Assembly (NCBI GenBank): GCA_004172865.1
Contig: SEBV01000014.1
Location: forward strand, 1 to 64,000
From: Gammaproteobacteria bacterium
Lineage (GTDB): Bacteria; Pseudomonadota; Gammaproteobacteria; Pseudomonadales; Cellvibrionaceae
DNA length: 64,000 bases
Direction: 5' to 3'
Shown one piece after another: positions 1 through 64,000 of the stretch (the stretch's first letter is position 1; each line of letters opens with the position of its first letter). The notes under the pieces are model-generated. The model was given only the letters and a program-made list of their open reading frames with translations, was not told the DNA's origin and did no database searches. The position numbers and the translations under genes were made by a program.

Positions 1-1
1 T

Positions 2-130
2 TTGTATGTTGATTTTATATTTATTTTTGCAGCTATTTGTTTTTCTTACTCTTTATTTATTATTTTTTTTATCTACTTTGAATCAATTGTTAAAGACTTA
101 TTCGGATTTTCTTACGCCAAGCAAAAATAG
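2..130 (+). CDS. C-terminus of a small membrane protein (partial, enters from the left edge)
   Basis: A frame open from the window edge runs to a TAG at 128-130. It encodes a hydrophobic stretch of about 25 residues followed by a polar, basic tail ending in YAKQK. In the inovirus context it could be the end of a small virion or assembly membrane protein. The DNA is so T-rich that other frames also look hydrophobic, so this frame is chosen mainly for its charged tail after the helix. No family is recognised. Confidence 0.35.
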   Translation: MYVDFIFIFAAICFSYSLFIIFFIYFESIVKDLFGFSYAKQK

Positions 131-175
131 AATTTTGTTTTTTATCTTTCATCTCAACTTTTTTCGGTGCTATCT

Positions 176-259
176 ATGGACCCTTCTTTTTGGTACCTAG
201 CATTTTTTTGTGTCGGTTCCCTCTGTGGCTACGTTATCGCTCAAGGTTTGAAAAAATGA
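176..259 (+). CDS. 27-residue inovirus small coat-like membrane protein
   Basis: A short gene begins at ATG 176 and stops with TGA at 257-259. The product, 27 aa, starts MDPSFWYLAFF, has one transmembrane stretch and ends in GLKK. Its stop overlaps the start of the next gene in an ATGA junction, suggesting translational coupling. Tiny single-helix proteins with a basic C-terminus placed just before the pIII-like gene are typical minor virion proteins (pVII/pIX type) in filamentous phages. No clear Shine-Dalgarno is visible. Assignment is by position, size and topology, not by sequence family. Confidence 0.55.
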   Translation: MDPSFWYLAFFCVGSLCGYVIAQGLKK

Positions 260-1602
260 ATCGCCTCACTATTAAAATATTTCTGTTAGTTATTGTTTTT
301 TTTGCATGCTTTAATTATGCACATGCAGCAGCAAAGCCAGCCTATTCCGGCCGAATGAATAATGTTGCAGGTTCTTTGTTCCAATTTAAAGCTCAGAAAT
401 TGGGATTCGCTGCAAACGATCCTCGTTTCGTTCAATCTCTAGCTCGCGTATCCACATCCTCCACTAGCTTAATCGCTGAAGGAGCTGCAGCAACTACAAT
501 GTGGCCGCGTCTGTTATTAGTTGCAGGTATCGCAACCCTAGGCCAAATTGCAATGGATTTAACCACGGAATCCCCATCGCCTTTAATTAAATGGAATGCC
601 GATGGCACAATCAATTTATCAGGAGCAACTGCCGTCATTGATGGAAATACATATCCCATTTGTCAAACTGGGCAATCAATTATTGATGCAGTTGGTACAT
701 CTTTTGATGGCTACTGTGTCAATTCCGCAAGGACGGCGTTCTCACGTATCGCTACCAAGTCCGTTACCTGCTCTTTGTCTTCTCCCAACCCTATCTGCAC
801 AGGCAAGTCGTTAATATCGTACGTCGATTCATCTTTTGCTGGTGCCGCCCCTACGCCTCTCGCCTCCAACTATTATTTTCGAGTTGTTAACGCATACCAG
901 CAATCCTCGGATTCCGATAAAACTCTTTGGAATGTTGTATACGGTTATACCGTGCCATCCGGTGTCGTTTTAACTCCTCCCGCCCCGCTTTCAACCAATT
1001 TGAGCCCTGAAGCAACTTTAGCAACGTTGACCGATGCTCAAATGACGAAATATTTAAGTGATGCCCAACTAGCTAACTTTGCTAATACATTAATTCACAA
1101 CGCTGTTCAATCCGCACCTCTCCCACTCCCGCAGCTCGCTTCATCACCCTTTACTCAATCTGATGTTAATAATTGGAGAGCGCAGAATCCCGCACTAAAT
1201 CCCACAGTTGCAGATTTGTTTTCGCCTGTTGCGGCTCCGGGTACAAAATCAGTAGTTATTCCAAACCCTTTGATTGATGACAGTGCGACGCCTACTCCAG
1301 GAACTCAAACTATTAATGTAACTGCCAATGTTGATTGGGGCACCTTTGAAAATCCTGTTGTACCTGAATCACCAGAGACATCTGAAATTCTTGATCCACT
1401 CTTTTCGTTTTTCCCTTCGTTTAATAATTTTCATCTACAACAACATCAAGCGGAATGTCCAAGACCTATCTTCCATATGTTTAATCGAGATATTAAGTTC
1501 AATCAAATGTGTGATTTTATTCAGCCATTTGAATCTCAAATTCATCTGATTTGTTTAGCTATGTTTTCAATCATTTCCTTCATAATTGTAATTAGAGCTT
1601 AA
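256..1602 (+). CDS. Inovirus adsorption protein, TspB/pIII-like
   Basis: The 448-residue product begins with a Sec signal peptide (MNRLTIKIFLLVIVFFAC, cleavage near AHA-AA) and ends with one membrane anchor close to the C-terminus followed by RA. Just before the anchor is a Cys-containing block starting CPRPIFHMFNRD and then MCDF, which resembles the C-terminal region of the TspB family found in inoviruses. pIII-type proteins sit at the virion tip, bind the host receptor and release the particle. I chose ATG 256 rather than the upstream ATG at 190 because it starts exactly at the signal peptide and overlaps the stop of the small coat gene. The Ser/Pro/Thr-rich middle part is expected to be the variable receptor-binding region. 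Confidence 0.75.
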   Translation: MNRLTIKIFLLVIVFFACFNYAHAAAKPAYSGRMNNVAGSLFQFKAQKLGFAANDPRFVQSLARVSTSSTSLIAEGAAATTMWPRLLLVAGIATLGQIAMDLTTESPSPLIKWNADGTINLSGATAVIDGNTYPICQTGQSIIDAVGTSFDGYCVNSARTAFSRIATKSVTCSLSSPNPICTGKSLISYVDSSFAGAAPTPLASNYYFRVVNAYQQSSDSDKTLWNVVYGYTVPSGVVLTPPAPLSTNLSPEATLATLTDAQMTKYLSDAQLANFANTLIHNAVQSAPLPLPQLASSPFTQSDVNNWRAQNPALNPTVADLFSPVAAPGTKSVVIPNPLIDDSATPTPGTQTINVTANVDWGTFENPVVPESPETSEILDPLFSFFPSFNNFHLQQHQAECPRPIFHMFNRDIKFNQMCDFIQPFESQIHLICLAMFSIISFIIVIRA

Positions 1603-1604
1603 TT

Positions 1605-1886
1605 ATGGGTGCATTACTAAGATTGTTTGGCGGGTGGTTAATACAATCCGTTTTATTAAAATTTATTTCCTTTACTATTTTATATTTAATTGTTTCCTCC
1701 TTCGCCACTTATTTAATGTCTAAGCTAACTGAATTTTCACCTGATTCTATTTTCGGTGGTTTGTACTCTTTGTCCTCTGGCACTTGGTATTTTTTATACA
1801 TTACGGCTTTTGAACAAGGCCTACCAATGTTGCTATCTGCATCAATTCTGGCATTTTCAATCCGCCGTTTACCGGTAATCGGATAG
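1605..1886 (+). CDS. pVI-like inovirus protein (DUF2523 type)
   Basis: This 93-residue, very hydrophobic protein has two to three membrane segments and ends in a segment reading LSASILAFSIRRLPVIG. The pattern of C-terminal helix plus RRLP is typical of the DUF2523 proteins that stand in for filamentous phage pVI. It lies 2 bp after the pIII-like gene and 4 bp before the Zot-like gene, exactly the pVI position. pVI caps the virion together with pIII. The assignment rests on topology, order and the C-terminal motif. Confidence 0.7.
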   Translation: MGALLRLFGGWLIQSVLLKFISFTILYLIVSSFATYLMSKLTEFSPDSIFGGLYSLSSGTWYFLYITAFEQGLPMLLSASILAFSIRRLPVIG

Positions 1887-1890
1887 TGCT

Positions 1891-2925
1891 ATGACGATTA
1901 ATGCTTACACGGGCCTGGTAGGTACGGGCAAGACTTACGAGTGTGTTAAATCTGTAATCTTACCTGCAGTACTTTCAGGGCGTAATGTCATTACAAACAT
2001 CGATGGCATTGATAATGATGCAATTCGCTCTTTTCTATCTGAGAAACATTCCGTTTCAGTTGAAAAATTAGGTCACATAAAGTCTGTCTCTAATGACGAT
2101 GTTTTGAAGCCTGGCTTTTTTCCAACGGACTACTCATCTTCCACTCCAGAGCCATCAGTTGTCGCTCCAGGTGATTTGGTCTGCATTGATGAAGCGTGGA
2201 AGTTTTGGGCTCCTGATAGCAAAATTTCAACCGAGCATCGCATTTTTTTTCGTGAGCATCGACACTTTGTCAATCCTGATACTGGTGTTTCATCAGATTT
2301 AATTGTATTGATACAAGACATTAGCGACCTACATAGAGTGCTAAAAGTAGTTGTTGAGTTAACATTTAAAACTCATAAGCTTAAGGCTATTGGTCGAAAT
2401 AATAACTATAACGTTACTATGTGGCAGAGTTATAAATTAACCAAAACCAATTTGGTTAACTCTTGGATTAACTCTTACGATCCTGAAATATTTCCTCTTT
2501 ACAAATCTTATTCTGGCACTGGTGGTAAAGAATCACAAACCGATTCTCGTCAGAATATTTTCATGTCTGGAGCTATAAAATTAAAAATATTATTTGTTGT
2601 ATTTGCTATTTTTTTTGGTGTTTATAAAGCTTACACATTTTTTCATAACAAGATAACTTCTGACACCGAACAACCCGTTTCACAATCCACAGCAAATAAT
2701 TCATCTGCCATAGTCTCGGCCCCTTCAGCCAATCACTCATCTGATTGGTATATTGTCGGCACTACCACTATTGACGGATTTTCCTCAGTAATATTATCCA
2801 ACGGCACTTCACTTCGATTCGAATCAACCTCGAAATTTTCTGGCTATGGCTCCGCTTTAACTGGCATTGTGGATGGAAAGTCCGTTACTCGATTTTCTAA
2901 TAAACCAAAGGAAAAAAGAATTTAA
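1891..2925 (+). CDS. zot: Zot-like inovirus assembly ATPase (pI)
   Basis: The 344-residue protein has a Walker A motif GLVGTGKT at residues 8-15 and a Walker B-like segment LVCIDEAW near residues 96-103, as in the zonular occludens toxin (Zot)/pI family. A single transmembrane helix near residues 230-247 separates the cytoplasmic ATPase from a periplasmic tail of about 95 residues. pI drives assembly and extrusion of the virion through the inner membrane and contacts the secretin. The next gene starts immediately after its stop codon, so coupled translation is likely. Length and organisation are normal for the family. Confidence 0.9.
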   Translation: MTINAYTGLVGTGKTYECVKSVILPAVLSGRNVITNIDGIDNDAIRSFLSEKHSVSVEKLGHIKSVSNDDVLKPGFFPTDYSSSTPEPSVVAPGDLVCIDEAWKFWAPDSKISTEHRIFFREHRHFVNPDTGVSSDLIVLIQDISDLHRVLKVVVELTFKTHKLKAIGRNNNYNVTMWQSYKLTKTNLVNSWINSYDPEIFPLYKSYSGTGGKESQTDSRQNIFMSGAIKLKILFVVFAIFFGVYKAYTFFHNKITSDTEQPVSQSTANNSSAIVSAPSANHSSDWYIVGTTTIDGFSSVILSNGTSLRFESTSKFSGYGSALTGIVDGKSVTRFSNKPKEKRI

Positions 2926-4164
2926 ATGATCAAACTATTAAATTTATCCGTGCTAATGTTACTTTCAACGCTGGCTTTTGCTGAACCTGATATATCCGTC
3001 GATCTACAAGATGTCACAGCTTCTCAAGTAGTTCATTTGGTTTACAACGACCTTCTTCCTGATCGGCAATTTTTTCTAGACCCTAAAATTGCTAATGATC
3101 AATCTTTGGTATCATTTCGTTTCGCCAATAAAAAAGATAAATTTAAAAATTTCTTTGTTGAATTTTTACAAAGCCTTGGCTACACACTTTCCACCAAAAA
3201 CGACATAGATTTTATTATCCCCTCTGTCCCATCTAAACCGTTTTCCGATGCTGAAAACCCAAATATAAAGCTATTTTCATATAAACCACGATTTCGTGAT
3301 GCGTCTTTTCTTATGCAACAACTGTCACCTCTTTTTTCGGGTCACTTTTCTTCTCAACATCAAATTGCGGAATTATCTCAACCTAGTAATGTAGTTGGTC
3401 AGCCAGGCTCAGCTCTAGATAAAATTAGTAACAATGCAGACACGATGATTTTCGCCGGATCAATTCGAGAGATAGAAGTTTTGAAAAATTTGCTTTCTCA
3501 ACTTGATTCAGATCCTGGGCAGGTTGTTGTCACTGGTATGTTATTTGAAGTACAAACCGGTTCTCGCTCAGCTTCGGCTATTAATATAGTTTCATCATTA
3601 TTGAAAGACCGGTTTTCCATTTCTTTCGGTTCTTCTTCACCCTCTGATAATTATATGTCGTTCAGATCAGGCGATTTTTCAGCAATTGCAAGCCTTCTCG
3701 ATACAGATAATCGTTTTAAGGTTCTATCAAATCCGAATGTTCGTGTTGCATCTGGTAAAAACGCGATATTCACCGTCGGCCAAGACGTGCCTGTGTTGGG
3801 ATCCGTAACATTCAATGGCAATAGTCAACAACCTACACAGTCCGTTGACTACCGGAGTAGTGGTGTAATTTTTGACATCTCGCCTACCATTCGAGATGCG
3901 ATAATTGAAGTTTCTGTAAGCCAAGAAATTAGTAGTTTTGTCCAGACAACGAGCGGCGTAAATAACAGCCCAACGCTGACAAAACGAAAGCTGCAAACTG
4001 CGATCACTATGCAAAATGATGAAGTAATTGTAATAGGCGGACTAAAAGAAACCAAAGTGTCTGGCTCCACGTCTGGGACAAAATTTTTATCTTTTTTACA
4101 GTCAAAATCAAATGAGGACACAAACTCTGAAATTATTCTATTTTTAAAAATACACAGAGTTTAA
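2926..4164 (+). CDS. Inovirus secretin, pIV/GspD-like
   Basis: The 412-residue protein starts with a Sec signal peptide (MIKLLNLSVLMLLSTLAFA). N-domain-like sequence follows, and the C-terminal half has secretin features: VLSNPNVRVASGKNA, GQDVPVLGS, the VDYRSSGVIFDISP stretch and NDEVIVIGGLKE. Secretins form the outer-membrane channel for phage release. The compact size, with only short N domains, fits a phage pIV rather than a type II secretion GspD. It begins right at the stop of the Zot-like gene. Its last codons lie inside the left arm of a long inverted repeat. Confidence 0.88.
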   Translation: MIKLLNLSVLMLLSTLAFAEPDISVDLQDVTASQVVHLVYNDLLPDRQFFLDPKIANDQSLVSFRFANKKDKFKNFFVEFLQSLGYTLSTKNDIDFIIPSVPSKPFSDAENPNIKLFSYKPRFRDASFLMQQLSPLFSGHFSSQHQIAELSQPSNVVGQPGSALDKISNNADTMIFAGSIREIEVLKNLLSQLDSDPGQVVVTGMLFEVQTGSRSASAINIVSSLLKDRFSISFGSSSPSDNYMSFRSGDFSAIASLLDTDNRFKVLSNPNVRVASGKNAIFTVGQDVPVLGSVTFNGNSQQPTQSVDYRSSGVIFDISPTIRDAIIEVSVSQEISSFVQTTSGVNNSPTLTKRKLQTAITMQNDEVIVIGGLKETKVSGSTSGTKFLSFLQSKSNEDTNSEIILFLKIHRV

Positions 4165-4206
4165 CGCCCGCAGCGAGCTCCGAGCGAGGACGTAAACTCT
4201 GTGTAT
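4150..4206. terminator. Long inverted repeat after the phage module
   Basis: Arms 4150-4163 and 4193-4206 are perfect 14-bp complements (ATACACAGAGTTTA) around a GC-rich loop of 29 bases that can itself fold. The left arm overlaps the end of the secretin gene. It could terminate the phage transcript or be a phage hairpin (origin or packaging type). There is no long T run immediately after the right arm, so simple intrinsic termination is not certain. Confidence 0.5.
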
Positions 4207-4351
4207 CTTTGAAAATCTTTATTTATATTCGCGAAAAAAATATTTTGATCATTTCTTCCATGATATCCGAGATTACTATATTTTTTCAGTTTGCTTAATA
4301 TTTTAGTTTTGTCGTACCAAATTTTGATAACGCGTTCAGTGAGAGAATGTA

Positions 4352-5560
4352 ATGAACAAACCTTTTTTGATTGGTTTTTCTAGCCAAGTTTTGACGATTT
4401 TTTCAGTTATTACCATTGTATTCACTTCAGGAATTATGGTGTTCAATGAACAAAAATCACTATCATCATTTTCTTTAATTATATTTTTTGGCTATCTTCC
4501 TGAGCTTCTTCTAATCTCAATAGTTGGATCAGTCGTTGATCGCTTTAGCAAGAAAAAAATCATTATCTTCTGTAACGTTTTACTTGCGTTAATTTTTGGC
4601 TTGTATGCCCTCACCGTATACCTCGATAAATTAGATATCACCTTTGCGTGCGTTTTTGTCGCGTTATCTTCTTCCGTTTCTGGCGTTCATCGATTATGTT
4701 ACAACGCATCCATTGCATTTTTTTCTAAAAACACAGACTCGTATCCTAGGTTGAATGGCATTGTTCAGTCAGGTTTAGCGATATCTCACACAGCCGCCCC
4801 TTTGGTTTCTGGTTTCCTAATCCAATATACGAATTTTTCGTTAGTGCTCGCGCTGACTTCGACGCTTTGTATAGTATCTGCATGTATTTTTGTTTTCGTA
4901 TCTTATCCAACCGACGTTGTAAATAAGGCATCACCATCCGTGAATAACGGCGGTTTTATTTTTGGAATTCGGGTTATAAGGTCAAAACCTCTTTTAGTAA
5001 ACCTTCTACTAATCCACTCGATTTACAATTTCGCAAGAGGTGGAGCAATTGTCCTTTTCACTCCCCTGATTTTAAGTATCTCCTCGGAGTCGGTTTTAGG
5101 AATGTTGCGGTCAGTCGCCGGAATAGGAATGGGAGTTGGTTGCGTGCTCATCAACCTATGGTTTAGTCGGTCTAAAATAAATCTAACATTATTATTTTTT
5201 TTAAATATCAGTGGTGTCTGTATAGCCCTTATAGGTTTTACTCAAAACGTGTTAGCGATTGGCATATGTGTTTTCGTCCTATTTATTACTACCCCAATCC
5301 TAGCAACTTTTGCTCATTCGATTTGGCAAAAAGTTGTGCCCCAACAAATGCACGGGAGAGTTTTCAGTGTCAGGGATTCGATCGCCGGGTTGTCTGTAGT
5401 TGGAGGATATATATTATTCCCCTATCTCGCAGAATTCACTTTTCGCCACTCATCATTGAGTCAACCCGCTTCTATCAACAGTGTTTATGTTCTCTTTGGC
5501 TTGATTACCGTTTTAGCAGGTATCTTGTCATGGTCTAAAAAAATCGAATACCGTTTGTAG
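4352..5560 (+). CDS. MFS transporter, DHA3/MFS_3-like exporter
   Basis: A 402-residue protein with about twelve hydrophobic segments. The loop between helices 2 and 3 reads GSVVDRFSKKK, matching the MFS signature GxxxDRxxRR/K. The overall pattern resembles the MFS_3/DHA3 group, which includes macrolide and siderophore exporters (EntS-like). The substrate cannot be told. It starts a plus-strand run of genes reaching 8180, and AGTGAGAG just before the ATG may serve as ribosome-binding site. The promoter probably lies in 4207-4350, after the phage repeat. Confidence 0.75.
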   Translation: MNKPFLIGFSSQVLTIFSVITIVFTSGIMVFNEQKSLSSFSLIIFFGYLPELLLISIVGSVVDRFSKKKIIIFCNVLLALIFGLYALTVYLDKLDITFACVFVALSSSVSGVHRLCYNASIAFFSKNTDSYPRLNGIVQSGLAISHTAAPLVSGFLIQYTNFSLVLALTSTLCIVSACIFVFVSYPTDVVNKASPSVNNGGFIFGIRVIRSKPLLVNLLLIHSIYNFARGGAIVLFTPLILSISSESVLGMLRSVAGIGMGVGCVLINLWFSRSKINLTLLFFLNISGVCIALIGFTQNVLAIGICVFVLFITTPILATFAHSIWQKVVPQQMHGRVFSVRDSIAGLSVVGGYILFPYLAEFTFRHSSLSQPASINSVYVLFGLITVLAGILSWSKKIEYRL

Positions 5561-5619
5561 AATTTATTTTTTATACCTGACTAAACAATATTTTTTCGTG
5601 CAGCCTGATCGGAGTCAAA

Positions 5620-6021
5620 TTGAAATACTTCCCGTCGCTAGATCCCATGGAATTTTGGCTTTCGTTTGAGTGGTTTCGATGGCAATCTCATTCCTCTCGG
5701 TGGAATTTAAGTGTTGATGAACAGCTAGTGATTCTGGGAAATGTAGATCCTAAGTTATATAGCATCTGGACCTTTAATTTTTCTGAATCACTGACCGCTC
5801 CGGATCATCTAAAAATGCGGCTCGGTATTTTATTAGGCGTTCATCAATTTTCGATCAGAGTCGCACCTGACAACAATATTTCACTAGCCAATAATTGGTT
5901 CAGCGTTCCAATCAGCGACACAGTTTTGAATGGTTGTAGCGTCAGAGACTATTTGCTTAAAGATAGTAGCGTCAGTTCGTTCCGTAACCTGGAGTACTTT
6001 CTTCTCAGTTACGACTTCTGA
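5620..6021 (+). CDS. Small protein with a ParS/MbcA-like C-terminal region
   Basis: The 133-residue product probably starts at TTG 5620, with GGAG at 5611-5614 five bases upstream; an internal ATG at 5647 is the alternative. The C-terminal two thirds (RLGILLGVH, then a NNWFSVPI-type segment, then SVRDYLL and LEYFL) resemble the toxin-binding domain of Xre/MbcA/ParS antitoxins (DUF2384), where a helical RLSLLLGI segment is followed by a WL..PN..F..PLELL block. The match is weak and made by eye. The following gene could be a partner. Confidence 0.4.
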   Translation: MKYFPSLDPMEFWLSFEWFRWQSHSSRWNLSVDEQLVILGNVDPKLYSIWTFNFSESLTAPDHLKMRLGILLGVHQFSIRVAPDNNISLANNWFSVPISDTVLNGCSVRDYLLKDSSVSSFRNLEYFLLSYDF

Positions 6022-6118
6022 TGTTTTGTGGCAGTTAGCATAAATCGATAATTCGAATTTACATCTCTCTGATAGTTTTGTAATCTCGCTGGGTCTACCC
6101 ATCCGAAAAGGAAAGTTT

Positions 6119-6652
6119 ATGCAAGAGTCGCATAGAATTGCATTGAATAATTACGATACGCTTAGGAATGAAGCTCGCGCTATTGCATCGCAAGAACTTC
6201 CAAATTATTTGCGTCGCGCAGCGAAATTAAAAGGTATTGATGCCGGTGCATTGTCTGCAGCTCGACTTTGGGATGACGACCCCGAAAGACTTGTTAGTTG
6301 GGACTGGAATTTTGCTAGCAGGTATATCCACCGTTACCCTAAAGCTTTCGATCTTGCGATCTGGGTTGGTAACAAGCTGTGCACCCTTGCGCTTGGAAGA
6401 CCGAGTTACAACGGTACTTTTATGCGCCTCGATTTTATAGAAAAGGCTCCAACAAATTGTCCATTTTCAAGTGAGATGGTACCTATATCGATATTGGCTT
6501 ACGAAACATATGCCAAACGAATTGGGGCTAAGCAATTTAGAATTATCGATCCGATAAATGACAAAGTGCTTCGCTCGTATTTGCAACACGGCGGGTTTAG
6601 TCATCACAGAGGATTAAAGGGAAACCCTCATTACTTGGTGCGTGAATTATGA
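6119..6652 (+). CDS. GNAT-like protein, uncharacterised
   Basis: The 177-residue product has a C-terminal half that looks like the end of a GNAT acyltransferase: YETYAKRIGAKQFRIIDP, then YLQHGGFSHHRG, where an aromatic-Gly-Phe segment follows a helix, as in the last strand-helix unit. A clear acetyl-CoA loop (Q/RxxGxG/A) is not visible, so activity is uncertain. Its stop overlaps the start of the next gene by four bases (ATGA at 6649-6652), showing a coupled unit. Together with the preceding ParS-like gene it could be a toxin-antitoxin pair, but that is speculative. Confidence 0.4.
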   Translation: MQESHRIALNNYDTLRNEARAIASQELPNYLRRAAKLKGIDAGALSAARLWDDDPERLVSWDWNFASRYIHRYPKAFDLAIWVGNKLCTLALGRPSYNGTFMRLDFIEKAPTNCPFSSEMVPISILAYETYAKRIGAKQFRIIDPINDKVLRSYLQHGGFSHHRGLKGNPHYLVREL

Positions 6653-6831
6653 GTAAAGACGATCAAACTAATAAGGAGTTAGCCAAACAGCACGCAAAAA
6701 ATGCTGCTAAGCGCCTATTTGGAAATCGAACCAAAGAAGAAGACGAAGCTCTCCGAAACATAAAGATTATTGGTTCACCTGAAAATCTTGTAGAAAGTGA
6801 TTCAGAAGAATCGTCCAAAAAATCTGACTAA
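6649..6831 (+). CDS. Small charged hypothetical protein
   Basis: A 60-residue, highly charged protein rich in Lys, Glu and Ser (KRLFGNRTKEEDEALRNI in the middle), predicted to be helical and soluble. It starts inside the stop of the GNAT-like gene (ATGA overlap), so it is very probably translated with it. No family is recognised. Size, charge and coupling would suit a small accessory or antitoxin-like partner, but nothing in the sequence proves this. Confidence 0.5.
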   Translation: MSKDDQTNKELAKQHAKNAAKRLFGNRTKEEDEALRNIKIIGSPENLVESDSEESSKKSD

Positions 6832-6863
6832 CTTTCAATTGCATTTATGAGGTTAAACCTATT

Positions 6864-7793
6864 ATGACAATGAATCTGGGCCGCGCTTATTGCAGCGAAC
6901 TTGATATTACTTTGTCTCCATATAAGGCTCGTGAAATTTATACAGATGAGGATGACGACAATTTTAACAAGCAACTCACTTTTCAATGTGAGGATGAAAA
7001 ATGTCGTAAAATTTTGACCCCTGTTGGAATTTACATGACTCGTAAGTCCAAACGAGCTTTGCACTTTCGTGCAAAAAAGGGACACGAGGTTGGTTGTGGG
7101 TTTCTGCATCACCTCAAAAATGGCGGTAAGATTCGCCGTCCAGTTGAGAACGAAGACGATTATAAACCAACTTACTTCCCCACAGAATTGGATCTAGATC
7201 CACCAAAGCGCAAAAATAAAAGTAATGCGCTTACTGCCTCTTCTCATACTGAACCTGCAACGATTGAAACCGGCACATCCTTTAATGGAGATGAAAAACG
7301 CAAAACTAAAACTAAAACGCGCTACTTAGACCTTGTTGTAGATTGCTTCATGTCCGGGGATGATGAGAGTAAAAAAGGCTATTTTACCATCGCAGGTAAA
7401 ACCAAAAAGTTTTACCAGTTTTTTAAAAAAATTCAGTATTTTGGAGACGAAGCTGGTTTAATTTATTATGGAACAATCGACAAATTAAATATGTATAAAA
7501 AAGATTACGGCATAGGAATAAGGTTCCTAAGTCCGCATGTAGCTGATAAAAAACGCACACGCATATGGCTGAATATACCTCAAGCATGTATTGATGAATC
7601 TCGCAGAAAAACTTCTTTTTTAAATGAAATAACTGAATTGAAGAATGCTGTGGACGGAGGTGAGTCCGTAGACGCATTTTTTGTCGGCGCTTATCCATCC
7701 AAAATTCTTATTGAAAAAGATGGTGACAGCTTCGAGTCCTTCAGCGCAGATTTAAAAAGCGTCGATCATTTGTCATTAGTGTTCTCTAAATGA
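6864..7793 (+). CDS. Hypothetical protein with an N-terminal CoiA-like zinc-ribbon pattern
   Basis: The 309-residue protein has, near residues 38-75, the pattern FQCEDEKCRKILTPVG followed by HFRAKKGHEVGCGF. Two close Cys, then His-Phe and a later Cys, resemble the N-terminal treble-clef/zinc-ribbon unit of CoiA-like proteins. A Lys-rich linker follows (residues 108-145), then a mixed alpha/beta C-terminal part with no recognisable catalytic motif. It sits 32 bp after the small charged gene, in the same plus-strand run. Function unknown; nucleic-acid association is a guess from the ribbon. Confidence 0.5.
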   Translation: MTMNLGRAYCSELDITLSPYKAREIYTDEDDDNFNKQLTFQCEDEKCRKILTPVGIYMTRKSKRALHFRAKKGHEVGCGFLHHLKNGGKIRRPVENEDDYKPTYFPTELDLDPPKRKNKSNALTASSHTEPATIETGTSFNGDEKRKTKTKTRYLDLVVDCFMSGDDESKKGYFTIAGKTKKFYQFFKKIQYFGDEAGLIYYGTIDKLNMYKKDYGIGIRFLSPHVADKKRTRIWLNIPQACIDESRRKTSFLNEITELKNAVDGGESVDAFFVGAYPSKILIEKDGDSFESFSADLKSVDHLSLVFSK

Positions 7794-7826
7794 TGCGAAC
7801 ATACTGTCTTCGCCTGGATAATCGAA

Positions 7827-8180
7827 ATGGTAGTTGAAGGAAAACTGTTCGGTTGGTTCGAAACTGGTCTTGAAGGAACTGTTTGGGCACTCCAGCGTGA
7901 GGGAACATCTGGTTACGATGGTCTATACATAATCGAGGAAGGAGATCACCTTGTAATTACCTCATCAACGGGACGTGAGTTATTCAATGATTATATTGCG
8001 GTGGATACCGAAAGTGGAAAAATGCAAAGGCCCTTCAGCCAAATGATTCAGCCGCAAGCTAAGGGCTTATGGATACACTGGACGCAGAAAGGCTTTTTAC
8101 CTGATGATTGGGCAGAGCTATTCATAATTGAAACAAACAGCGGCCTCCTCACCAAGAGAGGTGGTTGGGTTCGTCCTTAA
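7827..8180 (+). CDS. Hypothetical protein
   Basis: A 117-residue soluble protein with many beta-forming stretches (GLYIIEEGDHLVITSS, AELFIIETNSGLL) and a Trp-rich character. No signal peptide and no family I recognise. It lies 33 bp after the preceding gene and is probably the last gene of the plus-strand accessory run, since the next genes are on the opposite strand and converge on it. ATG 7827 is preceded only by weak purine sequence. Confidence 0.5.
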   Translation: MVVEGKLFGWFETGLEGTVWALQREGTSGYDGLYIIEEGDHLVITSSTGRELFNDYIAVDTESGKMQRPFSQMIQPQAKGLWIHWTQKGFLPDDWAELFIIETNSGLLTKRGGWVRP

Positions 8181-8222
8181 ATGATTTGACGTTGTCATTC
8201 AAAGTTGAAAAGAAGTTTGAGC

Positions 8223-8468
8223 TTATGAGCTATTAAAGCTATCGTAATTTTTTTGCATCAAAAGCCAGCTTTCAGTTGATCGGCCCAATGTTTTTGACAG
8301 CCGATCAGCCCACTCTTCATTAAGGCTCAATTTCGCGTTCAGCAATTGATTGAGAGATTCCAATGGAACATCTAGTTTATGAGCCAACTCCTCATTAGAA
8401 AGCTGCAACGGCTGGACATAAGTACGAAAAATAAATTCGCCCGGATGAACTGGATTGTGCTGCTTCAC
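8223..8468 (-). CDS. higA: HigA-family antitoxin-like Xre regulator
   Basis: The 81-residue product begins NPVHPGEFIFRTYVQPLQL, matching the HPGEIL..EFL..L pattern at the start of HigA antitoxins, and continues with a helix-turn-helix (SNEELAHKLDVPLESLNQLL) and the HigA-like end RLSKTLGRSTESWLLMQ. HigA binds its own promoter and neutralises the HigB RNase. No HigB-like gene is next to it; instead its start overlaps the stop of a HAD hydrolase gene by 4 bp (8465-8468). It is therefore an orphan antitoxin or a regulator of the HAD gene. Confidence 0.75.
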   Translation of the reverse strand: MKQHNPVHPGEFIFRTYVQPLQLSNEELAHKLDVPLESLNQLLNAKLSLNEEWADRLSKTLGRSTESWLLMQKNYDSFNSS

Positions 8469-9109
8469 TGATTATTCTCATCTACATAATTCAAAACTTC
8501 GGTTAATGAAGTAATTTGATAAGATTGAGTAACACCGCTTCGAACCAGGTGAACCGCCTTCATTCCCATCGCGGTAGGGCCGACATAATCTGCCTCAAAT
8601 GTATCACCGACAAATAAGCACTGTTCAGCGCTACAATTAAAGCTGCTTAAAATCGATTGGTATATTTGAGCCTCGGGCTTGATGATACTCAACTCATAAC
8701 TTAGAAAGTGTTTTAAATCGAAGCCCGCCAACAGTCTATCAATCGCTGCTCCATAAGGTTGAGCCAAGTTTGAACAGAGTCCAATTTTTATACCGCGAGA
8801 TTGCAAAGCATTTAAAGTTGGAACGACATCATCAAATAAAGTAAGGCTCGATAATTCATCGCCAATTTGCCACTCGAGCTTTTGAACTAACTCAGAAGGA
8901 GGATTGATCCCTAACTCATTACCAATGTATTCAAGATCACCGTTAATGGTCATCACCATCCGCGCGTCATCAGGCCTAACCTGTCGTCCATTTTCGCGAG
9001 CCAATTTAAGAAGCTGCCTGAAAGGATGGTGCTGAATACCGAATTTAATTAGTGTGCCAAAGATATCAAATACAACGTGCCTAACTTTGCTTTTACTGTC
9101 CATTATCAA
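8465..9109 (-). CDS. HAD-superfamily hydrolase
   Basis: A 214-residue haloacid-dehalogenase-like hydrolase. Motif I is FDIFGTL (nucleophile Asp, residues about 14-20), motif II LCSNL, motif III Lys in IIKPEAQIY, and motif IV VGDTFEADYVGP. These suit a HAD-IA phosphatase that removes phosphate from a small metabolite; the substrate is unknown. It is the first gene of a two-gene minus-strand unit with the HigA-like gene. ATG 9109 is followed by a second in-frame ATG two codons later, so the exact start is open. Confidence 0.85.
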   Translation of the reverse strand: MIMDSKSKVRHVVFDIFGTLIKFGIQHHPFRQLLKLARENGRQVRPDDARMVMTINGDLEYIGNELGINPPSELVQKLEWQIGDELSSLTLFDDVVPTLNALQSRGIKIGLCSNLAQPYGAAIDRLLAGFDLKHFLSYELSIIKPEAQIYQSILSSFNCSAEQCLFVGDTFEADYVGPTAMGMKAVHLVRSGVTQSYQITSLTEVLNYVDENNQ

Positions 9110-9340
9110 ATACTTTCACTTTTCAATAAGTTAAGGTTACCGAAATTTAAGGAACATAAACAAAAGATTTACTTTGCTGAGATGAATACACCAACGTTTC
9201 GCCTCGCCACCTACTGGCGCAATAAGTGCCCACAAATTGACTACATCATTGTGTAAAAGAGTGATCTATAGTGCTTTTGGGATTCTCTAAGCGTTTGATT
9301 TTAAAGACATTGTGCAACACTGTGGCTTAGTGTGCAGGCT

Positions 9341-9372
9341 AGGACGGGGGTTCAACTCCCCCCGGCCCACCA
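9341..9372 (+). other. tmRNA/tRNA-like 3' end with CCA, candidate attachment site
   Basis: GGAC precedes a 5-bp T stem (9346-9350 GGGGG, 9358-9362 CCCCC) closing the loop TTCAACT, then CGGCCC-A-CCA ending at 9372. GGAC before the stem and the TTCAACTC loop are usual in gammaproteobacterial tmRNA 3' ends. Only six bases, not seven, separate the stem from the discriminator, and no full tmRNA or tRNA body can be folded upstream. This fits a partial, slightly altered copy left by island integration. It could instead be a decayed tRNA. Confidence 0.5.
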
Positions 9373-9379
9373 AGTTAAT

Positions 9380-9409
9380 AAAAAAAGACGTCCTTGGACG
9401 TCTTTTTTT
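9380..9409 (+). terminator. Intrinsic terminator after the RNA 3' end
   Basis: Stem AAAAAAAGACGTCC / GGACGTCTTTTTTT with a 2-base centre and a T run. It lies 7 bp after the CCA, where a tmRNA or tRNA terminator belongs. The flank ATGCCTGAAATT after it recurs after the terminator at 15626-15655. Confidence 0.8.
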
Positions 9410-9577
9410 ATGCCTGAAATTCAGTCATGCAAGGAGTTAAGATTCATCTGAACCCCAGAACATCACCCAACTTCTTATACTTTATGCATTCCATAAATGA
9501 TCAGGGCCAAGTTAAAAACTATTTTAAAATTAATAGTTACCGGTCTCATCAGTAGTGGGAAGGCTGCAAAAATAATA

Positions 9578-10333
9578 CTATGACGATTTATCATTTTTGA
9601 TAATTCCAGCGAGTTCAGTCCACAACTTAATGTAGGCAAAGTTAGCCGGTTTTAATTTAGCAAATACATCGATTGGAGCTTTGTGTTCTCCCATGTTTTC
9701 AACATCAGCCGAATAAGGGATTACCGAGTTCAAGAATGCATACTTGCCAGACATGGTTTCCATCGTCATTTTATGCAAGTTCTTTTGTGACTGAACCATA
9801 GAAAAAAATGGAATTATTTTACTTTTTTTATAGTCATTTTCATCAAAAAATTCTGATAATTGTTCAAAAGTTCGCTCCGATAAAGTCGTAGGAATTACCG
9901 GGACGAGAATTAAATTGGATGCTACAAATATAGCTTCAGATAAATTGCTAATCGATGGTGGGCAATCCAGAACGATAAGATCGTACTCTTTACCAAACCC
10001 TTTCAATATACTTTTCAATCTGCTCTTTCTTTTTTTAACGCCTGCTAAAAAGGAATCAAAATTACGGAAATTTAAGTGAGCGGGAATAATATCCAAATTC
10101 TCAAAGTCGCTTGCCTTGATATTTTTTACTACATCTTCATAAGCGCCAAAAAAGCGCTCACTCCATTTCTTTGATGATGGTTTTACTCGAAAATAAAAGG
10201 AAGATGCACCTTGCGGATCTAAATCTATTAATAGCGTCTTAAATCCAGATTTAGCAGCTAAATAGGCGATATTAACCGCTGCTGCGGTCTTGCCGACACC
10301 ACCTTTCATGCTGTAACACGCTATCACTTTCAT
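9578..10333 (-). CDS. ParA/MinD-family ATPase
   Basis: The 251-residue protein opens MKVIACYSMKGGVGKTAAA, the deviant Walker A motif of ParA/MinD ATPases (residues 10-17), followed by LIDLDPQGASS (Walker A') and LIVLDCPPS (Walker B). There is no N-terminal DNA-binding domain, so this is a small ParA type, which positions cargo on the nucleoid rather than acting as a plasmid autorepressor. No ParB gene is adjacent. It overlaps the upstream CHAD gene by 4 bp (10330-10333), so the two are co-translated. The cargo may therefore be something bound by the CHAD protein, such as polyphosphate bodies. Confidence 0.88.
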   Translation of the reverse strand: MKVIACYSMKGGVGKTAAAVNIAYLAAKSGFKTLLIDLDPQGASSFYFRVKPSSKKWSERFFGAYEDVVKNIKASDFENLDIIPAHLNFRNFDSFLAGVKKRKSRLKSILKGFGKEYDLIVLDCPPSISNLSEAIFVASNLILVPVIPTTLSERTFEQLSEFFDENDYKKSKIIPFFSMVQSQKNLHKMTMETMSGKYAFLNSVIPYSADVENMGEHKAPIDVFAKLKPANFAYIKLWTELAGIIKNDKSS

Positions 10334-11868
10334 ACCGAATCGCCCTGCCTCGTTGAGCCAAATATCACATCAATTTTGTCAGTCATTTTTTCTGTAAAGA
10401 AGTTGGCCAGAACATTAGTGACCTTGCACTTTTCTTCAACTTGCTTTTGGTGCAACACCGCAATTAACCCGGATAGAGATTTTGACATTTCTATGCGGTC
10501 GTCATTGATATAGTTTTGTAAAAAGCTTATCTGCGTGGCGTAATCATTAAAGTTACCCAGCACGGTTTGTATTTTTTTAACTTCACCCACTAACTTAGCA
10601 GTATCTTTTTGGGGTAAGAGATCAATAAAAAACTCAATCAAATAACGAAATTTTTTGAACTCGATACGCAGTGCATGAACATCATCATCGGCAGATTGAC
10701 TATTTGTGGTCGCGCTCATTGCGAGCATCTTATGATAGCGATTTATCAATAACTTTTTGGCAACCTGTAAAATAGGTTGTGTCGCAGCCTTCATTTCATA
10801 GGTTGAAGACAAGGATAATTCTTCAGCGCAAGCAGAAATTTCACTGGCATAACTTTTCGAAGAAAAGTAATGAACCACTTTTTTTTGCTCTTCTTTTCGC
10901 TGCGCTTTAATCAAGCTGTAAAGCTCGGTTAACCCGCTGCTGAAATTCTCGGGAAGCAATGCACGATAATTTTCTTCGTCCAACAGAAATACATCGAGAT
11001 CACGCAATCTATTTGTCTTACCGACAATCATAGAAAGCTTTTCCTTCAGCATTGCAACCGTCGCTTGCGGCAGCGATTTCTTCAATAAACTAATCAATGA
11101 TCTTAATTTTCTAAAATTCACTCTATATTGGTGCAAAAATTCGGTATCTATATCTTTTACCGCGCCACTAACATGAAGTTTTGCGGAGTTGAGTAATCCG
11201 AGCGAAGCGATTCTCACAGAGTCTTCAGCTGGCATGTCAGCATCTATAGGTATTTCAAAATTGGTATCTGTTTCAAAATTTTTAGCAGCGTGATTCATCA
11301 ATATCGTTTTTAATCCGAAATGATTAATTTCTTCCTCGACCACACTATCGAGAGATTTTTCTGCGCGATTATAATATTTTTTGTAGCCGCGCAATGCGCT
11401 CAACGTAAGATAGTGAACTGTAGTTTTTTCCACTATAGCTTTAGTTAGGCAAGCCTTAACTACAATTTTTTGATCCTCATTGCGCAGCAGATATTCTTGT
11501 TCAGTGAGTTTTACACTTATCACAGGTATAACAGCGCGCAATCCTATTAATTTCTGCAGAACTTTTTTCTCTCCAGAAAAATCCCACCAAAATCGAGCAC
11601 CATTCGATGCCTTAATTTCTCTTAATTTACCAGTGGGATCAATAAGCTTAAATTCCTGGTCGCTAGTTTTATAGAATAAATAACCTGCTTTCCATAGATG
11701 AGAGTCAAAATCGTCCAAAAAAGTTAATACTGAGGGCACAACATCACTTACGCCAACGTCGAAATTAGAGGAAAATATCGAGGGAAAATCATGAACGAGG
11801 CTACTATTTATTTGCCAGGTAATTTCAGATAGAGAGTTCATTTTTAAATCGTCAGCCAACGAAAACAC
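10330..11868 (-). CDS. CYTH-like/CHAD domain protein, polyphosphate-binding candidate
   Basis: The 512-residue protein has a C-terminal CHAD domain (about residues 225-500) with the two typical helices LHQYRVNFRKLRSLI and VHALRIEFKKFRYLIEFF, whose conserved His, Arg and Lys form the basic polyphosphate-binding surface. Residues about 55-190 resemble a degenerate CYTH fold (LREIKASNGARFWW, LRAVIPVISVK), but the EXEXK triphosphatase motif is missing, so this part is probably not catalytic. CHAD proteins are known to localise to polyphosphate granules. Co-translation with a ParA ATPase suggests a granule-positioning pair. The upstream 490 bp is non-coding. Confidence 0.75.
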   Translation of the reverse strand: MFSLADDLKMNSLSEITWQINSSLVHDFPSIFSSNFDVGVSDVVPSVLTFLDDFDSHLWKAGYLFYKTSDQEFKLIDPTGKLREIKASNGARFWWDFSGEKKVLQKLIGLRAVIPVISVKLTEQEYLLRNEDQKIVVKACLTKAIVEKTTVHYLTLSALRGYKKYYNRAEKSLDSVVEEEINHFGLKTILMNHAAKNFETDTNFEIPIDADMPAEDSVRIASLGLLNSAKLHVSGAVKDIDTEFLHQYRVNFRKLRSLISLLKKSLPQATVAMLKEKLSMIVGKTNRLRDLDVFLLDEENYRALLPENFSSGLTELYSLIKAQRKEEQKKVVHYFSSKSYASEISACAEELSLSSTYEMKAATQPILQVAKKLLINRYHKMLAMSATTNSQSADDDVHALRIEFKKFRYLIEFFIDLLPQKDTAKLVGEVKKIQTVLGNFNDYATQISFLQNYINDDRIEMSKSLSGLIAVLHQKQVEEKCKVTNVLANFFTEKMTDKIDVIFGSTRQGDSV

Positions 11869-12358
11869 CTCACAAATAATGTTAATTTATTGATGTTAAC
11901 ATTGCAGAAGCTAATCTTCTAATGAATTTATTTTTGTAATCAATCTGTAATAAATCATGATAAGACTGAGAAGATCGAGTGAATTTAAAAAAACTATTTC
12001 AATGTGAAAATAAGTATAGATAGCTGTCGTTAAAATCATGACAGCGACAACTTACCATTAAAATTCTCATCCAAAAGGCTTCATATAAACCACAGATCAA
12101 CAAAGAAACTCAAAACGGATTGAACTTTTTTGATGGAGTAACGTCAATGTAGTGTGTGTTTTACTTTCATGAGCTAACTCCCTCCTTATTGGCACTTTGC
12201 CAGCTAAGCGATTATTTTTGCAAAGCTAACCCAACGAAAGTTGGGTTTTTTTATATGCAATTTTTGGATTAGAGATTTCATCAATATATTCATAGCCTGC
12301 TCTTTTAAATGAATTATGTTCAGAATACATATCTTTAATGAGAAAGCGATTCTAGATT
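11869..12358. other. Intergenic region, possible small RNA on the plus strand
   Basis: No gene is visible here. The left part should hold the minus-strand promoter of the CHAD-ParA unit. The right part ends in a textbook terminator on the plus strand (12228-12252) although no plus-strand gene precedes it, so a short RNA ending at 12252 is possible. TTGAAC at 12120-12125 could be part of a promoter, but no convincing -10 follows. Confidence 0.3.
12228..12252 (+). terminator. Strong intrinsic terminator with GAAA loop
   Basis: An 8-bp stem AACCCAAC / GTTGGGTT closed by a GAAA tetraloop and followed by a run of T residues. It is oriented for plus-strand transcription and has no protein gene upstream on that strand. 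Confidence 0.75.
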
Positions 12359-13426
12359 TTAATGATCTTCAAATAATTGAACCGCAGTTTGCAAAGCTTT
12401 TTCATATAACTGATCAGCAGGCATTCGCGGGCGCGCGGATTTTACGGCATCATTTTTAGCAGAATCATTCACCAACATCCGCACCTTGCGGAGAGCGCTT
12501 CCATCACTTACAACAATGCCAATTAATAAACCTGACAGATTATAGATACCAGTACCGTCATCAATGTTTTGAGCGTTAAGCGAATACATCTTTTCTGTTC
12601 CTGCGATGGGCGAACCTAAAATATCAATACGCAATTGTGGCCAGTTAGGTTTCGCATCATGTGCAAAACCCACGCTGTAAATTGGCGTTCCCGGGAATGG
12701 TGTTTTGTTAATTATTTCTGCTGGACCAAGTGTAGGTGCAGGATTTTCTATTATTAATCGTGCTAAATAAGCATCGGCAAATGTTTCATCAATATGTGCT
12801 TTATAAATGTGCCCAAAACCATTGCGCATAAAAAAATATTTATTTTTTAAAAGCGAAACACGACTGGTCATAATATGTGTTGCATCTACAACAATACCAT
12901 TTGCCAGAAGTTTATTATTAATGAGCGATTTTGTATCTGTAATGGGACCCAGTTGAATATTGGCTGCTGTAAACGCATTTGAATCAAGTTGACCATTATT
13001 TATTTGCGTTAACATCGTCGTCACATCAGAGCTTTTGTGTTTTTCAAGTGACGATGACAATAGATTTTTGGCAGGCTGTGTTTGCCCACCGATTGCCAAT
13101 AACCATGCATAAAATAAAGTTGCGTCAGAAAAATCTGGATGTTCAGCTTGAGTGTGTGCAGCTGCGCCAAGTGCGTGGCGGTATTCTCCCGCTTGCATGA
13201 GCGTTTGTATCATTGCCAGCTCGATTTCCCCTGAGTGAAAACTGCTGGCAGCTTCATCCAGCTGATTGCGAGCGTGTTCAATATCGCCAATCATTAAATC
13301 GTGGTGAACTGTTTTCTGGATGTGTTGAATTTTTTTATACTGATCTGGCGTGTAATTATCTGCATGTAGTTTGAGCGATAACGAACTGCACAGTAAAACA
13401 ATTACGGTAACAATATATTTATTCAT
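12359..13426 (-). CDS. Secreted trypsin-like pseudo-protease with N-terminal helical repeats
   Basis: I place the start at ATG 13426, which begins a Sec signal peptide (MNKYIVTVIVLLCSS, cleavage after LHA); the longer frame to 13465 would run into the terminator of the upstream gene. After export the protein has TPR-like helices (about residues 25-140) and then a trypsin-like fold: GIVVDATHIMTSRVSL, YLARLIIENP, and GTGIYNLSGLLIGIVV. In active S1 proteases the last block reads GNSGGPLFN..G.LIGI and the first carries the His of the triad. Both the catalytic Ser and His appear to be missing, so it is probably a binding or scaffold protein in the periplasm. Confidence 0.5.
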   Translation of the reverse strand: MNKYIVTVIVLLCSSLSLKLHADNYTPDQYKKIQHIQKTVHHDLMIGDIEHARNQLDEAASSFHSGEIELAMIQTLMQAGEYRHALGAAAHTQAEHPDFSDATLFYAWLLAIGGQTQPAKNLLSSSLEKHKSSDVTTMLTQINNGQLDSNAFTAANIQLGPITDTKSLINNKLLANGIVVDATHIMTSRVSLLKNKYFFMRNGFGHIYKAHIDETFADAYLARLIIENPAPTLGPAEIINKTPFPGTPIYSVGFAHDAKPNWPQLRIDILGSPIAGTEKMYSLNAQNIDDGTGIYNLSGLLIGIVVSDGSALRKVRMLVNDSAKNDAVKSARPRMPADQLYEKALQTAVQLFEDH

Positions 13427-13453
13427 AGATAACAACCTGAACAGCTTAAACAT

Positions 13454-13487
13454 AAAAACCCGCAAGGTATTAACTCGCGGGTTTTTT
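13454..13487. terminator. Bidirectional intrinsic terminator
   Basis: Arms AAAAACCCGC and GCGGGTTTTTT flank a 13-base loop, with T runs readable on both strands. It lies just after the nucleotidase gene on the minus strand and supports a start for the following gene at 13426 rather than 13465. Confidence 0.75.
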
Positions 13488-13505
13488 GTTGTTTATTGCT
13501 ACGAC

Positions 13506-15536
13506 TTATTGATTTGTGTTGGCGCCGGTAATACAGCCAGTTGAATCAACGGGTGCATTTAAACGTGTTAAACGCGGTTTGCCTAAACTCGCACTTGTAG
13601 GATCATAGGGGCTCTTAGCATTTTTAATATTAAACGCCACCAGGTAAGCAGATAAGGCATCTATATCTTGCGCACCGCCCAGTAGATTTTTACCATTTAA
13701 AAATGTTGTGAAGCCATCCCCACCGGTAGACATAAAATTATTTACAGTCACACGGTAAGTTTTAGTCGGATTTAAAACTACACCGGTCGCATCTACGATA
13801 GTGTCTACTGAATTATCCGCTGCAGTTAAGGTGACATTGGTGATGCGCGCATCGCAGGCTTTGCTGCCATCCCAGTTATATTTAAAACCTGCAGAATGAT
13901 GCATCAAGCGCGATGCTGCTGCAGCTTGTCCGCGACATCCGGCAAATTGTTGCTCCAACACATTTTTAAGATCTTGTGCAGTAATGGTCATGGTCACCAA
14001 ACTATTTCCAAAGGGCTGCACCGTGTAAGCCTCTCCGTAAGTGACATTGCCATCACCTTCATTAGCTGCGCTATTCGCGTAAGTAAAATCTGCACGTACA
14101 CCACCGCGATTCATAAACGCAATTTGTGCTCCGCCAAATTGTTCTGCGGCAGTCGCGGCTAATTGCGCATCGGCAAGTAACTGTCCGTTATCACTGTTAC
14201 AAGCTGCGTCAGATGTATTAGGCATAGCTTTGGTAACAGAACCGATAACAACGTTTGAAATCGGTACAACTAATGCGTTGTATTTATCGACAATACTTAA
14301 CACCTCTGCGTTGGGTGTAACGCTGGAATCTGTGCGATCAACGAGGCGATTCGTTACTGCAACTGTTATGATGTCGTGTGATGCCGGATTAATCGTTACA
14401 TCAATATCACTCAAGACACGACCGTAATTAGATGCTTGGGTAACGGGAATTAAACGTCCGGTTTTATTCGCGACACCTGTCGGGCGTGTTGTACTTTTCA
14501 GCGTGTTAGTTGCGGCATCAACTTTTGTATCGACTGTGGTTGCAGAACAATTATAAGCAGTGTGCGAATGTCCGCTAATTACTAAATCAACAGCGTCATC
14601 CAAACGGTTCACAATTTTTGCGATGTCGGAGCCTGATAAATTATCGGTGCAGCCATTGATATCTGACGTTAATACACTGGCATCAGCGCTGCTAACATTT
14701 TGAAATCCACCTTGATGTACCAATACAACAATTGACTCAACACCTTGTTCGCGCAACGTTGGTATTAAGGCATTAACCGTATCAGCTTCATCGTTAAATG
14801 TAAGGCCTGCAACACCACTTGGCGTTACGATGGTTGGAGTATCTTTGAGTGTCATACCGATAAATGCAATTTTGACACCGTTAAATGTTTTTATTCCGTA
14901 CGCAGGAAACAATGATTTCCCATCGGCTTTTACAACGTTAGCGGACAACCATTTAAATTTCGCGCCTTCAAAAGGTACTGGCGTTCCAACCGTTGCACCG
15001 TTACAACTATTTGCATCGGCAGTAATGCATCCGCCATTTTGTAAACGTAATAATTCGGTAGCGCCTTTATCAAATTCATGATTGCCTACCGATGTAAAAT
15101 CCAATCCCATGCGATTCAATGTTTCTACCGCAGGCTCATCGTGAAATAACGCAGATACTAATGGTGATGCACCAATTAAATCGCCCGACGCAACAACAAC
15201 TGAATTAGGATTTGATGATTTTATTTTTGTAATATATGCAGCCAAATACTCAGCACCACCTACTGCTTTTTTCGGTGAAAGGCTGTTAGCCGTTTGACCA
15301 AAAGTGCCTGGCGATTGTAAGTTGCCGTGGAAGTCATTAAAGCCAATAATTTTTACGGTAAATGGTGTGGCATCCGCAACTGAACTAGAAGAACTGCTCA
15401 TCGCACTGGATTCGGTGCTCATAGCGCTTGAACTATTTGGGATGGGCGAAGGTGAGGACGGTGTCGATGAATCACTACCGCACGCGGCCAAGATTAATGA
15501 TGAAGAAAAAATAACTAACGCAGAAATTTTTTTCAT
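13506..15536 (-). CDS. 5'-nucleotidase / 2',3'-cyclic phosphodiesterase family lipoprotein
   Basis: Start set at ATG 15536, which gives a lipoprotein signal (MKKISALVIFSSSLILAAC, lipobox LAAC); a longer upstream frame lacks sense. A Ser-rich linker leads into a calcineurin-like metallophosphatase domain with the metal-binding motifs GFNDFHGN, SGDLIG, VGNHEFD, VLVHQGG and SGHSHT. The C-terminal half is a 5'-nucleotidase substrate domain (FMNRGGVRADF, PFGNSLVTM, FMSTGGDGF). Such UshA/YfkN-type enzymes release phosphate and nucleosides from extracellular nucleotides. It has terminators on both sides and no copy of the shared sigma-factor motif upstream, so it seems independently transcribed. Confidence 0.88.
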   Translation of the reverse strand: MKKISALVIFSSSLILAACGSDSSTPSSPSPIPNSSSAMSTESSAMSSSSSSVADATPFTVKIIGFNDFHGNLQSPGTFGQTANSLSPKKAVGGAEYLAAYITKIKSSNPNSVVVASGDLIGASPLVSALFHDEPAVETLNRMGLDFTSVGNHEFDKGATELLRLQNGGCITADANSCNGATVGTPVPFEGAKFKWLSANVVKADGKSLFPAYGIKTFNGVKIAFIGMTLKDTPTIVTPSGVAGLTFNDEADTVNALIPTLREQGVESIVVLVHQGGFQNVSSADASVLTSDINGCTDNLSGSDIAKIVNRLDDAVDLVISGHSHTAYNCSATTVDTKVDAATNTLKSTTRPTGVANKTGRLIPVTQASNYGRVLSDIDVTINPASHDIITVAVTNRLVDRTDSSVTPNAEVLSIVDKYNALVVPISNVVIGSVTKAMPNTSDAACNSDNGQLLADAQLAATAAEQFGGAQIAFMNRGGVRADFTYANSAANEGDGNVTYGEAYTVQPFGNSLVTMTITAQDLKNVLEQQFAGCRGQAAAASRLMHHSAGFKYNWDGSKACDARITNVTLTAADNSVDTIVDATGVVLNPTKTYRVTVNNFMSTGGDGFTTFLNGKNLLGGAQDIDALSAYLVAFNIKNAKSPYDPTSASLGKPRLTRLNAPVDSTGCITGANTNQ

Positions 15537-15625
15537 GGGACGAATACCTATAGGAAACTTAATTGAAAACTCTATAGGTGCTAAATGACTGTAAGGTGAC
15601 AACTACATATAAATATTTTATTGAA

Positions 15626-15655
15626 AAAAAAAGACGTCAAATGACGTCTTTTTTT
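15626..15655 (-). terminator. Intrinsic terminator of the amidase unit
   Basis: Stem AAAAAAAGACGTC / GACGTCTTTTTTT with a 4-base loop, located about 50 bp after the amidase stop on the minus strand. The stem and the ATGCCTGAAATT flank are shared with the terminator at 9380-9409. Confidence 0.8.
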
Positions 15656-15703
15656 ATGCCTGAAATTTAGCTAACTAAAAGAATTAGCGCGCATCTATTT
15701 AAA

Positions 15704-17314
15704 TCAATATTCAAACGTCTCACCCGCTAACGCTGGCGTAGTTGCTGGCGATATGCGGCGATGAGTCGCTTGCTCATACGCGTAGGCATAGCCCAATAAA
15801 CGCGGTTCGCTGTAAGCGGCACCCAGGAACGAAATGGTTACTGGCATCTTTTCGTTGGTGACGCCGGCAGGAACTATGACGTCCGGGAATTGCGTGACAT
15901 TGGCGATGCTGCTGAGCGATGGGCGACGTGGGCGTTCGACAATGTTGGGGGTTTCAGGGTCGATCATTTCTGGCTGTTGTGGACGTGTTGGATAAACCAA
16001 GGCATCGACTTTTTTCTCCTCCATTAAGCCAATCACAGCGCCCTGCACTGCTTTCATGCCGTAATTTTTGGCTGAGGTGTAACTTAACAAGCCAATCGAT
16101 GGGCGCTCGCCTAATTCTTTGAAACGTTTGAACACACTTGGATGCGGATGGAAATTGCCTTTGGCTTTGGTCAACAACAAACCTTTATCACCCAATTCGG
16201 TAACCGTCTTCGGGAAACCGGGGCGTAAGCCGCCGAGATAATCCACGTAATTGTCTTTCACTTCGGCGCGCATGGGATTCATGACCGTTTCGCGGCTTTG
16301 CATGGCGGCTGCAGGAAAATTCAGGTTATCGACCAGAATTGCGCCTTGGGCTTCAAGCTCTTTAAGCGATGCGTTGAAGACGCGATCTACTTCGGGATCG
16401 GTACCGTTAAAGTCGCGAATCACGCCCAGGCGCACACCTTTAAGTGCGTCTTTTTTCAGGAACTGGGTGTAATCCTTGTAGAACAAACCGGCGCTGGTAC
16501 CCGTGAGGGGATCTTTGAGATCAATGCCCGTCATAAAACCTAAAGCCAGCGCAACATCGTAAACCGTGCGTGCCATTGGCCCGCCAGTATCGAACGAGAG
16601 AACGCAGGGCATTATGCCGCTGCGAGAAATCAAACCATTGGTGGGTTTGATACCTACGATTCCGTTGGCCGATGATGGCCCGCGAATTGAACCGCCCGTG
16701 TCAGACCCCAAACCTAGCGGTGAAAACCAGGCTGCAAGACCTGCACCCGTGCCGCCCGATGAACCTGACGGAACACGACGCGGGTCGTGCGGATTTAAGG
16801 TTTGGCCGCCGCGTGAACTGTAGCCTACACCCCCATGGGCAAATTCATCCATATTGGTTTTGGCGATGATAATGGCACCGGCGTCGCGCAGTTGTTTGAT
16901 GGACGGCGCATCTTCGTAGGGAATAGATTTATCCAGTAAAAATGTTCCGCCCGTAGTGGGCATATCGGCGGTGTTGTAGTTATCTTTCGCAAGAATCGGA
17001 ATGCCATGTAAAGGTGAACGGCGACCGGTTTTCTTGAACTCCGCATCCAACGCACGTGCGGTTTCCAGCGCTTTGGAATTGAGTGTGATCACGGTGTTGA
17101 TGCTCGGGCCTTTATGGTCGTATGCATCGATACGCGCTAAATATAAAGTGACTAACTTTTCATAAGTGAGCGCGCCTGCATCTACTGCGGCTTGAATATC
17201 CTGCACGCTCGCCGTTTCCAAATTAAAGGTTGCCGCTTGCGTAAAAGGTGCTGCGGCCATGGCCGCTACTAGTGCAGACGATAAAACCAGTGAACGAAGT
17301 TTAAATGCTTTCAT
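15704..17314 (-). CDS. Exported amidase, amidase-signature family (copy 1)
   Basis: A 536-residue amidase-signature enzyme with a Sec signal peptide (cleavage after TQA, about residue 27). The Ser-cisSer-Lys triad is intact: Lys in LAKDNYNT (about 110), cis-Ser in PSGSSGGTG (about 185) and nucleophile Ser in SDTGGSIRGPSS (about 209). The family hydrolyses C-N amide bonds; with a free signal peptide and no GatB/GatC partners this is not tRNA amidotransferase subunit A. Closest in style to exported peptide amidases. It lies 56 bp after copy 2 on the minus strand with no promoter-like motif between, so it is probably the second gene of that unit. The substrate is not evident. Confidence 0.88.
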   Translation of the reverse strand: MKAFKLRSLVLSSALVAAMAAAPFTQAATFNLETASVQDIQAAVDAGALTYEKLVTLYLARIDAYDHKGPSINTVITLNSKALETARALDAEFKKTGRRSPLHGIPILAKDNYNTADMPTTGGTFLLDKSIPYEDAPSIKQLRDAGAIIIAKTNMDEFAHGGVGYSSRGGQTLNPHDPRRVPSGSSGGTGAGLAAWFSPLGLGSDTGGSIRGPSSANGIVGIKPTNGLISRSGIMPCVLSFDTGGPMARTVYDVALALGFMTGIDLKDPLTGTSAGLFYKDYTQFLKKDALKGVRLGVIRDFNGTDPEVDRVFNASLKELEAQGAILVDNLNFPAAAMQSRETVMNPMRAEVKDNYVDYLGGLRPGFPKTVTELGDKGLLLTKAKGNFHPHPSVFKRFKELGERPSIGLLSYTSAKNYGMKAVQGAVIGLMEEKKVDALVYPTRPQQPEMIDPETPNIVERPRRPSLSSIANVTQFPDVIVPAGVTNEKMPVTISFLGAAYSEPRLLGYAYAYEQATHRRISPATTPALAGETFEY

Positions 17315-17370
17315 AAGTACAAACCTGTATTGAACAATTGAGCCTTAAACGCAGGCGATTAAGGAGTCCA

Positions 17371-19029
17371 TTAAAAAGTGATGACGTCGCTGGCTAACGC
17401 CGGAGTGAATTTAGGCAACTTGAGTAATTTGGTGGATTGTTCGAAGTCGTAGCCGTAACCCAGTAATTTGGGCTCACTAAAGGCAGGGCCAAAGAATGAA
17501 ATGGTCACTGGCAAGCCTTCTTTGGTCATACCGGCGGGGATGATTAAATCCGGGAAGCCGGTCACGTTCGCAACGTTGGAAGGTGAATCTGTTGGTGTCC
17601 GCGGTTTTGCAGGGCCGGATGGCTTAATCAGCGATGCAGGCACCGTATTGGTTGGGTAGACGATGGCATCGAGTTTGTTATTGGTGATAACACCCATCAC
17701 TGCTTTGGTAAGCAATGCCAAGCCTTCATTTTTGGCAGCCAGATAAATTGGGTCGGTCAAATCCAGCGCAACTGATGCGGTGTACTTGAGCGCGTAAGCT
17801 TTTTCAGGGCCGCGATAACCGGTTTTAGGATCGTTGGATAAACGCACCAGATCATCAAAACTTTTGGGGTATTTCGCTCCCGTGGTTTTCAAATAATCAG
17901 TGATTTGAGATTTGAATTCCGCAGCCATGATCACGCTGTAAATATCCATGCGGCCTTCCAACATATAAGTTGGAAATTTCACATCAACTACGGTCGCGCC
18001 TAGCTTGGTCAAGGTGGCGACTGATTCATTAAATATGCGGTCCACCTCGGCATTTTTGCCGGTGAAGTCACGAGCAACGCCGATACGAGCGCCTTTGAGG
18101 GAGCCAGTTTTCAGCACGGTCGTGTAATCAGGAATCGTTTTGCCCGTGCTTTTTTTGGTGGCGGCGTCTGCAGCATCAACACCGGTCATTACATTAAGCG
18201 CGATGGCAATGTCATAAACGCTGCGCGCCATTGGGCCGCCGGTATCAAAACTCAAAGCAAGTGGAATAATCCCATCGCGCGATAGCAAACCGTGGGTTGG
18301 TTTCAACCCGACAATACCATTCACCGAGCTTGGGCCGCGCACTGAACCGCCGGTATCTGTACCCATACCGAATTGTGCAAATGCTGCTGAAATTGAAGCG
18401 CCTGTGCCGCCGCTGGAACCGGCCGGGCCACGAGTCAAATCATGTGGATTTAAGGTTTGCCCACCCGCTGTACTTGAACCATTAGGCACCGCACCTGCCG
18501 CCAAGACTGCCGGATCAGTCGCGCCGCTTACACTACCGCCACCGCCTGCCCATTCGCTGAGGTTAACCTTGGCGAGAATGATGGCGCCCGCCGCTCGGAG
18601 CTTTTTAACCACGAAAGCATCGTCTGGCGGGATTGAGCCTTCCATCAATTGCGAACCGCCAGTCGTTGGCATATCGAAGGTATCGTAATTGTCTTTAAGT
18701 ACTACGGGGATGCCGTGCAATGGGCCGCGAATTTTGCCGCTTTTGCGCTCGGCATCCATGGTTCTGGCGAGGGCGACAGCTTCCGGGTTTAAGGTGATCA
18801 CCGTGTGAATTGACGGGCCTTTATTGTCGTAGGCTTCAATACGTTTTAAGTAGGCCTCAACAACTTGCTCTGACGTTAGCTTGCCACCAGCGAAAGCTTT
18901 GTTGAGGTCGGCAATGGTCGCGGTTTCGATATTGATAGTGTCTGCCGACACAAATGTTCCAATACTTAAGGCAATAGTGGCCGCAAGAATTTTGGTCGCG
19001 GTCTTGAGTTTGGGAAAATGACTGTTCAT
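17371..19029 (-). CDS. Exported amidase, amidase-signature family (copy 2)
   Basis: Start set at ATG 19029 because it opens the Sec signal peptide (MNSHFPKLKTATKILAATIA, cleavage after VSA). The mature enzyme has the full triad: Lys in VLKDNYDT, cis-Ser in PAGSSGGTG and nucleophile in [12 protein letters not shown]. It is highly similar to copy 10 (50352-52016), including a shared insert GSVSGATDP that copy 1 lacks, so the two are recent duplicates. A shared sigma-type promoter ends 47 bp upstream (19076-19102). It heads a two-gene unit with copy 1. Periplasmic amide hydrolysis is expected; the substrate is unknown. Confidence 0.88.
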   Translation of the reverse strand: MNSHFPKLKTATKILAATIALSIGTFVSADTINIETATIADLNKAFAGGKLTSEQVVEAYLKRIEAYDNKGPSIHTVITLNPEAVALARTMDAERKSGKIRGPLHGIPVVLKDNYDTFDMPTTGGSQLMEGSIPPDDAFVVKKLRAAGAIILAKVNLSEWAGGGGSVSGATDPAVLAAGAVPNGSSTAGGQTLNPHDLTRGPAGSSGGTGASISAAFAQFGMGTDTGGSVRGPSSVNGIVGLKPTHGLLSRDGIIPLALSFDTGGPMARSVYDIAIALNVMTGVDAADAATKKSTGKTIPDYTTVLKTGSLKGARIGVARDFTGKNAEVDRIFNESVATLTKLGATVVDVKFPTYMLEGRMDIYSVIMAAEFKSQITDYLKTTGAKYPKSFDDLVRLSNDPKTGYRGPEKAYALKYTASVALDLTDPIYLAAKNEGLALLTKAVMGVITNNKLDAIVYPTNTVPASLIKPSGPAKPRTPTDSPSNVANVTGFPDLIIPAGMTKEGLPVTISFFGPAFSEPKLLGYGYDFEQSTKLLKLPKFTPALASDVITF

Positions 19030-19075
19030 AAAAATGCTCTCCATTGAAGTTCGTTATATCGCTATTAAGAACAAT

Positions 19076-19102
19076 GACGCGGATGATTAAAGTGCCCCTA
19101 CC
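19076..19102 (-). promoter_or_regulatory. ECF-type promoter of amidase copies 2 and 1
   Basis: On the minus strand: GGTAGGG (19096-19102), 15 bp, GCGTC (19076-19080). Exact match to the consensus shared by twelve sites in this window. It lies between the terminator of copy 3 and the start of copy 2. Confidence 0.7.
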
Positions 19103-21377
19103 GCTGGGCGCTGGGCACCCGTGCATAAGGCTTAAAAAAAGCCGACTCACAGGAGGCGGCTTTTTTAAAAGTGATTACAGCGTTTAGATCTCGCCTTTTA
19201 CCGGGCCAAAATCTTTGGGTGGTTTGCGATGCTTGGTGGCTTTCGTATTTGGTGCCGTCTTTGCTCAGCACGAAAGTCGCCTGATAATCGGTGGTGGCAA
19301 ATCCCGCGGGAACATAAACCTCCGCGATTCCCATTACCGCGCCGTAGCCGAAGCCCCAGCGAGTGGGTTCATCCGCGCCGCCAATTTTGGCTGCCAAGGC
19401 TGTGTCAGATGGGCTAACCAAAGCATCGAGCTTGTTTTGCTCCATAACTTTCATGGTCGCCATGCGCAGCACATCGCGACGTTTCATGGTGTGGGTAATT
19501 GCGGTGGTGCGAGTGTCCATAGTTTTAGCAGCCCAGTTTTTCATGGCGACTACGCGGGTGTTGCTCCAGTATTTCGCATTGGCATTCAAGCTTGGCCAGT
19601 CGTAGACATTGGCGTCACCACGCAACATCAAGTAGCGGGCAAAGTCGTAGGCGAAGGTGTAGCCCGTGTACTCTTCCGCGCCCGATGGCGGGTTGCCAAC
19701 CATGCGTTGAATATCCAAATCTACCGGCCAGGGCGCTTTGTGAATTGACGCTGCGACTAAATAATCGCGGCTGGTAATGTCATAGCCAGGCACGCTGAAT
19801 TCCGGTTTGCCATCCTTTTTCCACGACATAACTTCGGGCATATGGAAGGGAATAAATTCCGCGAGCGCATGCTCAAAAGTGAATGGCATATTGGCGATGG
19901 TTGGATCATCTGGATATTCCGGGTCGATAGTTTCAAATAATTCCGCACCCAGATCCTGCAGGACTTTTAATTCCTTATTAACACCATCACTCACTGCAGC
20001 ATGCGCTGGCGAATGCTTAACCATAAACTCGCGGATCACACCAATACGCATGCCCGCTAAAGGTTTTGCCGTGCCGGGCGCAACAAGTGCATTGCTGTAG
20101 GGCGTTTTGGAAGCGGTTAAACGAGACAACGCGGTGTAGGGATCTTTAGCGTCGAAGTAGCCAGTGTTGGGATCGCGAAATGCGTCCAGCACTGTGGTTG
20201 CATCTTTTACGGTGCGGCAATTAATGCCGGGGCGATCCTGATAAGGATTTGCGCCAATGCCGCCGGAGAATGAAATCATCCCTTTGGTGGGCACAACATT
20301 AACTACGCCGTTAAAGTTGGCAGGGTTGCGGCACGAACCGCCGGTGGTTTCGCAAATAGAACACACCACCAAATTCGCTGCGACTGATACGCCTGAGCCA
20401 CCGCTCGAACCGCCGGTTTCGCGAGTGGTGTCATAGGGGTTACAAATTGCACCGCCCCAGGTATCCCGCGAACCGCCACGGCCAAACATAGGGTGTTCGA
20501 GCTTGGCATCACCAGTTGGGTCGCCGCTACCGCCGTTGTATTCGGAGTTGGTTGCGTGGGCGTAAATGATTGCGCCTGCGGTGCGCATACGTGCCACCAA
20601 AGTTGAATCTTCAGGCGCAGCATCCATCGCGTATTTCACATCGCCACCACCGGTTGAGCGAATATCTTTTGCATCAAACACAGCCTTGAATGACATAGGG
20701 ACGCAATACAACGGCATGGCTGTGGTATCAGGATTGGTGCCATATTTTTGGTCGAGAGATGCTGCAACTTCGAGAGCATCCGGCAATTTACGGAAAGCAT
20801 CGCACGCCGCAGGACAGCTCGCTGGCAAGGGGCCAGATGCAGCGTCGCACTCTTTTGCACAGGAAACCGAGCGCTCACCACGCAGGTTCAACGACTCCAG
20901 GGCGTTCACTTGTTTAGCATTGGGGATTCCCACCACCATACCGAATTGTTGCTGCACGGCGGGATCGGAAATGGTGGATTCCATATGGCCGTAATCTGGT
21001 GTTTGGCCTTTGTACTTATCAAAATCCGGCATCCACTTATTCATGGCTACGGTTTGCGTTGGGAACTTCAAGGCGTTGCCAGCACGAGTTGTACCGGGTG
21101 CTGAAGGGATCTTTTTTCCATCTGCCGTGACCAGCTGCGTACAAATACCGTTGTAAGCTTGGGCACGTTTTACATAAGCTTCCACGACTTGCTTACAGGT
21201 AACTTCACCGGCGCGAATGCCGCTGTGAATACTGTCGATGGTTGCTTCTTCAAGTGTGAATTTACCGGCCGCTTGCACAACACTTGCCGTACATAGCGCA
21301 ACAGTTAGCAATAGGAGATGAGGCAATCTGCGCGCTAAAAAAGGTATAGCCTTAACGGTGAACGTGGGCATGATCAT
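19098..21377 (-). CDS. Exported cysteine-rich amidase (copy 3) with a frameshifted C-terminus
   Basis: The 759-residue product has a Sec signal peptide (cleavage after VQA) and the larger amidase architecture shared with copies 5 and 7. Triad: Lys in MSFKAVFDAKD, cis-Ser in TGGSSGGSG, nucleophile in CETTGGSCRNPA. Many cysteines occur in CAKECDAASGPLPASC-type pairs, so disulfides are likely in the periplasm. After TKYE (about residue 718) the similarity to copies 5 and 7 stops. The expected ending ATKHRKPPKDFGPVKGEI is present in another frame at 19184-19243 with its own TAA at 19184. About 39 residues plus the frame have been lost, and the current frame runs on through the terminator at 19135-19166. 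The fold is probably damaged. Confidence 0.8.
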   Translation of the reverse strand: MIMPTFTVKAIPFLARRLPHLLLLTVALCTASVVQAAGKFTLEEATIDSIHSGIRAGEVTCKQVVEAYVKRAQAYNGICTQLVTADGKKIPSAPGTTRAGNALKFPTQTVAMNKWMPDFDKYKGQTPDYGHMESTISDPAVQQQFGMVVGIPNAKQVNALESLNLRGERSVSCAKECDAASGPLPASCPAACDAFRKLPDALEVAASLDQKYGTNPDTTAMPLYCVPMSFKAVFDAKDIRSTGGGDVKYAMDAAPEDSTLVARMRTAGAIIYAHATNSEYNGGSGDPTGDAKLEHPMFGRGGSRDTWGGAICNPYDTTRETGGSSGGSGVSVAANLVVCSICETTGGSCRNPANFNGVVNVVPTKGMISFSGGIGANPYQDRPGINCRTVKDATTVLDAFRDPNTGYFDAKDPYTALSRLTASKTPYSNALVAPGTAKPLAGMRIGVIREFMVKHSPAHAAVSDGVNKELKVLQDLGAELFETIDPEYPDDPTIANMPFTFEHALAEFIPFHMPEVMSWKKDGKPEFSVPGYDITSRDYLVAASIHKAPWPVDLDIQRMVGNPPSGAEEYTGYTFAYDFARYLMLRGDANVYDWPSLNANAKYWSNTRVVAMKNWAAKTMDTRTTAITHTMKRRDVLRMATMKVMEQNKLDALVSPSDTALAAKIGGADEPTRWGFGYGAVMGIAEVYVPAGFATTDYQATFVLSKDGTKYESHQASQTTQRFWPGKRRDLNAVITFKKAASCESAFFKPYARVPSAQR
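19135..19166 (-). terminator. Intrinsic terminator of amidase copy 3, now inside its frame
   Basis: Stem AAAAAAGCCG / CGGCTTTTTT around a 12-base loop. It lies 18 bp beyond the ancestral stop (19184-19186) but inside the frameshifted reading frame that ends at 19098, which shows that the extension is secondary. Confidence 0.75.
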
Positions 21378-21520
21378 GAGAGCTTCCTCGCAATAAAATT
21401 ATTAAAGGGCAAGCGGTGGGAAGGCTGAATTTCAAAATAAATACTGATGGCATCAGCCAGGATGAGTAAGGCATTAGCTAGTGGCGTAATTCCCGTATCG
21501 CCGTAATGCACCTAGTGTTG

Positions 21521-21547
21521 GACGTAAAATAACCAATGCCCCCTACC
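21521..21547 (-). promoter_or_regulatory. ECF-type promoter of amidase copy 3
   Basis: On the minus strand: GGTAGGG (21541-21547), 15 bp, ACGTC (21521-21525). It lies 144 bp before the start codon, so the leader is longer than at the other sites. Confidence 0.65.
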
Positions 21548-21660
21548 GCCGTTTATCGACGCCTTAAAGCCGAGGAATAGTTGAGAACTGAGAGATGTTA
21601 AAAGCTGAAGCTGTTGGGAAGAGCCGCTTCGTCGGCCAAGACGAAGCGGCGTGGGGCGGG

Positions 21661-22389
21661 TTACAGCGGAGGGTCTAACGAGGATAACTTTTTGTCGAGT
21701 TCGGCAGCAGTCATGATGCCGGGCATACGTTTGTTGTCAGCGAACACCAACATGGGCGTACCGTTAACGCCATGTTTAAGGCCCAGCGCAAGGTTGCGAT
21801 CCAAGGCGCCAGCATCACAGGCACCTGCGACTGTTGGCGGCGTTGTTCCGTCGAGCATCCAACTGCGCCAGACTTTGCCGTTGTCTTTTGCGCACCAGAT
21901 GGCTTTTGATTTTTCCGGTGAATCGCCGCCGAGAATCGGAATTAAAAAGGTGTAGACGGTAATGTCTTTAACGCTGCTCAGTTCTTTTTCAAAATGTTTG
22001 CAGTAAGTGCAATTGGGGTCGGCAAACACCACGAGTTTGCGAGCACCTGTGCCCTGCTTCCAAACCACCGCGTCTTTTAATGGCAGCTTGGCGAAATCAA
22101 ATGCGGTTAATTTAGCAACGCGATCTTGCGTAAGGTTGAGCTGTTTCTGCAGGTCAATAATATTGCCTTCAATCACAAAGCTGCCGAGGTCATCGCTATA
22201 GATAATCTCATTGCCCATGCGAACTTCCCACACGCCAGCAATGGGCGTTCTGGTCACTTCATCAATGGGGCCAAGCGATGGTAAACGGGCAGCGAGATTC
22301 TTGCGGATGGCGGCTTCATCGGCGAAAGCGCTAGTTACTAAACAACTTGCAGCCAATCCAAAAATACAGAGGAGACGACTAACTGACAT
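21661..22389 (-). CDS. dsbC: Thiol:disulfide isomerase, DsbC/DsbG family
   Basis: The 242-residue protein has a Sec signal peptide (cleavage after AFA, residue 23), an N-terminal dimerisation region (about 25-85) and a thioredoxin-like domain with the active site FADPNCTYCKHFE (Cys 127 and 130) and the cis-Pro loop NGTPMLVF. DsbC-type enzymes shuffle wrong disulfides in the periplasm. It has its own copy of the shared promoter (22433-22459) and lies between the cysteine-rich amidase copy 3 and the acetamidase gene, so folding of the multi-cysteine amidases is a plausible job. Length is normal. Confidence 0.88.
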   Translation of the reverse strand: MSVSRLLCIFGLAASCLVTSAFADEAAIRKNLAARLPSLGPIDEVTRTPIAGVWEVRMGNEIIYSDDLGSFVIEGNIIDLQKQLNLTQDRVAKLTAFDFAKLPLKDAVVWKQGTGARKLVVFADPNCTYCKHFEKELSSVKDITVYTFLIPILGGDSPEKSKAIWCAKDNGKVWRSWMLDGTTPPTVAGACDAGALDRNLALGLKHGVNGTPMLVFADNKRMPGIMTAAELDKKLSSLDPPL

Positions 22390-22432
22390 AAAACCTCTTT
22401 CAGAATCTGTAACCCTAACACTTACCTATTAA

Positions 22433-22459
22433 GACGCTAGCAATCACACAAACCCTACC
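22433..22459 (-). promoter_or_regulatory. ECF-type promoter of the dsbC-like gene
   Basis: On the minus strand: GGTAGGG (22453-22459), 15 bp, GCGTC followed by TTAA (22433-22437). It lies 44 bp before the start codon. Confidence 0.7.
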
Positions 22460-22497
22460 TAAGCGAGAAAATTTCCGGTGACTCGCTTTTTACGGTC

Positions 22498-23529
22498 TTA
22501 CTTCTTAAAAATAGATTTAGGAATCATGGCGTGAACGCCTTTAGTTCCATCTACCGCTTGGGAGATTGTTAAATCCATCGCCGCGCTGGATAACATGTAG
22601 GCGTCTTCACGCTTCATGCCTTTTTTCTCGACGAGGAAATCCAGCATTTGGCTGGTAGCCATGTGTGCGGCTTCATCGAGATCGCTGTTGAAACCCATGG
22701 TCATATAATGTGTTGGCGTTTCGGCGCGTGGCCATTTCAGGTTTTGCTGTTTGTGCAAAATCACCTGGATCTCGCCTTTAAGCGATGTTTCTATCGCAGA
22801 AAGACACACTTCGCCGTGCCCCTGAGCCGCGTGGCCATCACCGAGTGAGAGTGATCCCCCGGCAATCTGCACGGGTAAATAAATCGTGCTGCCCTCACCC
22901 AAATCCCGGTTATCCATATTGCCGCCAAAGAAATTTGGCGGCCCACTTGCCACGCGGCCCATGCTCGGTGGCGGCGCTACCGCTACCACACCAAAAAAAG
23001 GTTTTACTGGAACGACAATTCCGGGCGCGTATTCCACGCTTTGTTTTTTGAGATCAATCCACAAGACGCGGTCTTTTTGATAATTGAATTCGTCCGGCAA
23101 AACTCCGCGCCCTGGGCGAAAGCCCTGGCCTGCGATAGGTAAACGGACATCAACGGACAACATGCGGATTTCAAGCGTATCGCCCGGTTCAGCACCGCGC
23201 ACGGCGATTGGGCCAGTAAAGGTATGATCACCGCGCCCGGCACCTTCTACACCTTCGTAGACGGCATAAAGTTCAGCGGGAATTTTTTCTTTGGGAACGC
23301 CGAGACTTTCAAAATAACGCGGGTTGCCTGAGGCGGTTTCGAGCTTTACTTTATCGCCGGAATCAATCGTAAGTACCGGCGGTAAAGTGGCGTCGAAAAA
23401 GCCGCGGTGCACCTTGGTTGTAGACGCTTTCAACTCATAGGTTTTACCCAGCGCGAGCTGGGCCGAACTGCTGAGTAAAACGACCGTCGCCAACATCGAA
23501 CGCGAAAACAAAATTTTCAAAGTCCTCAT
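22498..23529 (-). CDS. Exported acetamidase/formamidase (FmdA/AmdA family)
   Basis: The 343-residue protein has a Sec signal peptide (cleavage after LALG) followed by the acetamidase/formamidase fold: TFTGPIAVRGAEPGDTLEI near residues 103-121, GRVASGPPNFFGGNMDNRDL in the middle and SLGDGHAAQGHGEV, which carry the conserved His, Asp and Asn of the family. These enzymes release ammonia from short amides. An exported version is unusual but fits the neighbourhood. It lies 33 bp after amidase copy 4 on the same strand, so it is probably the last gene of the unit starting at 27503. Confidence 0.85.
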   Translation of the reverse strand: MRTLKILFSRSMLATVVLLSSSAQLALGKTYELKASTTKVHRGFFDATLPPVLTIDSGDKVKLETASGNPRYFESLGVPKEKIPAELYAVYEGVEGAGRGDHTFTGPIAVRGAEPGDTLEIRMLSVDVRLPIAGQGFRPGRGVLPDEFNYQKDRVLWIDLKKQSVEYAPGIVVPVKPFFGVVAVAPPPSMGRVASGPPNFFGGNMDNRDLGEGSTIYLPVQIAGGSLSLGDGHAAQGHGEVCLSAIETSLKGEIQVILHKQQNLKWPRAETPTHYMTMGFNSDLDEAAHMATSQMLDFLVEKKGMKREDAYMLSSAAMDLTISQAVDGTKGVHAMIPKSIFKK

Positions 23530-23562
23530 AATCCTTACCCCACGACGTTAATTTTCTAGCAG

Positions 23563-25098
23563 TTAGGCATAAGGCGTTACGTTTGGCTTGGCTGTATCAG
23601 GCGAAAGCGGTGGCAATTTGGTATGCCATGAAGTCGCGTTTTCATAAGCTTTGGCGAGCGCAAAAATTTTGCCTTCAGAAAAATGCGGGCCGGCAATCAT
23701 CAAACCAATTGGCAAACCACTTTTACTGAACCCGCAAGGAATCGAAAGCGCAGGAATACCCATCACATTAAATGGCTGGGTATTGGAGGTAACGCGCGGA
23801 TTCGCTGGTTTGGTGTCGTTAACTTTGCCGATCAATTCATTGAGCGTGGGCGGCAAAATACGTTGGGTTGGCAATACCACCAAATCAAAATTGGTGAAGG
23901 CATCATCCACCTTACGTCGAAGGGTTTCGATCTCCCATTTAGCGCGAATGTAATCAGTCGCTTTGGGCGGAGCATCCATAATACTTTGCAGGCGACGACG
24001 CTCTGCAAGCATGTATTTCGCAGGCGCATTCTTAAAATATTGCTCGTGCCATGCCAGAGTTTCACCCAAGCCGCCCAAATTGGCGAGATGCGTTACGCCA
24101 GGTAAAGCAACATCTTCAACACCGCTGGTGAGCTTGGCTAGAAGTGCGATTGCAGTCTCAACGGCTTTTGCAACTTCTGGGTCCAAATCGTCAAAATATC
24201 CCGCTGGCGCACCGAGTTTAAAGCCCGAAACTGGCTGCGACATTTGCGCAACGTAATCTTCTTTTGGGTGTTCGACGCTGGTGATGTCGTATTTGTCGTA
24301 ACCCGCCAAAACATTCAACATAAGCGCGTTGTCTGCAACCGTGCGCGTCATTGGGCCGCAGTGATCGAGTGAAACGGTGAGCGGCAAAATACCTTTGATG
24401 GGCACTAAACCATAAGTCGCTTTCATACCCACGAGGGCACAGTAGGATGAAGGCATACGCACCGAACCGCCGGTGTCAGTACCGAGCGCACCGAAAGCGA
24501 GATGTGCAGCAACAGCCGCACCCGAACCAGATGACGAACCACCAGTATTGTGGGCGAGATTCCACGGGTTACGCGATGGCCCAAAGTAAGATGTCTCACC
24601 ACCACCCATGGCAAATTCCTGAGTATTGGTTTTACCGATAATTACCGCGCCCGCTGCACGCAAACGCGCAACTACTGTTGCATCTTCAGTGGGAACACGG
24701 TCTTCAAATAATGCGCTGCCACCAGTGGTGCGAGTGCCGGCAGTATCGATGATATCTTTAATCGCGATGGGAACACCGTGCAAAGGCCCGCGTGACGTTC
24801 CAGCCTTTTGTTCTGCATCTAATTGCTGCGCAGTCGCCATAGCTTCTCTGTGCATCACGGTGATAAATGCATCCAATTTTTTGTCGTAAGTTGCAATGCG
24901 TTCAAGGCAAGCTTGCGTCAATTGCACCGATGTAATTGCGCCGGAACGAATTTTTGCGGCGGCTTCGGTCAAGCTGAGCGATGCCAATTCTGATACGCCC
25001 GCGACCGCCGATTTTGCGGATGCAAAGCTGACAGGTAACGCCAAAGGTGCAGCTGCGCCTAACATAAGAAAATTAAAATGACGTCTTGGAATTTGCAT
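23563..25098 (-). CDS. Exported amidase with Tat-type signal (copy 4)
   Basis: A 511-residue amidase-signature enzyme. The N-terminus [18 protein letters not shown] has a twin-arginine motif (RRHFNF) before a hydrophobic stretch, so export by Tat is likely, in contrast to the Sec signals of most copies. Triad: Lys in IAIKDIIDT, cis-Ser in TGGSSSGSG, nucleophile in [12 protein letters not shown]. It resembles the classical GatA-like/AtzF-type amidases more than copies 1 and 2 do. It stands between asparaginase A and the acetamidase with gaps of 99 and 33 bp, with no promoter motif of its own. Confidence 0.87.
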
Positions 25099-25197
25099 GA
25101 TCTACCTGCCGTAATAAGCGATTGTTAAATTTAAAAACGCTGTTCAGATTTGTAAAAAAAATGCACAAATAAATTTAATTATTTGCGCATAATTTTT

Positions 25198-26334
25198 TTA
25201 ATATTCGTTAAAGATGCGAGTAACTTCTTTAATGTCGCTACTTTTTGTTAAAGCTAACTGCAACAAAATGCGCGCTTTTTCCGGCATAAAATTATCGCCT
25301 GGAACAATTTTGGCTTCGTTCCTGCGAATCGTATCTTGCACGCGGCCACCGTGAGTTCGCGCTGTGGCAACCACAACTACACCTTTAGCTTGCGCACGTT
25401 TAATCGCTTCGGTCTGGCCAGCAGTTGGGCTACCGGCACCCGTACCGTCGACAATGATTCCCTTAACGCCGTTGGCAACCATGGCATCAATAATGTAAGC
25501 AGGTGCATCGCGGTAAGCGTAAGCAACTTCTACTTTCGGTAGTGATGGAAAATCCATACCGGCAAATTCAGAATCGTTGGTGTGACGACGAACAGGTTCG
25601 CGATAAAATTTAATTTGATCCGGGTCGGCATAACCAAGCGCACCTACATCGACACCTTTAAAAGTATTCACACGATAAGCGCTGGTTTTGCTCACATCGC
25701 GCGCTGGAGTAATCACTTGATTCATGCAATGCAAAACACCTTTATTCCACGCATCTTTTGAACCAGCTACGCGCACAGCATCGTACAAATTACGGGGGCC
25801 ATCGCCACTCAAACCGGTCCAGGGGCGTTGCGAACCAACAAACACAATTGGCTTGTTCGTTTTAACAGTGAGGTTCATATAAAAAGCAGTTTCGGCCATG
25901 GTATTGGTGCCGTGCGTTACTACAATTCCATCAACACCTGCATCTTTTGCCAGCTCGTTAAGACGTTTAGCAACGCGTTGGAAATCTTCAAAAGTTTCAC
26001 CCGCAGCGCGATCTTGCGGCGCGCGTTGATCTTCAAGTGTAATGTTCGCCACGCCTTTTAATTCTGGTAAATCTTCGACCCACTCTTCCGGGTTTACACG
26101 AAAATCTTTGCCGCCGTAATTGCTAATATTCAATCGTGTATCAGCACTACTTGCGATAGTTCCGCCCATGGACATAAGCACAATGTTGGGTAATTTAACA
26201 TCCGCTCCTGGCATAGCAGGCTGCGGTGCGTAGGTAGGAATTTCTTGCGCAAGCGCAGGCAAACTAACGCTTAAAATCAGCGCCGTTAACCAGCGCGAAC
26301 GCGGTACAAAAATTTGCAAAAATTGATTGATCAT
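25198..26334 (-). CDS. Exported type II asparaginase-fold protein A, nucleophile Thr replaced
   Basis: A 378-residue asparaginase-family protein with a Sec signal (cleavage after ALA). The fold is clear: VTHGTNTMAETAF, FVGSQRPWTGLSGDGPRNLYDA, the Lys-containing ARDVSKTSAYRV, and the usual C-terminal KARILLQLALTK...IFNEY. However, the first motif reads LMSMGGTIA where family members have TGGTIA, so the primary nucleophile Thr is Met. The second motif is GTNT instead of GTDT, losing the Asp that binds the substrate alpha-amino group. Activity on free asparagine is doubtful. It lies 128 bp after asparaginase B on the same strand. Confidence 0.85.
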   Translation of the reverse strand: MINQFLQIFVPRSRWLTALILSVSLPALAQEIPTYAPQPAMPGADVKLPNIVLMSMGGTIASSADTRLNISNYGGKDFRVNPEEWVEDLPELKGVANITLEDQRAPQDRAAGETFEDFQRVAKRLNELAKDAGVDGIVVTHGTNTMAETAFYMNLTVKTNKPIVFVGSQRPWTGLSGDGPRNLYDAVRVAGSKDAWNKGVLHCMNQVITPARDVSKTSAYRVNTFKGVDVGALGYADPDQIKFYREPVRRHTNDSEFAGMDFPSLPKVEVAYAYRDAPAYIIDAMVANGVKGIIVDGTGAGSPTAGQTEAIKRAQAKGVVVVATARTHGGRVQDTIRRNEAKIVPGDNFMPEKARILLQLALTKSSDIKEVTRIFNEY

Positions 26335-26462
26335 ACGCTCGCACCTATTTGCTAAGTATTCATCGTGGTGGCTAAAAGTATTCGGTGACTGTTTAACTAA
26401 TTGTTGTTGCGCGATAAATGTATTGATTTAAAAATTTATCGCGCACACAAAAACATCCCGCA

Positions 26463-27503
26463 TTAATATTCATTAAACATGCGCTGGATTTCTTTCGGAT
26501 CCGTTGTTTTCGTTAAAGCTAAACGCAACAGAATGCGCGCTTTGTGCGGTGGCAAATTGTCTGAAGTTACAATACCCAAACCGGCTTGTTTTTCGCTTTC
26601 CACTACCCGACCAGAACCTTTACGATCACTCTTCACAAACACCACGCCTTTCTTCTGGCCTTTCTTAATGGCTTTATCATCATTGTCGGTAAGAACGATG
26701 CCTTTAGCCCCGGCAGAAACGAACGCTTTGATCGCAGAATCGTCAGATTCCTGATAAACATAAGTCACATCAACGCGCGGCAAATCTTTCAGATTTGAAA
26801 CATCAAATTCACTTTTGGATGTGTGGCGATAAGTAGGTTTGCGGTAAAAAACAATGCGGTCAGAATCGGTATAACCGAGTGGACCCATATCGCGTGCAAT
26901 AAAAGTATCAACGCGGTAGGTGTTATTTTTTGTCGTATCACGAGCAGCATTTATTTCATCGTTCAACATAATCATCACGCCGTAACCGCGCGCTTCTGGC
27001 GAAGCTGCAACACGAACTGCGTTGTATAAATTGAACGGGCCATCACGGCTTACCGCGGTAAATGGACGCATGGCACCAACAACCATTACGGGCTTGTCAG
27101 ACTTGATAACGAGATTTAAAAAGTAAGCAGTTTCTTCAAGCGTTGCGGTTCCGTGAGTAATAACCGCGCCAGAAGATTCCGGTAACGCGAGCCACTCATT
27201 CACATCTTTCGCAAGTTTAAGAAGTATCTTGGCGTTAATACCGCCAGAACCTATATTCGATTCTTCGAGGTAAGTAACATTGGCAATTTTTTTAAGCTCG
27301 GGTAAATCGTTAATAAGATCTTCTGGCCCGATTTTTCCGGCAGAATATTCCATTAACTTTTGACGATGATCCCCCTTACTTTGGATGGTACCGCCAGTAG
27401 TAAATAATTTAACATTGGGCAATTGCGCCTGAGCAAACGCAACACCAGACAAAAGAAAAATAAACAAGCCACAAAATTTGCGGCAAAGAAGCGTGCGAGA
27501 CAT
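26463..27503 (-). CDS. Exported type II asparaginase-fold protein B
   Basis: Start placed at ATG 27503, which opens the signal peptide (MSRTLLCRKFCGLFIFLL, cleavage after AFAQA). Catalytic Thr motifs are present: FTTGGTIQS and THGTATLEETAYF; Lys is in ARDTTKNNTYRV. The Asp of GTDT is Ala here, so the pocket that holds the alpha-amino group of asparagine is altered. The C-terminus LLRLALTKTTDPKEIQRMFNEY is typical of periplasmic asparaginases. It is the first gene of a likely unit with asparaginase A, amidase copy 4 and the acetamidase, and has the shared promoter 50 bp upstream. Confidence 0.87.
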   Translation of the reverse strand: MSRTLLCRKFCGLFIFLLSGVAFAQAQLPNVKLFTTGGTIQSKGDHRQKLMEYSAGKIGPEDLINDLPELKKIANVTYLEESNIGSGGINAKILLKLAKDVNEWLALPESSGAVITHGTATLEETAYFLNLVIKSDKPVMVVGAMRPFTAVSRDGPFNLYNAVRVAASPEARGYGVMIMLNDEINAARDTTKNNTYRVDTFIARDMGPLGYTDSDRIVFYRKPTYRHTSKSEFDVSNLKDLPRVDVTYVYQESDDSAIKAFVSAGAKGIVLTDNDDKAIKKGQKKGVVFVKSDRKGSGRVVESEKQAGLGIVTSDNLPPHKARILLRLALTKTTDPKEIQRMFNEY

Positions 27504-27552
27504 GCACTGTCCTCCAGCGAACCATGCCACTATTAGCATTGGTGCTTATGAA

Positions 27553-27579
27553 GACGCATAATGTGGAGATCCCCCTACC
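27553..27579 (-). promoter_or_regulatory. ECF-type promoter of the asparaginase B unit
   Basis: On the minus strand: GGTAGGG (27573-27579), 15 bp, GCGTC followed by TTC (27553-27557). It lies 50 bp before the start codon of asparaginase B. Confidence 0.7.
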
Positions 27580-27761
27580 AGAGAATGGCGAGGAAATAAT
27601 GGCAATACTGGCGCGATGCTTTTATTTGATAATTAAGTTTATTTAAAACTTGCGCTGTTTTTTTAATTAAGATGCAAACATCTAAATATTATTTTTATTT
27701 TTTAACCAAAAAATCCTAACTTCGAATAACTCACTTTATCAACACTTTAAGGAGCTATTAC

Positions 27762-28136
27762 ATGATCGATCACACAGGCATAGGCGTTTCAAACGTCACA
27801 ACTGCTTCTACATTTTATGATGCTGCTCTCGGCGCTCTCGGCATGAAAGGCGTAATGCAGTTGCCGGAAAATATTGGCTCGGATGGTATTGGGTACGGCA
27901 TTGAATATCCCATTTTCTGGATAGATTGTTTCCACCCACATTCAACTCGGCAGCACACGGCCTTTCTTGCCAAAAGTCGTGCAGAGGTAGATGCTTTTTA
28001 TAAGGCAGCGATAGCAGCCGGTGGAACGGATAACGGCGGCCCAGCGCAACGTGAAAAACAATCGACACCAATTTATTATGCTGCATTTGTGCTTGATCTG
28101 GATGGGAATAATATTGAAGCCGTTTTTCGTGGTTAG
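27762..28136 (+). CDS. VOC-family (glyoxalase-like) protein
   Basis: The 124-residue protein has the vicinal oxygen chelate pattern: MIDHTGIGVSNVTTASTFYDAAL at the start, HTAFLAKSRAEVDAFYKAA in the middle and AAFVLDLDGNNIEAVF at the end, where His, His and Glu are the usual metal ligands. The family includes glyoxalases, dioxygenases and resistance proteins, so the reaction is unknown. AAGGAG nine bases before the ATG is a good ribosome-binding site. It is followed 46 bp later by a second VOC gene; the pair is on the strand opposite to the asparaginase genes. Confidence 0.85.
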   Translation: MIDHTGIGVSNVTTASTFYDAALGALGMKGVMQLPENIGSDGIGYGIEYPIFWIDCFHPHSTRQHTAFLAKSRAEVDAFYKAAIAAGGTDNGGPAQREKQSTPIYYAAFVLDLDGNNIEAVFRG

Positions 28137-28182
28137 CATTAACAGAAAATAAATTCGAGATAAATATTTTCGGGAACGCATT

Positions 28183-28590
28183 ATGAGTCATCACCAAGGC
28201 CGTTTAATTGATCACATTCACATTCGGGTTAAAGACCTCGAAGCGAGCAAACGCTTTTACCGCGCTGTACTTGAAGCGATGGATCTTATGCATGGATACG
28301 GCGAAGGTGATAATTATTTTTATGCCGATGAACTTTATGTTGATGTCGCTGAAGATAAAATTTCACATATCCACTTGGCATTTCAAGCCAAAGACAAAGA
28401 TGTCGTACGTAAATTTTATGAAGCAGCAATTGGTGCAGGCGGAAAAGATAACGGAAAACCTGGCCCACGAAACTATCATCCCGGTTATTACGGTGCGTTT
28501 GTATTTGATCCCGATGGTAATAATATTGAAGCGGTGTGGCACGGGGCGGCCAAACGCTCAGCGGAGTCAGTAATAATTGATCTTGAATAA
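28183..28590 (+). CDS. Second VOC-family protein
   Basis: A 135-residue paralogue of the preceding gene: LIDHIHIRVKDLEASKRFY, then HIHLAFQAKDKDVVRKFYEAA and GAFVFDPDGNNIEAVWHG. The presumed metal ligands (His in HIHI, His in HIHLAF, Glu in IEAVWHG) are present. Single-module VOC proteins form domain-swapped dimers; two adjacent genes could give homo- or heterodimers. The substrate is not evident. No shared promoter motif was found upstream of the VOC pair. Confidence 0.85.
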   Translation: MSHHQGRLIDHIHIRVKDLEASKRFYRAVLEAMDLMHGYGEGDNYFYADELYVDVAEDKISHIHLAFQAKDKDVVRKFYEAAIGAGGKDNGKPGPRNYHPGYYGAFVFDPDGNNIEAVWHGAAKRSAESVIIDLE

Positions 28591-28656
28591 ATTCAATATT
28601 AATTAACACTAAATATGTGATCACCAAATTCCAATTTTTGGTTATGAGTAGACAAT

Positions 28657-28896
28657 ATGAAAATACCTTTCGACAACAATACTGGAGAGTTCTACAAGCT
28701 TGATATCATCACTGCAGATATTGAAAATGGAGATGGAATTGTTCTCACTTTAAATAGCAAAGCATGTGAATCTTTTTCCAAACTATTTTCAGATTTAGCA
28801 AAAGAAGAAAATTGTGCTCACATCCACCTTGGCTATAGTGATTCCGAGCCGCAAGGTCCAGGCTTGCGCATAGTGCTGTTAAACGATGCTGGTTAA
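28657..28896 (+). CDS. Small hypothetical protein
   Basis: A 79-residue acidic soluble protein (KLDIITADIENGDGIVLTL, HIHLGYSDSEPQGPGLRIVL). No signal peptide and no family I recognise. It follows the VOC pair by 66 bp on the plus strand and converges on amidase copy 5. The compact beta-rich look suggests a small stand-alone domain. No good terminator is seen in the 110 bp between it and copy 5. Confidence 0.5.
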   Translation: MKIPFDNNTGEFYKLDIITADIENGDGIVLTLNSKACESFSKLFSDLAKEENCAHIHLGYSDSEPQGPGLRIVLLNDAG

Positions 28897-29006
28897 CGGA
28901 AAATTTCATGTCTCAGAAACAAACTGATCTCGAAATTAATTTGCTCCTGCAGTGCCATTAGAATTAAGACTCCATTGGTTTTTAGTAGGTTAAATTATTA
29001 CCTAAT

Positions 29007-31301
29007 CTATTTTACCAACGGCCCAAAATCACTCGGCGGTTTACGATGTTTAGTCGCGGCTTCGTAAATATATGCAACTTTAAGAATCATAGGTTCGTCA
29101 CCAATTCCCGACCAAAATGAAATTCCGTAGGGCATTGGGTTTTTCAATGTGGTTGGTGCAGTTTCGTTGGCGGTTTCTTTGTATTCGTCTTTCTTTTCAT
29201 TTAACACAAATGTGGGTTCATAAATTACGCTATTGAAACCGGCGGGCACAGTAATTTCTGGAATACCTAAATCTGCGCTGGTAGGGAAACGACCTGTTGG
29301 GCGATTATTTACAGTCGGTTGATTGGCATAACCGATAAGTGCGGGTGGAATAGTTGTGGTTGGGTTAACCAATAAATCCAGATTATTTTGTTGCATAACT
29401 TTATTCACCACCATGCGCATTACGTCGCGCATTTTTACGCGTTGAGTGATGCCGTCGGTTTGAATATTGATTGTGTTTTCCCAATTTTCCATAGCCACAT
29501 CGCGGTTTTGTACATAGTATTTGGCGTTGGCATTCAAGCTGTGCCAATCGCTAATTTTGCTGTCGCCACGCATCGCTAAATATTGCGCCATGTGCAAACT
29601 AAAACTCGCGGTACGCGGTGAACTTGTTACGGTGCGGATATTTAATTTTTCCGAAAGTGGTACTTGCCCTAACGAAACTTTTGCCATGTAGTCACGACTA
29701 GTTATGTCGTAACCGGGAACTTCAAACATTTGTTTTTTATCGGTAATTTGCGCGAGATATTCGGGCATAAGCATTGGCAAAATTTCTGCGAGCGCTTGTT
29801 GGAATGTGTAAGTCATATCCGGGATTCCAGCATCATCGGGATAGGCGGGATCTTTTGATTCCACCAATTCCGCACCCAATTCATCGCGCAATACACGTTT
29901 CATTTCTTCATTACTTTGATCGCTAATCGCGCGGTCATTCGCAGCATGTTTGACCATATATTCACGCACAATACCAATGCGCAGACCGGCCAAAGGTTTT
30001 TTGCCTTTCTTTGTATTCTCTACAGTGAATGATGCATAAGGTTGATTTGGAATTAATGATTTTGGTAAAGCGCTATAGACATCGCGCGGGTCAAAATAAC
30101 CGCGTTGCGGATCTTTCAATGCATCCAAAACTTGTGCGGTATCGCGAACCGATTTGCAATGAATTCCTGCGCGATCCAGATAAGGATCCGCACCAATCGC
30201 ACCGCCATAGGCCATTAAACCTTTGGTCGTTACAAAGCCGACAACGCCGCTGCGCCACGCTGGTTGGCGACACGAGCCACCGGTTTCTTCGCAGATAGAA
30301 CACATACTTAAATTAGCGCCGACTGATACCGCCGAACCTGAACTTGAACCACCAGTTTCGCGCGCTGTGTCGTATGGGTTACAGGTTGCGCCGCCCCAGG
30401 TACTGCGTGCGCCCGCACCATAAACTTTGGTTTTTTGTTTTGCATTGCCGGTGGGATCACCCGCGCCGCCGTTGTATTCAGAGAGATTAGCTTTGGCGTA
30501 AATGATGGCGCCTTTCGCGCGCAATTCAGCAACGACTGTGGCGTCTTTGGGTGGAGCATCCAACGCGTATGCAGCATCGGCACCGCCGGTGGAACGCATA
30601 TCTGCCGTGTCGTAAACATCTTTAAACGAGAAGGCAACGCAGTACATGGGCATCTTTTTTAAATCGGGTTTGCGGCCATATTTCGCATCAAGTTCAGCAG
30701 CAGTTTCAAGCGCATCTGGCTGCTTACGAAAGTTGTCACAAGCTGCCTGGCAACTCGCTGGCAAGGGGCCATCTTTAGGCGCGAGATCACAACTGGCACT
30801 GCAACTGACCGAACGCTCACCACGAATATTCAAGGTATTTAATGCGCTCAATTGTTTGGTGCCGGGAATTCCCACCAAAGTACCAAATTGCAAATTAACT
30901 GCAGAATTAGATGCGGCGGTATCCATGTGTCCATATTCAATCGGCAAGCCTTTATAGCTCGCAAGATCGGGCAGCAACGTATTCGCAGCAACAGTTGTGG
31001 TTGGAAATTGCAATGCTTGCCCGGCGCGTATCGGACCGGTCGCTGGCGCAATGTTCGCACCGTCTTTAGTCACTAATTGAGTGCAGACGCCATTGAATGC
31101 TTTTGCGCGATCTATATAGGACTGCACCACATCCACACAAGTAGTTTTGCCTTTTTTAATCGCCGCGTGCACATCGTCAATACTCGCCTCTTCGATTTGG
31201 AAGGTGGATTTAGCAAAGGCATGACTCGAAATACATAAGGTTAAGACGAAACCCATCTTGATAAATAACGCCATCAATCGATTCTTATTAATCAAATTCA
31301 T
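29007..31301 (-). CDS. Exported cysteine-rich amidase (copy 5)
   Basis: Start at ATG 31301, which opens a Sec signal (cleavage after SHAFA); the longer frame to 31388 would overlap the promoter. About 764 residues, the large amidase type shared with copies 3 and 7. Triad: Lys in SFKDVYDTADMRS, cis-Ser in TGGSSSGSA, nucleophile in CEETGGSCRQPA. Multiple Cys pairs (CSASCDLAPKDGPLPASC) suggest disulfides. The C-terminus is intact (YGISFWSGIGDEPM, then HRKPPSDFGPLVK) and shows what copy 3 has lost. The shared promoter lies 67 bp upstream, arranged back-to-back with a plus-strand copy for the JmjC gene. Confidence 0.88.
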   Translation of the reverse strand: MNLINKNRLMALFIKMGFVLTLCISSHAFAKSTFQIEEASIDDVHAAIKKGKTTCVDVVQSYIDRAKAFNGVCTQLVTKDGANIAPATGPIRAGQALQFPTTTVAANTLLPDLASYKGLPIEYGHMDTAASNSAVNLQFGTLVGIPGTKQLSALNTLNIRGERSVSCSASCDLAPKDGPLPASCQAACDNFRKQPDALETAAELDAKYGRKPDLKKMPMYCVAFSFKDVYDTADMRSTGGADAAYALDAPPKDATVVAELRAKGAIIYAKANLSEYNGGAGDPTGNAKQKTKVYGAGARSTWGGATCNPYDTARETGGSSSGSAVSVGANLSMCSICEETGGSCRQPAWRSGVVGFVTTKGLMAYGGAIGADPYLDRAGIHCKSVRDTAQVLDALKDPQRGYFDPRDVYSALPKSLIPNQPYASFTVENTKKGKKPLAGLRIGIVREYMVKHAANDRAISDQSNEEMKRVLRDELGAELVESKDPAYPDDAGIPDMTYTFQQALAEILPMLMPEYLAQITDKKQMFEVPGYDITSRDYMAKVSLGQVPLSEKLNIRTVTSSPRTASFSLHMAQYLAMRGDSKISDWHSLNANAKYYVQNRDVAMENWENTINIQTDGITQRVKMRDVMRMVVNKVMQQNNLDLLVNPTTTIPPALIGYANQPTVNNRPTGRFPTSADLGIPEITVPAGFNSVIYEPTFVLNEKKDEYKETANETAPTTLKNPMPYGISFWSGIGDEPMILKVAYIYEAATKHRKPPSDFGPLVK

Positions 31302-31367
31302 ACTCGCCCTCGCCCCATTAGCAAATCCTCCTCGAACGAGAAGGTGGTGTGTGTCTTTGGCTATAGA

Positions 31368-31394
31368 GACGAGGAGGATATGCGCCACCCTACT
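31368..31394 (-). promoter_or_regulatory. ECF-type promoter of amidase copy 5
   Basis: On the minus strand: AGTAGGG (31388-31394, one mismatch to GGTAGGG), 15 bp, TCGTC then TC (31368-31372). It is divergent from the plus-strand copy at 31424-31450. Confidence 0.6.
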
Positions 31395-31423
31395 GAAATC
31401 GCATTTTCGAAAACGTCAGCGTT

Positions 31424-31450
31424 GGTAGGGGCAGGTCTTTTCGGAGCGTC
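31424..31450 (+). promoter_or_regulatory. ECF-type promoter of the JmjC-asparaginase C unit
   Basis: On the plus strand: GGTAGGG (31424-31430), 15 bp, GCGTC followed by TAAG (31446-31450). Exact consensus. It lies 166 bp before the JmjC start codon. Confidence 0.68.
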
Positions 31451-31616
31451 TAAGACTGGGTAGTGGTGTCTAATTGTTACAGCAATAATTTTATCGACTC
31501 GATGATTAGGATTTGTATTGTTTAGTTGTTATGAGTTTTTTCTATTTTTAAACTTTATTGTTAGTTTGCGAAAAAATTATATTCCTCTGCATCTGTAGCG
31601 AGGCTTTGCGATATTC

Positions 31617-32771
31617 ATGCTTAATTTTCCATTAACTCACACAGATTTCTTAACGAATTATTTCGAGCAAAAACCTATTTTTTGTAGCGGCGCCCTACAC
31701 GAATCTTTATTCACTTGGCAAGACATTGATGCCCTCCTAAATACTCAGGAACCCGACGAACGCAGAACGCAAATGTTCCTCAATGGTCAAGTTCCGCCAC
31801 AACATTTTTTAGATGATATTTTCGAATTCGGCCGCGTTAAAAAGCGCATCAACAAAGATCGTTTTTATAAATTGCTGCAACACGGCGCTACACTCGTAAT
31901 CAATCAAGCCGAAGACGTTTCAACACCCGCAAAACGTTTATGCGCAGACATTGGAAAGTTCGTTCACCAAACCACGAGTTGCAATGCGTATGTATCTGCC
32001 GAAGCTGCTGGCACTTTCGGCAAACATTGGGATACGCACGATGTATTCGCCGTACAACTTATCGGCAAAAAACACTGGCAATTATTTGAACCGACCTTGC
32101 CTTTGCCGCTGAGCTATCAAACCAGCTCCAAGTTCGCGCCACCATCAAGAGCACCCGATTTTGAATGCACTATGTGCGAAGGTGACGTGCTGTATGTTCC
32201 GCGCGGCTGGTGGCATGAAGTAACGCCCGTGACTGGCGAAAGCCTGCATTTATCAGTGGGAACCTATCCACCAACAACGCTCGACTACGTGATGTGGATA
32301 TGCAGAACGCAACTTCCGCAATTATTGGATGCGAGAAAAACGTGCAGTATTAACGCCGATGATCCCGCCTTTGCACAAACGATGTTGCACCTCATGCAAG
32401 AGGCGATCAATCAACATAACCTCGATGGTTTTATCAGCAAACATCGCTCCGGTGAAAAACTCAATGGTGAATTTCACACGGAATTCGCGCTACAGAAATT
32501 AAACTTTAGTGACGACCTCGAAGTATCCCTCGCCAGTGTTTATACATTTGTTTCGAACACAAATGAAATTTCAGTAAATGACATCAACTTGAATTTAAAT
32601 GTCAGCGGTCGGGCGGTAGTTGAGTTGCTGCAAAAAAGAGGAACGCTTTGCTGGGACGACATCCGCAATCAACTTTCCGAAATTCCTGCTGAATCGCTAC
32701 AACAAACCGTGCTGGACTTAAGTTGTTACGAGCTTATTAATCTTCATGTTCCCAAGCGTTCCAAAAATTAA
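31617..32771 (+). CDS. JmjC/cupin-type 2-oxoglutarate oxygenase, ROXA-like
   Basis: The 384-residue protein matches the JmjC-like ribosomal oxygenase group (cupin_4): KPIFCSGALHES near the start, the iron ligands in GKHWDTHDVFAVQLIGKKHW (His-x-Asp, about residues 140-144) and the distal His in VPRGWWHEV (about 200). A winged-helix-like C-terminus follows (LLQKRGTLCWDDIRNQL). Such enzymes hydroxylate protein side chains using iron and 2-oxoglutarate. There is no signal peptide, so it acts in the cytoplasm, unlike most products of the locus. It precedes the asparaginase-like gene by 59 bp and shares its promoter. The target protein is unknown. Confidence 0.8.
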   Translation: MLNFPLTHTDFLTNYFEQKPIFCSGALHESLFTWQDIDALLNTQEPDERRTQMFLNGQVPPQHFLDDIFEFGRVKKRINKDRFYKLLQHGATLVINQAEDVSTPAKRLCADIGKFVHQTTSCNAYVSAEAAGTFGKHWDTHDVFAVQLIGKKHWQLFEPTLPLPLSYQTSSKFAPPSRAPDFECTMCEGDVLYVPRGWWHEVTPVTGESLHLSVGTYPPTTLDYVMWICRTQLPQLLDARKTCSINADDPAFAQTMLHLMQEAINQHNLDGFISKHRSGEKLNGEFHTEFALQKLNFSDDLEVSLASVYTFVSNTNEISVNDINLNLNVSGRAVVELLQKRGTLCWDDIRNQLSEIPAESLQQTVLDLSCYELINLHVPKRSKN

Positions 32772-32830
32772 TTATTCAAGCTGAATGAATAACAATTGCC
32801 AATAATCGTTAAAAAATTAAGGAGGTCTTA

Positions 32831-34585
32831 ATGAAAATTCGATCAAACACACACGCAAAAAAAATATCGATGCTAGCATGTATTTTTACCCAAACTCTGC
32901 TGGTGACCAGCATGGCGCAAGCCGCAGAAGCCAAACCGAAAATTGCGATTTTTTCTGGCCCAACAGCAACCATCCAAAACAATAAACCTTTAATCACCAG
33001 CAATAAAGCGCGCGAGCAATACGGCCTACCGTTGCATAAAGATCAATGGGGCGATGTAACTGCCGACTGGCCGCGCTATCAGCGTTTGGCTGCGCCGGTA
33101 ACTGTTTATGTTGAGCAATTTACGGCACATCCGCTTGAGGCAGATGTAAAAGAACTTTATGCAGCGCCCGATGGCTATGTAAATTCCAAAGGCGAATTTT
33201 CAAAAACTAAAACCAGCGACGCTGACAAACCTGTTTATGCGATAACCCTAAAACCGGAAGACGGTTTATATGCACTGCCCTACATGGGCCGTCAGGTAAA
33301 TGGTCAGCCGTGGGAAGGCGTTTCAACTGATCCCAAAGCGCCTTTTTCACAATCGCGCCAAACTTTTGTGCCCGATGGCTCACGCATTTTTGAAGAAATC
33401 GAACGCAATGGTGGCGAGATTTATAGCAAAGCAAATTACGATTTTTATCGCGCAGTGCCCGCAGGTGGTTACACCAAAGGTTTACCGAAATCCAAACGTA
33501 CTGATGTTGGTGACGGTGATATTGCTGCAGAAAAATTAGGCGAGAATTTCTTTTCCTATGGGCCTTATGCCGCTGCACAAGGCCGTTCAAAAATGGCAAC
33601 CTCAGTAAATTATGTGCAGAAAGCAATGAACTCAGGCAAATACGCTGGCGCAATTTGGTTGGAAGGCAGCCCTTCAGTGGAAAACACCAGCTACTGGCTC
33701 AGTTTAATGGTGGATACAAAATTGCCACTTACCGCTAACTCGGCTCACCGCAGCCGCGGTGAAATCAGCCCGGATGGCGATGCGAATATTTTAAATTCGA
33801 TTAATTTTATTCTCTCGAAAGTATGGGCAGACGAACAAGGCCGCAACCAATTAGGAACCGTGCTAGTACAAGATGAAATTATTTATTCCGCGCGCGAAAT
33901 TGAAAAAGGTGATGCTCACCCCGGCGGTTATGTTGTCACTGGCGGTTACGGTGGAATCTTCGGTTCCATGACTGCAGGTGCTTACTTAACTAATGTACCG
34001 ACTCGCAAACACACGTGGAAATCTGATGTGCGCGTAACGCAATTACCAACAAGCATTAATGGACAAGTTAAACGCAACGGAAAATTCGAAACTGTGTCGG
34101 TCACTATCAAAACAGCTGAAGGCGAACTATTACCCAGCGCAATTCCGAAAGTATCTTTGCTTAAAGGCGACACCTGGTTTGATGATGACGGCGGCCCAAA
34201 TCCAGGCAATGAAAAAGGCATTATCGCCAACATCGACCAGTTGTTAACTTATCCATTAGCCGGTTTAGTTGGTGAAGGCACAGCGCCCTATTCCAGCATG
34301 TCTGCATCGCAAGATCGCGCCTTGGAAAAAGCGGTGCTCAATGGTTTACCGGTAGTTAAAACTGCGCGCGGCGATGCAAGTGGCTTGGTAAAAGTGAACC
34401 CGAATAATTTATTTATTGAAGGAAATAATCTCACCACTACCAAGGCGCGTTTACTGTTGACGGGTGCCATTATGAAATTGGGCCCAATGCCTAGAGCGGC
34501 TGACCCAGAACACCCAACTACTGCAGAGACAGATGCAATTAAAAAGAAAATCAGTTTGTATCAAGAGATTTTTCAAACGCACTAG
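32831..34585 (+). CDS. Exported large asparaginase-like protein C, divergent active site
   Basis: The 584-residue protein, much longer than a standard asparaginase of about 350, has a Sec signal (cleavage after MAQA). The asparaginase frame is recognisable: KIAIFSGPTATIQN at the mature N-terminus, WLEGSPSVENTSYWLSLMV where family members have HGTDTMEETAYFLDLTV, SAHRSRGEISPDGDANILNSI, a Lys in SAREIEKGD, and KARLLLTGAIMKLG near the end. Thr-Asp of GTDT are Ser-Pro here, and about 200 extra residues lie between the first two motifs. It may act on a bulky amide or be non-catalytic. AAGGAGG before the ATG is a strong ribosome-binding site. It follows the JmjC gene in one unit. Confidence 0.75.
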   Translation: MKIRSNTHAKKISMLACIFTQTLLVTSMAQAAEAKPKIAIFSGPTATIQNNKPLITSNKAREQYGLPLHKDQWGDVTADWPRYQRLAAPVTVYVEQFTAHPLEADVKELYAAPDGYVNSKGEFSKTKTSDADKPVYAITLKPEDGLYALPYMGRQVNGQPWEGVSTDPKAPFSQSRQTFVPDGSRIFEEIERNGGEIYSKANYDFYRAVPAGGYTKGLPKSKRTDVGDGDIAAEKLGENFFSYGPYAAAQGRSKMATSVNYVQKAMNSGKYAGAIWLEGSPSVENTSYWLSLMVDTKLPLTANSAHRSRGEISPDGDANILNSINFILSKVWADEQGRNQLGTVLVQDEIIYSAREIEKGDAHPGGYVVTGGYGGIFGSMTAGAYLTNVPTRKHTWKSDVRVTQLPTSINGQVKRNGKFETVSVTIKTAEGELLPSAIPKVSLLKGDTWFDDDGGPNPGNEKGIIANIDQLLTYPLAGLVGEGTAPYSSMSASQDRALEKAVLNGLPVVKTARGDASGLVKVNPNNLFIEGNNLTTTKARLLLTGAIMKLGPMPRAADPEHPTTAETDAIKKKISLYQEIFQTH

Positions 34586-34604
34586 TTCTGAAATCAACTG
34601 TCGT

Positions 34605-34638
34605 AAAAAAAGCGCACATATTTTATGTGCGCTTTTTT
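34605..34638. terminator. Bidirectional terminator between convergent genes
   Basis: Stem AAAAAAGCGCACATA / TATGTGCGCTTTTTT with T runs on both strands, located between asparaginase C (plus) and amidase copy 6 (minus). Confidence 0.8.
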
Positions 34639-34666
34639 ATTTTTTTATAACAACTCCGTAAGTAAG

Positions 34667-36352
34667 TTATTTGCTCGCTGGAAGCGGCGGCAAAAGTATT
34701 GGTGGGCTACGTAATTTGGTAGCTTGTTCATAGGCATAACCAAAGCTAATTAATTTACCTTCATCGTAAGGCTTGCCGAAAAAGGTGATATCCATCGGTA
34801 AGCCTTGCGAACCAAATCCCATAGGTACCACCAAGGACGGAAATCCTACCGAGCTATAACCACTCAAGATTGCAGGCTGCAATTTTTTTGATTCAACAAA
34901 GGTTGGATCTGCAATAGCAAATGCAGGGTTTTTTATCGGCGGCGCAAAGGTACTGAAATAAGGAAACACTAAAGCCTCCACATTGTACTTTTTAAATATT
35001 GCCAATTTCGCTTGGGTTGCATTGGGTAAGGTTTTCTCGATCAGTTCTTTATAAGCTGGGTCATCCGTAGAGGTGGTGAGCGATGTTTTTAATAAATTCA
35101 TCACGCTATCTTCAACGGGAAACGCAGATTTTTTCACTTCGGTTTCGTAAATCCGCACAAACTCGGCAACGGTTTTTGGAAGTTTATTTTTAGGGTCATT
35201 GCTATTTAAAGTCGCGAGATAGGTTTCCCAATCGGCTTTAAAACGATAATCACTGAGCTTGCGAATAGTCTTACCGCCGTTATCCAAATAGGTATCTACA
35301 AATTCTTTATCCAGGGTTATATCAACCAATACCGCGCCCATGCTTTGCATTTTTTTCAACGCCGCATTAGCAAGCGCATCGATTTCAGGATCGCCACCAA
35401 AAAAATCGCGCACTACACCGAGGCGTACGCCTTGCAATGCATCTGTGTATAAAAACTGCGAGAAATCCACCGCCTTTTTAGTTTTGCTAAAAAAATCGGG
35501 ATGAACTTTTTTATACTCATTCCACACTTGTAAATTAAGGCGATCACCAACGTCAGGCGCTGCTAATACGTTAAGCATATTTGCCATATCAGTGACCGTG
35601 CGCGCCATGGGCCCAGCGGAATCAAAATTAAGATTTTTTGGCGCAATACCGTTGCGTGAGATAAGGCCAGTGGTGGGACGCAAGCCGACAATCCCATTGT
35701 AAGCAGAAGGCCCTCTTACCGAAGTACTCGTATCAGTTCCTACCGCGAGTACCGCGAAATTTGCCGCAATAGCCGCACCTGAACCAGAACTGGAACCGCC
35801 GGTATGACGTTTGAAATGATAAGGGTTTACGGTTTGGCCAGTAACCGAGTTGTAGCTTCCGCCTGCGAATTCACCCATGGCGGTTTTGCCAAGAATAACA
35901 GCGCCTGCGGCGCGCAGCTGTTGCGTAATAAAAGCATCCTTAGGCGGCATGGCATTTTTCAAAATAACCGAGCCGTTAGTTGTCGGCATATCTACCGTGT
36001 TCACATTGTCTTTTAACAAAATTGGAATGCCGTGAAGTGGCGAGCGCCTACCTTTGGTTTTTCGTTCCTGATCGAGCAAGGCAGCCGTTTTTATGGCATC
36101 CGCATTAAGCGTGATGATTGAATTTATTTTTGGCCCACCATCTTCGTAGGCCGCGATTCTTGCGAGGTACATTCGCACCAACGCTTCGTAAGTTAACGTA
36201 CCTTCATCCACCGCTTTTTGAATATCGGCAATGCTGGCTTCTTCAACAACAAAAGTTTGCGGATTTTCTTGGGCAAGCAATGGCGTTGACACAAACAGCA
36301 AAGCACCAGCAACAAAACCGATTACTCCACAAGCGCGCAGTAACTGTGACAT
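34667..36352 (-). CDS. Exported amidase (copy 6) with altered nucleophile loop
   Basis: A 561-residue amidase-signature enzyme with a Sec signal (cleavage after LLA). Lys in LLKDNVNTVDMPTT and cis-Ser in TGGSSSGSG are normal. The nucleophile loop reads GTDTSTSVRGPSA where the other copies have [12 protein letters not shown]; the Ser is kept but the two Gly are Ser-Thr. Those glycines help build the oxyanion hole, so activity or specificity may differ. The middle part is longer than in copies 1 and 2 (WNEYKKVHPDFFSKTKK region). A shared-type promoter lies 38 bp upstream. The cassette array begins just beyond its promoter. Confidence 0.85.
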   Translation of the reverse strand: MSQLLRACGVIGFVAGALLFVSTPLLAQENPQTFVVEEASIADIQKAVDEGTLTYEALVRMYLARIAAYEDGGPKINSIITLNADAIKTAALLDQERKTKGRRSPLHGIPILLKDNVNTVDMPTTNGSVILKNAMPPKDAFITQQLRAAGAVILGKTAMGEFAGGSYNSVTGQTVNPYHFKRHTGGSSSGSGAAIAANFAVLAVGTDTSTSVRGPSAYNGIVGLRPTTGLISRNGIAPKNLNFDSAGPMARTVTDMANMLNVLAAPDVGDRLNLQVWNEYKKVHPDFFSKTKKAVDFSQFLYTDALQGVRLGVVRDFFGGDPEIDALANAALKKMQSMGAVLVDITLDKEFVDTYLDNGGKTIRKLSDYRFKADWETYLATLNSNDPKNKLPKTVAEFVRIYETEVKKSAFPVEDSVMNLLKTSLTTSTDDPAYKELIEKTLPNATQAKLAIFKKYNVEALVFPYFSTFAPPIKNPAFAIADPTFVESKKLQPAILSGYSSVGFPSLVVPMGFGSQGLPMDITFFGKPYDEGKLISFGYAYEQATKLRSPPILLPPLPASK

Positions 36353-36389
36353 AGGCTAAACCTCAAGTTTCAGTAAGATACTAAAACAA

Positions 36390-36416
36390 GACGTTTTTTA
36401 GCGGGGATACCCTAAG
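36390..36416 (-). promoter_or_regulatory. ECF-type promoter of amidase copy 6
   Basis: On the minus strand: CTTAGGG (36410-36416, two mismatches to GGTAGGG), 15 bp, ACGTC followed by TTG (36390-36394). Weaker -35, good -10, spacing kept. Confidence 0.5.
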
Positions 36417-36430
36417 TGCTTAGCCATGTG

Positions 36431-36562
36431 CTAAATAACTAAACGTCTCGGGGGATTTTTAAGTTTTGATTTTGTGGAGTATTTTTTGCGCAGCAAAATT
36501 ATGGGGCACCAAGTTAGCTGCGACCTAAAGGCTGTTCAGCAAACGTAATGTAATGCGCATGA
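36431..36562 (-). repeat. attC-like site A
   Basis: Shares the internal block of the array (GCGCAGCAAAATTATGGGGC, then GCGACCTAAAGGCTGTTCAGC on the plus strand) with sites D, E and F, and follows the stop of the 36579 gene on the minus strand. The outer ends are degenerate, so it may no longer recombine. It is the terminal site next to amidase copy 6. Confidence 0.5.
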
Positions 36563-36578
36563 CTACCGGCTCTCTATA

Positions 36579-36998
36579 TTAATTTCGGTTCTGTTGAAGC
36601 CTGATTTTTCTTTTGATAGCAATGTCTTTCAAATGAGGAAATTGTTCAAAGTTACCTATTAGGATTTGACTACCAAACCGCCGGAGCATGTTCGCAAAAT
36701 AGTTTAAGCGCTCTGCTCTATCGCTTAGCTGGCTCGGGTCTGATATTTTGGATTCATGTGAAACCAAAGAGACCAGATCGCCGAGGTCATAGTTTTCAAA
36801 AGCTCCTAAGGCTCCACCCATGGCAACACGGGCATTAAAACCCCAACTGATACTTTCGATTAAAATTTTGGTTGTAGAATTTACATATATAACTGAAAAC
36901 TCATCAGGCCCATCTTGTATTCCAGTAATTTTAAAACCGTAATCCGATTGTAAAAAACAAAATTTTTCTATGACCACATCAGAAAATTTTAGCTCCAT
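36579..36998 (-). CDS. Cassette-borne hypothetical protein
   Basis: A 139-residue soluble protein with no family I recognise (ITGIQDGPDEFSVIYVNS near the start, a LSDRAERLNYFANMLRRFG helix later). The first residues fit a small alpha/beta immunity-like fold, but this is only an impression. Its start overlaps the end of the upstream 36989 gene by 10 bp, so the two are probably co-translated in one cassette. attC-like site A follows its stop. Confidence 0.55.
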   Translation of the reverse strand: MELKFSDVVIEKFCFLQSDYGFKITGIQDGPDEFSVIYVNSTTKILIESISWGFNARVAMGGALGAFENYDLGDLVSLVSHESKISDPSQLSDRAERLNYFANMLRRFGSQILIGNFEQFPHLKDIAIKRKIRLQQNRN

Positions 36999-37264
36999 GA
37001 AGAATCTCCGTTTGAAAATATAAACAATATTTGATAGTTGGCTCCCTCACTCGGAACTATTTTATAAAAAGCATCCGGCTCCTGCTCTATAAACAAGCTA
37101 ATGATGTTAGACCAAAAATTTACTGGAAGCAGCCCGACTACTAAACCTAAAGCCACATAGAGAAGGCAAAATAAACCAACGACAAATACAATTTTCTCAT
37201 AGTTTGTTCTTCTAATAAAACTCACAAAATACTTGCAGCAATGTCGCATTCTTTTTCGCGTCAA
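36989..37264 (-). CDS. Cassette-borne small membrane protein
   Basis: A 91-residue protein with a basic N-terminus (MTRKRMRHCCKYF), one strong transmembrane stretch (IVFVVGLFCLLYVALGLVVG) and a polar C-terminus. No family recognised. It lies 13 bp after the GNAT gene and overlaps the next gene by 10 bp, with no attC site between, so these three genes may travel as one multi-gene cassette. Confidence 0.5.
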   Translation of the reverse strand: MTRKRMRHCCKYFVSFIRRTNYEKIVFVVGLFCLLYVALGLVVGLLPVNFWSNIISLFIEQEPDAFYKIVPSEGANYQILFIFSNGDSSWS

Positions 37265-37277
37265 CTGTCTTTGATTA

Positions 37278-37736
37278 TTAGGTGGGTTTCATCACCGTGA
37301 ATTTTAATTTAGGCAACATTCTTTTCTGGGGTTCGCTATAAACTTCTCCAACTTTCAATGCGCCTTTTTTTAAATAAAATCCTTCAGCATCCGGATCAGA
37401 TATTATGTAGAAGCTGGATATTTCTAATGAATTACATTCTGAAAGAATCTGCTCAAATACTAGATTGCCATAACCTTTACCAATAGCTTTTGGCAATAGC
37501 CAAAGGTGATCAAGCTCAGCACTATCGCCTTTCACTATGGCGAAGAATCCAATCACTTCTTTATCTTTCAAAATTAGTTTAACTGTATTGCGGGAAATAT
37601 AATCCTCTTCAAACTTTAAATTAGATTTCCATTCCTCAAGCTGCTCTTGAGAATAACCCCAATGGCCCTTCGACGTGATTAACGTATCTCGAAGAAGCTC
37701 GGTATGTTTTGCTTCGGCATCTATAAAATTGAGCAC
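37278..37736 (-). CDS. GNAT-family N-acetyltransferase
   Basis: A 152-residue acetyltransferase. The central strand and acetyl-CoA loop read AELDHLWLLPKAIGKGYGNLVFEQIL (loop Q/R-x-x-G-x-G/A as KAIGKGYG), followed by a typical FYLKKGALKVGEVYS ending. The family transfers acetyl groups from acetyl-CoA to amines; cassette-borne members often modify antibiotics, but no substrate is indicated. It is the first gene after attC-like site B in the direction of transcription. Confidence 0.85.
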   Translation of the reverse strand: MLNFIDAEAKHTELLRDTLITSKGHWGYSQEQLEEWKSNLKFEEDYISRNTVKLILKDKEVIGFFAIVKGDSAELDHLWLLPKAIGKGYGNLVFEQILSECNSLEISSFYIISDPDAEGFYLKKGALKVGEVYSEPQKRMLPKLKFTVMKPT

Positions 37737-37744
37737 TTATTTTC

Positions 37745-37804
37745 ACCTAATGCCTAGTTAAAGCTGAGATTTAAAAACTGTCTGTTTTCAGAGACTTGTT
37801 AAAT
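37745..37804 (-). repeat. attC-like site B, short canonical form
   Basis: A 60-bp element. On the minus strand it opens with ATTTAAC (37798-37804), a perfect RYYYAAC core, and ends in ATTAGGT (37745-37751), one base from the GTTRRRY core. Between them lie CTCTGAAAACAGACAG and the array-typical CTTTAACTAGGC. Size and ends fit a standard attC site. Confidence 0.65.
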
Positions 37805-37806
37805 AT

Positions 37807-38583
37807 TTATAGTTTATTGGCCAAAGGCGCAAGTTGTTGCAGACAATTGGCTTGCTCCATCCAGCGTTTTTCTAAGGGTATTTTTTGAATGCATTTGATA
37901 GATGAACTTATACGATTAAGGCGCTCTTCAGTTAAGTTTACCTCACATCGATTCGCATAAGTTGATGGCCATGAGCCCCCCGCACCAGTGAGAGAGCCTA
38001 TTAATTCACACTCATCAGACCTGTATTTTATCCAGGAAATTTTCAAAGCGTTTAAGGCTGATATGACCCGAGAATCGGGATTTTTTTCACCATTGTAACT
38101 TGGAGAGGCAGATAAAAGTGCCGTAAGCTCATTGTGCTTTGATTCTAATTGAGCAGATTTTTTCTCTAAGCTAGCAACTAAAGTAAGACCCGTATTCATA
38201 GCACTACCTTCAGGCCAACACTCTGGTTTGTCGGTACACTGAACTTCACCTCCAGCTTTTGGATATGTCTTGTTCTCATAGTCAAGCCAACCGGCAACAG
38301 ATTCAATTCTAGAATTATATTCCTTCAACAAACACGATTCGTCCTTACAATTATTCCTCTGCTTCAACCACTCTAATTGATTGTTGGTCAAAAGGTCTGG
38401 CCGTTGCGCCTTACGCTTAACCTCACTATATGATTTGGATAGGTTTTCATCTGCACGCGAAACCTCAGCATTGGAGCATATTGATTTTTCAACATTTGAC
38501 TTAGCGGCATTACAATCGAAGCTCGCGGCTTGAGTTGATATGCAAATCACGCAAAGTGATGCATTTATAATTAATTTAAACAT
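37807..38583 (-). CDS. Exported protein with two LprI-like (DUF1311) segments
   Basis: A 258-residue protein with a Sec signal (cleavage after TQA). The mature N-terminus, SFDCNAAKSNVEKSICSNAE then NQLEWLKQRNNCKDESCLL, is the lysozyme-inhibitor LprI N-terminal (DUF1311) pattern with paired Cys. A second similar unit follows near residues 185-235 (ISWIKYRSDECELIGSL, NRCEVNLTEERLNRI). Such periplasmic proteins are thought to bind or protect the cell wall. It is flanked by attC-like sites C and B, so it is a single-gene cassette. Confidence 0.75.
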   Translation of the reverse strand: MFKLIINASLCVICISTQAASFDCNAAKSNVEKSICSNAEVSRADENLSKSYSEVKRKAQRPDLLTNNQLEWLKQRNNCKDESCLLKEYNSRIESVAGWLDYENKTYPKAGGEVQCTDKPECWPEGSAMNTGLTLVASLEKKSAQLESKHNELTALLSASPSYNGEKNPDSRVISALNALKISWIKYRSDECELIGSLTGAGGSWPSTYANRCEVNLTEERLNRISSSIKCIQKIPLEKRWMEQANCLQQLAPLANKL

Positions 38584-38594
38584 CGCTATTCCTT

Positions 38595-38750
38595 GTTTAA
38601 CACCGAGTTCAATAACTGGGTCTTGTAGATTGTGATTTTATGGAACACCTTCGAGCAGCAAGATTATGGAAAATCCTATTTATAATCCGGATTTAAAACA
38701 GTCCAGCTCAAGCCGGACTGGTGAAGCAGTACTGCGATGACTTATTAAAA
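38595..38750 (-). repeat. attC-like site C
   Basis: On the minus strand it ends in GAACTCGGTGTTAAAC, with GTTAAAC (38595-38601) a perfect GTTRRRY core. Its middle keeps the CCATAAAATCACAAT block of the array. The opposite core is unclear, so the right boundary is approximate. Confidence 0.55.
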
Positions 38751-38796
38751 TTGCTTTTGCGTGAGGCCACAAATATATAGCAAAACGCCTAGATCA

Positions 38797-39174
38797 TTAA
38801 ATATTGGTACGCTCAGCTTGGTCTTTAAACTTAACCACAAACTCTACTGCTTCTTCTAGAGTTTTAGGATAACTAACCTTGTAGTGACCAGCATACTTAC
38901 CATTTTCATTTTTTGCTTCATAAATAGATTGAAACAAAAATCCGTTATTCACCAAAAACTGAACCTTTTTCCACTGCGCTAGATCATTAGATTTTGGTGC
39001 CGAAAATTTGCGATTTAGCGAAACCATTTTTCCACCACAATTGGGACAGATACTTTCTTTTGGTGTTGCAGGCTTTCTGAAACATTTCCTGCATACAAAA
39101 CAGACATTAGGCAGCAAATAGCTTTGCAATCCTTTTTCTTTTGGAAAATAACTATGATGCTTGAAGGCTCCCAC
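38797..39174 (-). CDS. Cassette-borne zinc-ribbon protein
   Basis: A 125-residue protein with two CxxC pairs, VCFVCRKCFRK (about residues 24-34) and SICPNCGGKM (about 41-50), forming a likely zinc ribbon, then a C-terminal helical part (YPKTLEEAVEFVVKF). Similar single-ribbon proteins of unknown role are frequent in cassettes. Flanked by attC-like sites D and C, so it is a single-gene cassette. Nucleic-acid or protein binding is possible but unproven. Confidence 0.65.
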   Translation of the reverse strand: MGAFKHHSYFPKEKGLQSYLLPNVCFVCRKCFRKPATPKESICPNCGGKMVSLNRKFSAPKSNDLAQWKKVQFLVNNGFLFQSIYEAKNENGKYAGHYKVSYPKTLEEAVEFVVKFKDQAERTNI

Positions 39175-39187
39175 AATTTTCTTTCCA

Positions 39188-39345
39188 TTTAAAACCGAGT
39201 TTAGCGGCTAAGCGCCCTCGACAGATTTTAAGTTGGGATTTTATGAAATACTTTTGCGCTGCAAACTATGGGGCGTTTAGCTAAAGCTGCGACTTAAAAC
39301 TATCCAAGAAACGAAGCGACTTATATTTGAGCGGTTTGTGATAAC
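39188..39345 (-). repeat. attC-like site D
   Basis: Inner arms GGCTAAGCGCCC and GGGCGTTTAGCT form an imperfect palindrome around the conserved TTTTGCGCTGCAAACTATG block. The outer ends (AAAACCGAG and CGGTTTGTGATAAC) pair imperfectly. It follows the 39350 gene on the minus strand. Confidence 0.55.
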
Positions 39346-39349
39346 AGCT

Positions 39350-39793
39350 TTATTTACTGCTGACATTTTTATACAACCTAAATAAGGGAGCTACGCCGAA
39401 ACACAGAAAACTAATAATTAAAGAAATAACTATGTCATCTGCCCAGAGGTATTTGAAGCTTTTAATTTTTGCTTGGGTTAATTTTTTTGGATTGTAATAA
39501 ACGCCAACTTTCTCCTCTATTTCAAAAACACCTCGTTCGTCACAGATTTCTGACTTAAATTTAACTTCAAGATTATTTTGATCATAAAATTTTACGACAG
39601 GACAATATATCGTCTTCCATTTGGCCTTCATACGATTGCTTTCTTTAACCCACTCAAGCTCATGTGAAATTACAATACCATCTGTAAACACAGATTTTTC
39701 AATAAACAAGTATGTGGTCACCATTCTAAAAACTATGATAACAATAAAAATAAAGCCGAAACCTCTAAAATATTGCTCTATGGTTATTTTCAT
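39350..39793 (-). CDS. Cassette-borne DUF3592-like membrane protein
   Basis: A 147-residue protein with an N-terminal helix (FGFIFIVIIVFRMVTTYLF), a beta-rich middle (IYCPVVKFYDQNNLEVKF, VGVYYNPKKLTQAKI) and a C-terminal helix (IVISLIISFLCFGVAPLF). This two-helix plus beta pattern with the YNP..P/L.A motif is that of DUF3592, small membrane proteins of unknown role often found in accessory DNA. It is flanked by attC-like sites E and D. Confidence 0.65.
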   Translation of the reverse strand: MKITIEQYFRGFGFIFIVIIVFRMVTTYLFIEKSVFTDGIVISHELEWVKESNRMKAKWKTIYCPVVKFYDQNNLEVKFKSEICDERGVFEIEEKVGVYYNPKKLTQAKIKSFKYLWADDIVISLIISFLCFGVAPLFRLYKNVSSK

Positions 39794-39807
39794 CGACTAC
39801 TCTTGAG

Positions 39808-39960
39808 TTATAACCCCGAGTTCAGCAACTAGGCGTCCCCGGCGATTCTAAGTTGTGGTTTATGGAATACTTTTGCGCAGCAACTATGGGAGCCCCTAGT
39901 TAAAGCCGCGACTTAAAAACTGTCCAGCAACGAAGTGGCGGTGCTCGAGCGATTTGTAGC
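39808..39960 (-). repeat. attC-like site E
   Basis: Inner arms CAACTAGGCG and CCCCTAGTTAAAG and outer arms TTATAACCCCGAG and CTCGAGCGATTTGTAG give a nested imperfect palindrome. It starts directly at the stop codon of the 39961 gene. The middle holds the conserved CTTTTGCGCAGCAACTATG block. Confidence 0.6.
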
Positions 39961-40662
39961 CTAAAACACTAGCGCGATTGAGTTACGATTTCTCAAAGCG
40001 CAAATTCCTTTGCATGATGAAATTGACAAAAAACCAAATTTGTAGAACACATTGCCTTCATAGCGATCACCTAAAGGTAACGTTCCGATTAGCTTTACAA
40101 CAAAACGATCTATTTTTTTACTACCTTCAGGACCACCTTCAAACGCCTTTTCTAAACTTAATGTCACCAAAACAATGTTGCAAAATACACCGCTACCACC
40201 GCCGTTGCTCCACGTTTGAAGTAAATGCATTCCGCTAAATGATTTTCCAATGTACTGATACGCGAACCACTGCCCTTCATAATTGCTATAAACTTTTGGA
40301 TATTTATTTTTATTTTTTTCGACTGATACTTCGCCAAAATAACGATTACTTGAATTTGACCTAGCGATGTCAATTGAGACTAATTCGCCACCTAAGTCAC
40401 TAAGCCAACCAATTAAATCTTCTACAATCCTAGGATTAATAAATTCAGAATCCGTGAATGAGTATTTTGATTCTTCAAAATTTCGAATTAGTTTATTTTT
40501 CGGGGTTAAAGAAAAAATTTTCATTCCGATGACACCATGGATTTCATCACGAAAAAAACCTGCAAAGGCAGTTAAAATTCCTACGACAGGTTCCGGACTT
40601 GGTTCAAGGTAAAGCCAGACGATACATCCAAAAAAAGCTAGCGATATAAGCAACCTATACAT
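39961..40662 (-). CDS. Cassette-borne hypothetical membrane-anchored protein
   Basis: Start set at ATG 40662, preceded by GGAGAAAG, rather than the longer frame to 40689, which would run into attC-like site F. The 233-residue product has one or two N-terminal hydrophobic stretches (LLISLAFFGCIVWLYL, VVGILTAFAGFF) and a soluble domain with a C-terminal Cys-containing end. No family recognised. It stops right at the edge of attC-like site E, as cassette genes often do. Confidence 0.6.
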   Translation of the reverse strand: MYRLLISLAFFGCIVWLYLEPSPEPVVGILTAFAGFFRDEIHGVIGMKIFSLTPKNKLIRNFEESKYSFTDSEFINPRIVEDLIGWLSDLGGELVSIDIARSNSSNRYFGEVSVEKNKNKYPKVYSNYEGQWFAYQYIGKSFSGMHLLQTWSNGGGSGVFCNIVLVTLSLEKAFEGGPEGSKKIDRFVVKLIGTLPLGDRYEGNVFYKFGFLSISSCKGICALRNRNSIALVF

Positions 40663-40682
40663 TCTTTCTCCATGTAAAAAGG

Positions 40683-40800
40683 CTAACAACCAACTAAGCG
40701 GCAGGTTTTAAGTTCTGATTTTTTGGAATACTTTGCGCAACAAAACCGCGACATAAAAACTGTTCAGCACCGCAGGTCCGATGCTGGAACGAATTGTTAG
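40683..40800 (-). repeat. attC-like site F
   Basis: The clearest long site: perfect 7-bp ends CTAACAA (40683-40689) and TTGTTAG (40794-40800), 118 bp overall, with the array block (TTTTAAGTTCTGATTTTTTGG, then CTTTGCGCAACAAAACCGCG). The TAACAA/TTGTTA ends resemble Vibrio-type attC repeats. Confidence 0.65.
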
Positions 40801-40807
40801 AAATATT

Positions 40808-41251
40808 TTACCGCGGATAAGCTGCCAACAACTCCTCAATAACAGGCTTCATTTTACTTTCAGGGCTGGCCCACTTATTTAGAGCCAAACCACCACCGCC
40901 ATTTAGGTGGTACTGTGCGTAGCCGATTCTATTGCCATTATTATCACGTAACCATAACTCAGCGTCTGTCATGTAAGGTGCAAGATCCCATTTTCGAGTT
41001 GCTGTATAAGTTAATATATTGGTGCAGTTTGCTGGTGTTGCTCCACTGTAAACGCTAGTTCTGAAGCCATGCTCTTCAAAGCCGTTTCTCACAATCTCTA
41101 TAAAATTTTGAACTATTACTTTTTCATTTTTTTCAATACATACGTCTTTACTTAATTTTGCAGTGAGTGGCGTAACTTTAGTTGATGTACAGCCAACCAA
41201 TACGAATGCAAATGCGATAAATATAAGAGATAGACTAAATTGATTTTTCAT
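40808..41251 (-). CDS. Cassette-borne lipoprotein, Sbal_3080-like
   Basis: A 147-residue lipoprotein: signal MKNQFSLSLIFIAFAFVLVGC with a VGC lipobox, then VCIEKNEKVIVQNFIEIV, ILTYTATRKWDLAPYMTDAEL and NRIGYAQYHLNGGGGLALNKW. The middle and the glycine stretch recall the Sbal_3080 lipoprotein family. The role is unknown. It is the first cassette gene in the direction of transcription; site F follows its stop, and a perfect GTTAGGT core lies 160 bp upstream. Confidence 0.65.
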   Translation of the reverse strand: MKNQFSLSLIFIAFAFVLVGCTSTKVTPLTAKLSKDVCIEKNEKVIVQNFIEIVRNGFEEHGFRTSVYSGATPANCTNILTYTATRKWDLAPYMTDAELWLRDNNGNRIGYAQYHLNGGGGLALNKWASPESKMKPVIEELLAAYPR

Positions 41252-41566
41252 TTTACTTCCTCGTTGTAGATTATTGATTTTCTAAAATTTTATTAAATAG
41301 CGTTCACTATATAACCCGCAAAGTTATTTCATAGTTATAGCTTTTAGCAGCTCATTACATACAATTTATTGTTTTTTTAAAAACTTCGATACGAGAGGAT
41401 TTCAGCAAACACCTAACGCACGCAATGAAGTTAAGTTGTTATTTGGAGGGAAGTCAATTTCAGGATATTACATGGTCGAAAGGAATCTATTTAAAGATAG
41501 TTTCCAGATCTAGATTGATAGGTATTAATGTTTGATTTTTATTGATTCGCAAACAGGGAATAATTT
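41252..41566. other. Intergenic region with the upstream cassette boundary
   Basis: No gene is visible. On the minus strand it contains ACTTAAC, 12 bases, then GTTAGGT (41411-41417): perfect RYYYAAC and GTTRRRY cores, but too close for a complete attC. This may be the remains of a recombination site or an attI-like end. The remainder is AT-rich and should contain the promoter of the first cassette gene. Confidence 0.4.
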
Positions 41567-43387
41567 TTACAGCTGCGCTTGACGGCGCCAGCTGGCGATA
41601 ATCCTTTCTGCTTCTTCAACAGTAAATTGTTCGCGCCCGGGGTGCCCCAGGGCTTCGCCGCGGAAGATGGCGTTTTGGAGTAATTCGGCAGCTCTGCGAG
41701 TTTGGGTAATTTGATTTTGCTGCTGGCTTGCGGTGGGATTCAAACCTGCTAGTGCGGGCATGATTCGATTTTTGTAGAGGGATTCGTTGTAGATTAAAAA
41801 TGCTAGTTGGGCTTGATTGGATGAGCTGGGTTTTAGGTCCACCATTTTTTCTGCGAAAGGTAATTCGGTTTGCATGCTGGCGTAAGCTTTTCGCGCAGCT
41901 TCTTCTGCGGCCTTAGCGTCGCCTTGTTGGCTTAGGGTTTGGGCGTGATACATATGTTGAACGTAGTTTGTGTTACCAGCATTCCAAACCGTAACGGCTC
42001 CGGCGGTGAGAATTCCCATGGGCACGCCGAAATAGAGCAATTGTTTTAACAGCATTCGGCCTGCGCTGGTTTGCACAGAATTATTCCACCAGGACGCCGA
42101 CGCTTCGGAAACAGGATTTGTTGCTGCGAGTGCTGTATCCAAGGGATCATTTAGCGATGATCTGTTTTGCAAATCTAAAGATTTATCCTGCAGATTTAAG
42201 GCGTCGCGATTTTGTTGATGGCGAACACGCCAGATAAAACCATCGAAATAATAATGCATCAAGGTTGACGTAAAACCCGCGGCTAATAAGACCGACATTA
42301 ACCAGCGATTTTCATGGCTGGTGGTAATTACATTTCCGTAGCCGATGCAGAACAATACATAAACGGCTGCCGCCAACAAAATTCCCAACGCCGTGCGTTG
42401 ACCGTGTAATTTTTGAAACCAGTTGGGACGTGCGCGTCCTTGCTGTGCGATGCGTTGGTCGTAACGCCAGACGATGGCTAAATATTGCGTCATATGCACG
42501 ATGCCAAGCGTTGCGAAGCCCACTTTAAAACCCCAGGCCGGTACGAGTTGCAGAATCCAATCATTAGGTGTGTAGGTAAAATACATCACACCAAAAGTGC
42601 AGGTAAGCAACGCTAATTTGGCGATGCTGATGTAGTAACCGCGCCGCACACACCAGATTAAATATCCTGCATAATTTGCGCTCGCCGCTACGGCGAACCA
42701 CCAGGTAATTGTTTTGAGTGCGCCGATAAAACCTTGCGGCAAAACCAGCAACAATGGGATGTGGGTATTGCGATAAAGATCTTCCAGTAAACCCGGAATC
42801 CAATCCGCGCTGGCGGCCATGATATGCACAAACCAGACTCCGCAAATCGCCCAATCCATATTGGATGCAAGCTTCACCGGCGCTTTGTTGTTGCGGTCAT
42901 AAATTCGCATAAAACCAAAATGCTGACGCAAAAAATGCCAGGGGTCCCACAGCGCTAAAAAGATGTAGAGATAGAGAAAATATTCGACGGGATAATTGTG
43001 ATAGTTGATGTAGCCGAGCACGCCCACCGAAAATAAAACCGGCACCACCGGGCCCAGCAAGAAATTCCATTTAAAGCGTTGCAGCAAATCGAGATCGCCA
43101 TAGATGCGAATAAAAGTAGGCATATGGTGCGCAACTGTGAGCACCACATGCGCCATGATCACCATAGTCGCACCGCGTGCGGCGCCGTAATATTGCATCG
43201 CCAAGACCGCCAAACCTAAGCAGATTAGCGGCGCGGCTATGATAAAAAAGAAATCCTGAATTGGGTCTAGCACCCAGTTTTGCGCGGGGCGAGCTGAGCG
43301 CGAATTTGAAATAGAGGGCGCGCGCGCGAAAGATGGATTAGTGATCCCACCAAAAGTTACTGCTTGATCGCTATTTTGATTGCTCAT
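41567..43387 (-). CDS. Large polytopic membrane protein with histidine motifs, unknown function
   Basis: A 606-residue protein with a polar N-terminus (about 36 residues), eleven or so membrane segments to about residue 375, a loop, another helix (about 450-470) and a helical soluble tail that looks TPR-like (YHAQTLSQQGDAKAAEEAARKAY). Conserved-looking histidines sit at membrane edges: HVVLTVAHHMPT, LWDPWHFLRQHFGFMRIYD, IVHMTQYLAIVWRYDQR and MHYYFDGFIWRVR. Clusters like these are used by membrane di-iron enzymes or Brp/Blh-like oxygenases, but I cannot assign it. Two copies of the shared promoter lie upstream, so it belongs to the regulon. Confidence 0.6.
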   Translation of the reverse strand: MSNQNSDQAVTFGGITNPSFARAPSISNSRSARPAQNWVLDPIQDFFFIIAAPLICLGLAVLAMQYYGAARGATMVIMAHVVLTVAHHMPTFIRIYGDLDLLQRFKWNFLLGPVVPVLFSVGVLGYINYHNYPVEYFLYLYIFLALWDPWHFLRQHFGFMRIYDRNNKAPVKLASNMDWAICGVWFVHIMAASADWIPGLLEDLYRNTHIPLLLVLPQGFIGALKTITWWFAVAASANYAGYLIWCVRRGYYISIAKLALLTCTFGVMYFTYTPNDWILQLVPAWGFKVGFATLGIVHMTQYLAIVWRYDQRIAQQGRARPNWFQKLHGQRTALGILLAAAVYVLFCIGYGNVITTSHENRWLMSVLLAAGFTSTLMHYYFDGFIWRVRHQQNRDALNLQDKSLDLQNRSSLNDPLDTALAATNPVSEASASWWNNSVQTSAGRMLLKQLLYFGVPMGILTAGAVTVWNAGNTNYVQHMYHAQTLSQQGDAKAAEEAARKAYASMQTELPFAEKMVDLKPSSSNQAQLAFLIYNESLYKNRIMPALAGLNPTASQQQNQITQTRRAAELLQNAIFRGEALGHPGREQFTVEEAERIIASWRRQAQL

Positions 43388-43395
43388 GAGTTACA

Positions 43396-43422
43396 GACGG
43401 CACAAGGCCGAAACCCCCTACA
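43396..43422 (-). promoter_or_regulatory. ECF-type promoter, proximal, of the 41567 membrane gene
   Basis: On the minus strand: TGTAGGG (43416-43422), 15 bp, CCGTC followed by TG (43396-43400). The -10 ends only 9 bp before the ATG, so a transcript from it would be nearly leaderless, or translation starts further in. Confidence 0.5.
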
Positions 43423-43457
43423 CGGAAGTAAAAAATTTGGGGCTTTGATACCTATAC

Positions 43458-43484
43458 GACGTAGCCCGCGAAAATCCCCCTACC
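43458..43484 (-). promoter_or_regulatory. ECF-type promoter, distal, of the 41567 membrane gene
   Basis: On the minus strand: GGTAGGG (43478-43484), 15 bp, ACGTC (43458-43462). Exact consensus, 71 bp before the ATG. It forms a tandem pair with the proximal copy. Confidence 0.65.
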
Positions 43485-43549
43485 CTAAATAGTAAAAATA
43501 TTTTTAATTTTTTCATTCGGGCGTATCAGCCCAAATAAAAGCCAGTGCA

Positions 43550-43576
43550 GGTGGGGTTTGCAGATAGGGAATCGTC
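43550..43576 (+). promoter_or_regulatory. ECF-type promoter of amidase copy 7
   Basis: On the plus strand: GGTGGGG (43550-43556, one mismatch), 15 bp, TCGTC followed by TG (43572-43576). It lies 55 bp before the TTG start codon and is divergent from the two sites serving the membrane protein. Confidence 0.58.
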
Positions 43577-43631
43577 TGTTCAAGGAGAATCAATAAGGGC
43601 ATCACCGGTGTCCGTTTAAAGGAGTCATCCC

Positions 43632-45989
43632 TTGAGCATAAATACTTTGTGGCATCACGTGGCATCGGGCGAGCAGATAGGAAAGCTAACGACAAAATTT
43701 AATCGGCTGACGCTTTGTTGTTTATTGAGCGGATTGGGAATAGCACAGCAAAGCTACGCAAAAAGCGAGTTTCAGGTGGAAGAAGCCACCATTGAAAGTA
43801 TTCAGACTGCGATTAAGTCCGGGCAAACGAGCTGCCAGCACGTTGTGCAGGCATACATCGCACGCGCTAAAGCCTATAACGGCGTTTGTACTGCGTTAGT
43901 TACAACCGATGGCGCCAAAGTAAAAGCCGTTAAAGGTTATGTTCGCGCGGGTGCGCCGCTCGTTTTCCCAACGAAAACAATCAAAGCCAGCACGGTTTTT
44001 CCAACGCTAGGTGATTACAAAGGCTTGCCGCTGGATTACGGTCGTATGGAAACCACGGTTTCAGACCCTACTGCATTTGCGCAAATGGGCATGCGCGTGG
44101 GTATTCCCGATGCGGGCCAAGTGAATGCATTGGAAACATTGAATATTCGCGGTGAACGTTCGATTACCTGCAAAGGTGAGTTTGATATGCATCCCTCCAA
44201 AGGCGCGCTGCCTGCGAATGCGCCTGCGGGGTGTGAGAAATTCCGCCAGCAACCAGATGCCCTCGAACGTGCAGCTGAGTTGGACGCAAAATACGGTTCA
44301 AATCCAGATCTAATTGCCATGCCGATGTACTGCGCCGTCGCCGCGTTTAAAGATGTTTACGACACCAAAGATATGCGCACCACCGCGAATAACGATGTGA
44401 ATTTTGCGATGGATGTTCCGCCTGCAGATGCCACAGTAGTTGCTCGCTTGCGTGACAAGGGCGCGATTATTTATGCGAAATCCGTAGCTCATGAATTTAA
44501 CGGCGGCCCGGGTAATCCCGGTGGAGATTCCAAGCCAAAAACCAAAATGATTGCCGGTGGACAAGGTATGGGCGCATGGGCTGGGCAACCGTGCAATCCC
44601 TACGATACTGAACGCGTTACCCGTGGTTCAAGCAGTGGTTCTGGCGTGGCTATTTCTGCCAACCTCGCGACTATCGGAATTTGCGAACAATCCGGCGCAT
44701 CCTGCCAAGGCCCAGCTTCTCGCAGTGGCATAGTCACTTTGCTTACCACCAAAGGTCTTACGCCAGACAGCGGCGGCATCGGCTATCAATGGATCAATGA
44801 CCGCGCCGGCGTGCATTCACGCACCTTGACTGATGCAGCGCGTGTGCTCGATGCATTGAAAGATCCAGTGAAAGGTTATTTCGATCCCCGCGATCCTTTC
44901 ACGGCAATCCCTAAAAATATGGCAGCGGATCAGCCTTACGCAAGCTATGCCATCAACGACGCAATGCTTAAGCAAGACTCCAAACCTTTGAAAGGAATGC
45001 GCATTGCGATACTGCGCGAGCATATGGTGAAGACCACCAAAAACCATGAAGCCATTAGCGACCAAATCGACAAAGAAATTAAAAAAGTGTTACGCGATCA
45101 ACTCGGCGCTGAGTTGGTGGAAACCAGCACTGCCGGTTATCCCGATGATCCTGATGTGCCCAATTTGCGCTACAGCTTTAACGACGCTTTGGCGGAAATT
45201 CTGCCGCGTTTTATGCCAGAAATTTTCACACGCAAAAACAAAAAAGGTGAACTCGTATTTTCCGTACCGGGCTATGACGTTACCTCTTACGATTACCTGA
45301 TGAAACTGAGTAGACATGAAGCTCCGCTCACCAGTGCAGTGAACATGGTTAACTTTGCGACCTTTGGTGCGACGCCTTGTATTACTAACCTTTGCCCGGA
45401 CACATTATTTGATTTGGATCGCTATTTAAAAGATCGCGGCGATGCGCGTATTACCGATTGGGCGGCGTGGGTGAACAACGCCAAATTTCGTCAGGATGAA
45501 TCGCGCGCGGGCGCCGAGAACTGGGTGAATTTCAAAGGCCATACTGACCCCGGTAAAGCGGATACAGTTGCGCGCAGTTATATCGCACGCCTGGCTCTTC
45601 AGAAGATGATGTTTGAAAATCAGATTGATGCATTTGTACACCCTGAAAATACCGTTCCTACTCCGAAAATTCAGGGCGCAAATGTGGGCAGCATTAGCCT
45701 GGATAGTATTTCACCCTTCTTTCAGATTCCGCGCATCGCTATACCAGCGGGCATGACGAATATTATTTACGAACCTAAATATGCGTTGAACGAAGACAAG
45801 ACGGATTACATTTCGGTGCTGCCGGAAAAAACCAAACAATCCAAACTCGCGCATCCGCTGCCAATTTCAATTACGTTTTTTGCAGGTCAGGGAGAAGAAC
45901 CCTTGTTGATCAAACTGGGCACTGCTTATGAAGCAGCAACTCATCACCGAACACCACCACCTGGTTTTGGGCCTTTGGCTGGTAAATAG
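43632..45989 (+). CDS. Exported large amidase (copy 7), TTG start
   Basis: The 785-residue product starts at TTG 43632; AAAGGAG at 43618-43624 is an excellent ribosome-binding site with a 7-base gap, and no ATG lies before the signal peptide. Signal cleavage is after QSYA. Large amidase type as in copies 3 and 5: Lys in AAFKDVYDTKDMRT, cis-Ser in RGSSSGSGVA, nucleophile in CEQSGASCQGPA (usual TGGSC is SGASC). Fewer cysteines than copies 3 and 5. The C-terminus (PISITFFAGQGEEPL, then HHRTPPPGFGPLAGK) is complete. A plus-strand copy of the shared promoter lies upstream. Confidence 0.87.
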   Translation: MSINTLWHHVASGEQIGKLTTKFNRLTLCCLLSGLGIAQQSYAKSEFQVEEATIESIQTAIKSGQTSCQHVVQAYIARAKAYNGVCTALVTTDGAKVKAVKGYVRAGAPLVFPTKTIKASTVFPTLGDYKGLPLDYGRMETTVSDPTAFAQMGMRVGIPDAGQVNALETLNIRGERSITCKGEFDMHPSKGALPANAPAGCEKFRQQPDALERAAELDAKYGSNPDLIAMPMYCAVAAFKDVYDTKDMRTTANNDVNFAMDVPPADATVVARLRDKGAIIYAKSVAHEFNGGPGNPGGDSKPKTKMIAGGQGMGAWAGQPCNPYDTERVTRGSSSGSGVAISANLATIGICEQSGASCQGPASRSGIVTLLTTKGLTPDSGGIGYQWINDRAGVHSRTLTDAARVLDALKDPVKGYFDPRDPFTAIPKNMAADQPYASYAINDAMLKQDSKPLKGMRIAILREHMVKTTKNHEAISDQIDKEIKKVLRDQLGAELVETSTAGYPDDPDVPNLRYSFNDALAEILPRFMPEIFTRKNKKGELVFSVPGYDVTSYDYLMKLSRHEAPLTSAVNMVNFATFGATPCITNLCPDTLFDLDRYLKDRGDARITDWAAWVNNAKFRQDESRAGAENWVNFKGHTDPGKADTVARSYIARLALQKMMFENQIDAFVHPENTVPTPKIQGANVGSISLDSISPFFQIPRIAIPAGMTNIIYEPKYALNEDKTDYISVLPEKTKQSKLAHPLPISITFFAGQGEEPLLIKLGTAYEAATHHRTPPPGFGPLAGK

Positions 45990-46001
45990 AAAATTGATAC
46001 C

Positions 46002-46115
46002 TAGGTCGGAAAAGCGAAGCGCCTTCCGACAGTTTTTAAAATGGCTGTGTGGTGAGACCATATTTTTCGTATGCATTCCCAAGCGGGAGCTTGGGGCGCC
46101 CGGCGAGGGAACGAG
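46002..46115 (+). repeat. Composite palindromic repeat, copy 1
   Basis: GTCGGAAAAGCGAAGCGCC (hairpin-forming, ending TTCCGAC), then CGTATGCATTCCCAAGCGGG and GGGCGCCCGGCGAGGGAACG. The same order recurs at 46299-46410 and inverted between them. Resembles the REP-like intergenic repeats widespread in proteobacteria. Confidence 0.7.
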
Positions 46116-46151
46116 AGGCAAAAATAGTTTTGTGGTGCGACGGTATTTTTT

Positions 46152-46272
46152 GTGTCGGAAGGCGCTGCGCTTTTCCAACCTACAGACACTCAGATTTTAT
46201 TTAAAAAGAAATTGCCATCCTCTTGTGCCTCTCGTTCCCTAGCCGCGCGCCCCAAGCTCCCGCTCGGGAATG
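46152..46272 (-). repeat. Composite palindromic repeat, inverted copies of both halves
   Basis: GTCGGAAGGCGCTGCGCTTTTCC (46154-46176) and CTCGTTCCCTAGCCGCGCGC (46231-46250) are the reverse complements of the two halves of the repeat, but spaced by different sequence. Confidence 0.6.
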
Positions 46273-46298
46273 GAGGAATACCCAACGACAGAGCAACG

Positions 46299-46410
46299 TA
46301 GGTTGGAAAAGCGCAGCGCCTTCCGACAGTTTTAAAATAGCGTTAAGGTGGATCATATTTTTCGTATGCATTCCCAAGCAGGAGCTTGGGGCGCCCGGCG
46401 AGGGAACGAG
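46299..46410 (+). repeat. Composite palindromic repeat, copy 2
   Basis: TAGGTTGGAAAAGCGCAGCG, ending TTCCGACAG, then TTTTTCGTATGCATTCCCAA and GGGCGCCCGGCGAGGGAACG. Direct repeat of 46002-46115 with scattered differences. Confidence 0.7.
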
Positions 46411-46483
46411 GAGAAATTAATTTTTGAATTTATTTATTAAGCAGCTGCTAATCCAATGAACTCGAATTGCAAAATTATCGAGT

Positions 46484-46864
46484 TCACATGTCGCCTGTTA
46501 TTTTTGTTTCCCGGGTAATTTTTCGGGTAATTCTGGTGTCGCCATTGCCGGACATATGTTGGTAATCGCAGCCTAAATAAATTTCTTCGCCGGCCTCGAC
46601 GGTGAAAATTTTGGTATAACTTTCTTCGGTTCCGGTTTGGCGATTGATCCAAATCGACACCACAGTTACCCGGTAGCCATGTTCGGTATCTTTATTAATT
46701 AAATATTGTTTGAAACCGGATCGGTCACACCCAGGCCCACAACTGCCTTGACTGCGAATAGTATTCTGAAAAAACACAGCGTTAGCTTTGTAATTTTTAC
46801 GAGTTGGATACATTACAAAATTACGCACATTTTTTTTAACATCTCCGGTAATGGGCTTACTCAT
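46484..46864 (-). CDS. Hypothetical protein
   Basis: A 126-residue protein without signal peptide, with several Cys (SQGSCGPGCDR near residues 38-48) and a beta-rich C-terminal part (VTVVSIWINRQTG, KIFTVEAGEEIYLGCDY). No family recognised. ATG 46864 is preceded on the minus strand by AGGAGATGATCG, a good ribosome-binding site, so it is probably a real gene. It stands alone between the repeat cluster and amidase copy 8 and has no shared promoter motif. Confidence 0.55.
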   Translation of the reverse strand: MSKPITGDVKKNVRNFVMYPTRKNYKANAVFFQNTIRSQGSCGPGCDRSGFKQYLINKDTEHGYRVTVVSIWINRQTGTEESYTKIFTVEAGEEIYLGCDYQHMSGNGDTRITRKITRETKITGDM

Positions 46865-47064
46865 CGATCATCTCCTATCTGGGTATTGCATGACGATTTT
46901 GAACAAATAAAAATTCCAGACACCTCGCCAATGTAATGATCGCTAAAGTGTCCACAAGCAGCTGGGCAATATTTTCATACAGCCGAATATGGCCGTGAGC
47001 TTGCACATCGGCAAAAAAATTACAGCAATTGCATTACTAAAAAATTCCCAAAAAAAACTGCAAA

Positions 47065-48648
47065 TTAAATTGGTGGTTTTTTCCAGCCGCCGCTTTGGCT
47101 TTCAAGGTAACTGGCAACCGCGAGGCAAATATCTTCGCGCCAGGGCGCCGCCACAATTTGTAAACCGATTGGCAATTTTCCATCCGCAGAGCTACCACAG
47201 CGCACCACAACCACGGGCCAGCCGGTGGAATTAAATACGCCGGTGTAAGGCCAACCGCTGGTGTTTTCTGCAGGCTCTTTTTCGCGGTCGATTGGTTGTG
47301 CAGGTTTGTTGGAGGCGGGGCAAATAAATACATCGTAATTTGTCATCCACTCCAGCAATTGCGATTTACATAAATCCTGCTGCTGCCAGGCTTCCACCAT
47401 CTCTGCAGAGCTGATGGGTTTGGCCGTTGCCATGCGCGCTTTGCGCTGGGGGGAAATATTGTTGGTGTGCCATTTGTCGGCGAGGCGTTGATAGAAAGCA
47501 CCGCCGTCACCGGTGGATAATTTCGTGCGGGCATCGCGCATGCGTTCGAGCGTTGCTTGGGGTACATCTTCTTTTACACTCGCCATAACGCCGGTCAACC
47601 ACTTGGCTGCCTGACGCACAGTTTTCTTGGTGTCTTCGTCGGTTGCCGCATCGCCAGTGGCTAAATTGTCCGCGCAGAAAGCCACGCGCAATGACTTAAG
47701 ATTTACCTTATCTGGATCAGCCCAAGGCACAGGTGCGCAGGAGGCATCGTGAAAATCCGGCCCGGAAATAATCGGCGTAATGAGCGATAAATCTTCAACC
47801 CGGCGCGCCATAGGACCGAGCTGTTGCCACAAATCAAAAATACCTCCGTAATCCACAATATGGCCGGTGCGCGGTACACGAATACTGGTGGGTTTAATGC
47901 CCGCGATACCGTTATGGTTAGCCGGGCCGCGAATGGAACCGCCCCAGTCAGAACCAATATCAAATGCTGCACCGCCCGCTGCGACTATCGCACCTGCACC
48001 GCCGGATGAACCTGATGTAGTGCGCGATAAATCGTAAGGATTGTGCGAGGCACCATAAAGCAAATTACTCGCCGCGCTTATACCGGCAAGGCCGCCAAGA
48101 GTGAATTCCGGCGTATTGGTTTTACCCAGTAAAATCGCGCCCGCTGCCCTAACACGGGCAACTACTGTGGCATCTTTAGCGGGAATAAATTGCTGGCGAC
48201 CGAAGGTGGCGCCAGTGGTGATTACGCCTTCAGTATCGAGCGAATCTTTAATCGTCATTGGCACACCGTGCAAAGCACCGACAAATTCGCCTTTCGCGGC
48301 TTTCGCATCCAGCGCTTTGGCTTCAGTGCGCGCACGTTCGTAGCAATTCATAACTACTGCATTTAATCGATCATTTACGATTAATTGGCGTGCGATATAA
48401 GCATCCACCGCTTCCAGCGCCGACACTTTTTTAGCGCGAATTAAGCCTGCCAGTTTAGTGGCAGACATGTAGATAATTTCATCGCTGGTATCGGTAGAAG
48501 CTCGCACAGTTTGCGCAGCCATCACCGCACCGACTGCAGCGGCGACTTTTAGCTGAGATACCTCCAGGTTTGATACACGAGGCATGCGTGGCAAGCCGAA
48601 CAAGTCGCGGAGCGATTGCTTTTCTAGCACTTCAACTTCTGTCGTCAT
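47065..48648 (-). CDS. Amidase-signature enzyme (copy 8)
   Basis: A 527-residue amidase. Triad: Lys in MTIKDSLDTEGV, cis-Ser in TTSGSSGGAG, nucleophile in GSDWGGSIRGPA. The N-terminus (residues 1-45) has a hydrophobic stretch VAAAVGAVMAAQTVRA after a long polar lead but no RR pair, whereas its tandem relative copy 9 has a clear Tat signal; it looks like a Tat leader that lost its arginines, so export is uncertain. It lies 76 bp after copy 9 on the same strand with a hairpin but no promoter motif between, so they probably form one unit. GatA-like features are present but no GatB/GatC genes. Confidence 0.85.
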   Translation of the reverse strand: MTTEVEVLEKQSLRDLFGLPRMPRVSNLEVSQLKVAAAVGAVMAAQTVRASTDTSDEIIYMSATKLAGLIRAKKVSALEAVDAYIARQLIVNDRLNAVVMNCYERARTEAKALDAKAAKGEFVGALHGVPMTIKDSLDTEGVITTGATFGRQQFIPAKDATVVARVRAAGAILLGKTNTPEFTLGGLAGISAASNLLYGASHNPYDLSRTTSGSSGGAGAIVAAGGAAFDIGSDWGGSIRGPANHNGIAGIKPTSIRVPRTGHIVDYGGIFDLWQQLGPMARRVEDLSLITPIISGPDFHDASCAPVPWADPDKVNLKSLRVAFCADNLATGDAATDEDTKKTVRQAAKWLTGVMASVKEDVPQATLERMRDARTKLSTGDGGAFYQRLADKWHTNNISPQRKARMATAKPISSAEMVEAWQQQDLCKSQLLEWMTNYDVFICPASNKPAQPIDREKEPAENTSGWPYTGVFNSTGWPVVVVRCGSSADGKLPIGLQIVAAPWREDICLAVASYLESQSGGWKKPPI

Positions 48649-48724
48649 GGTGTTTTCTCACTTCGTCGATGCTGGCTGACTAATCAAGCCAGCCGAAGGG
48701 TTTTATAGGGCGCAACTAATTCGA

Positions 48725-50242
48725 TCAGATATTTGGAGGAATCCAGCCGCCAGTACGCTGCTCAATAAGAGCCATGGCCGCCAGCACCACATCATCCCGC
48801 CAGGGCTGACCTACAACTTGAATTCCCAAGGGCAAGCCGGGATCTTCTTTTGAGGTGCCCGCACGAACTACGCCTGCCGGCCAACCGGTGGTGTTGTATT
48901 GGCTGGTGTAGCTGGATTTGGAGCGCACTTCGGGCGCCTGTTCAAAATCGAGACGAATAGGAGCGCGTTGGCTAGCAGGGCAAATAATCAAATCGTAGTT
49001 TTCAAACCAAGCCAATTGTTCACTTTTAATCGCATCCATTTCTTCACAGAAGCGGGTGAAATCGGCACTGCTGACGGCATCGCCGGTAATACGCAAACCT
49101 GGTGAAGCTTCGGTAGTACCGTGCATTTTCATTAGGCGACGCATATGTTCGCGTCCATCTGCACCGTTGAATTTGGTGCGCACATCGGCCAACTCAGCCA
49201 TCTTGGGCGGCATAGCTTCGGTGATTTTGCAGCCGAGCTTTTTGAAGTAGCTGACGCATTGGGTTACCAATGCCTGTACTTCTTTGGTGGGCGCCATGAT
49301 GCCGTTGCTGGTGTAGTAGGCAACGCGCAGGGTGTTGAGATTTACACGCGCAGGATCACCCAGCGGAACCGGTGCCATGGTTGCATCGGAATTATCCGGG
49401 CCAGCAAGAATGGATATCAATAACGTGATGTCATCCACCCTACGCGCCAGTGGGCCTGTTTCCTGAAAGGTATCGAATGGGCCACCGTAGCCAACAATAT
49501 GGCCAGTGCGCGGTACTCGACCGAGCGTTGGTTTTAGGCCCGCGATACCGTTGGCATAGGCTGGGCCACGAATCGAGCCGCCGTAATCTGAACCTATATC
49601 AAAAAAAGCGCCGCCCGCAGCCACAATGGCACCGGCGCCACCGGATGAACCGCTGGGCTGGTAGTTCACGTTGTACGGGTTCTTAGTCAAACCATAAACC
49701 AAGTTAACCGTGCCTTTACCGCCGCCGCCAAGGGTAAATTCCGGCGTGTTGGTTTTGCCCAGTAAAATCGCCCCGGCTGCTCGCGCTCGCGCTACCACCG
49801 TTGCATCTTTTTCGGGGATAAAGTTTTTACGGCCAAGTGTGCCGCCAGTGCTGACAACGCCTGCGGTATCAAATGAATCTTTAACGGTAAAAGGTATGCC
49901 GTGTAATAAACCTTTGGATTTTCCGGCGGCGGTCATTGCATCCGCTTCGGCGGCTTCAGCCAAAGCGCGGTCGCGGCAAAAAGCGACTACGGCATTGATT
50001 TTCGGATTCACTTCATCAATGCGCGCATAACATGCCTTCACCAATTCAACGGAGGTGATGGCTTTGCTGCTGATCATTTTTGCGATTTCGACTACCGACT
50101 TAGCCAGCACATCGGTACTGCTAAAAGCATAGGCGGAGGACGAACTGTAACGGGCAACAACCAAGGCTGTTCCGGCACCCGCGGTTAATTTCATAAAGCG
50201 GCGGCGCGACCAATCCTGTTCAACACTTTTGAGTAATTGCAT
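48725..50242 (-). CDS. Exported amidase with Tat signal (copy 9)
   Basis: A 505-residue amidase. The N-terminus contains SRRRFMKLTAGAGTALVVA, a near-perfect twin-arginine signal, so it is exported folded. Triad: Lys in FTVKDSFDTAGV, cis-Ser in QPSGSSGGAG, nucleophile in GSDYGGSIRGPA. It is the tandem paralogue of copy 8 (shared IVAAGGA and RVPRTGHIV blocks). Upstream is a terminator-like hairpin of copy 10 and about 110 bp in which I find no copy of the GGTAGGG element, so its control may differ. Confidence 0.87.
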   Translation of the reverse strand: MQLLKSVEQDWSRRRFMKLTAGAGTALVVARYSSSSAYAFSSTDVLAKSVVEIAKMISSKAITSVELVKACYARIDEVNPKINAVVAFCRDRALAEAAEADAMTAAGKSKGLLHGIPFTVKDSFDTAGVVSTGGTLGRKNFIPEKDATVVARARAAGAILLGKTNTPEFTLGGGGKGTVNLVYGLTKNPYNVNYQPSGSSGGAGAIVAAGGAFFDIGSDYGGSIRGPAYANGIAGLKPTLGRVPRTGHIVGYGGPFDTFQETGPLARRVDDITLLISILAGPDNSDATMAPVPLGDPARVNLNTLRVAYYTSNGIMAPTKEVQALVTQCVSYFKKLGCKITEAMPPKMAELADVRTKFNGADGREHMRRLMKMHGTTEASPGLRITGDAVSSADFTRFCEEMDAIKSEQLAWFENYDLIICPASQRAPIRLDFEQAPEVRSKSSYTSQYNTTGWPAGVVRAGTSKEDPGLPLGIQVVGQPWRDDVVLAAMALIEQRTGGWIPPNI

Positions 50243-50325
50243 GGCTATCTCCCATGTTAACCATTGGATTAAGCGGCCTCTGAAGACGTTTATGCTGCAA
50301 ACATTTTTAGAGGCACGTTAAACAA

Positions 50326-50345
50326 AGGCTTTTAATTAAAAGCCT
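50326..50345 (-). terminator. Hairpin after amidase copy 10
   Basis: Perfect palindrome AGGCTTTTAATTAAAAGCCT just after the copy 10 stop on the minus strand, followed by TTGTTT. A modest intrinsic terminator. Confidence 0.5.
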
Positions 50346-50351
50346 CATTAA

Positions 50352-52016
50352 TTAATAAGTGATCTTGTCGCTACCAATTGAGGGCGTGAATTTGGGCAGA
50401 CGAATGGCTTTAGTTGCCTGCTCAAAGTCGTAGCCGTAACCGAGTAATTTAGGTTCGGTGTAAGCCAGGCCGAAGAATGAAACCGTTACCGGCAAGCCAC
50501 TTGGCGTCATGCCTGCGGGTACGATTAAATCCGGGAAGCCCGTTGCGTTAGCGATGTTAGTGGCAGAACCACTTGCAGCCGCAGCCATGGTTTTTTCGTC
50601 GGGAACAATCAAGGTTGCTGGCGTTGGTGAGGTTGGGTAAATCACTGCATCTAATTTGTACTCAGCAAACATCCCCAGCACACCGGCTTTAACAGCGGTG
50701 AGCATTTCGTTTTTGATGGCGAGATAAACCGGGTTATTTAAATCACGAGCAATTGAAGCGGTGTACTTCAATGCGTAAGCTTTTTCCGGGCTGCGATAGC
50801 CAGTTGCAGGGTCGTTGGCTTTAGCAACAATTTCATCAAAACTTTTTGGAAAACCAGGCTTTAAAGTGTGCAAATATTCAGTGATTTGCGCTTTGAATTC
50901 CGAGCTAACCAATTCGTTATAGATGGGTTGTTTAGCGGCCACTACATAGCCTGGGTATTTGATATCGATAACTTCAGCGCCCAATTTTTTAAGCGTGGCG
51001 ATGGCGGTTTCCATAACGGCGTCGGTACCAGCATCGCGGCCCATAAACTCACGGGCAACACCAATGCGTGCGCCTTTCAACGAACCTTTTTTCAGGAACT
51101 GGGTGTAGTCGGTGTAGGATTTTCCAGCGCTGGTTTTGGTCGCTTCGTCAGCGGCATCTACGCCAGTCATAGCACCGAGAGATGCAGCCACATCGTAAAC
51201 GCTGCGCGCCATTGGGCCGCCCGTATCAAAACTTAAGGCCAGAGGCACGATGCCATCGCGACTCATTAGTCCACGAGTTGGTTTTAAACCAACGATGCCA
51301 TTAGCAGATGATGGACCACGCACCGAACCGCCGGTGTCAGTACCCAAACCAAATTGTGCAAAGCCAGCCGCAATTGCCGCGCCTGTACCGCCGCTTGAGC
51401 CAGATGGCCCGCGGGTTAAATCGTGGGGGTTAAGAGTTTGCAAACCCATTGAACTAAAACCATTTGGCACTCTGCCCGCTTTCATAACGGCTGGATCAGT
51501 TGCGCCACTTACGCTGCCGCCCGAGCCTGCGAACTCACTCAAATTCACTTTGGCTACAATCACCGCACCGGCTTCACGTAGTTTTTTCACGACATAGGCG
51601 TCGTCTGGCGGAATGGAGCCAGACAACAATTGCGAGCCCGCTGTGGTCGGTAAATCATAGGTATCAAAGTTATCTTTAAGTACGATTGGAATACCGTGCA
51701 GAGGCGAGCGTGGGCCAGAGGTTTTACGTTCTACATCCAACGCCTTGGCGGTTTCCAAGGCCTTTGGGTTCAAGGTGATTACGGCATTAATCGCTGGGCC
51801 TTGTTTGTCGTAGGCCTGAATACGCTTTAGATAAAGCTCAACCAACTGTTCAGACGTCACCTTATTTTTTGCCATGGCAACATTGAGTTGTTCGATAGTA
51901 GCGGTAGTTAAATCCAGCGTTGCAGCACTGGCCTGATTGACGATGGCAAAACTCACTACGGCGAAGCCAAAGAAACTGGCGACCAAAGCCGTGTTCAACA
52001 TTTTATTAATTTGCAT
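50352..52016 (-). CDS. Exported amidase (copy 10)
   Basis: Start set at ATG 52016, which opens the Sec signal (MQINKMLNTALVASFFGFAV, cleavage after ASA); the frame continues upstream to 52208 without sense. About 554 residues, highly similar to copy 2. Triad: Lys in IVLKDNFDTYDL, cis-Ser in GPSGSSGGTG, nucleophile in [12 protein letters not shown]. It lies downstream of the receptor gene and could be read through from it past the hairpin at 52250-52277; no GGTAGGG element was found in its 390-bp leader region. Confidence 0.87.
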   Translation of the reverse strand: MQINKMLNTALVASFFGFAVVSFAIVNQASAATLDLTTATIEQLNVAMAKNKVTSEQLVELYLKRIQAYDKQGPAINAVITLNPKALETAKALDVERKTSGPRSPLHGIPIVLKDNFDTYDLPTTAGSQLLSGSIPPDDAYVVKKLREAGAVIVAKVNLSEFAGSGGSVSGATDPAVMKAGRVPNGFSSMGLQTLNPHDLTRGPSGSSGGTGAAIAAGFAQFGLGTDTGGSVRGPSSANGIVGLKPTRGLMSRDGIVPLALSFDTGGPMARSVYDVAASLGAMTGVDAADEATKTSAGKSYTDYTQFLKKGSLKGARIGVAREFMGRDAGTDAVMETAIATLKKLGAEVIDIKYPGYVVAAKQPIYNELVSSEFKAQITEYLHTLKPGFPKSFDEIVAKANDPATGYRSPEKAYALKYTASIARDLNNPVYLAIKNEMLTAVKAGVLGMFAEYKLDAVIYPTSPTPATLIVPDEKTMAAAASGSATNIANATGFPDLIVPAGMTPSGLPVTVSFFGLAYTEPKLLGYGYDFEQATKAIRLPKFTPSIGSDKITY

Positions 52017-52406
52017 GGCAATGTCCTGAAGTCGAAATGGAATTGAAATAAGGGCAAACCGCAGGCGCCGAAAATGAATTTCGTGGCAACGGATATTTGC
52101 GAATGTGAAAATGCTTCGATTGGAAAACTGACTGGAAACTTGCGCTAAAACTGTCTCGCTGAAGGCGAGAGTGACGTAAGATTTTTGGCTCAGATGGCGC
52201 TTGAGCATTACCGCGGTTTGAACAGATATTGCTGAGTAATACGTGAGAAGTAAGGGCTGCCGAAACGGCAGCCTTACATAAGTATGAAACAGAGTTTGCC
52301 AAACTAATTTGGTTGGGCCTTGTGGGCCCGATTGCTGATATGTTCATCGTTAACTTGGCTCACTCTGGTGATTTATTCAGTTCGCAATTCTTCCTGCGCG
52401 CTGGAA
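52017..52406. other. Intergenic region between copy 10 and the receptor gene
   Basis: No gene is visible. It contains a receptor-side hairpin (52250-52277). GACG at 52167-52175 lacks a partner at the right distance, so no ECF-type promoter is called here. Confidence 0.4.
52250..52277 (-). terminator. Hairpin after the receptor gene
   Basis: GTAAGGGCTGCCG / CGGCAGCCTTAC with an AAA loop, one bulge. Strong stem, but only few T residues follow, so it may be a weak terminator or an mRNA-stabilising hairpin. Confidence 0.5.
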
Positions 52407-55220
52407 TTACAAATCAACCTTCAGAGAAAGTTCATAACGACGACCTGGCATAACCGACATCAACATGCTGTTACCGCCGTTACCAGCGCGGAAATCGATA
52501 TCGTCATCAACGTTATACACGTTGCCTTTAAGGTGAATCTTCGCGTTGTCCCAGGTGACACCCAAGTTCAGGATCGTTGACGATGGAATCTTAACGGTCT
52601 GAATACGGTTAGCCCATGATTCGCCAAAGTACTGCACGTTCGCCAATACGCCGAAGCCTTTACCGAGGTTATAACTGGTGTTCATCGCCGCCTGAACTTC
52701 TGGTGAACCCGGAACCTTGTCATAAACGTTGTTAGGGTCATTCAGCAGAATGTTGGTACGACCACCAAAACCGAAAGCTTCTGCAGGGTAGATTGAGCCA
52801 TCTGGTGCAACATAATCTTTAAAGCCAAGTTCACGTGCGGTAACGCCAATGTTGAGTGCAACAGCGCCCGTTGAGTAGCGTGGATCCATTTTTGCAACCG
52901 ACGCACCGATAAACCAGTCACGAGTGGCTTGGTAGTTGATGCTGGCCTCGACACCTTCAGTGGTAGTGCTGGTCGCGAAGGCTGCGATACTTGGATCAGC
53001 GCCGCCAGAAACGTCAGTACGCTCTTGTTTAAACTGAGCCAATGTCCACTGAATTTTCTTACCGAGTGCGACACCTTTGATACCGAATTCATCCAGAGAT
53101 GCATCACCCACCAACTTACCGCCGGTTACAGTTGCAGCTGCGTAAAGGTTGTTATTACCGTCGAGCGTAATGGTTGAACTGGCCAGGGTGACATAAGGAG
53201 TAATGCTGTACCAAGGCAGCTTGTGCGACAAACTTGCACTCCATGACGTGCCGTTATCAGACGCTTCTACCGTTGTTTTTGGAGCCAAATAGGCACCTGG
53301 GCATACGCCACCGGGTGTTAAACAGGCGGTACCCGCTTTGTAAGCCGCGATGAGGTCTGCAGTTGGCACACCGATGGTGCCAGTGTTTGGGTTGAACGAT
53401 GGGCTTTCATTTACTTTTGCATTTACGTCATCGTAACGACCACCGATAACCAAATTGGTATTGGTGAAGAAGTCGATGTCTAACATCAAACCAACACCTT
53501 TTTCGGTGTATTGGGATTTACGGAAGTTACTGTCAGGCACACCGGTTTGGTAACTGTCGTTGGTCAACTGAGTCCAGAACATGGTGTTGGGATAGAAACC
53601 ACCGGTACCGCTACCGTTAGCGCCTGTGTCAAAGGTGATGTCTTGACGGAAGTCGAAGTCGCCACCGGAACTCAGGATAAAGCCCGAGGTTTTGCGATAG
53701 TTCAAAGAACCCAAGCTGTTAACCGCTAACCAATCTGGCAAATAGTCAGATGGGATTTTTTTAGTAACAGTAATTTTATCTTCCAACGCTTTAATGAATT
53801 GGTTTTCGCCGTAAGGCAACCAGGAATCTTTGAACGAATTCAAGCTGTCGTAGAACAATTGGTTTTTAACGGTGAAGTCTGGATCTGTGTCATAAATCAA
53901 ATCAAAGTAGGCCATTTTCTGAGTCGCGTTTTGTTCGCGCTCATAGGCACCATTTGAACGGTAATCGTCATCTTCCAACTGGGTTTCGCCGGTGTTACAA
54001 GGGTCGAGCACTAGGCCAACAGGTAAATTACGTGTTACCAAACCATTCGAAGTTGCGCCCACAACTGGCAAGGTGCGCATGTAGGTAGCCATTGCACAGT
54101 TAGAGCTAGCGCCCGCACCGGTGGTCAAATAATCCATCATCGATTTTGGAATACCGTTGATGGTATTGGCGTAACTGCTGATTGGAATCGGGTTACCAGA
54201 TGCATCCTGAGGAAGCGTAAAACGTTGATCCAACGCCTGGTTATTACCGCCAATACTGCCGGTGACTGGTGAGCCTAAATAGGTTTCAACATAACCAATA
54301 CGGCCATCGCCGTTGATGTCCAGGTTAGCCAGTGGACGACCGTTAACGTAAGTACCGTTATCGATCAAGTCTTGCGTAGTACGTGTGAAGTAAGCACCTG
54401 CGGTAACTGAGTTTTGAATCTGGCCGCCCATCTCCAAACGGAATGGACCTATGGCGTTATCCACACTCAAAGTGGCTTGCAAGAATTTTTGTTTCGCTGG
54501 AACAGTTTCAACAAATGTTTTGGAATCTTCCAACAAACCGACGATATAAATACCGGCAGATTTACCGGCGATTTCAAACGGTTTACCCAAACCAAATTGC
54601 ATTTCAGCTTTGCCGTAGCTATCCACAGTCGCCTGCAAATAACCTTGCTCCTGAGTCATGTATTTACCGGTTTTTGCACGGTTGGACTTCGGATCGAGGT
54701 TGGCGTAACCACCGACTTGACCCATACCATAGAGTGGAGATGGTGGGCCTTTAATCACTTCGATATTGTCGTAAGCAGAAAGAATGGTACGCACGTGACC
54801 CTGCATTTGCAGACGTTTCATGCCGCGATAATAAAAGTCAGCGGATACGCCGCGCACGTTGATACCACCTTGCAAACCATAACGTGTAGTAGTGTAAGTT
54901 CCTGGAACCAAACGGCTGAGGTCATCCACTGAAGACACGCCGTATAAGCGCAATTGCTCTTCACTGACAAAAGTTACGGTACGTGGCGTTTCCAACAAAG
55001 GTTTAGCAAAACCAAATGACGCTCCAGAGGGTTCATTGGATAAAGCACGCAGTGGATCGTCAGTGACGTTTACATCGCTAAGCTCGGTAACTTCGCCGGG
55101 CTTTTCTTCCTGCGCGAATGCGGGCGCGGTGTACGCCAAGGACACAGACGCTAAGGCGACGACCGTGGCAATTGCGCTACGCAAATTGAATTTGCGCTCA
55201 AAGTTTTTAGAACTGTACAT
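52407..55220 (-). CDS. TonB-dependent outer-membrane receptor without signalling domain
   Basis: A 937-residue receptor with a Sec signal (cleavage after AFA, about residue 36). The plug starts right after (KPLLETPRTVTFVSEEQL, VPGTYTTTRYGLQGGINVRG, DNIEVIKGPPSPLYG), followed by a 22-strand barrel. There is no STN domain, so it transports but does not signal. It is paralogous to the 55692 receptor, including the rare KPLLETPR plug motif, which suggests the same ligand class. The C-terminus ends YELSLKVDL rather than the usual aromatic residue. An exact copy of the shared promoter lies 71 bp upstream. Confidence 0.9.
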   Translation of the reverse strand: MYSSKNFERKFNLRSAIATVVALASVSLAYTAPAFAQEEKPGEVTELSDVNVTDDPLRALSNEPSGASFGFAKPLLETPRTVTFVSEEQLRLYGVSSVDDLSRLVPGTYTTTRYGLQGGINVRGVSADFYYRGMKRLQMQGHVRTILSAYDNIEVIKGPPSPLYGMGQVGGYANLDPKSNRAKTGKYMTQEQGYLQATVDSYGKAEMQFGLGKPFEIAGKSAGIYIVGLLEDSKTFVETVPAKQKFLQATLSVDNAIGPFRLEMGGQIQNSVTAGAYFTRTTQDLIDNGTYVNGRPLANLDINGDGRIGYVETYLGSPVTGSIGGNNQALDQRFTLPQDASGNPIPISSYANTINGIPKSMMDYLTTGAGASSNCAMATYMRTLPVVGATSNGLVTRNLPVGLVLDPCNTGETQLEDDDYRSNGAYEREQNATQKMAYFDLIYDTDPDFTVKNQLFYDSLNSFKDSWLPYGENQFIKALEDKITVTKKIPSDYLPDWLAVNSLGSLNYRKTSGFILSSGGDFDFRQDITFDTGANGSGTGGFYPNTMFWTQLTNDSYQTGVPDSNFRKSQYTEKGVGLMLDIDFFTNTNLVIGGRYDDVNAKVNESPSFNPNTGTIGVPTADLIAAYKAGTACLTPGGVCPGAYLAPKTTVEASDNGTSWSASLSHKLPWYSITPYVTLASSTITLDGNNNLYAAATVTGGKLVGDASLDEFGIKGVALGKKIQWTLAQFKQERTDVSGGADPSIAAFATSTTTEGVEASINYQATRDWFIGASVAKMDPRYSTGAVALNIGVTARELGFKDYVAPDGSIYPAEAFGFGGRTNILLNDPNNVYDKVPGSPEVQAAMNTSYNLGKGFGVLANVQYFGESWANRIQTVKIPSSTILNLGVTWDNAKIHLKGNVYNVDDDIDFRAGNGGNSMLMSVMPGRRYELSLKVDL

Positions 55221-55290
55221 ACGAACTCCCCATTAGTTGCTAAGAGCGAACTACAGCTATGCAGCTGTATGCACGCCTGTCTGTGTTTAA

Positions 55291-55317
55291 GACGCCGCTA
55301 ATGGCCTTACCCCTACC
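55291..55317 (-). promoter_or_regulatory. ECF-type promoter of the 52407 receptor
   Basis: On the minus strand: GGTAGGG (55311-55317), 15 bp, GCGTC followed by TTAA (55291-55295). Exact consensus. Confidence 0.72.
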
Positions 55318-55383
55318 AAAAAATTTTTGAACTTGTGATGAGATAAATAATCAGACATCCACTCAAGAATTGAACCAAAAAAA

Positions 55384-55590
55384 TAACCGCGAATTTAATG
55401 AGGTTTTATTGATAATAAATTGGAACATTAATGTGACGTTTTTGAGAGATTTAATGAAAGGATTACGGGAGCTTAATGAGAGTTTATTGAGATTTTATTG
55501 AGATTTTATTGAGAATATAGTGAGAGGTTTAGTCAGAAATTAATGCGGAATTTAATGAGGGAATTTAATGAGGGAATTTTAGAATTATTG
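55384..55590. repeat. Cluster of short phased AT-rich repeats
   Basis: The 471-bp gap between the two receptor genes contains many short units of the type TTTAATGAG or TTTATTGAGA, repeated about every 11-13 bp (for example TTTATTGAGATTTTATTGAG near 55487-55510 and TTTAATGAGGGAA twice near 55562). It lies upstream of the promoter at 55291-55317. It could be a bent or regulator-binding region; no gene is visible. Confidence 0.55.
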
Positions 55591-55691
55591 TTAAAAAATA
55601 GCTAAAAAAACGATCACTCGTCGCACATAGAAAAAAATAATTAAGAAAGCAGAATTTATTTTTCAGCAGATTAGCAATAAATTTTAAAAAA

Positions 55692-58600
55692 TTAAAAACG
55701 GTAAGTCGCCGTTAATTGCGTGCGTCTTCCCGGCATAGCTTGCGCAATAACATCACCCAGAACTTCACCAGTGCGCGCGCGAAAATAATGCCGGTCGCCA
55801 ACATTCGCGACATCCAATTTAAGATCGATTGCAGGGCTACTCCAAAAAACACCGACATCAACAACCGTACTACTTGGAAGCTCCACCAAACAAAGTCGGC
55901 CAGAACAAGTGCTGGATAAATAATTGCCTTTAAGCGTTGCGCCCCAATGTTTATCAAATTGATAAATCGCCGTTATGCCCACCTGGGTTTCAGGATTACC
56001 TTGCTTGCGCTCATACGCAGATACATCATTCGGCAAATTTATATTCGCACGACCACCGTATAAAAATGCCTCTGCGGGATAAATGACATTGCCTTCAGCA
56101 TCCAAAATATCGGTAAAACCCAAAGCTCTGGCATCCACTTGAATCACGCCGCCCGCATTGGGTAAATATTTGGTAATTTGTTTCAGTGTGTAGAGACTCA
56201 ACAATAAATTTTTACGCGGAACCCATTTAATTTCTGTTTGCCAACCGCGCGTTGTAGTTGCAGTAGCGTAAGCGTTAATGACGTTAGCGATATCGTCTTG
56301 CGTAACATCTGCTCTACCCTGTTCGTAAACGGTGGAGACCAAATTTAGATTGCCATCGAACCAACTTCCTTTGACACCCGCCTCTTTTAAAACTGCCGTT
56401 CCAACGTGCCCGGAGTTGATAACATCGTTCAGCAAAGAGTTGTTATTGCCATCCAACAAAATAGTTGCGCGAGACATAGTTGCGTAGGGATGAAGCCCGA
56501 AAGGTAATTGTTGGGACAAGCTCACTGACCAGGAACCACCGCCATCCCACCTTTCAGCGACATCATCTAACAAAGCGACGGCACCGGGTTTTGCAGCAGT
56601 ACCCGTATTGTAAAAATAGCGCCCGGCGTAATTGGTATTTTTGGCTTTTGAGCGATCATGACGCGCGCCCACCAAGATGTTGGTGTCATTAAATAAATCT
56701 ATATCCAGTAAAAACCCGGCACCAAATTCGGAAAATTCCGTGCGATAAATACTGCCCCAGGGCATGCCGTCATTGGCTACATCACTGTTTTCATTGGAGC
56801 TGGCGAAGGTAGTATTTGCAGTCATACCCGCCGTCGCCGGATTCCAATCTACAGCTGTGGCGTCAGTGCGGTGATTGCCATAATCGCCAACAATACGCAG
56901 GCCTTTGGAAACCGTATCGCGCACATTGAATGAAAAAGCCTGATTGACTCGCATCCACGAGGGCAGATTTTGCAGCCTATCCGTTAGCGTGAATTTGTCT
57001 TCAATAACATAAACATCCTGAACCTGACTAAACGGCTGGTTCGAGTTTTTGTATTGATTCATGCTGTCGTAAAACAATTGGTTTTTAACGGTGAAGTCGG
57101 GGTCTACGTCGTAGACCAAATCGGCAAATGCCGTCATAAATTCGGCTTTAACATCTTTTTCATAAGCCGCACCGCGCCGTGGATTAAGTTTTTTTATCGC
57201 TACAGTGCGCGGATCAAGCGCCATACCAACGGGAACCGCACCCGATACCGGAATCGGGCCGCCCACGCCTTGCGCGCGCAAAAGCCCCGTGGGATCGGCT
57301 TCCGGATTTGCCTGTAAATAGTTGTACAGGGATTGCGGAATGCCGGTTATTTTCGGAAATTGATCAATGGTAAGCGGCTTGCCGTTAGCATCCAGCGGCC
57401 AATCAAATACCTGATTTAAGGGTTGGTTTGAGGTGGTCAAATTACCTTTGACTGGTGATGCAGTCTGCATTTCCATATAGCCAATGCTGCCATTGCCGTT
57501 GAGATCAAGGTTAACCAAAGGTGAGCCGCCGATGTAATCGCCGTTGTCTACCAACGCCTGCGTTAATCGCCCAATCAGGGCACCCGACGTGCGTGATTCC
57601 TGATAGCTGATCCCAGTTTCCAACCGAAATGGCCCAACCATATCGTCAATGCTGGTGGCCGCTTGCAGTACTTTCTGCTTTACCGGAATGGCTTCGGTGT
57701 ACGAATCGGAATCCTCGACCAAGCCATACACATAGTAACCACCCTCTTTGCCCAATGCTTCAAGGTCTGCGGGGCCACCAACGCCGAATGACAATTCTCG
57801 CCGGTTGTATTCACCTGCTACCAGCTGTGCAAAACCGTGGGCTTCGTTGAAGTACTGACCGGTTTTTGATCGCCCTGATTTGGGTACAAAATTGACATAA
57901 CCACCAATTTTCCCCATACCATGCAAAGGTGAAGCTGGGCCGCCGACGACTTCAATCGAGTCCATGGCTGCTAAAACACTGCGGCCGTGACCCTGCAAGG
58001 TTAAGCGGCGCATACCGCGAAAATAGGTGTCTGCGGGAACACTGCGAATATCCACCGAACCTTGCACACCAAACCGTGTGGTGGTGAAAACACCGGGAAC
58101 AACGCGCAACAAATCCTCAACCGCACTTAAGCTAAAGACATCAATAGCATCGCTACTTACATGGGAAACTGATCGCGGTGTTTCCAATAAAGGCTTGGTA
58201 AAACCAAATACTGAACCACTGCCAGACCCATTCCACCAAGGCGATTGGCCAGTGACATCCACGTCAGTAAGCACAGTCATGTCGGCATCAACTTCTTTAT
58301 GAGGAGTAGATGAGTTGGAACCGGTGCTAAGAAGAACTTTGGGTTTGCTAGAGATAGCTACTGACTTGCCGTTAATTAAATGCCACTCCATATCCGTACC
58401 GCTCAGAAGTCTGTTGAGAGCAACTTCGACGGTTAGTCTTTCTTTAACTTGAATGGAGTGTTTGTTCGTTAACGCGCTGGGTTCGTAAAGCAATTGCAGC
58501 GAAGCTTGTTGACATAATTCACGTAGGGCATCGCTGAGATTGCCAGAGTGAATATCGAAATTGATTTGGTCACGAGTGGAGTTTGATGGCGGGTTCGTAC

Positions 58601-58766
58601 CTGCGTTGATAGCAACTTCGTTAGCAGCAGGACGCGATTGGATAGTGGAATTGCTCGCGGCATAAGCACGCAAATTACAACAAAAGAAAACAGCCACAAC
58701 AGCTGTGCAAGTAAAGTAATAATTAGGGGTTTTGCGTATCGTATTTCTCGAACAGTACAATTTCAT
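55692..58766 (-). CDS. TonB-dependent receptor with STN signalling domain (FecA-type)
   Basis: Start set at ATG 58766 (MKLYCSRNTIRKTPNYYF), which opens a signal peptide ending AYA; the frame reaches further upstream into fecR. About 1024 residues. After the signal comes an STN domain (INFDIHSGNLSDALRELCQQ, LLYEPSALTN, DMEWHLINGKSVAI), the periplasmic part that contacts FecR, then plug (KPLLETPRSVSHVSSDAI, VPGVFTTTRFGVQG) and barrel ending in QLTATYRF with the usual final Phe. It overlaps the end of fecR by 44 bp, so the two are co-translated. It should sense the ligand and start the sigma response. Confidence 0.9.
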   Translation of the reverse strand: MKLYCSRNTIRKTPNYYFTCTAVVAVFFCCNLRAYAASNSTIQSRPAANEVAINAGTNPPSNSTRDQINFDIHSGNLSDALRELCQQASLQLLYEPSALTNKHSIQVKERLTVEVALNRLLSGTDMEWHLINGKSVAISSKPKVLLSTGSNSSTPHKEVDADMTVLTDVDVTGQSPWWNGSGSGSVFGFTKPLLETPRSVSHVSSDAIDVFSLSAVEDLLRVVPGVFTTTRFGVQGSVDIRSVPADTYFRGMRRLTLQGHGRSVLAAMDSIEVVGGPASPLHGMGKIGGYVNFVPKSGRSKTGQYFNEAHGFAQLVAGEYNRRELSFGVGGPADLEALGKEGGYYVYGLVEDSDSYTEAIPVKQKVLQAATSIDDMVGPFRLETGISYQESRTSGALIGRLTQALVDNGDYIGGSPLVNLDLNGNGSIGYMEMQTASPVKGNLTTSNQPLNQVFDWPLDANGKPLTIDQFPKITGIPQSLYNYLQANPEADPTGLLRAQGVGGPIPVSGAVPVGMALDPRTVAIKKLNPRRGAAYEKDVKAEFMTAFADLVYDVDPDFTVKNQLFYDSMNQYKNSNQPFSQVQDVYVIEDKFTLTDRLQNLPSWMRVNQAFSFNVRDTVSKGLRIVGDYGNHRTDATAVDWNPATAGMTANTTFASSNENSDVANDGMPWGSIYRTEFSEFGAGFLLDIDLFNDTNILVGARHDRSKAKNTNYAGRYFYNTGTAAKPGAVALLDDVAERWDGGGSWSVSLSQQLPFGLHPYATMSRATILLDGNNNSLLNDVINSGHVGTAVLKEAGVKGSWFDGNLNLVSTVYEQGRADVTQDDIANVINAYATATTTRGWQTEIKWVPRKNLLLSLYTLKQITKYLPNAGGVIQVDARALGFTDILDAEGNVIYPAEAFLYGGRANINLPNDVSAYERKQGNPETQVGITAIYQFDKHWGATLKGNYLSSTCSGRLCLVELPSSTVVDVGVFWSSPAIDLKLDVANVGDRHYFRARTGEVLGDVIAQAMPGRRTQLTATYRF

Positions 58767-59757
58767 TGGCTCCGGTACGAGCACTCCGCAAAGGTAATAC
58801 GGCTGTAAGTGTTTCGACAAAATCGCTAGTATCACCGCCCGCGATGAAATTACCGGCGATTGGAATTTCAGCAAGAGAATTGTCGCCTAGTACAACTTTA
58901 ACTTTTGAATAACGATTAATCTCATCCAGCGCTTTGCGCAAAGGCACGCCGTCAAACGCTAAAAATCCCGTAGACCAACTGGTAACCGAATCTGCTTTTA
59001 CTTTCAGGATCTGGTGACGATGTAATAAATTGTCGATCAATAATTGTTGCCCCGGTACTAACACTTCGCGCCAAGTATCAGCCTGATTGCTGTTAGTCAC
59101 CGCGACCGAACCTTCCGCCAGAGTTACATTCACGGTTTGATTTTCAGGCACTACATCAACCTGAAAACGCGTTCCCAATGCGACGACTCGCGTGCCCGAT
59201 TTACTTACAGAAAAGGGGCGGTTTTTATCGTGTGCGACTTCAAAGAAAGCCCTGCCGGTATCCAGATCCAAACGGCGCTCTTGCGCGCTCATATCCACAC
59301 TTAACTTGGCACCAACATCCAAATACACCACTGAACCATCACTCAGCTCAATGCGCTGTTTGCTCAATTCATTGTTTACGTAATATTGCGTAGGGCTAGC
59401 ATCAAACGCCTGCTGACGACCAAAAGTGAAGAACGCAGCGATTCCAATAAACACGACAGCGGCAGCGGCATAACGGAAACGATTGCTGAAACCAGCGAAG
59501 CCCCCGGTTGATTTGATGTCAGTAGATTCTTGCATGGCATCTGATAACATCGCGCGCATGCGTGGATCAGAACCAAGCTGGTTACTAACCAAACTGGCAG
59601 CATCGATCACAGACCTATATGCCTGTTCGCGTTCAGTTCCGCCCATAAGCCAGGTTTTAAAAGCTGCGCGCTCTTTCTCGGAACAATCCGGAGCGTGCAA
59701 TCTCGCGTACCATTGGGCGGCCTGATTAACTACGATGTTGCTGGGTTTATTGTCCAT
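58723..59757 (-). CDS. fecR: FecR-family anti-sigma / sigma regulator
   Basis: The 344-residue protein has the typical order: an N-terminal cytoplasmic DUF4880-type region (AAQWYARLHAPDCSEKERAAF, WLMGGTEREQAYR), one membrane helix (AAAAVVFIGIAAFFTF, about residues 93-108), a periplasmic FecR domain (IELSDGSVVYLDVGAKLSV, FEVAHDKNRPFSV, GTRFQVDV) and a C-terminal STN-like region (FDGVPLRKALDEINRYSKV). FecR relays the receptor signal to the sigma factor across the inner membrane. It lies between the sigma gene and the STN receptor. A degenerate copy of the shared promoter (CGTTT instead of CGTCT) is 12 bp upstream. Confidence 0.9.
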   Translation of the reverse strand: MDNKPSNIVVNQAAQWYARLHAPDCSEKERAAFKTWLMGGTEREQAYRSVIDAASLVSNQLGSDPRMRAMLSDAMQESTDIKSTGGFAGFSNRFRYAAAAVVFIGIAAFFTFGRQQAFDASPTQYYVNNELSKQRIELSDGSVVYLDVGAKLSVDMSAQERRLDLDTGRAFFEVAHDKNRPFSVSKSGTRVVALGTRFQVDVVPENQTVNVTLAEGSVAVTNSNQADTWREVLVPGQQLLIDNLLHRHQILKVKADSVTSWSTGFLAFDGVPLRKALDEINRYSKVKVVLGDNSLAEIPIAGNFIAGGDTSDFVETLTAVLPLRSARTGANEIVLFEKYDTQNP

Positions 59758-59768
59758 ATTTCCTTGTA

Positions 59769-59795
59769 AACGGCTTCAGACTATTTCCCCCTACC
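59769..59795 (-). promoter_or_regulatory. ECF-type promoter-like site before fecR
   Basis: On the minus strand: GGTAGGG (59789-59795), 15 bp, CCGTT (59769-59773). The -35 is exact but the -10 has one mismatch, and the site is only 12 bp from the ATG, leaving little leader. Confidence 0.45.
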
Positions 59796-59840
59796 TTAAA
59801 CCTAAAAAAATAATTTGAAAACTCTCCTACGTGATTTGAC

Positions 59841-60410
59841 TTAGTCTGCTTTGGCGGCACAAATCGCCAGTGCTCGACTAATATGTTTTTCAACCATTTT
59901 TACTGATATCCCGCAGTGCTGCGCAATTTGCGGGTATGTCATATTTTGAAAACGGCTCAATAAGAAAACCTGACGGCATCTCGGTGGCAACTGTTGGATG
60001 GTGTCATACAGCAAATCCAATTGCTGGCTGGCGGAAACCTCGCGCTCGGGGCTAGCTATTCCCGAATCAAAATCAAGCCCTTCAATATCACAATGATCAG
60101 CAACATGCCTTACTTTATCGGCACGGCCCATATCGTTAGCAATGTTGATGGCAATTCTAAAGAGAAGCGATTCTGGTGATTTCACATCTTTTGACCCTTC
60201 ATATTGCATTAAGCGGATATAGGCCTCTTGCGCAACATCTCTGGCATCTTCGCCAACACGTAAGCGCCGACGCAAAAAACTAACAAGAGAACCGTGACAG
60301 CTACTAACAAGATTTTCGATGGATAACGTCTTAGAAATTTCACAGGGCATCGATTCTTCATTCGATGTCAAAAATGCTAACGAGGCTTTCATAAATTTGC
60401 CTTCCATCAA
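59841..60410 (-). CDS. fecI: FecI-type ECF sigma factor
   Basis: A 189-residue ECF sigma factor. Region 2 includes RRLRVGEDARDVAQEAYIRLMQY and SLLFRIAINIANDMGR; region 4 reads LPPRCRQVFLLSRFQNMTYP followed by the helix-turn-helix IAQHCGISVKMVEKHISRAL. The pattern matches FecI-like sigma factors, which work with FecR and an STN receptor, both encoded next to it. Three in-frame ATGs lie in the first seven codons. I find no good GGTAGGG-N15-CGTC site before it (GGTAAGGG near 60427-60434 lacks CGTC), so it is not clearly autoregulated. I propose it reads the twelve promoters in this window. Confidence 0.9.
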   Translation of the reverse strand: MMEGKFMKASLAFLTSNEESMPCEISKTLSIENLVSSCHGSLVSFLRRRLRVGEDARDVAQEAYIRLMQYEGSKDVKSPESLLFRIAINIANDMGRADKVRHVADHCDIEGLDFDSGIASPEREVSASQQLDLLYDTIQQLPPRCRQVFLLSRFQNMTYPQIAQHCGISVKMVEKHISRALAICAAKAD

Positions 60411-61397
60411 TGTTTCGGATAATCACACCCTTACCGACCGAAGAACTTATTAGCTATTTAAAGCCTTACAAAGGTCTGCGGCTTGAACTTCACTATATGC
60501 ACTTAAATAGTTAATTCATTACAAAACAGAATATGCATAAGGCGCGCCAAATTTTTATCTATTATTTTTAATTAACGCATTGAATGTAAAAATAAGTCAG
60601 GAAACTGTTATCAAGAAAGATGAAAAATCCGTCAACCTTATGATCTACATAGTGTTTCATATGCAACACAATTTTTAGCAAGAAGTGATTAAATTTAAAC
60701 TTTACGGAACTTTTCTAAAGATCACTTTTATGGATATTCAACCACCATAAACCTGCATGAATTTTGACCATGATTTTGGTGCAAAAAAACACCTGGAAGT
60801 GCATCAATGGTGCAAGCTTTTTCAAGAAGCTTATTTCGTGATTTGTGCTGATCTTGCAAACGAGTAATTATTATTTTTAAAAACCACACACCTGAATAAT
60901 ATTTTAATAAAAAAGCGTAAATATTAAATTGAACCGAGCAATCTACCGACATTCACAGAATTAAAAAATCAGCCCGCATATTTTTTTACAAAATATTCCT
61001 ACATCTAAACGCATGATAAATATTAAATCAAAAAACTTAAAAATATTTTTTAAATAACAAAATATATAAAACCTCTTTTATTTTGGTGCAGATAAATTTG
61101 TTACCGAACAACCAAGGTGCAAATTAATATAGGCACATAAAAAGACATAATTTTAAAAATCAAAAAACCTTTAAAAACGCACCATTTTTGTATTTTATTC
61201 AGATAAAACCATAGTTAATTTTTTATTTACACCGGAATTTAAATTTAACAATAAAGATTTTTTTAAAATTAATGAATTAATTATGCAAACAAATAACTAT
61301 CAATCCATACATTAATTTACATATCGATGAAGCCTACATAACTTGAAAAACCTTCAAACGAAAAAACGAGCGAACTACCATTTAAGAAGCTACAGAG

Positions 61398-61490
61398 ATG
61401 GCAACAATTAATTTTAAAGCAGACATGGAAGACTTATATTTCCATGCTAATGCACTCAGAAGCACGTACAACTCTGACGAAAATATTTAG
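61398..61490 (+). CDS. Possible small protein of 30 residues
   Basis: ATG 61398 to TAG 61488-61490. The product begins MATINFKADMEDLYFHAN and is mildly acidic; its composition is less AT-driven than its surroundings. No strong ribosome-binding site (only AGAG just before the ATG). It could be a real small protein, the remnant of a longer gene, or chance. Confidence 0.25.
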   Translation: MATINFKADMEDLYFHANALRSTYNSDENI

Positions 61491-61559
61491 ACAAGGGATG
61501 GGTAAATTTAAGCGGGGTCAAAAAAGAACGGGGGAGCAGTGTTGATTCGAGTTTACTAA

Positions 61560-61597
61560 AAAAATCTGAGCTTGCTGTTAAGCAGACTCAGATTTTT
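61560..61597 (-). terminator. Intrinsic terminator of the TonB cluster
   Basis: Stem AAAAATCTGAG / CTCAGATTTTT with an additional inner helix (TTGCTG / AGCAG) and T runs. It lies about 26 bp after the TPR gene on the minus strand. Confidence 0.8.
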
Positions 61598-61622
61598 AGA
61601 AAGTAATGAATTACTTTAATAA

Positions 61623-62870
61623 TTAAATCTGTTTTGCATTCAATGCTTTTAACCATTCGTTTGCTTGCGCGCGCGACTCATCAAAAGTTGTGGCCTTCTG
61701 CAACGCCTCTACGGCACCGTTGTTGTCCTTCATGCCGTAATTGGCAACCGCCAAACGCATCCACACATCGCCAGTGCGCTTGAGGCCACCTTTTTGTAAA
61801 GCTTTGGTCAACATACCTTTGGAGTCTTGCCAGCGTTCGTTATCACCATACATAGCACCGAGCTTGTAGTAGTAATCACCTTTGTCTGACATGGCTGCCA
61901 ATTGCTTCAATGTTGTTTCCGCTTTAGCGGCTTCGCGCGCATTAATCCAGGCATCAGACAGCGAACTTAAATTCGTTTCATCGGCCGGGATAGTATTTTT
62001 CGCCATCGCCGATTCAAGCAAAAGACCCGCTTTATTCGGCGATTCCAACATCATGTAAATGCTAAACAGATTTTTAATTTCCGCAGGCTTTTGCAAGAAA
62101 CCTTGCCGCTCGGCCAGCGCCAATACCGCCAATGATTCCGGCTCACTTTTACCTTCGTACAACACGCTGGAAAGTTGCTTCCAGTAATCGGGTTTCTGTG
62201 GAAACTTAACGATCAATTGTACGAGCGATTCTGCTGCGCCTTTGTAATCCTTGAGTTCATAAGCGATGGCTAATTTCATTTGCAGCCATTGCTCTTTTAT
62301 CTCTTTGGATTTCGAAATCGCCAGATCAATTTGCGGTAAAGCTTCTTTGTAGCGTTTGCGTTCCGATAAGGCATTCGCTAGAAAAATATGCGCTTCCGGC
62401 GTAATAGTTCCACAGGCCGTGGCCATATAAGTTTCCAGTGTCTTGATGCCTTCATCAAACTGACTGGTAACAATATACAACTGACCGAGGTTGTACCTTA
62501 ACTGCTCGCGGTTAGACCGCGGCAGTGAATCGGTTGTCAGCGCCGCAGCAAATGCTTTTACCGCACTTTTAAAGTCTTGTTTCGAACTATAGGCAAGACC
62601 CAGGTTGTAGTTGATTAATGCCTTTTCGTAAGCCGAACCTTTTTCGGCAACTTTTGATAATTTCTCAATGGCTTCGTCGTACTTCTGCTTACCGAGTAAC
62701 TCCGTGGCAGTTTGCACCGTTGAGAAAGTATCTTCGCTCATCTCAGTCCCTTCCTTCTGTTCCTCTTTGCCGCATTCAGCGGCGGCTAGAGCAACGTAGG
62801 GTGTAAGCCCTATTCCAAGCACTAATAATACGCTGGCGAAATTTTGTCTGAGTTTGATCATCTGTTTCAC
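61623..62870 (-). CDS. Periplasmic TPR protein of the TonB cluster
   Basis: A 415-residue protein with a Sec signal (cleavage after ALAAA) and at least eight tetratricopeptide-like repeats (ALINYNLGLAYSSKQDFKSA, LRYNLGQLYIVTSQFDEGI, WMRLAVANYGMKDNNGAVEA). TPR proteins encoded at the end of ExbB-ExbD-TonB clusters are known in marine and plant-associated gammaproteobacteria and are thought to help TonB complexes. Its start overlaps the TonB stop by 4 bp (62867-62870), so it is translationally coupled. The terminator follows its stop. Confidence 0.85.
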   Translation of the reverse strand: MKQMIKLRQNFASVLLVLGIGLTPYVALAAAECGKEEQKEGTEMSEDTFSTVQTATELLGKQKYDEAIEKLSKVAEKGSAYEKALINYNLGLAYSSKQDFKSAVKAFAAALTTDSLPRSNREQLRYNLGQLYIVTSQFDEGIKTLETYMATACGTITPEAHIFLANALSERKRYKEALPQIDLAISKSKEIKEQWLQMKLAIAYELKDYKGAAESLVQLIVKFPQKPDYWKQLSSVLYEGKSEPESLAVLALAERQGFLQKPAEIKNLFSIYMMLESPNKAGLLLESAMAKNTIPADETNLSSLSDAWINAREAAKAETTLKQLAAMSDKGDYYYKLGAMYGDNERWQDSKGMLTKALQKGGLKRTGDVWMRLAVANYGMKDNNGAVEALQKATTFDESRAQANEWLKALNAKQI

Positions 62871-63511
62871 CCCGCAGACTGATTTAGATTGAAATTGAAC
62901 TTCCTGCTTCCCTTCTGTTCAACCGGTGCGCCATCAACCATCTTCGGTTTAAATCTGCATTTTTGCGCTGCCAATACCGCTGCTGCTTCAAAGACTCCGC
63001 GCGGTTGCGCTTCGACAGCTTTAGCACTGCGCACTGATCCATCTGGTCCGACGATAAATTCGATTCGCACCCAGCCATTCAAACCTGCGCGACGTGCATC
63101 GCTGGGGTAAGAAATTGGAGGACATTGCAACGGAATAATGTCGCCATCGAACATCGCTTTAGTGCCACCCAATGCGGTACCGCCTACATCGGCATTCAAA
63201 CTCAAACTTGGGATTTCCAATCCAGATAAACCTTCCTGCTGTACCGCTGCTGCTACCACTTTCATTTTTGGCGGTGGTGGCGGTGGCGGAGGTGGTGGTG
63301 GCGGTTTTTTCCGGGTTAGGGATTCTGGCTCTGAATCACGAGTCAAACGTACAAAGTCGATAGTGGGTAAATTAACTTTGGCTTCCATCGCCCCGCGCCC
63401 TGCTTTGATCACCGAATACATGATGCCGAACAGGATGAGCGAGAGAAATAACCCCAGGATGGTGGCTGGAATAACCATGTTGTTGCGCATAAAGCGATTC
63501 ATCGTAGTCAT
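62867..63511 (-). CDS. tonB: TonB-family energy transducer
   Basis: A 214-residue protein with a short cytoplasmic start, one membrane anchor (VIPATILGLFLSLILFGIMY, about 13-32), a proline-rich segment with an uninterrupted run of twelve Pro (about 70-81) and a C-terminal TonB domain (ISYPSDARRAGLNGWVRIEF, VGPDGSVRSAKAVEAQP, FEAAAVLAAQKCRFKP). TonB carries proton-motive-force energy to receptors such as the two encoded here. The Pro run is coded by a GGN/CCN trinucleotide tract that may vary in length. It sits between ExbD and the TPR gene. Confidence 0.9.
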   Translation of the reverse strand: MTTMNRFMRNNMVIPATILGLFLSLILFGIMYSVIKAGRGAMEAKVNLPTIDFVRLTRDSEPESLTRKKPPPPPPPPPPPPKMKVVAAAVQQEGLSGLEIPSLSLNADVGGTALGGTKAMFDGDIIPLQCPPISYPSDARRAGLNGWVRIEFIVGPDGSVRSAKAVEAQPRGVFEAAAVLAAQKCRFKPKMVDGAPVEQKGSRKFNFNLNQSAG

Positions 63512-63514
63512 GTT

Positions 63515-63928
63515 CTAGCCCCCCTCGCCCGGTAAGGTGGCGATGGACACTTCGGTAACGCCACCGGATTTCACGGCATCCATTACTTTGGTGAGCATTT
63601 GGGTTTGGGATTCACGATCCGCAATAATCACTACCGTATCCTCGGCGCGCTCTTGATGTAAACGCTCGATCAAGGGGCGAACTTCGCGAATATCCACCCG
63701 GCGTTTGTCCATCCAGATATCACCGTTTGGGCGAATCGCAATCAGGATGTTGCCCGATTCCTGACTCTCGCCGGTCATGGCGGCCTCTTTGTTTACCGTG
63801 ATACCCGCTTCTTTGATAAACGATGTGGTGATAATGAAGAAGATCAGCAGATTGAGTACGAAGTCGAGCATGGGTGCCAGATCGATACCCGTTTCATCGC
63901 TCTCTTCAGTGTGACGTTTTAAAATCAT
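63515..63928 (-). CDS. exbD: ExbD-family proton-channel protein
   Basis: Start set at ATG 63928 (MILKRHTEESDETGIDLAPM), the usual ExbD beginning; the frame upstream to 63994 overlaps the end of the preceding gene. The 137-residue protein has one membrane helix with the essential Asp (APMLDFVLNLLIFFIITTSF) and a periplasmic C-terminus (ADRESQTQMLTKVMDAVKSG). ExbD forms the proton channel with ExbB that powers TonB. It lies 3 bp before the TonB start and 4 bp after another ExbD-like gene. Confidence 0.9.
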   Translation of the reverse strand: MILKRHTEESDETGIDLAPMLDFVLNLLIFFIITTSFIKEAGITVNKEAAMTGESQESGNILIAIRPNGDIWMDKRRVDIREVRPLIERLHQERAEDTVVIIADRESQTQMLTKVMDAVKSGGVTEVSIATLPGEGG

Positions 63929-63932
63929 TACA

Positions 63933-64000
63933 CTAACCTCGCTCGGATGCGGCAATAGAAACGTTTTGAATACCGCCTTGACGAACCTGGTCAATGACCT
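63933..64000 (-). CDS. exbD: Second ExbD-like protein, C-terminal end (partial)
   Basis: On the minus strand a frame enters from the right edge and stops at TAG 63933-63935. It reads VIDQVRQGGIQNVSIAASER before the final Gly, matching the C-terminus of ExbD proteins (compare VMDAVKSGGVTEVSIATLP in the next gene). Clusters of ExbB, ExbD, ExbD, TonB and TPR are a common arrangement, so ExbB genes are expected beyond the window. Confidence 0.75.
   Translation of the reverse strand, partial: VIDQVRQGGIQNVSIAASERG

Follow-up and report, generated by a model that had tools for sequence, protein, structure and literature searches.

Introduction

The closest described counterpart of the present locus is the FecI/FecR/FecA system of Escherichia coli, with which it shares an ECF sigma factor, a FecR with an N-terminal DUF4880 and a receptor bearing an STN domain. 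Control by Fur has been described for E. coli fec. The locus also resembles groups ECF05–ECF10, including PvdS, in its FecI-like sigma factor, and PvdS serves a multi-promoter regulon. In E. coli, fecIR does not regulate its own transcription (PMC9249621). The hallmark of ECF promoters is AAC in the -35 element and CGT in the -10 element (PMC8103513), and an AA element occurs in the ECF -35 (PMC4971064). VreI promoters are also without AA (PMC4971064), and hence an AA-less -35 alone has precedent. The RpoE4-type promoters of Sinorhizobium meliloti read GGAAT ... CGTC, with starts 9-10 nt after CGTC by our own count (PMC6180224). The same text calls the ECF05–ECF10 motifs AT-rich and obtained no motif for S. 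meliloti FecI (PMC6180224), and a large survey omitted ECF05-10 as non-autoregulating (PMC3817407). FecI-like sigma factors form an ECF class with poorly predicted promoters.

The window was the whole stretch of DNA analysed, 64 kb in length. The promoters found in it share CGTC in the -10 block with canonical ECF promoters and with the RpoE4-type promoters. They differ from the former in a -35 without AAC and AA, from the latter, which belong to different ECF groups and contain GAAT in the -35, and from the ECF05–ECF10 motifs as described there in a G-rich -35. In contrast to E. coli fec, with the fecA promoter alone, some 15-17 units were counted here, with an amidase cargo, a site for fecR itself and GGTAGGG as the -35. 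In literature searches, no paper matching ECF or FecI promoter motifs with TonB-dependent and amidase mentioned amidase, the only match for GGTAGGG with sigma factor concerned Klebsiella fimbriae, and the only match for amidase with a FecI/FecR/TonB-dependent receptor cluster concerned glycoside hydrolases. A search for FecI-like factors in Xanthomonas returned only a FecI review. A Streptomyces ECF factor paper was among the matches listed for GGTAGG with ECF.

Results

Organization of the locus

The signalling genes and the neighbouring energiser operon were as follows.

59841..60410, minus strand: FecI-type ECF sigma factor, putative reader of the motif (Pfam Sigma70_r2, r4 and r4_2)
58723..59757, minus strand: FecR-type sigma regulator adjoining the sigma gene (Pfam FecR and N-terminal DUF4880)
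55692..58874, minus strand: FecA-like TonB-dependent receptor with N-terminal STN, putative sensor (Pfam Plug; STN below cut-off)
61623..64000, minus strand: part of a TonB/ExbB/ExbD operon lying in the window (TonB_C and MotA_ExbB by Pfam; other genes by eye)

The NCBIfam FecI models matched the sigma factor below their cut-off. The STN match of the receptor (residues 126-177, E=1.8e-6, 28.1 bits) was 0.3 below the curated Pfam cut-off. The longest open reading frame of this receptor overlaps fecR, and its true start is probably further in.

The further genes, named below by their left coordinates, were as follows.

17371..19044, minus strand: amidase with an apparent signal peptide by eye (Pfam PF01425)
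15704..17314, minus strand: amidase by sequence reading rather than Pfam scan, second gene of the 17371 unit; the protein of the related genome G025 is 94% identical
19098..21377, minus strand: large amidase (Pfam PF01425)
21661..22389, minus strand: DsbC-type disulfide isomerase (Pfam DsbC_N and Thioredoxin_2)
22498..27539, minus strand: one unit comprising an FmdA-type amidase, an amidase and two asparaginases (Pfam)
29007..31388, minus strand: large amidase (Pfam PF01425)
31617..34585, plus strand: JmjC_2 protein and asparaginase-like protein (Pfam)
34667..36352, minus strand: amidase (Pfam PF01425)
41567..43387, minus strand: membrane protein by eye, from sequence reading
43632..45989, plus strand: large amidase (Pfam PF01425)
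47065..52208, minus strand: three amidases of the receptor 52407 unit (Pfam PF01425)
52407..55220, minus strand: second TonB-dependent receptor, putative importer, first gene of the unit with three amidases (Pfam Plug)

The real start codon of amidase 29007 must be internal, at about 31301. The membrane protein had no match in Pfam or NCBIfam.

Promoter motif and its spacing

All 12 sites of the original prediction were found at their positions by direct reading of the window. Their blocks point into the amidase, asparaginase, DsbC, JmjC, membrane-protein, receptor and fecR genes to which they had been assigned.

19076..19102, minus strand: site for the unit of amidases 17371 and 15704, with a counterpart ahead of the G025 orthologue
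21521..21547, minus strand: site for amidase 19098, also in G025
22433..22459, minus strand: site for dsbC 21661, also in G025
27553..27579, minus strand: site for asparaginases 26463 and 25198, amidase 23563 and FmdA 22498, also in G025
31368..31394, minus strand: site for amidase 29007, read in the sequence
31424..31450, plus strand: site for JmjC 31617 and asparaginase-like 32831, also in G025
36390..36416, minus strand: site for amidase 34667, with the weakest -35 of the twelve (CTTAGGG)
43396..43422, minus strand: proximal site for membrane protein 41567, with an ATG at offset 35
43458..43484, minus strand: distal site for membrane protein 41567, also in G025
43550..43576, plus strand: site for amidase 43632, also in G025
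55291..55317, minus strand: site for receptor 52407 and amidases 50352, 48725 and 47065, also in G025
59769..59795, minus strand: site between fecI and fecR, in the same place in all five orthologue-bearing genomes

The -35 block was GGTAGGG in 8 of the 12 sites, CGTC stood inside the -10 block in 11, and CGTCT in 8. The -10 blocks carried CGTC or CGTT, in agreement with the ECF hallmark CGT and with the ECF type originally proposed. AAC was absent from the -35, with T[AG]GGG in its place, both in these sites and in the further sites of this genome and its relatives. The predicted spacing of N15 plus NCGTC held and equals GGTAGGG-N16-CGTC; a strict N15-CGTCT pattern gave no match because the gap is N16. 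The pattern T[AG]GGG-N16-CGT matched exactly the 12 sites and nothing else in the whole window. With CGTC as the second block, there were 11 matches at N16 versus 0 or 1 at each other gap from 8 to 25, and third-order Markov controls (60 sequences) averaged 0.18 matches, with no more than 2 in any one sequence. Moreover, 4-mer dyads were enumerated over 18.0-84.5 kb of the island contig with no motif presupposed. TAGG-N17-CGTC was seen 13 times (0.56 expected) and AGGG-N16-CGTC 12 times (0.48 expected), both ranking top after the self-complementary AAAA-N22-TTTT. Elsewhere on the contig, even the strongest dyad was much weaker.

Distribution in the genome and extent of the island

The 5.25-Mb genome was scanned with motif patterns. 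Without mismatch, all 11 matches to GGTRGGG-N16-CGTC fell in a single 65-kb stretch (19-84 kb of the contig), which agrees with the proposal of one ECF-type promoter uniting one regulon. GTAGGG-N16-CGTC had 13 genome matches, 11 of them on the island contig, versus 5 for the reversed control. When one mismatch was allowed, the motif gave 54 matches, of which the island held 15, and its reversed control gave 119; hence isolated one-mismatch matches elsewhere are background, and they were dropped as regulon members. Two loci on other contigs, C91:4750 and C227:371209, were set aside as firm members since they match the background rate. C91:4750 was left as a possible member in view of a carbon-nitrogen hydrolase some 1 kb downstream of it.

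Beyond the window, five more sites were found, one of them weak, giving about 17 sites in this genome, and the island extends about 20 kb past the window. The original prediction saw no site before the TonB genes. This is correct inside the window and fails on the contig, where a site at 67303 precedes the operon (61623-67131); the claim arose from the window edge. The sequence supports the TonB operon as a probable regulon member.

Recurrence at orthologous genes

Ten promoter pairs were compared, in which 109 of 110 block positions were identical versus 105 of 160 spacer positions; the pairs were chosen because both had a site, so the block figure is biased. The comparison with G025 was hence run on genes taken without selection by motif, with 260 bp upstream scored. 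A site (score at least 16) was present at 11 of 13 genes where one was expected, whereas none of 19 inner operon genes scored above 6.9. Amidase 34667 had only a weak match in G025 (score 8.3), and amidase 77321 had its site there outside the 260 bp scored. No orthologue of amidase 29007 was found in G025 for comparison.

The sites might have arisen by chance or been copied with the duplicated upstream regions of amidase paralogues, which are numerous in the island. This explanation is most improbable, given that spacers and flanks vary from site to site, that sites also stand before dsbC, JmjC, fecR, receptors, the TonB operon and a stretch without open reading frames, and that they recur at orthologous genes.

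Pairing of the sigma factor with the motif

A close sigma orthologue (at least 74% identity) was found in 5 of 144 family genomes, the next best having 44% identity. These five carried 5-8 exact sites each, and in all of them, as read from sequence, the motif stands before fecR, itself ahead of the receptor gene. At least one exact match was found in 74 of the 144 genomes, and one genome without a close orthologue, G136, had 5 exact sites, which were dispersed. Clustering is not visible in G010 and G032, where each of the 5 exact matches sits on a short contig of its own, except for two that share a contig in G010. The island of G142 falls on two contigs, both of which carry sites. No motif site stands before the sigma gene in its own genome, a possible parallel to E. 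coli fecIR, but sites lie upstream of the sigma gene at L133, L135, L140, L171 and seven Xanthomonas loci.

Outside the family, the motif recurs beside sigma factors of 51-64% identity. Of 24 named loci with sigma factors of 49-90% identity, 18 had a site scoring at least 16 no more than 300 bp downstream of the sigma gene; 4 of these are relatives already included above. No site followed the sigma gene at L137, L138, L146, L147 and L148, several of which share the same helix core. Among 20 loci outside the family, including two near-duplicate pairs, same-strand matches numbered 27 at N16 and 4 at N17, with 0-1 at each of the other gaps. In 25 loci of 3.5 kb each with sigma factors of 39-44% identity, no motif match was found, and the helix SSVEKYI was read in 23 of them. 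The helix core KMVEKHI was rejected as sufficient for the motif, as many loci have the core without it. In Nevskiales, part of the -35 conservation may be coding, since the element overlaps the final sigma codons at several loci.

The assignment of the motif to sigma 59841, the reader originally suggested, is well supported by these co-occurrences. It is very unlikely that another ECF sigma factor of the same genome reads the promoter. Eight further ECF-like matches exist, but all are at most 31% identical to the island sigma and lie on other contigs, whereas sites accompany close orthologues of the island sigma, and often one lies directly after this sigma gene, outside the family too.

Predicted transcription start, fecR leader and candidate small RNA

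A purine occupied offset 36, 10 nt after CGTC, in 36 of 40 sites of relatives, 13 of 16 own sites and 23 of 27 outside the family. This position fits a predicted transcription start, and the S. meliloti sorT start is likewise 10 nt after CGTC, as counted in the printed sequence (PMC6180224). The fecR start codon lay at the predicted start in 13 of 13 loci examined; in the present genome, its ATG is at motif offset 38, adjoining the predicted start. No paper on leaderless fecR was among the matches listed, judged by title and the start of the abstract.

The paired blocks could instead be operator half-sites of a conventional regulator, with transcription from other promoters. The blocks are short, their spacing is fixed and the starts are predicted ones, as such a reading would allow. 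However, the two blocks form neither a palindrome nor a repeat, they point into their target genes, the -10 block agrees with the ECF hallmark CGT (PMC8103513), a purine stands at a fixed distance, the fecR ATGs coincide with the predicted start, and the motif tracks the sigma gene. Operator half-sites are hence unlikely.

The motif also stands before the stretch without open reading frames, where the same promoter may precede a candidate sRNA with a predicted length of roughly 60-80 nt. The window gave no Rfam match at gathering score, the surroundings of the candidate in L011 gave none up to E=1, and the 5' end of the candidate had no complementary site in its own genome with at most one mismatch.

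Discussion

From its sequence, the locus is classified as a putative FecI/FecR/FecA system whose -35 lacks AA and whose catabolic regulon is large. Very probably, one surface-signalled sigma factor with an unusual G-rich promoter switches the whole 65-kb amide-bond-breaking island as a unit. On the model of the homologous FecI/FecR/FecA system of E. coli, a ligand containing an amide would bind the STN-bearing receptor (55692-58874), which would pass the signal to FecR, and FecR would let the sigma factor act with RNA polymerase. Across the 65 kb, the holoenzyme would bind the motif at some 15-17 units and initiate transcription roughly 10 nt beyond CGTC. The enzymes switched on would be amidases, asparaginases, FmdA-type amidases and DsbC, and the transport genes would be the second TonB-dependent receptor, the TonB/ExbB energiser and an RND pump. 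Furthermore, fecR and the sensor receptor would also be switched on by the sigma factor.

The purine at the predicted start, the fecR ATG at that point and the candidate sRNA under the motif are apparently new here. Tentatively, and with slightly more doubt than confidence, a FecI-type sigma lineage of Cellvibrionaceae, Nevskiales and Steroidobacter, possibly also Xanthomonas, Luteimonas and Variovorax, may read a G-rich -35 without AA, GGTAGG[G/T], and control island-wide amide catabolism in trans, often with a near-leaderless fecR mRNA beginning at the ATG and, in this genus, an sRNA. If so, the small RNA would give the FecI system a non-coding arm; leaderless fecR and the sigma-dependent sRNA are testable claims. 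The approximately 17 sites here and the dozens in relatives may yield a usable promoter model for a FecI-like sigma factor and a candidate orthogonal sigma-promoter pair. The results suggest a FecI system that runs a catabolic island, not one iron receptor.

The motif in the window, the contig and the genome

The original prediction assigned twelve GGTAGGG-N16-CGTC-type sites (-35, GGTAGGG; -10, CGTC) to one ECF promoter, with the FecI-type sigma gene at 59841-60410 (minus strand) as its candidate reader. All twelve sites were present as described. The pattern T[AG]GGG-N16-CGT matched these twelve positions in the window and no others, and the spacing profile of T[AG]GGG and CGTC showed one spike, at 16. 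A motif-free dyad count over the island, i.e., the amidase stretch at approximately 19-84 kb of the contig (C87), recovered the same two blocks. In the whole-genome scan, exact GGTRGGG-N16-CGTC occurred 11 times, 11/11 at C87:19-84 kb. With one mismatch, 54 matches (15 in the island) were obtained vs 119 in the reversed control; hence, the weight rests on matches that are exact or inside the island. At G000:C91:4750 in this genome, AGTAGGG-N16-CGTC stands upstream of a TetR-like gene (named by eye), and a carbon-nitrogen hydrolase lies roughly 1 kb downstream; this match could be chance.

The whole contig (133,874 bp) was scanned with a matrix built from the twelve sites; coordinates give the left end of each 33-base match. 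Besides the twelve, sites were found at 83750+, 67297-, 79098- and 70698-, with a weaker one at 81853+ (12.7), and no score exceeded 10.8 outside 19-84 kb. A further match, at 83100- (11.6), is within a gene and has no CGTC.

Counted from strands and gaps, the island contains 18 putative transcription units, setting aside a small-gene stretch (36579-41251), a small ORF (46484-46864) and an unassigned stretch at 27.6-29.0 kb. A clear N16 site was found at 15/18 units, among them the ORF-less 83750+. Amidase 81792 is the unit with the weak site, the sigma gene has none in this genome, and amidase 80016 has an N17 site that was also found in the relative G025:

G000:C87:81727, N17 variant promoter before amidase 80016
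G025:C42:162434, N17 variant promoter before the amidase 80016 counterpart

The small minus-strand genes at 36579-41251 break up the island, are cassette-like in appearance and lack the motif. Upstream of the sigma gene, 60411-61622 (about 1.2 kb) is AT-rich, appears to be non-coding and has no site of the motif. A 5'-nucleotidase-like gene (13506-15602), unmatched in the fetched G025 stretch, lies downstream of the amidase unit 17371-15704, and 1891-4164 has by eye the look of filamentous-phage assembly ATPase and secretin genes.

Conservation within Cellvibrionaceae

Among 144 family genomes, sigma orthologues of at least 74% identity occurred in G000, G025, G010, G142 and G032, the next best having 44%. 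Exact sites were present somewhere in 74/144 genomes, and at least five only in the orthologue-bearing genomes (8, 7, 5, 6 and 5) and in G136. G136 lacks a close orthologue, and its five exact sites are scattered along one contig. The sites were clustered in G000, G025 and G142; G010 and G032 were too fragmented for clustering to be judged. In a matrix scan of fetched stretches, a site lay between fecI and fecR in 5/5 orthologue-bearing genomes.

Because the relatives' stretches were chosen for holding exact matches, G025 genes were also tested regardless of motif. Of the 13 genes whose own-genome counterparts lead a unit with an N16 site, 11/13 had a match of 16 or more in the 260 bp before the gene, and 0/19 inner operon genes exceeded 6.9 (sigma gene, 6.1). 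The counterpart of amidase 34667 reached only 8.3, and that of amidase 77321 had a site (19.6) just outside the 260 bp. In G142, contig C11 carries sigma, fecR and receptors, and contig C5 carries the TonB operon with most matched amidases; both loci are far from contig ends and both contigs carry the motif, as would be expected of a trans-acting regulon.

The motif beyond the family

Relatives were drawn from a species-genome collection (204 found, 80 kept). Loci L127-L130 are G025, G010, G142 and G032 again, not additional genomes. L131-L150 are 20 loci with sigmas of 49-64% identity, including Nevskia, Solimonas, Hydrocarboniphaga, Steroidobacter and Pseudohongiella. On the sigma's strand of these 20, which contain two near-duplicate pairs (L141/L142 and L144/L145), GTAGGG-N16-CGTC occurred 27 times vs 4 at N17 and no more than 1 at any other gap. 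In 18/24 loci L127-L150, the 300 bp following the sigma gene contained a match of at least 16; L136 had a variant site there, and L137, L138, L146, L147 and L148 had no site in those 300 bp. In several of the 24 loci, the -35 shares bases with the final codons of sigma, so coding constraint may contribute to conservation there; a number of these loci also have sites before receptors. Window-like amidases adjoin sigma in at least 8/20 loci (L131, L133, L134, L135, L140, L143, L144 and L145). Whole-genome searches of nine outside-family genomes gave 3-9 exact matches each vs 1-7 in reversed controls, with at least two matches within about 8 kb at sigma in 5/9 (G144, G145, G147, G149 and G152).

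At 35-44% identity, a site lay upstream of sigma in one Luteimonas locus and in seven Xanthomonas loci, which do not count as independent because the strains are near-identical, and after sigma in one Variovorax locus; other loci sharing their helix core had no site. No site was found in L102-L126 (25 loci, 3.5 kb each; sigmas of 39-44% identity). The recognition helix read SSVEKYI in 23 of these sigmas, all in which it was found, and KMVEKHI in the five close orthologues.

Promoter anatomy and the start of fecR

In 40 sites from four relatives, picked by GT[AG]GGG-N16-CGT[CT], the columns in the pattern are fixed by selection; the unselected columns showed G at offsets 0 and 7 and T or A after CGTC. 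A purine stood at offset 36 in 36/40 of these sites, 13/16 own sites and 23/27 outside-family sites, the same distance from CGTC as the start of Sinorhizobium meliloti sorT, 10 nt after CGTC as counted from the sequence printed in PMC6180224. The same pattern gave 8 matches at N17 in the relatives and at most 3 at other gaps, which suggests that the promoter gap can be 16 or 17.

In 13/13 loci examined (5 from Cellvibrionaceae and 8 from elsewhere), all with FecR following directly, the fecR ATG fell at offset 35-38, no more than two bases from the inferred start. In L139, L141, L142, L144 and L145, the FecR match starts at a greater distance. An ATG at the inferred transcription start is thus a frequent arrangement, not a universal one. 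Possibly, fecR is translated from a longer fecI-fecR message. For membrane protein 41567, the proximal site has the ATG at offset 35.

A candidate small RNA

Immediately downstream of site 83750+ there is no ORF. What follows the site in G000 as well as in G025 is GTAAGTCTTCATGTG, then a hairpin, then a T run:

G000:C87:83750-83863, plus strand (outside the window), candidate small RNA gene with motif promoter
G025:C42:162322, candidate small RNA gene with motif promoter

The two share a 15-nt 5' segment, a terminator-like hairpin with T run and no ORF, and their folds have energies of -20.0 kcal/mol (z -2.4) in G000 and -16.9 kcal/mol (z -2.9) in G025. A search at one mismatch did not detect the 5' segment in G010 or G032; in G142 it was confined to a different contig (C3). 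The small RNA is a candidate supported by two species of one genus.

Known systems and biological meaning

AAC is given as the -35 hallmark of ECF promoters in PMC8103513, and it is absent from the G-rich -35 here. The -35 AA element is discussed in PMC4971064; according to that paper, VreI promoters are without AA too, like the -35 here. FecI-like groups were omitted from the promoter survey of PMC3817407. The motif is regarded as new only provisionally, because the 2021 ECF classification may already list one for this sigma's group.

The Pfam-scanned cargo of the island comprises amidases, asparaginases, two FmdA-type amidases, DsbC, JmjC_2, two TonB-dependent receptors, TonB, ExbB and an RND pump; 15704, 70778, 80016, the RND pump partner 75998 and some TonB-operon genes were named by eye. 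Very large amidases are encoded at 19098-21377, 29007-31388 and 43632-45989; by eye, the amidases at 19098 and 29007 contain stretches rich in cysteine. DsbC of the same regulon could serve the disulfides of these amidases. Read from sequence, the system is best interpreted as a FecI/FecR/FecA system that would control amide catabolism.
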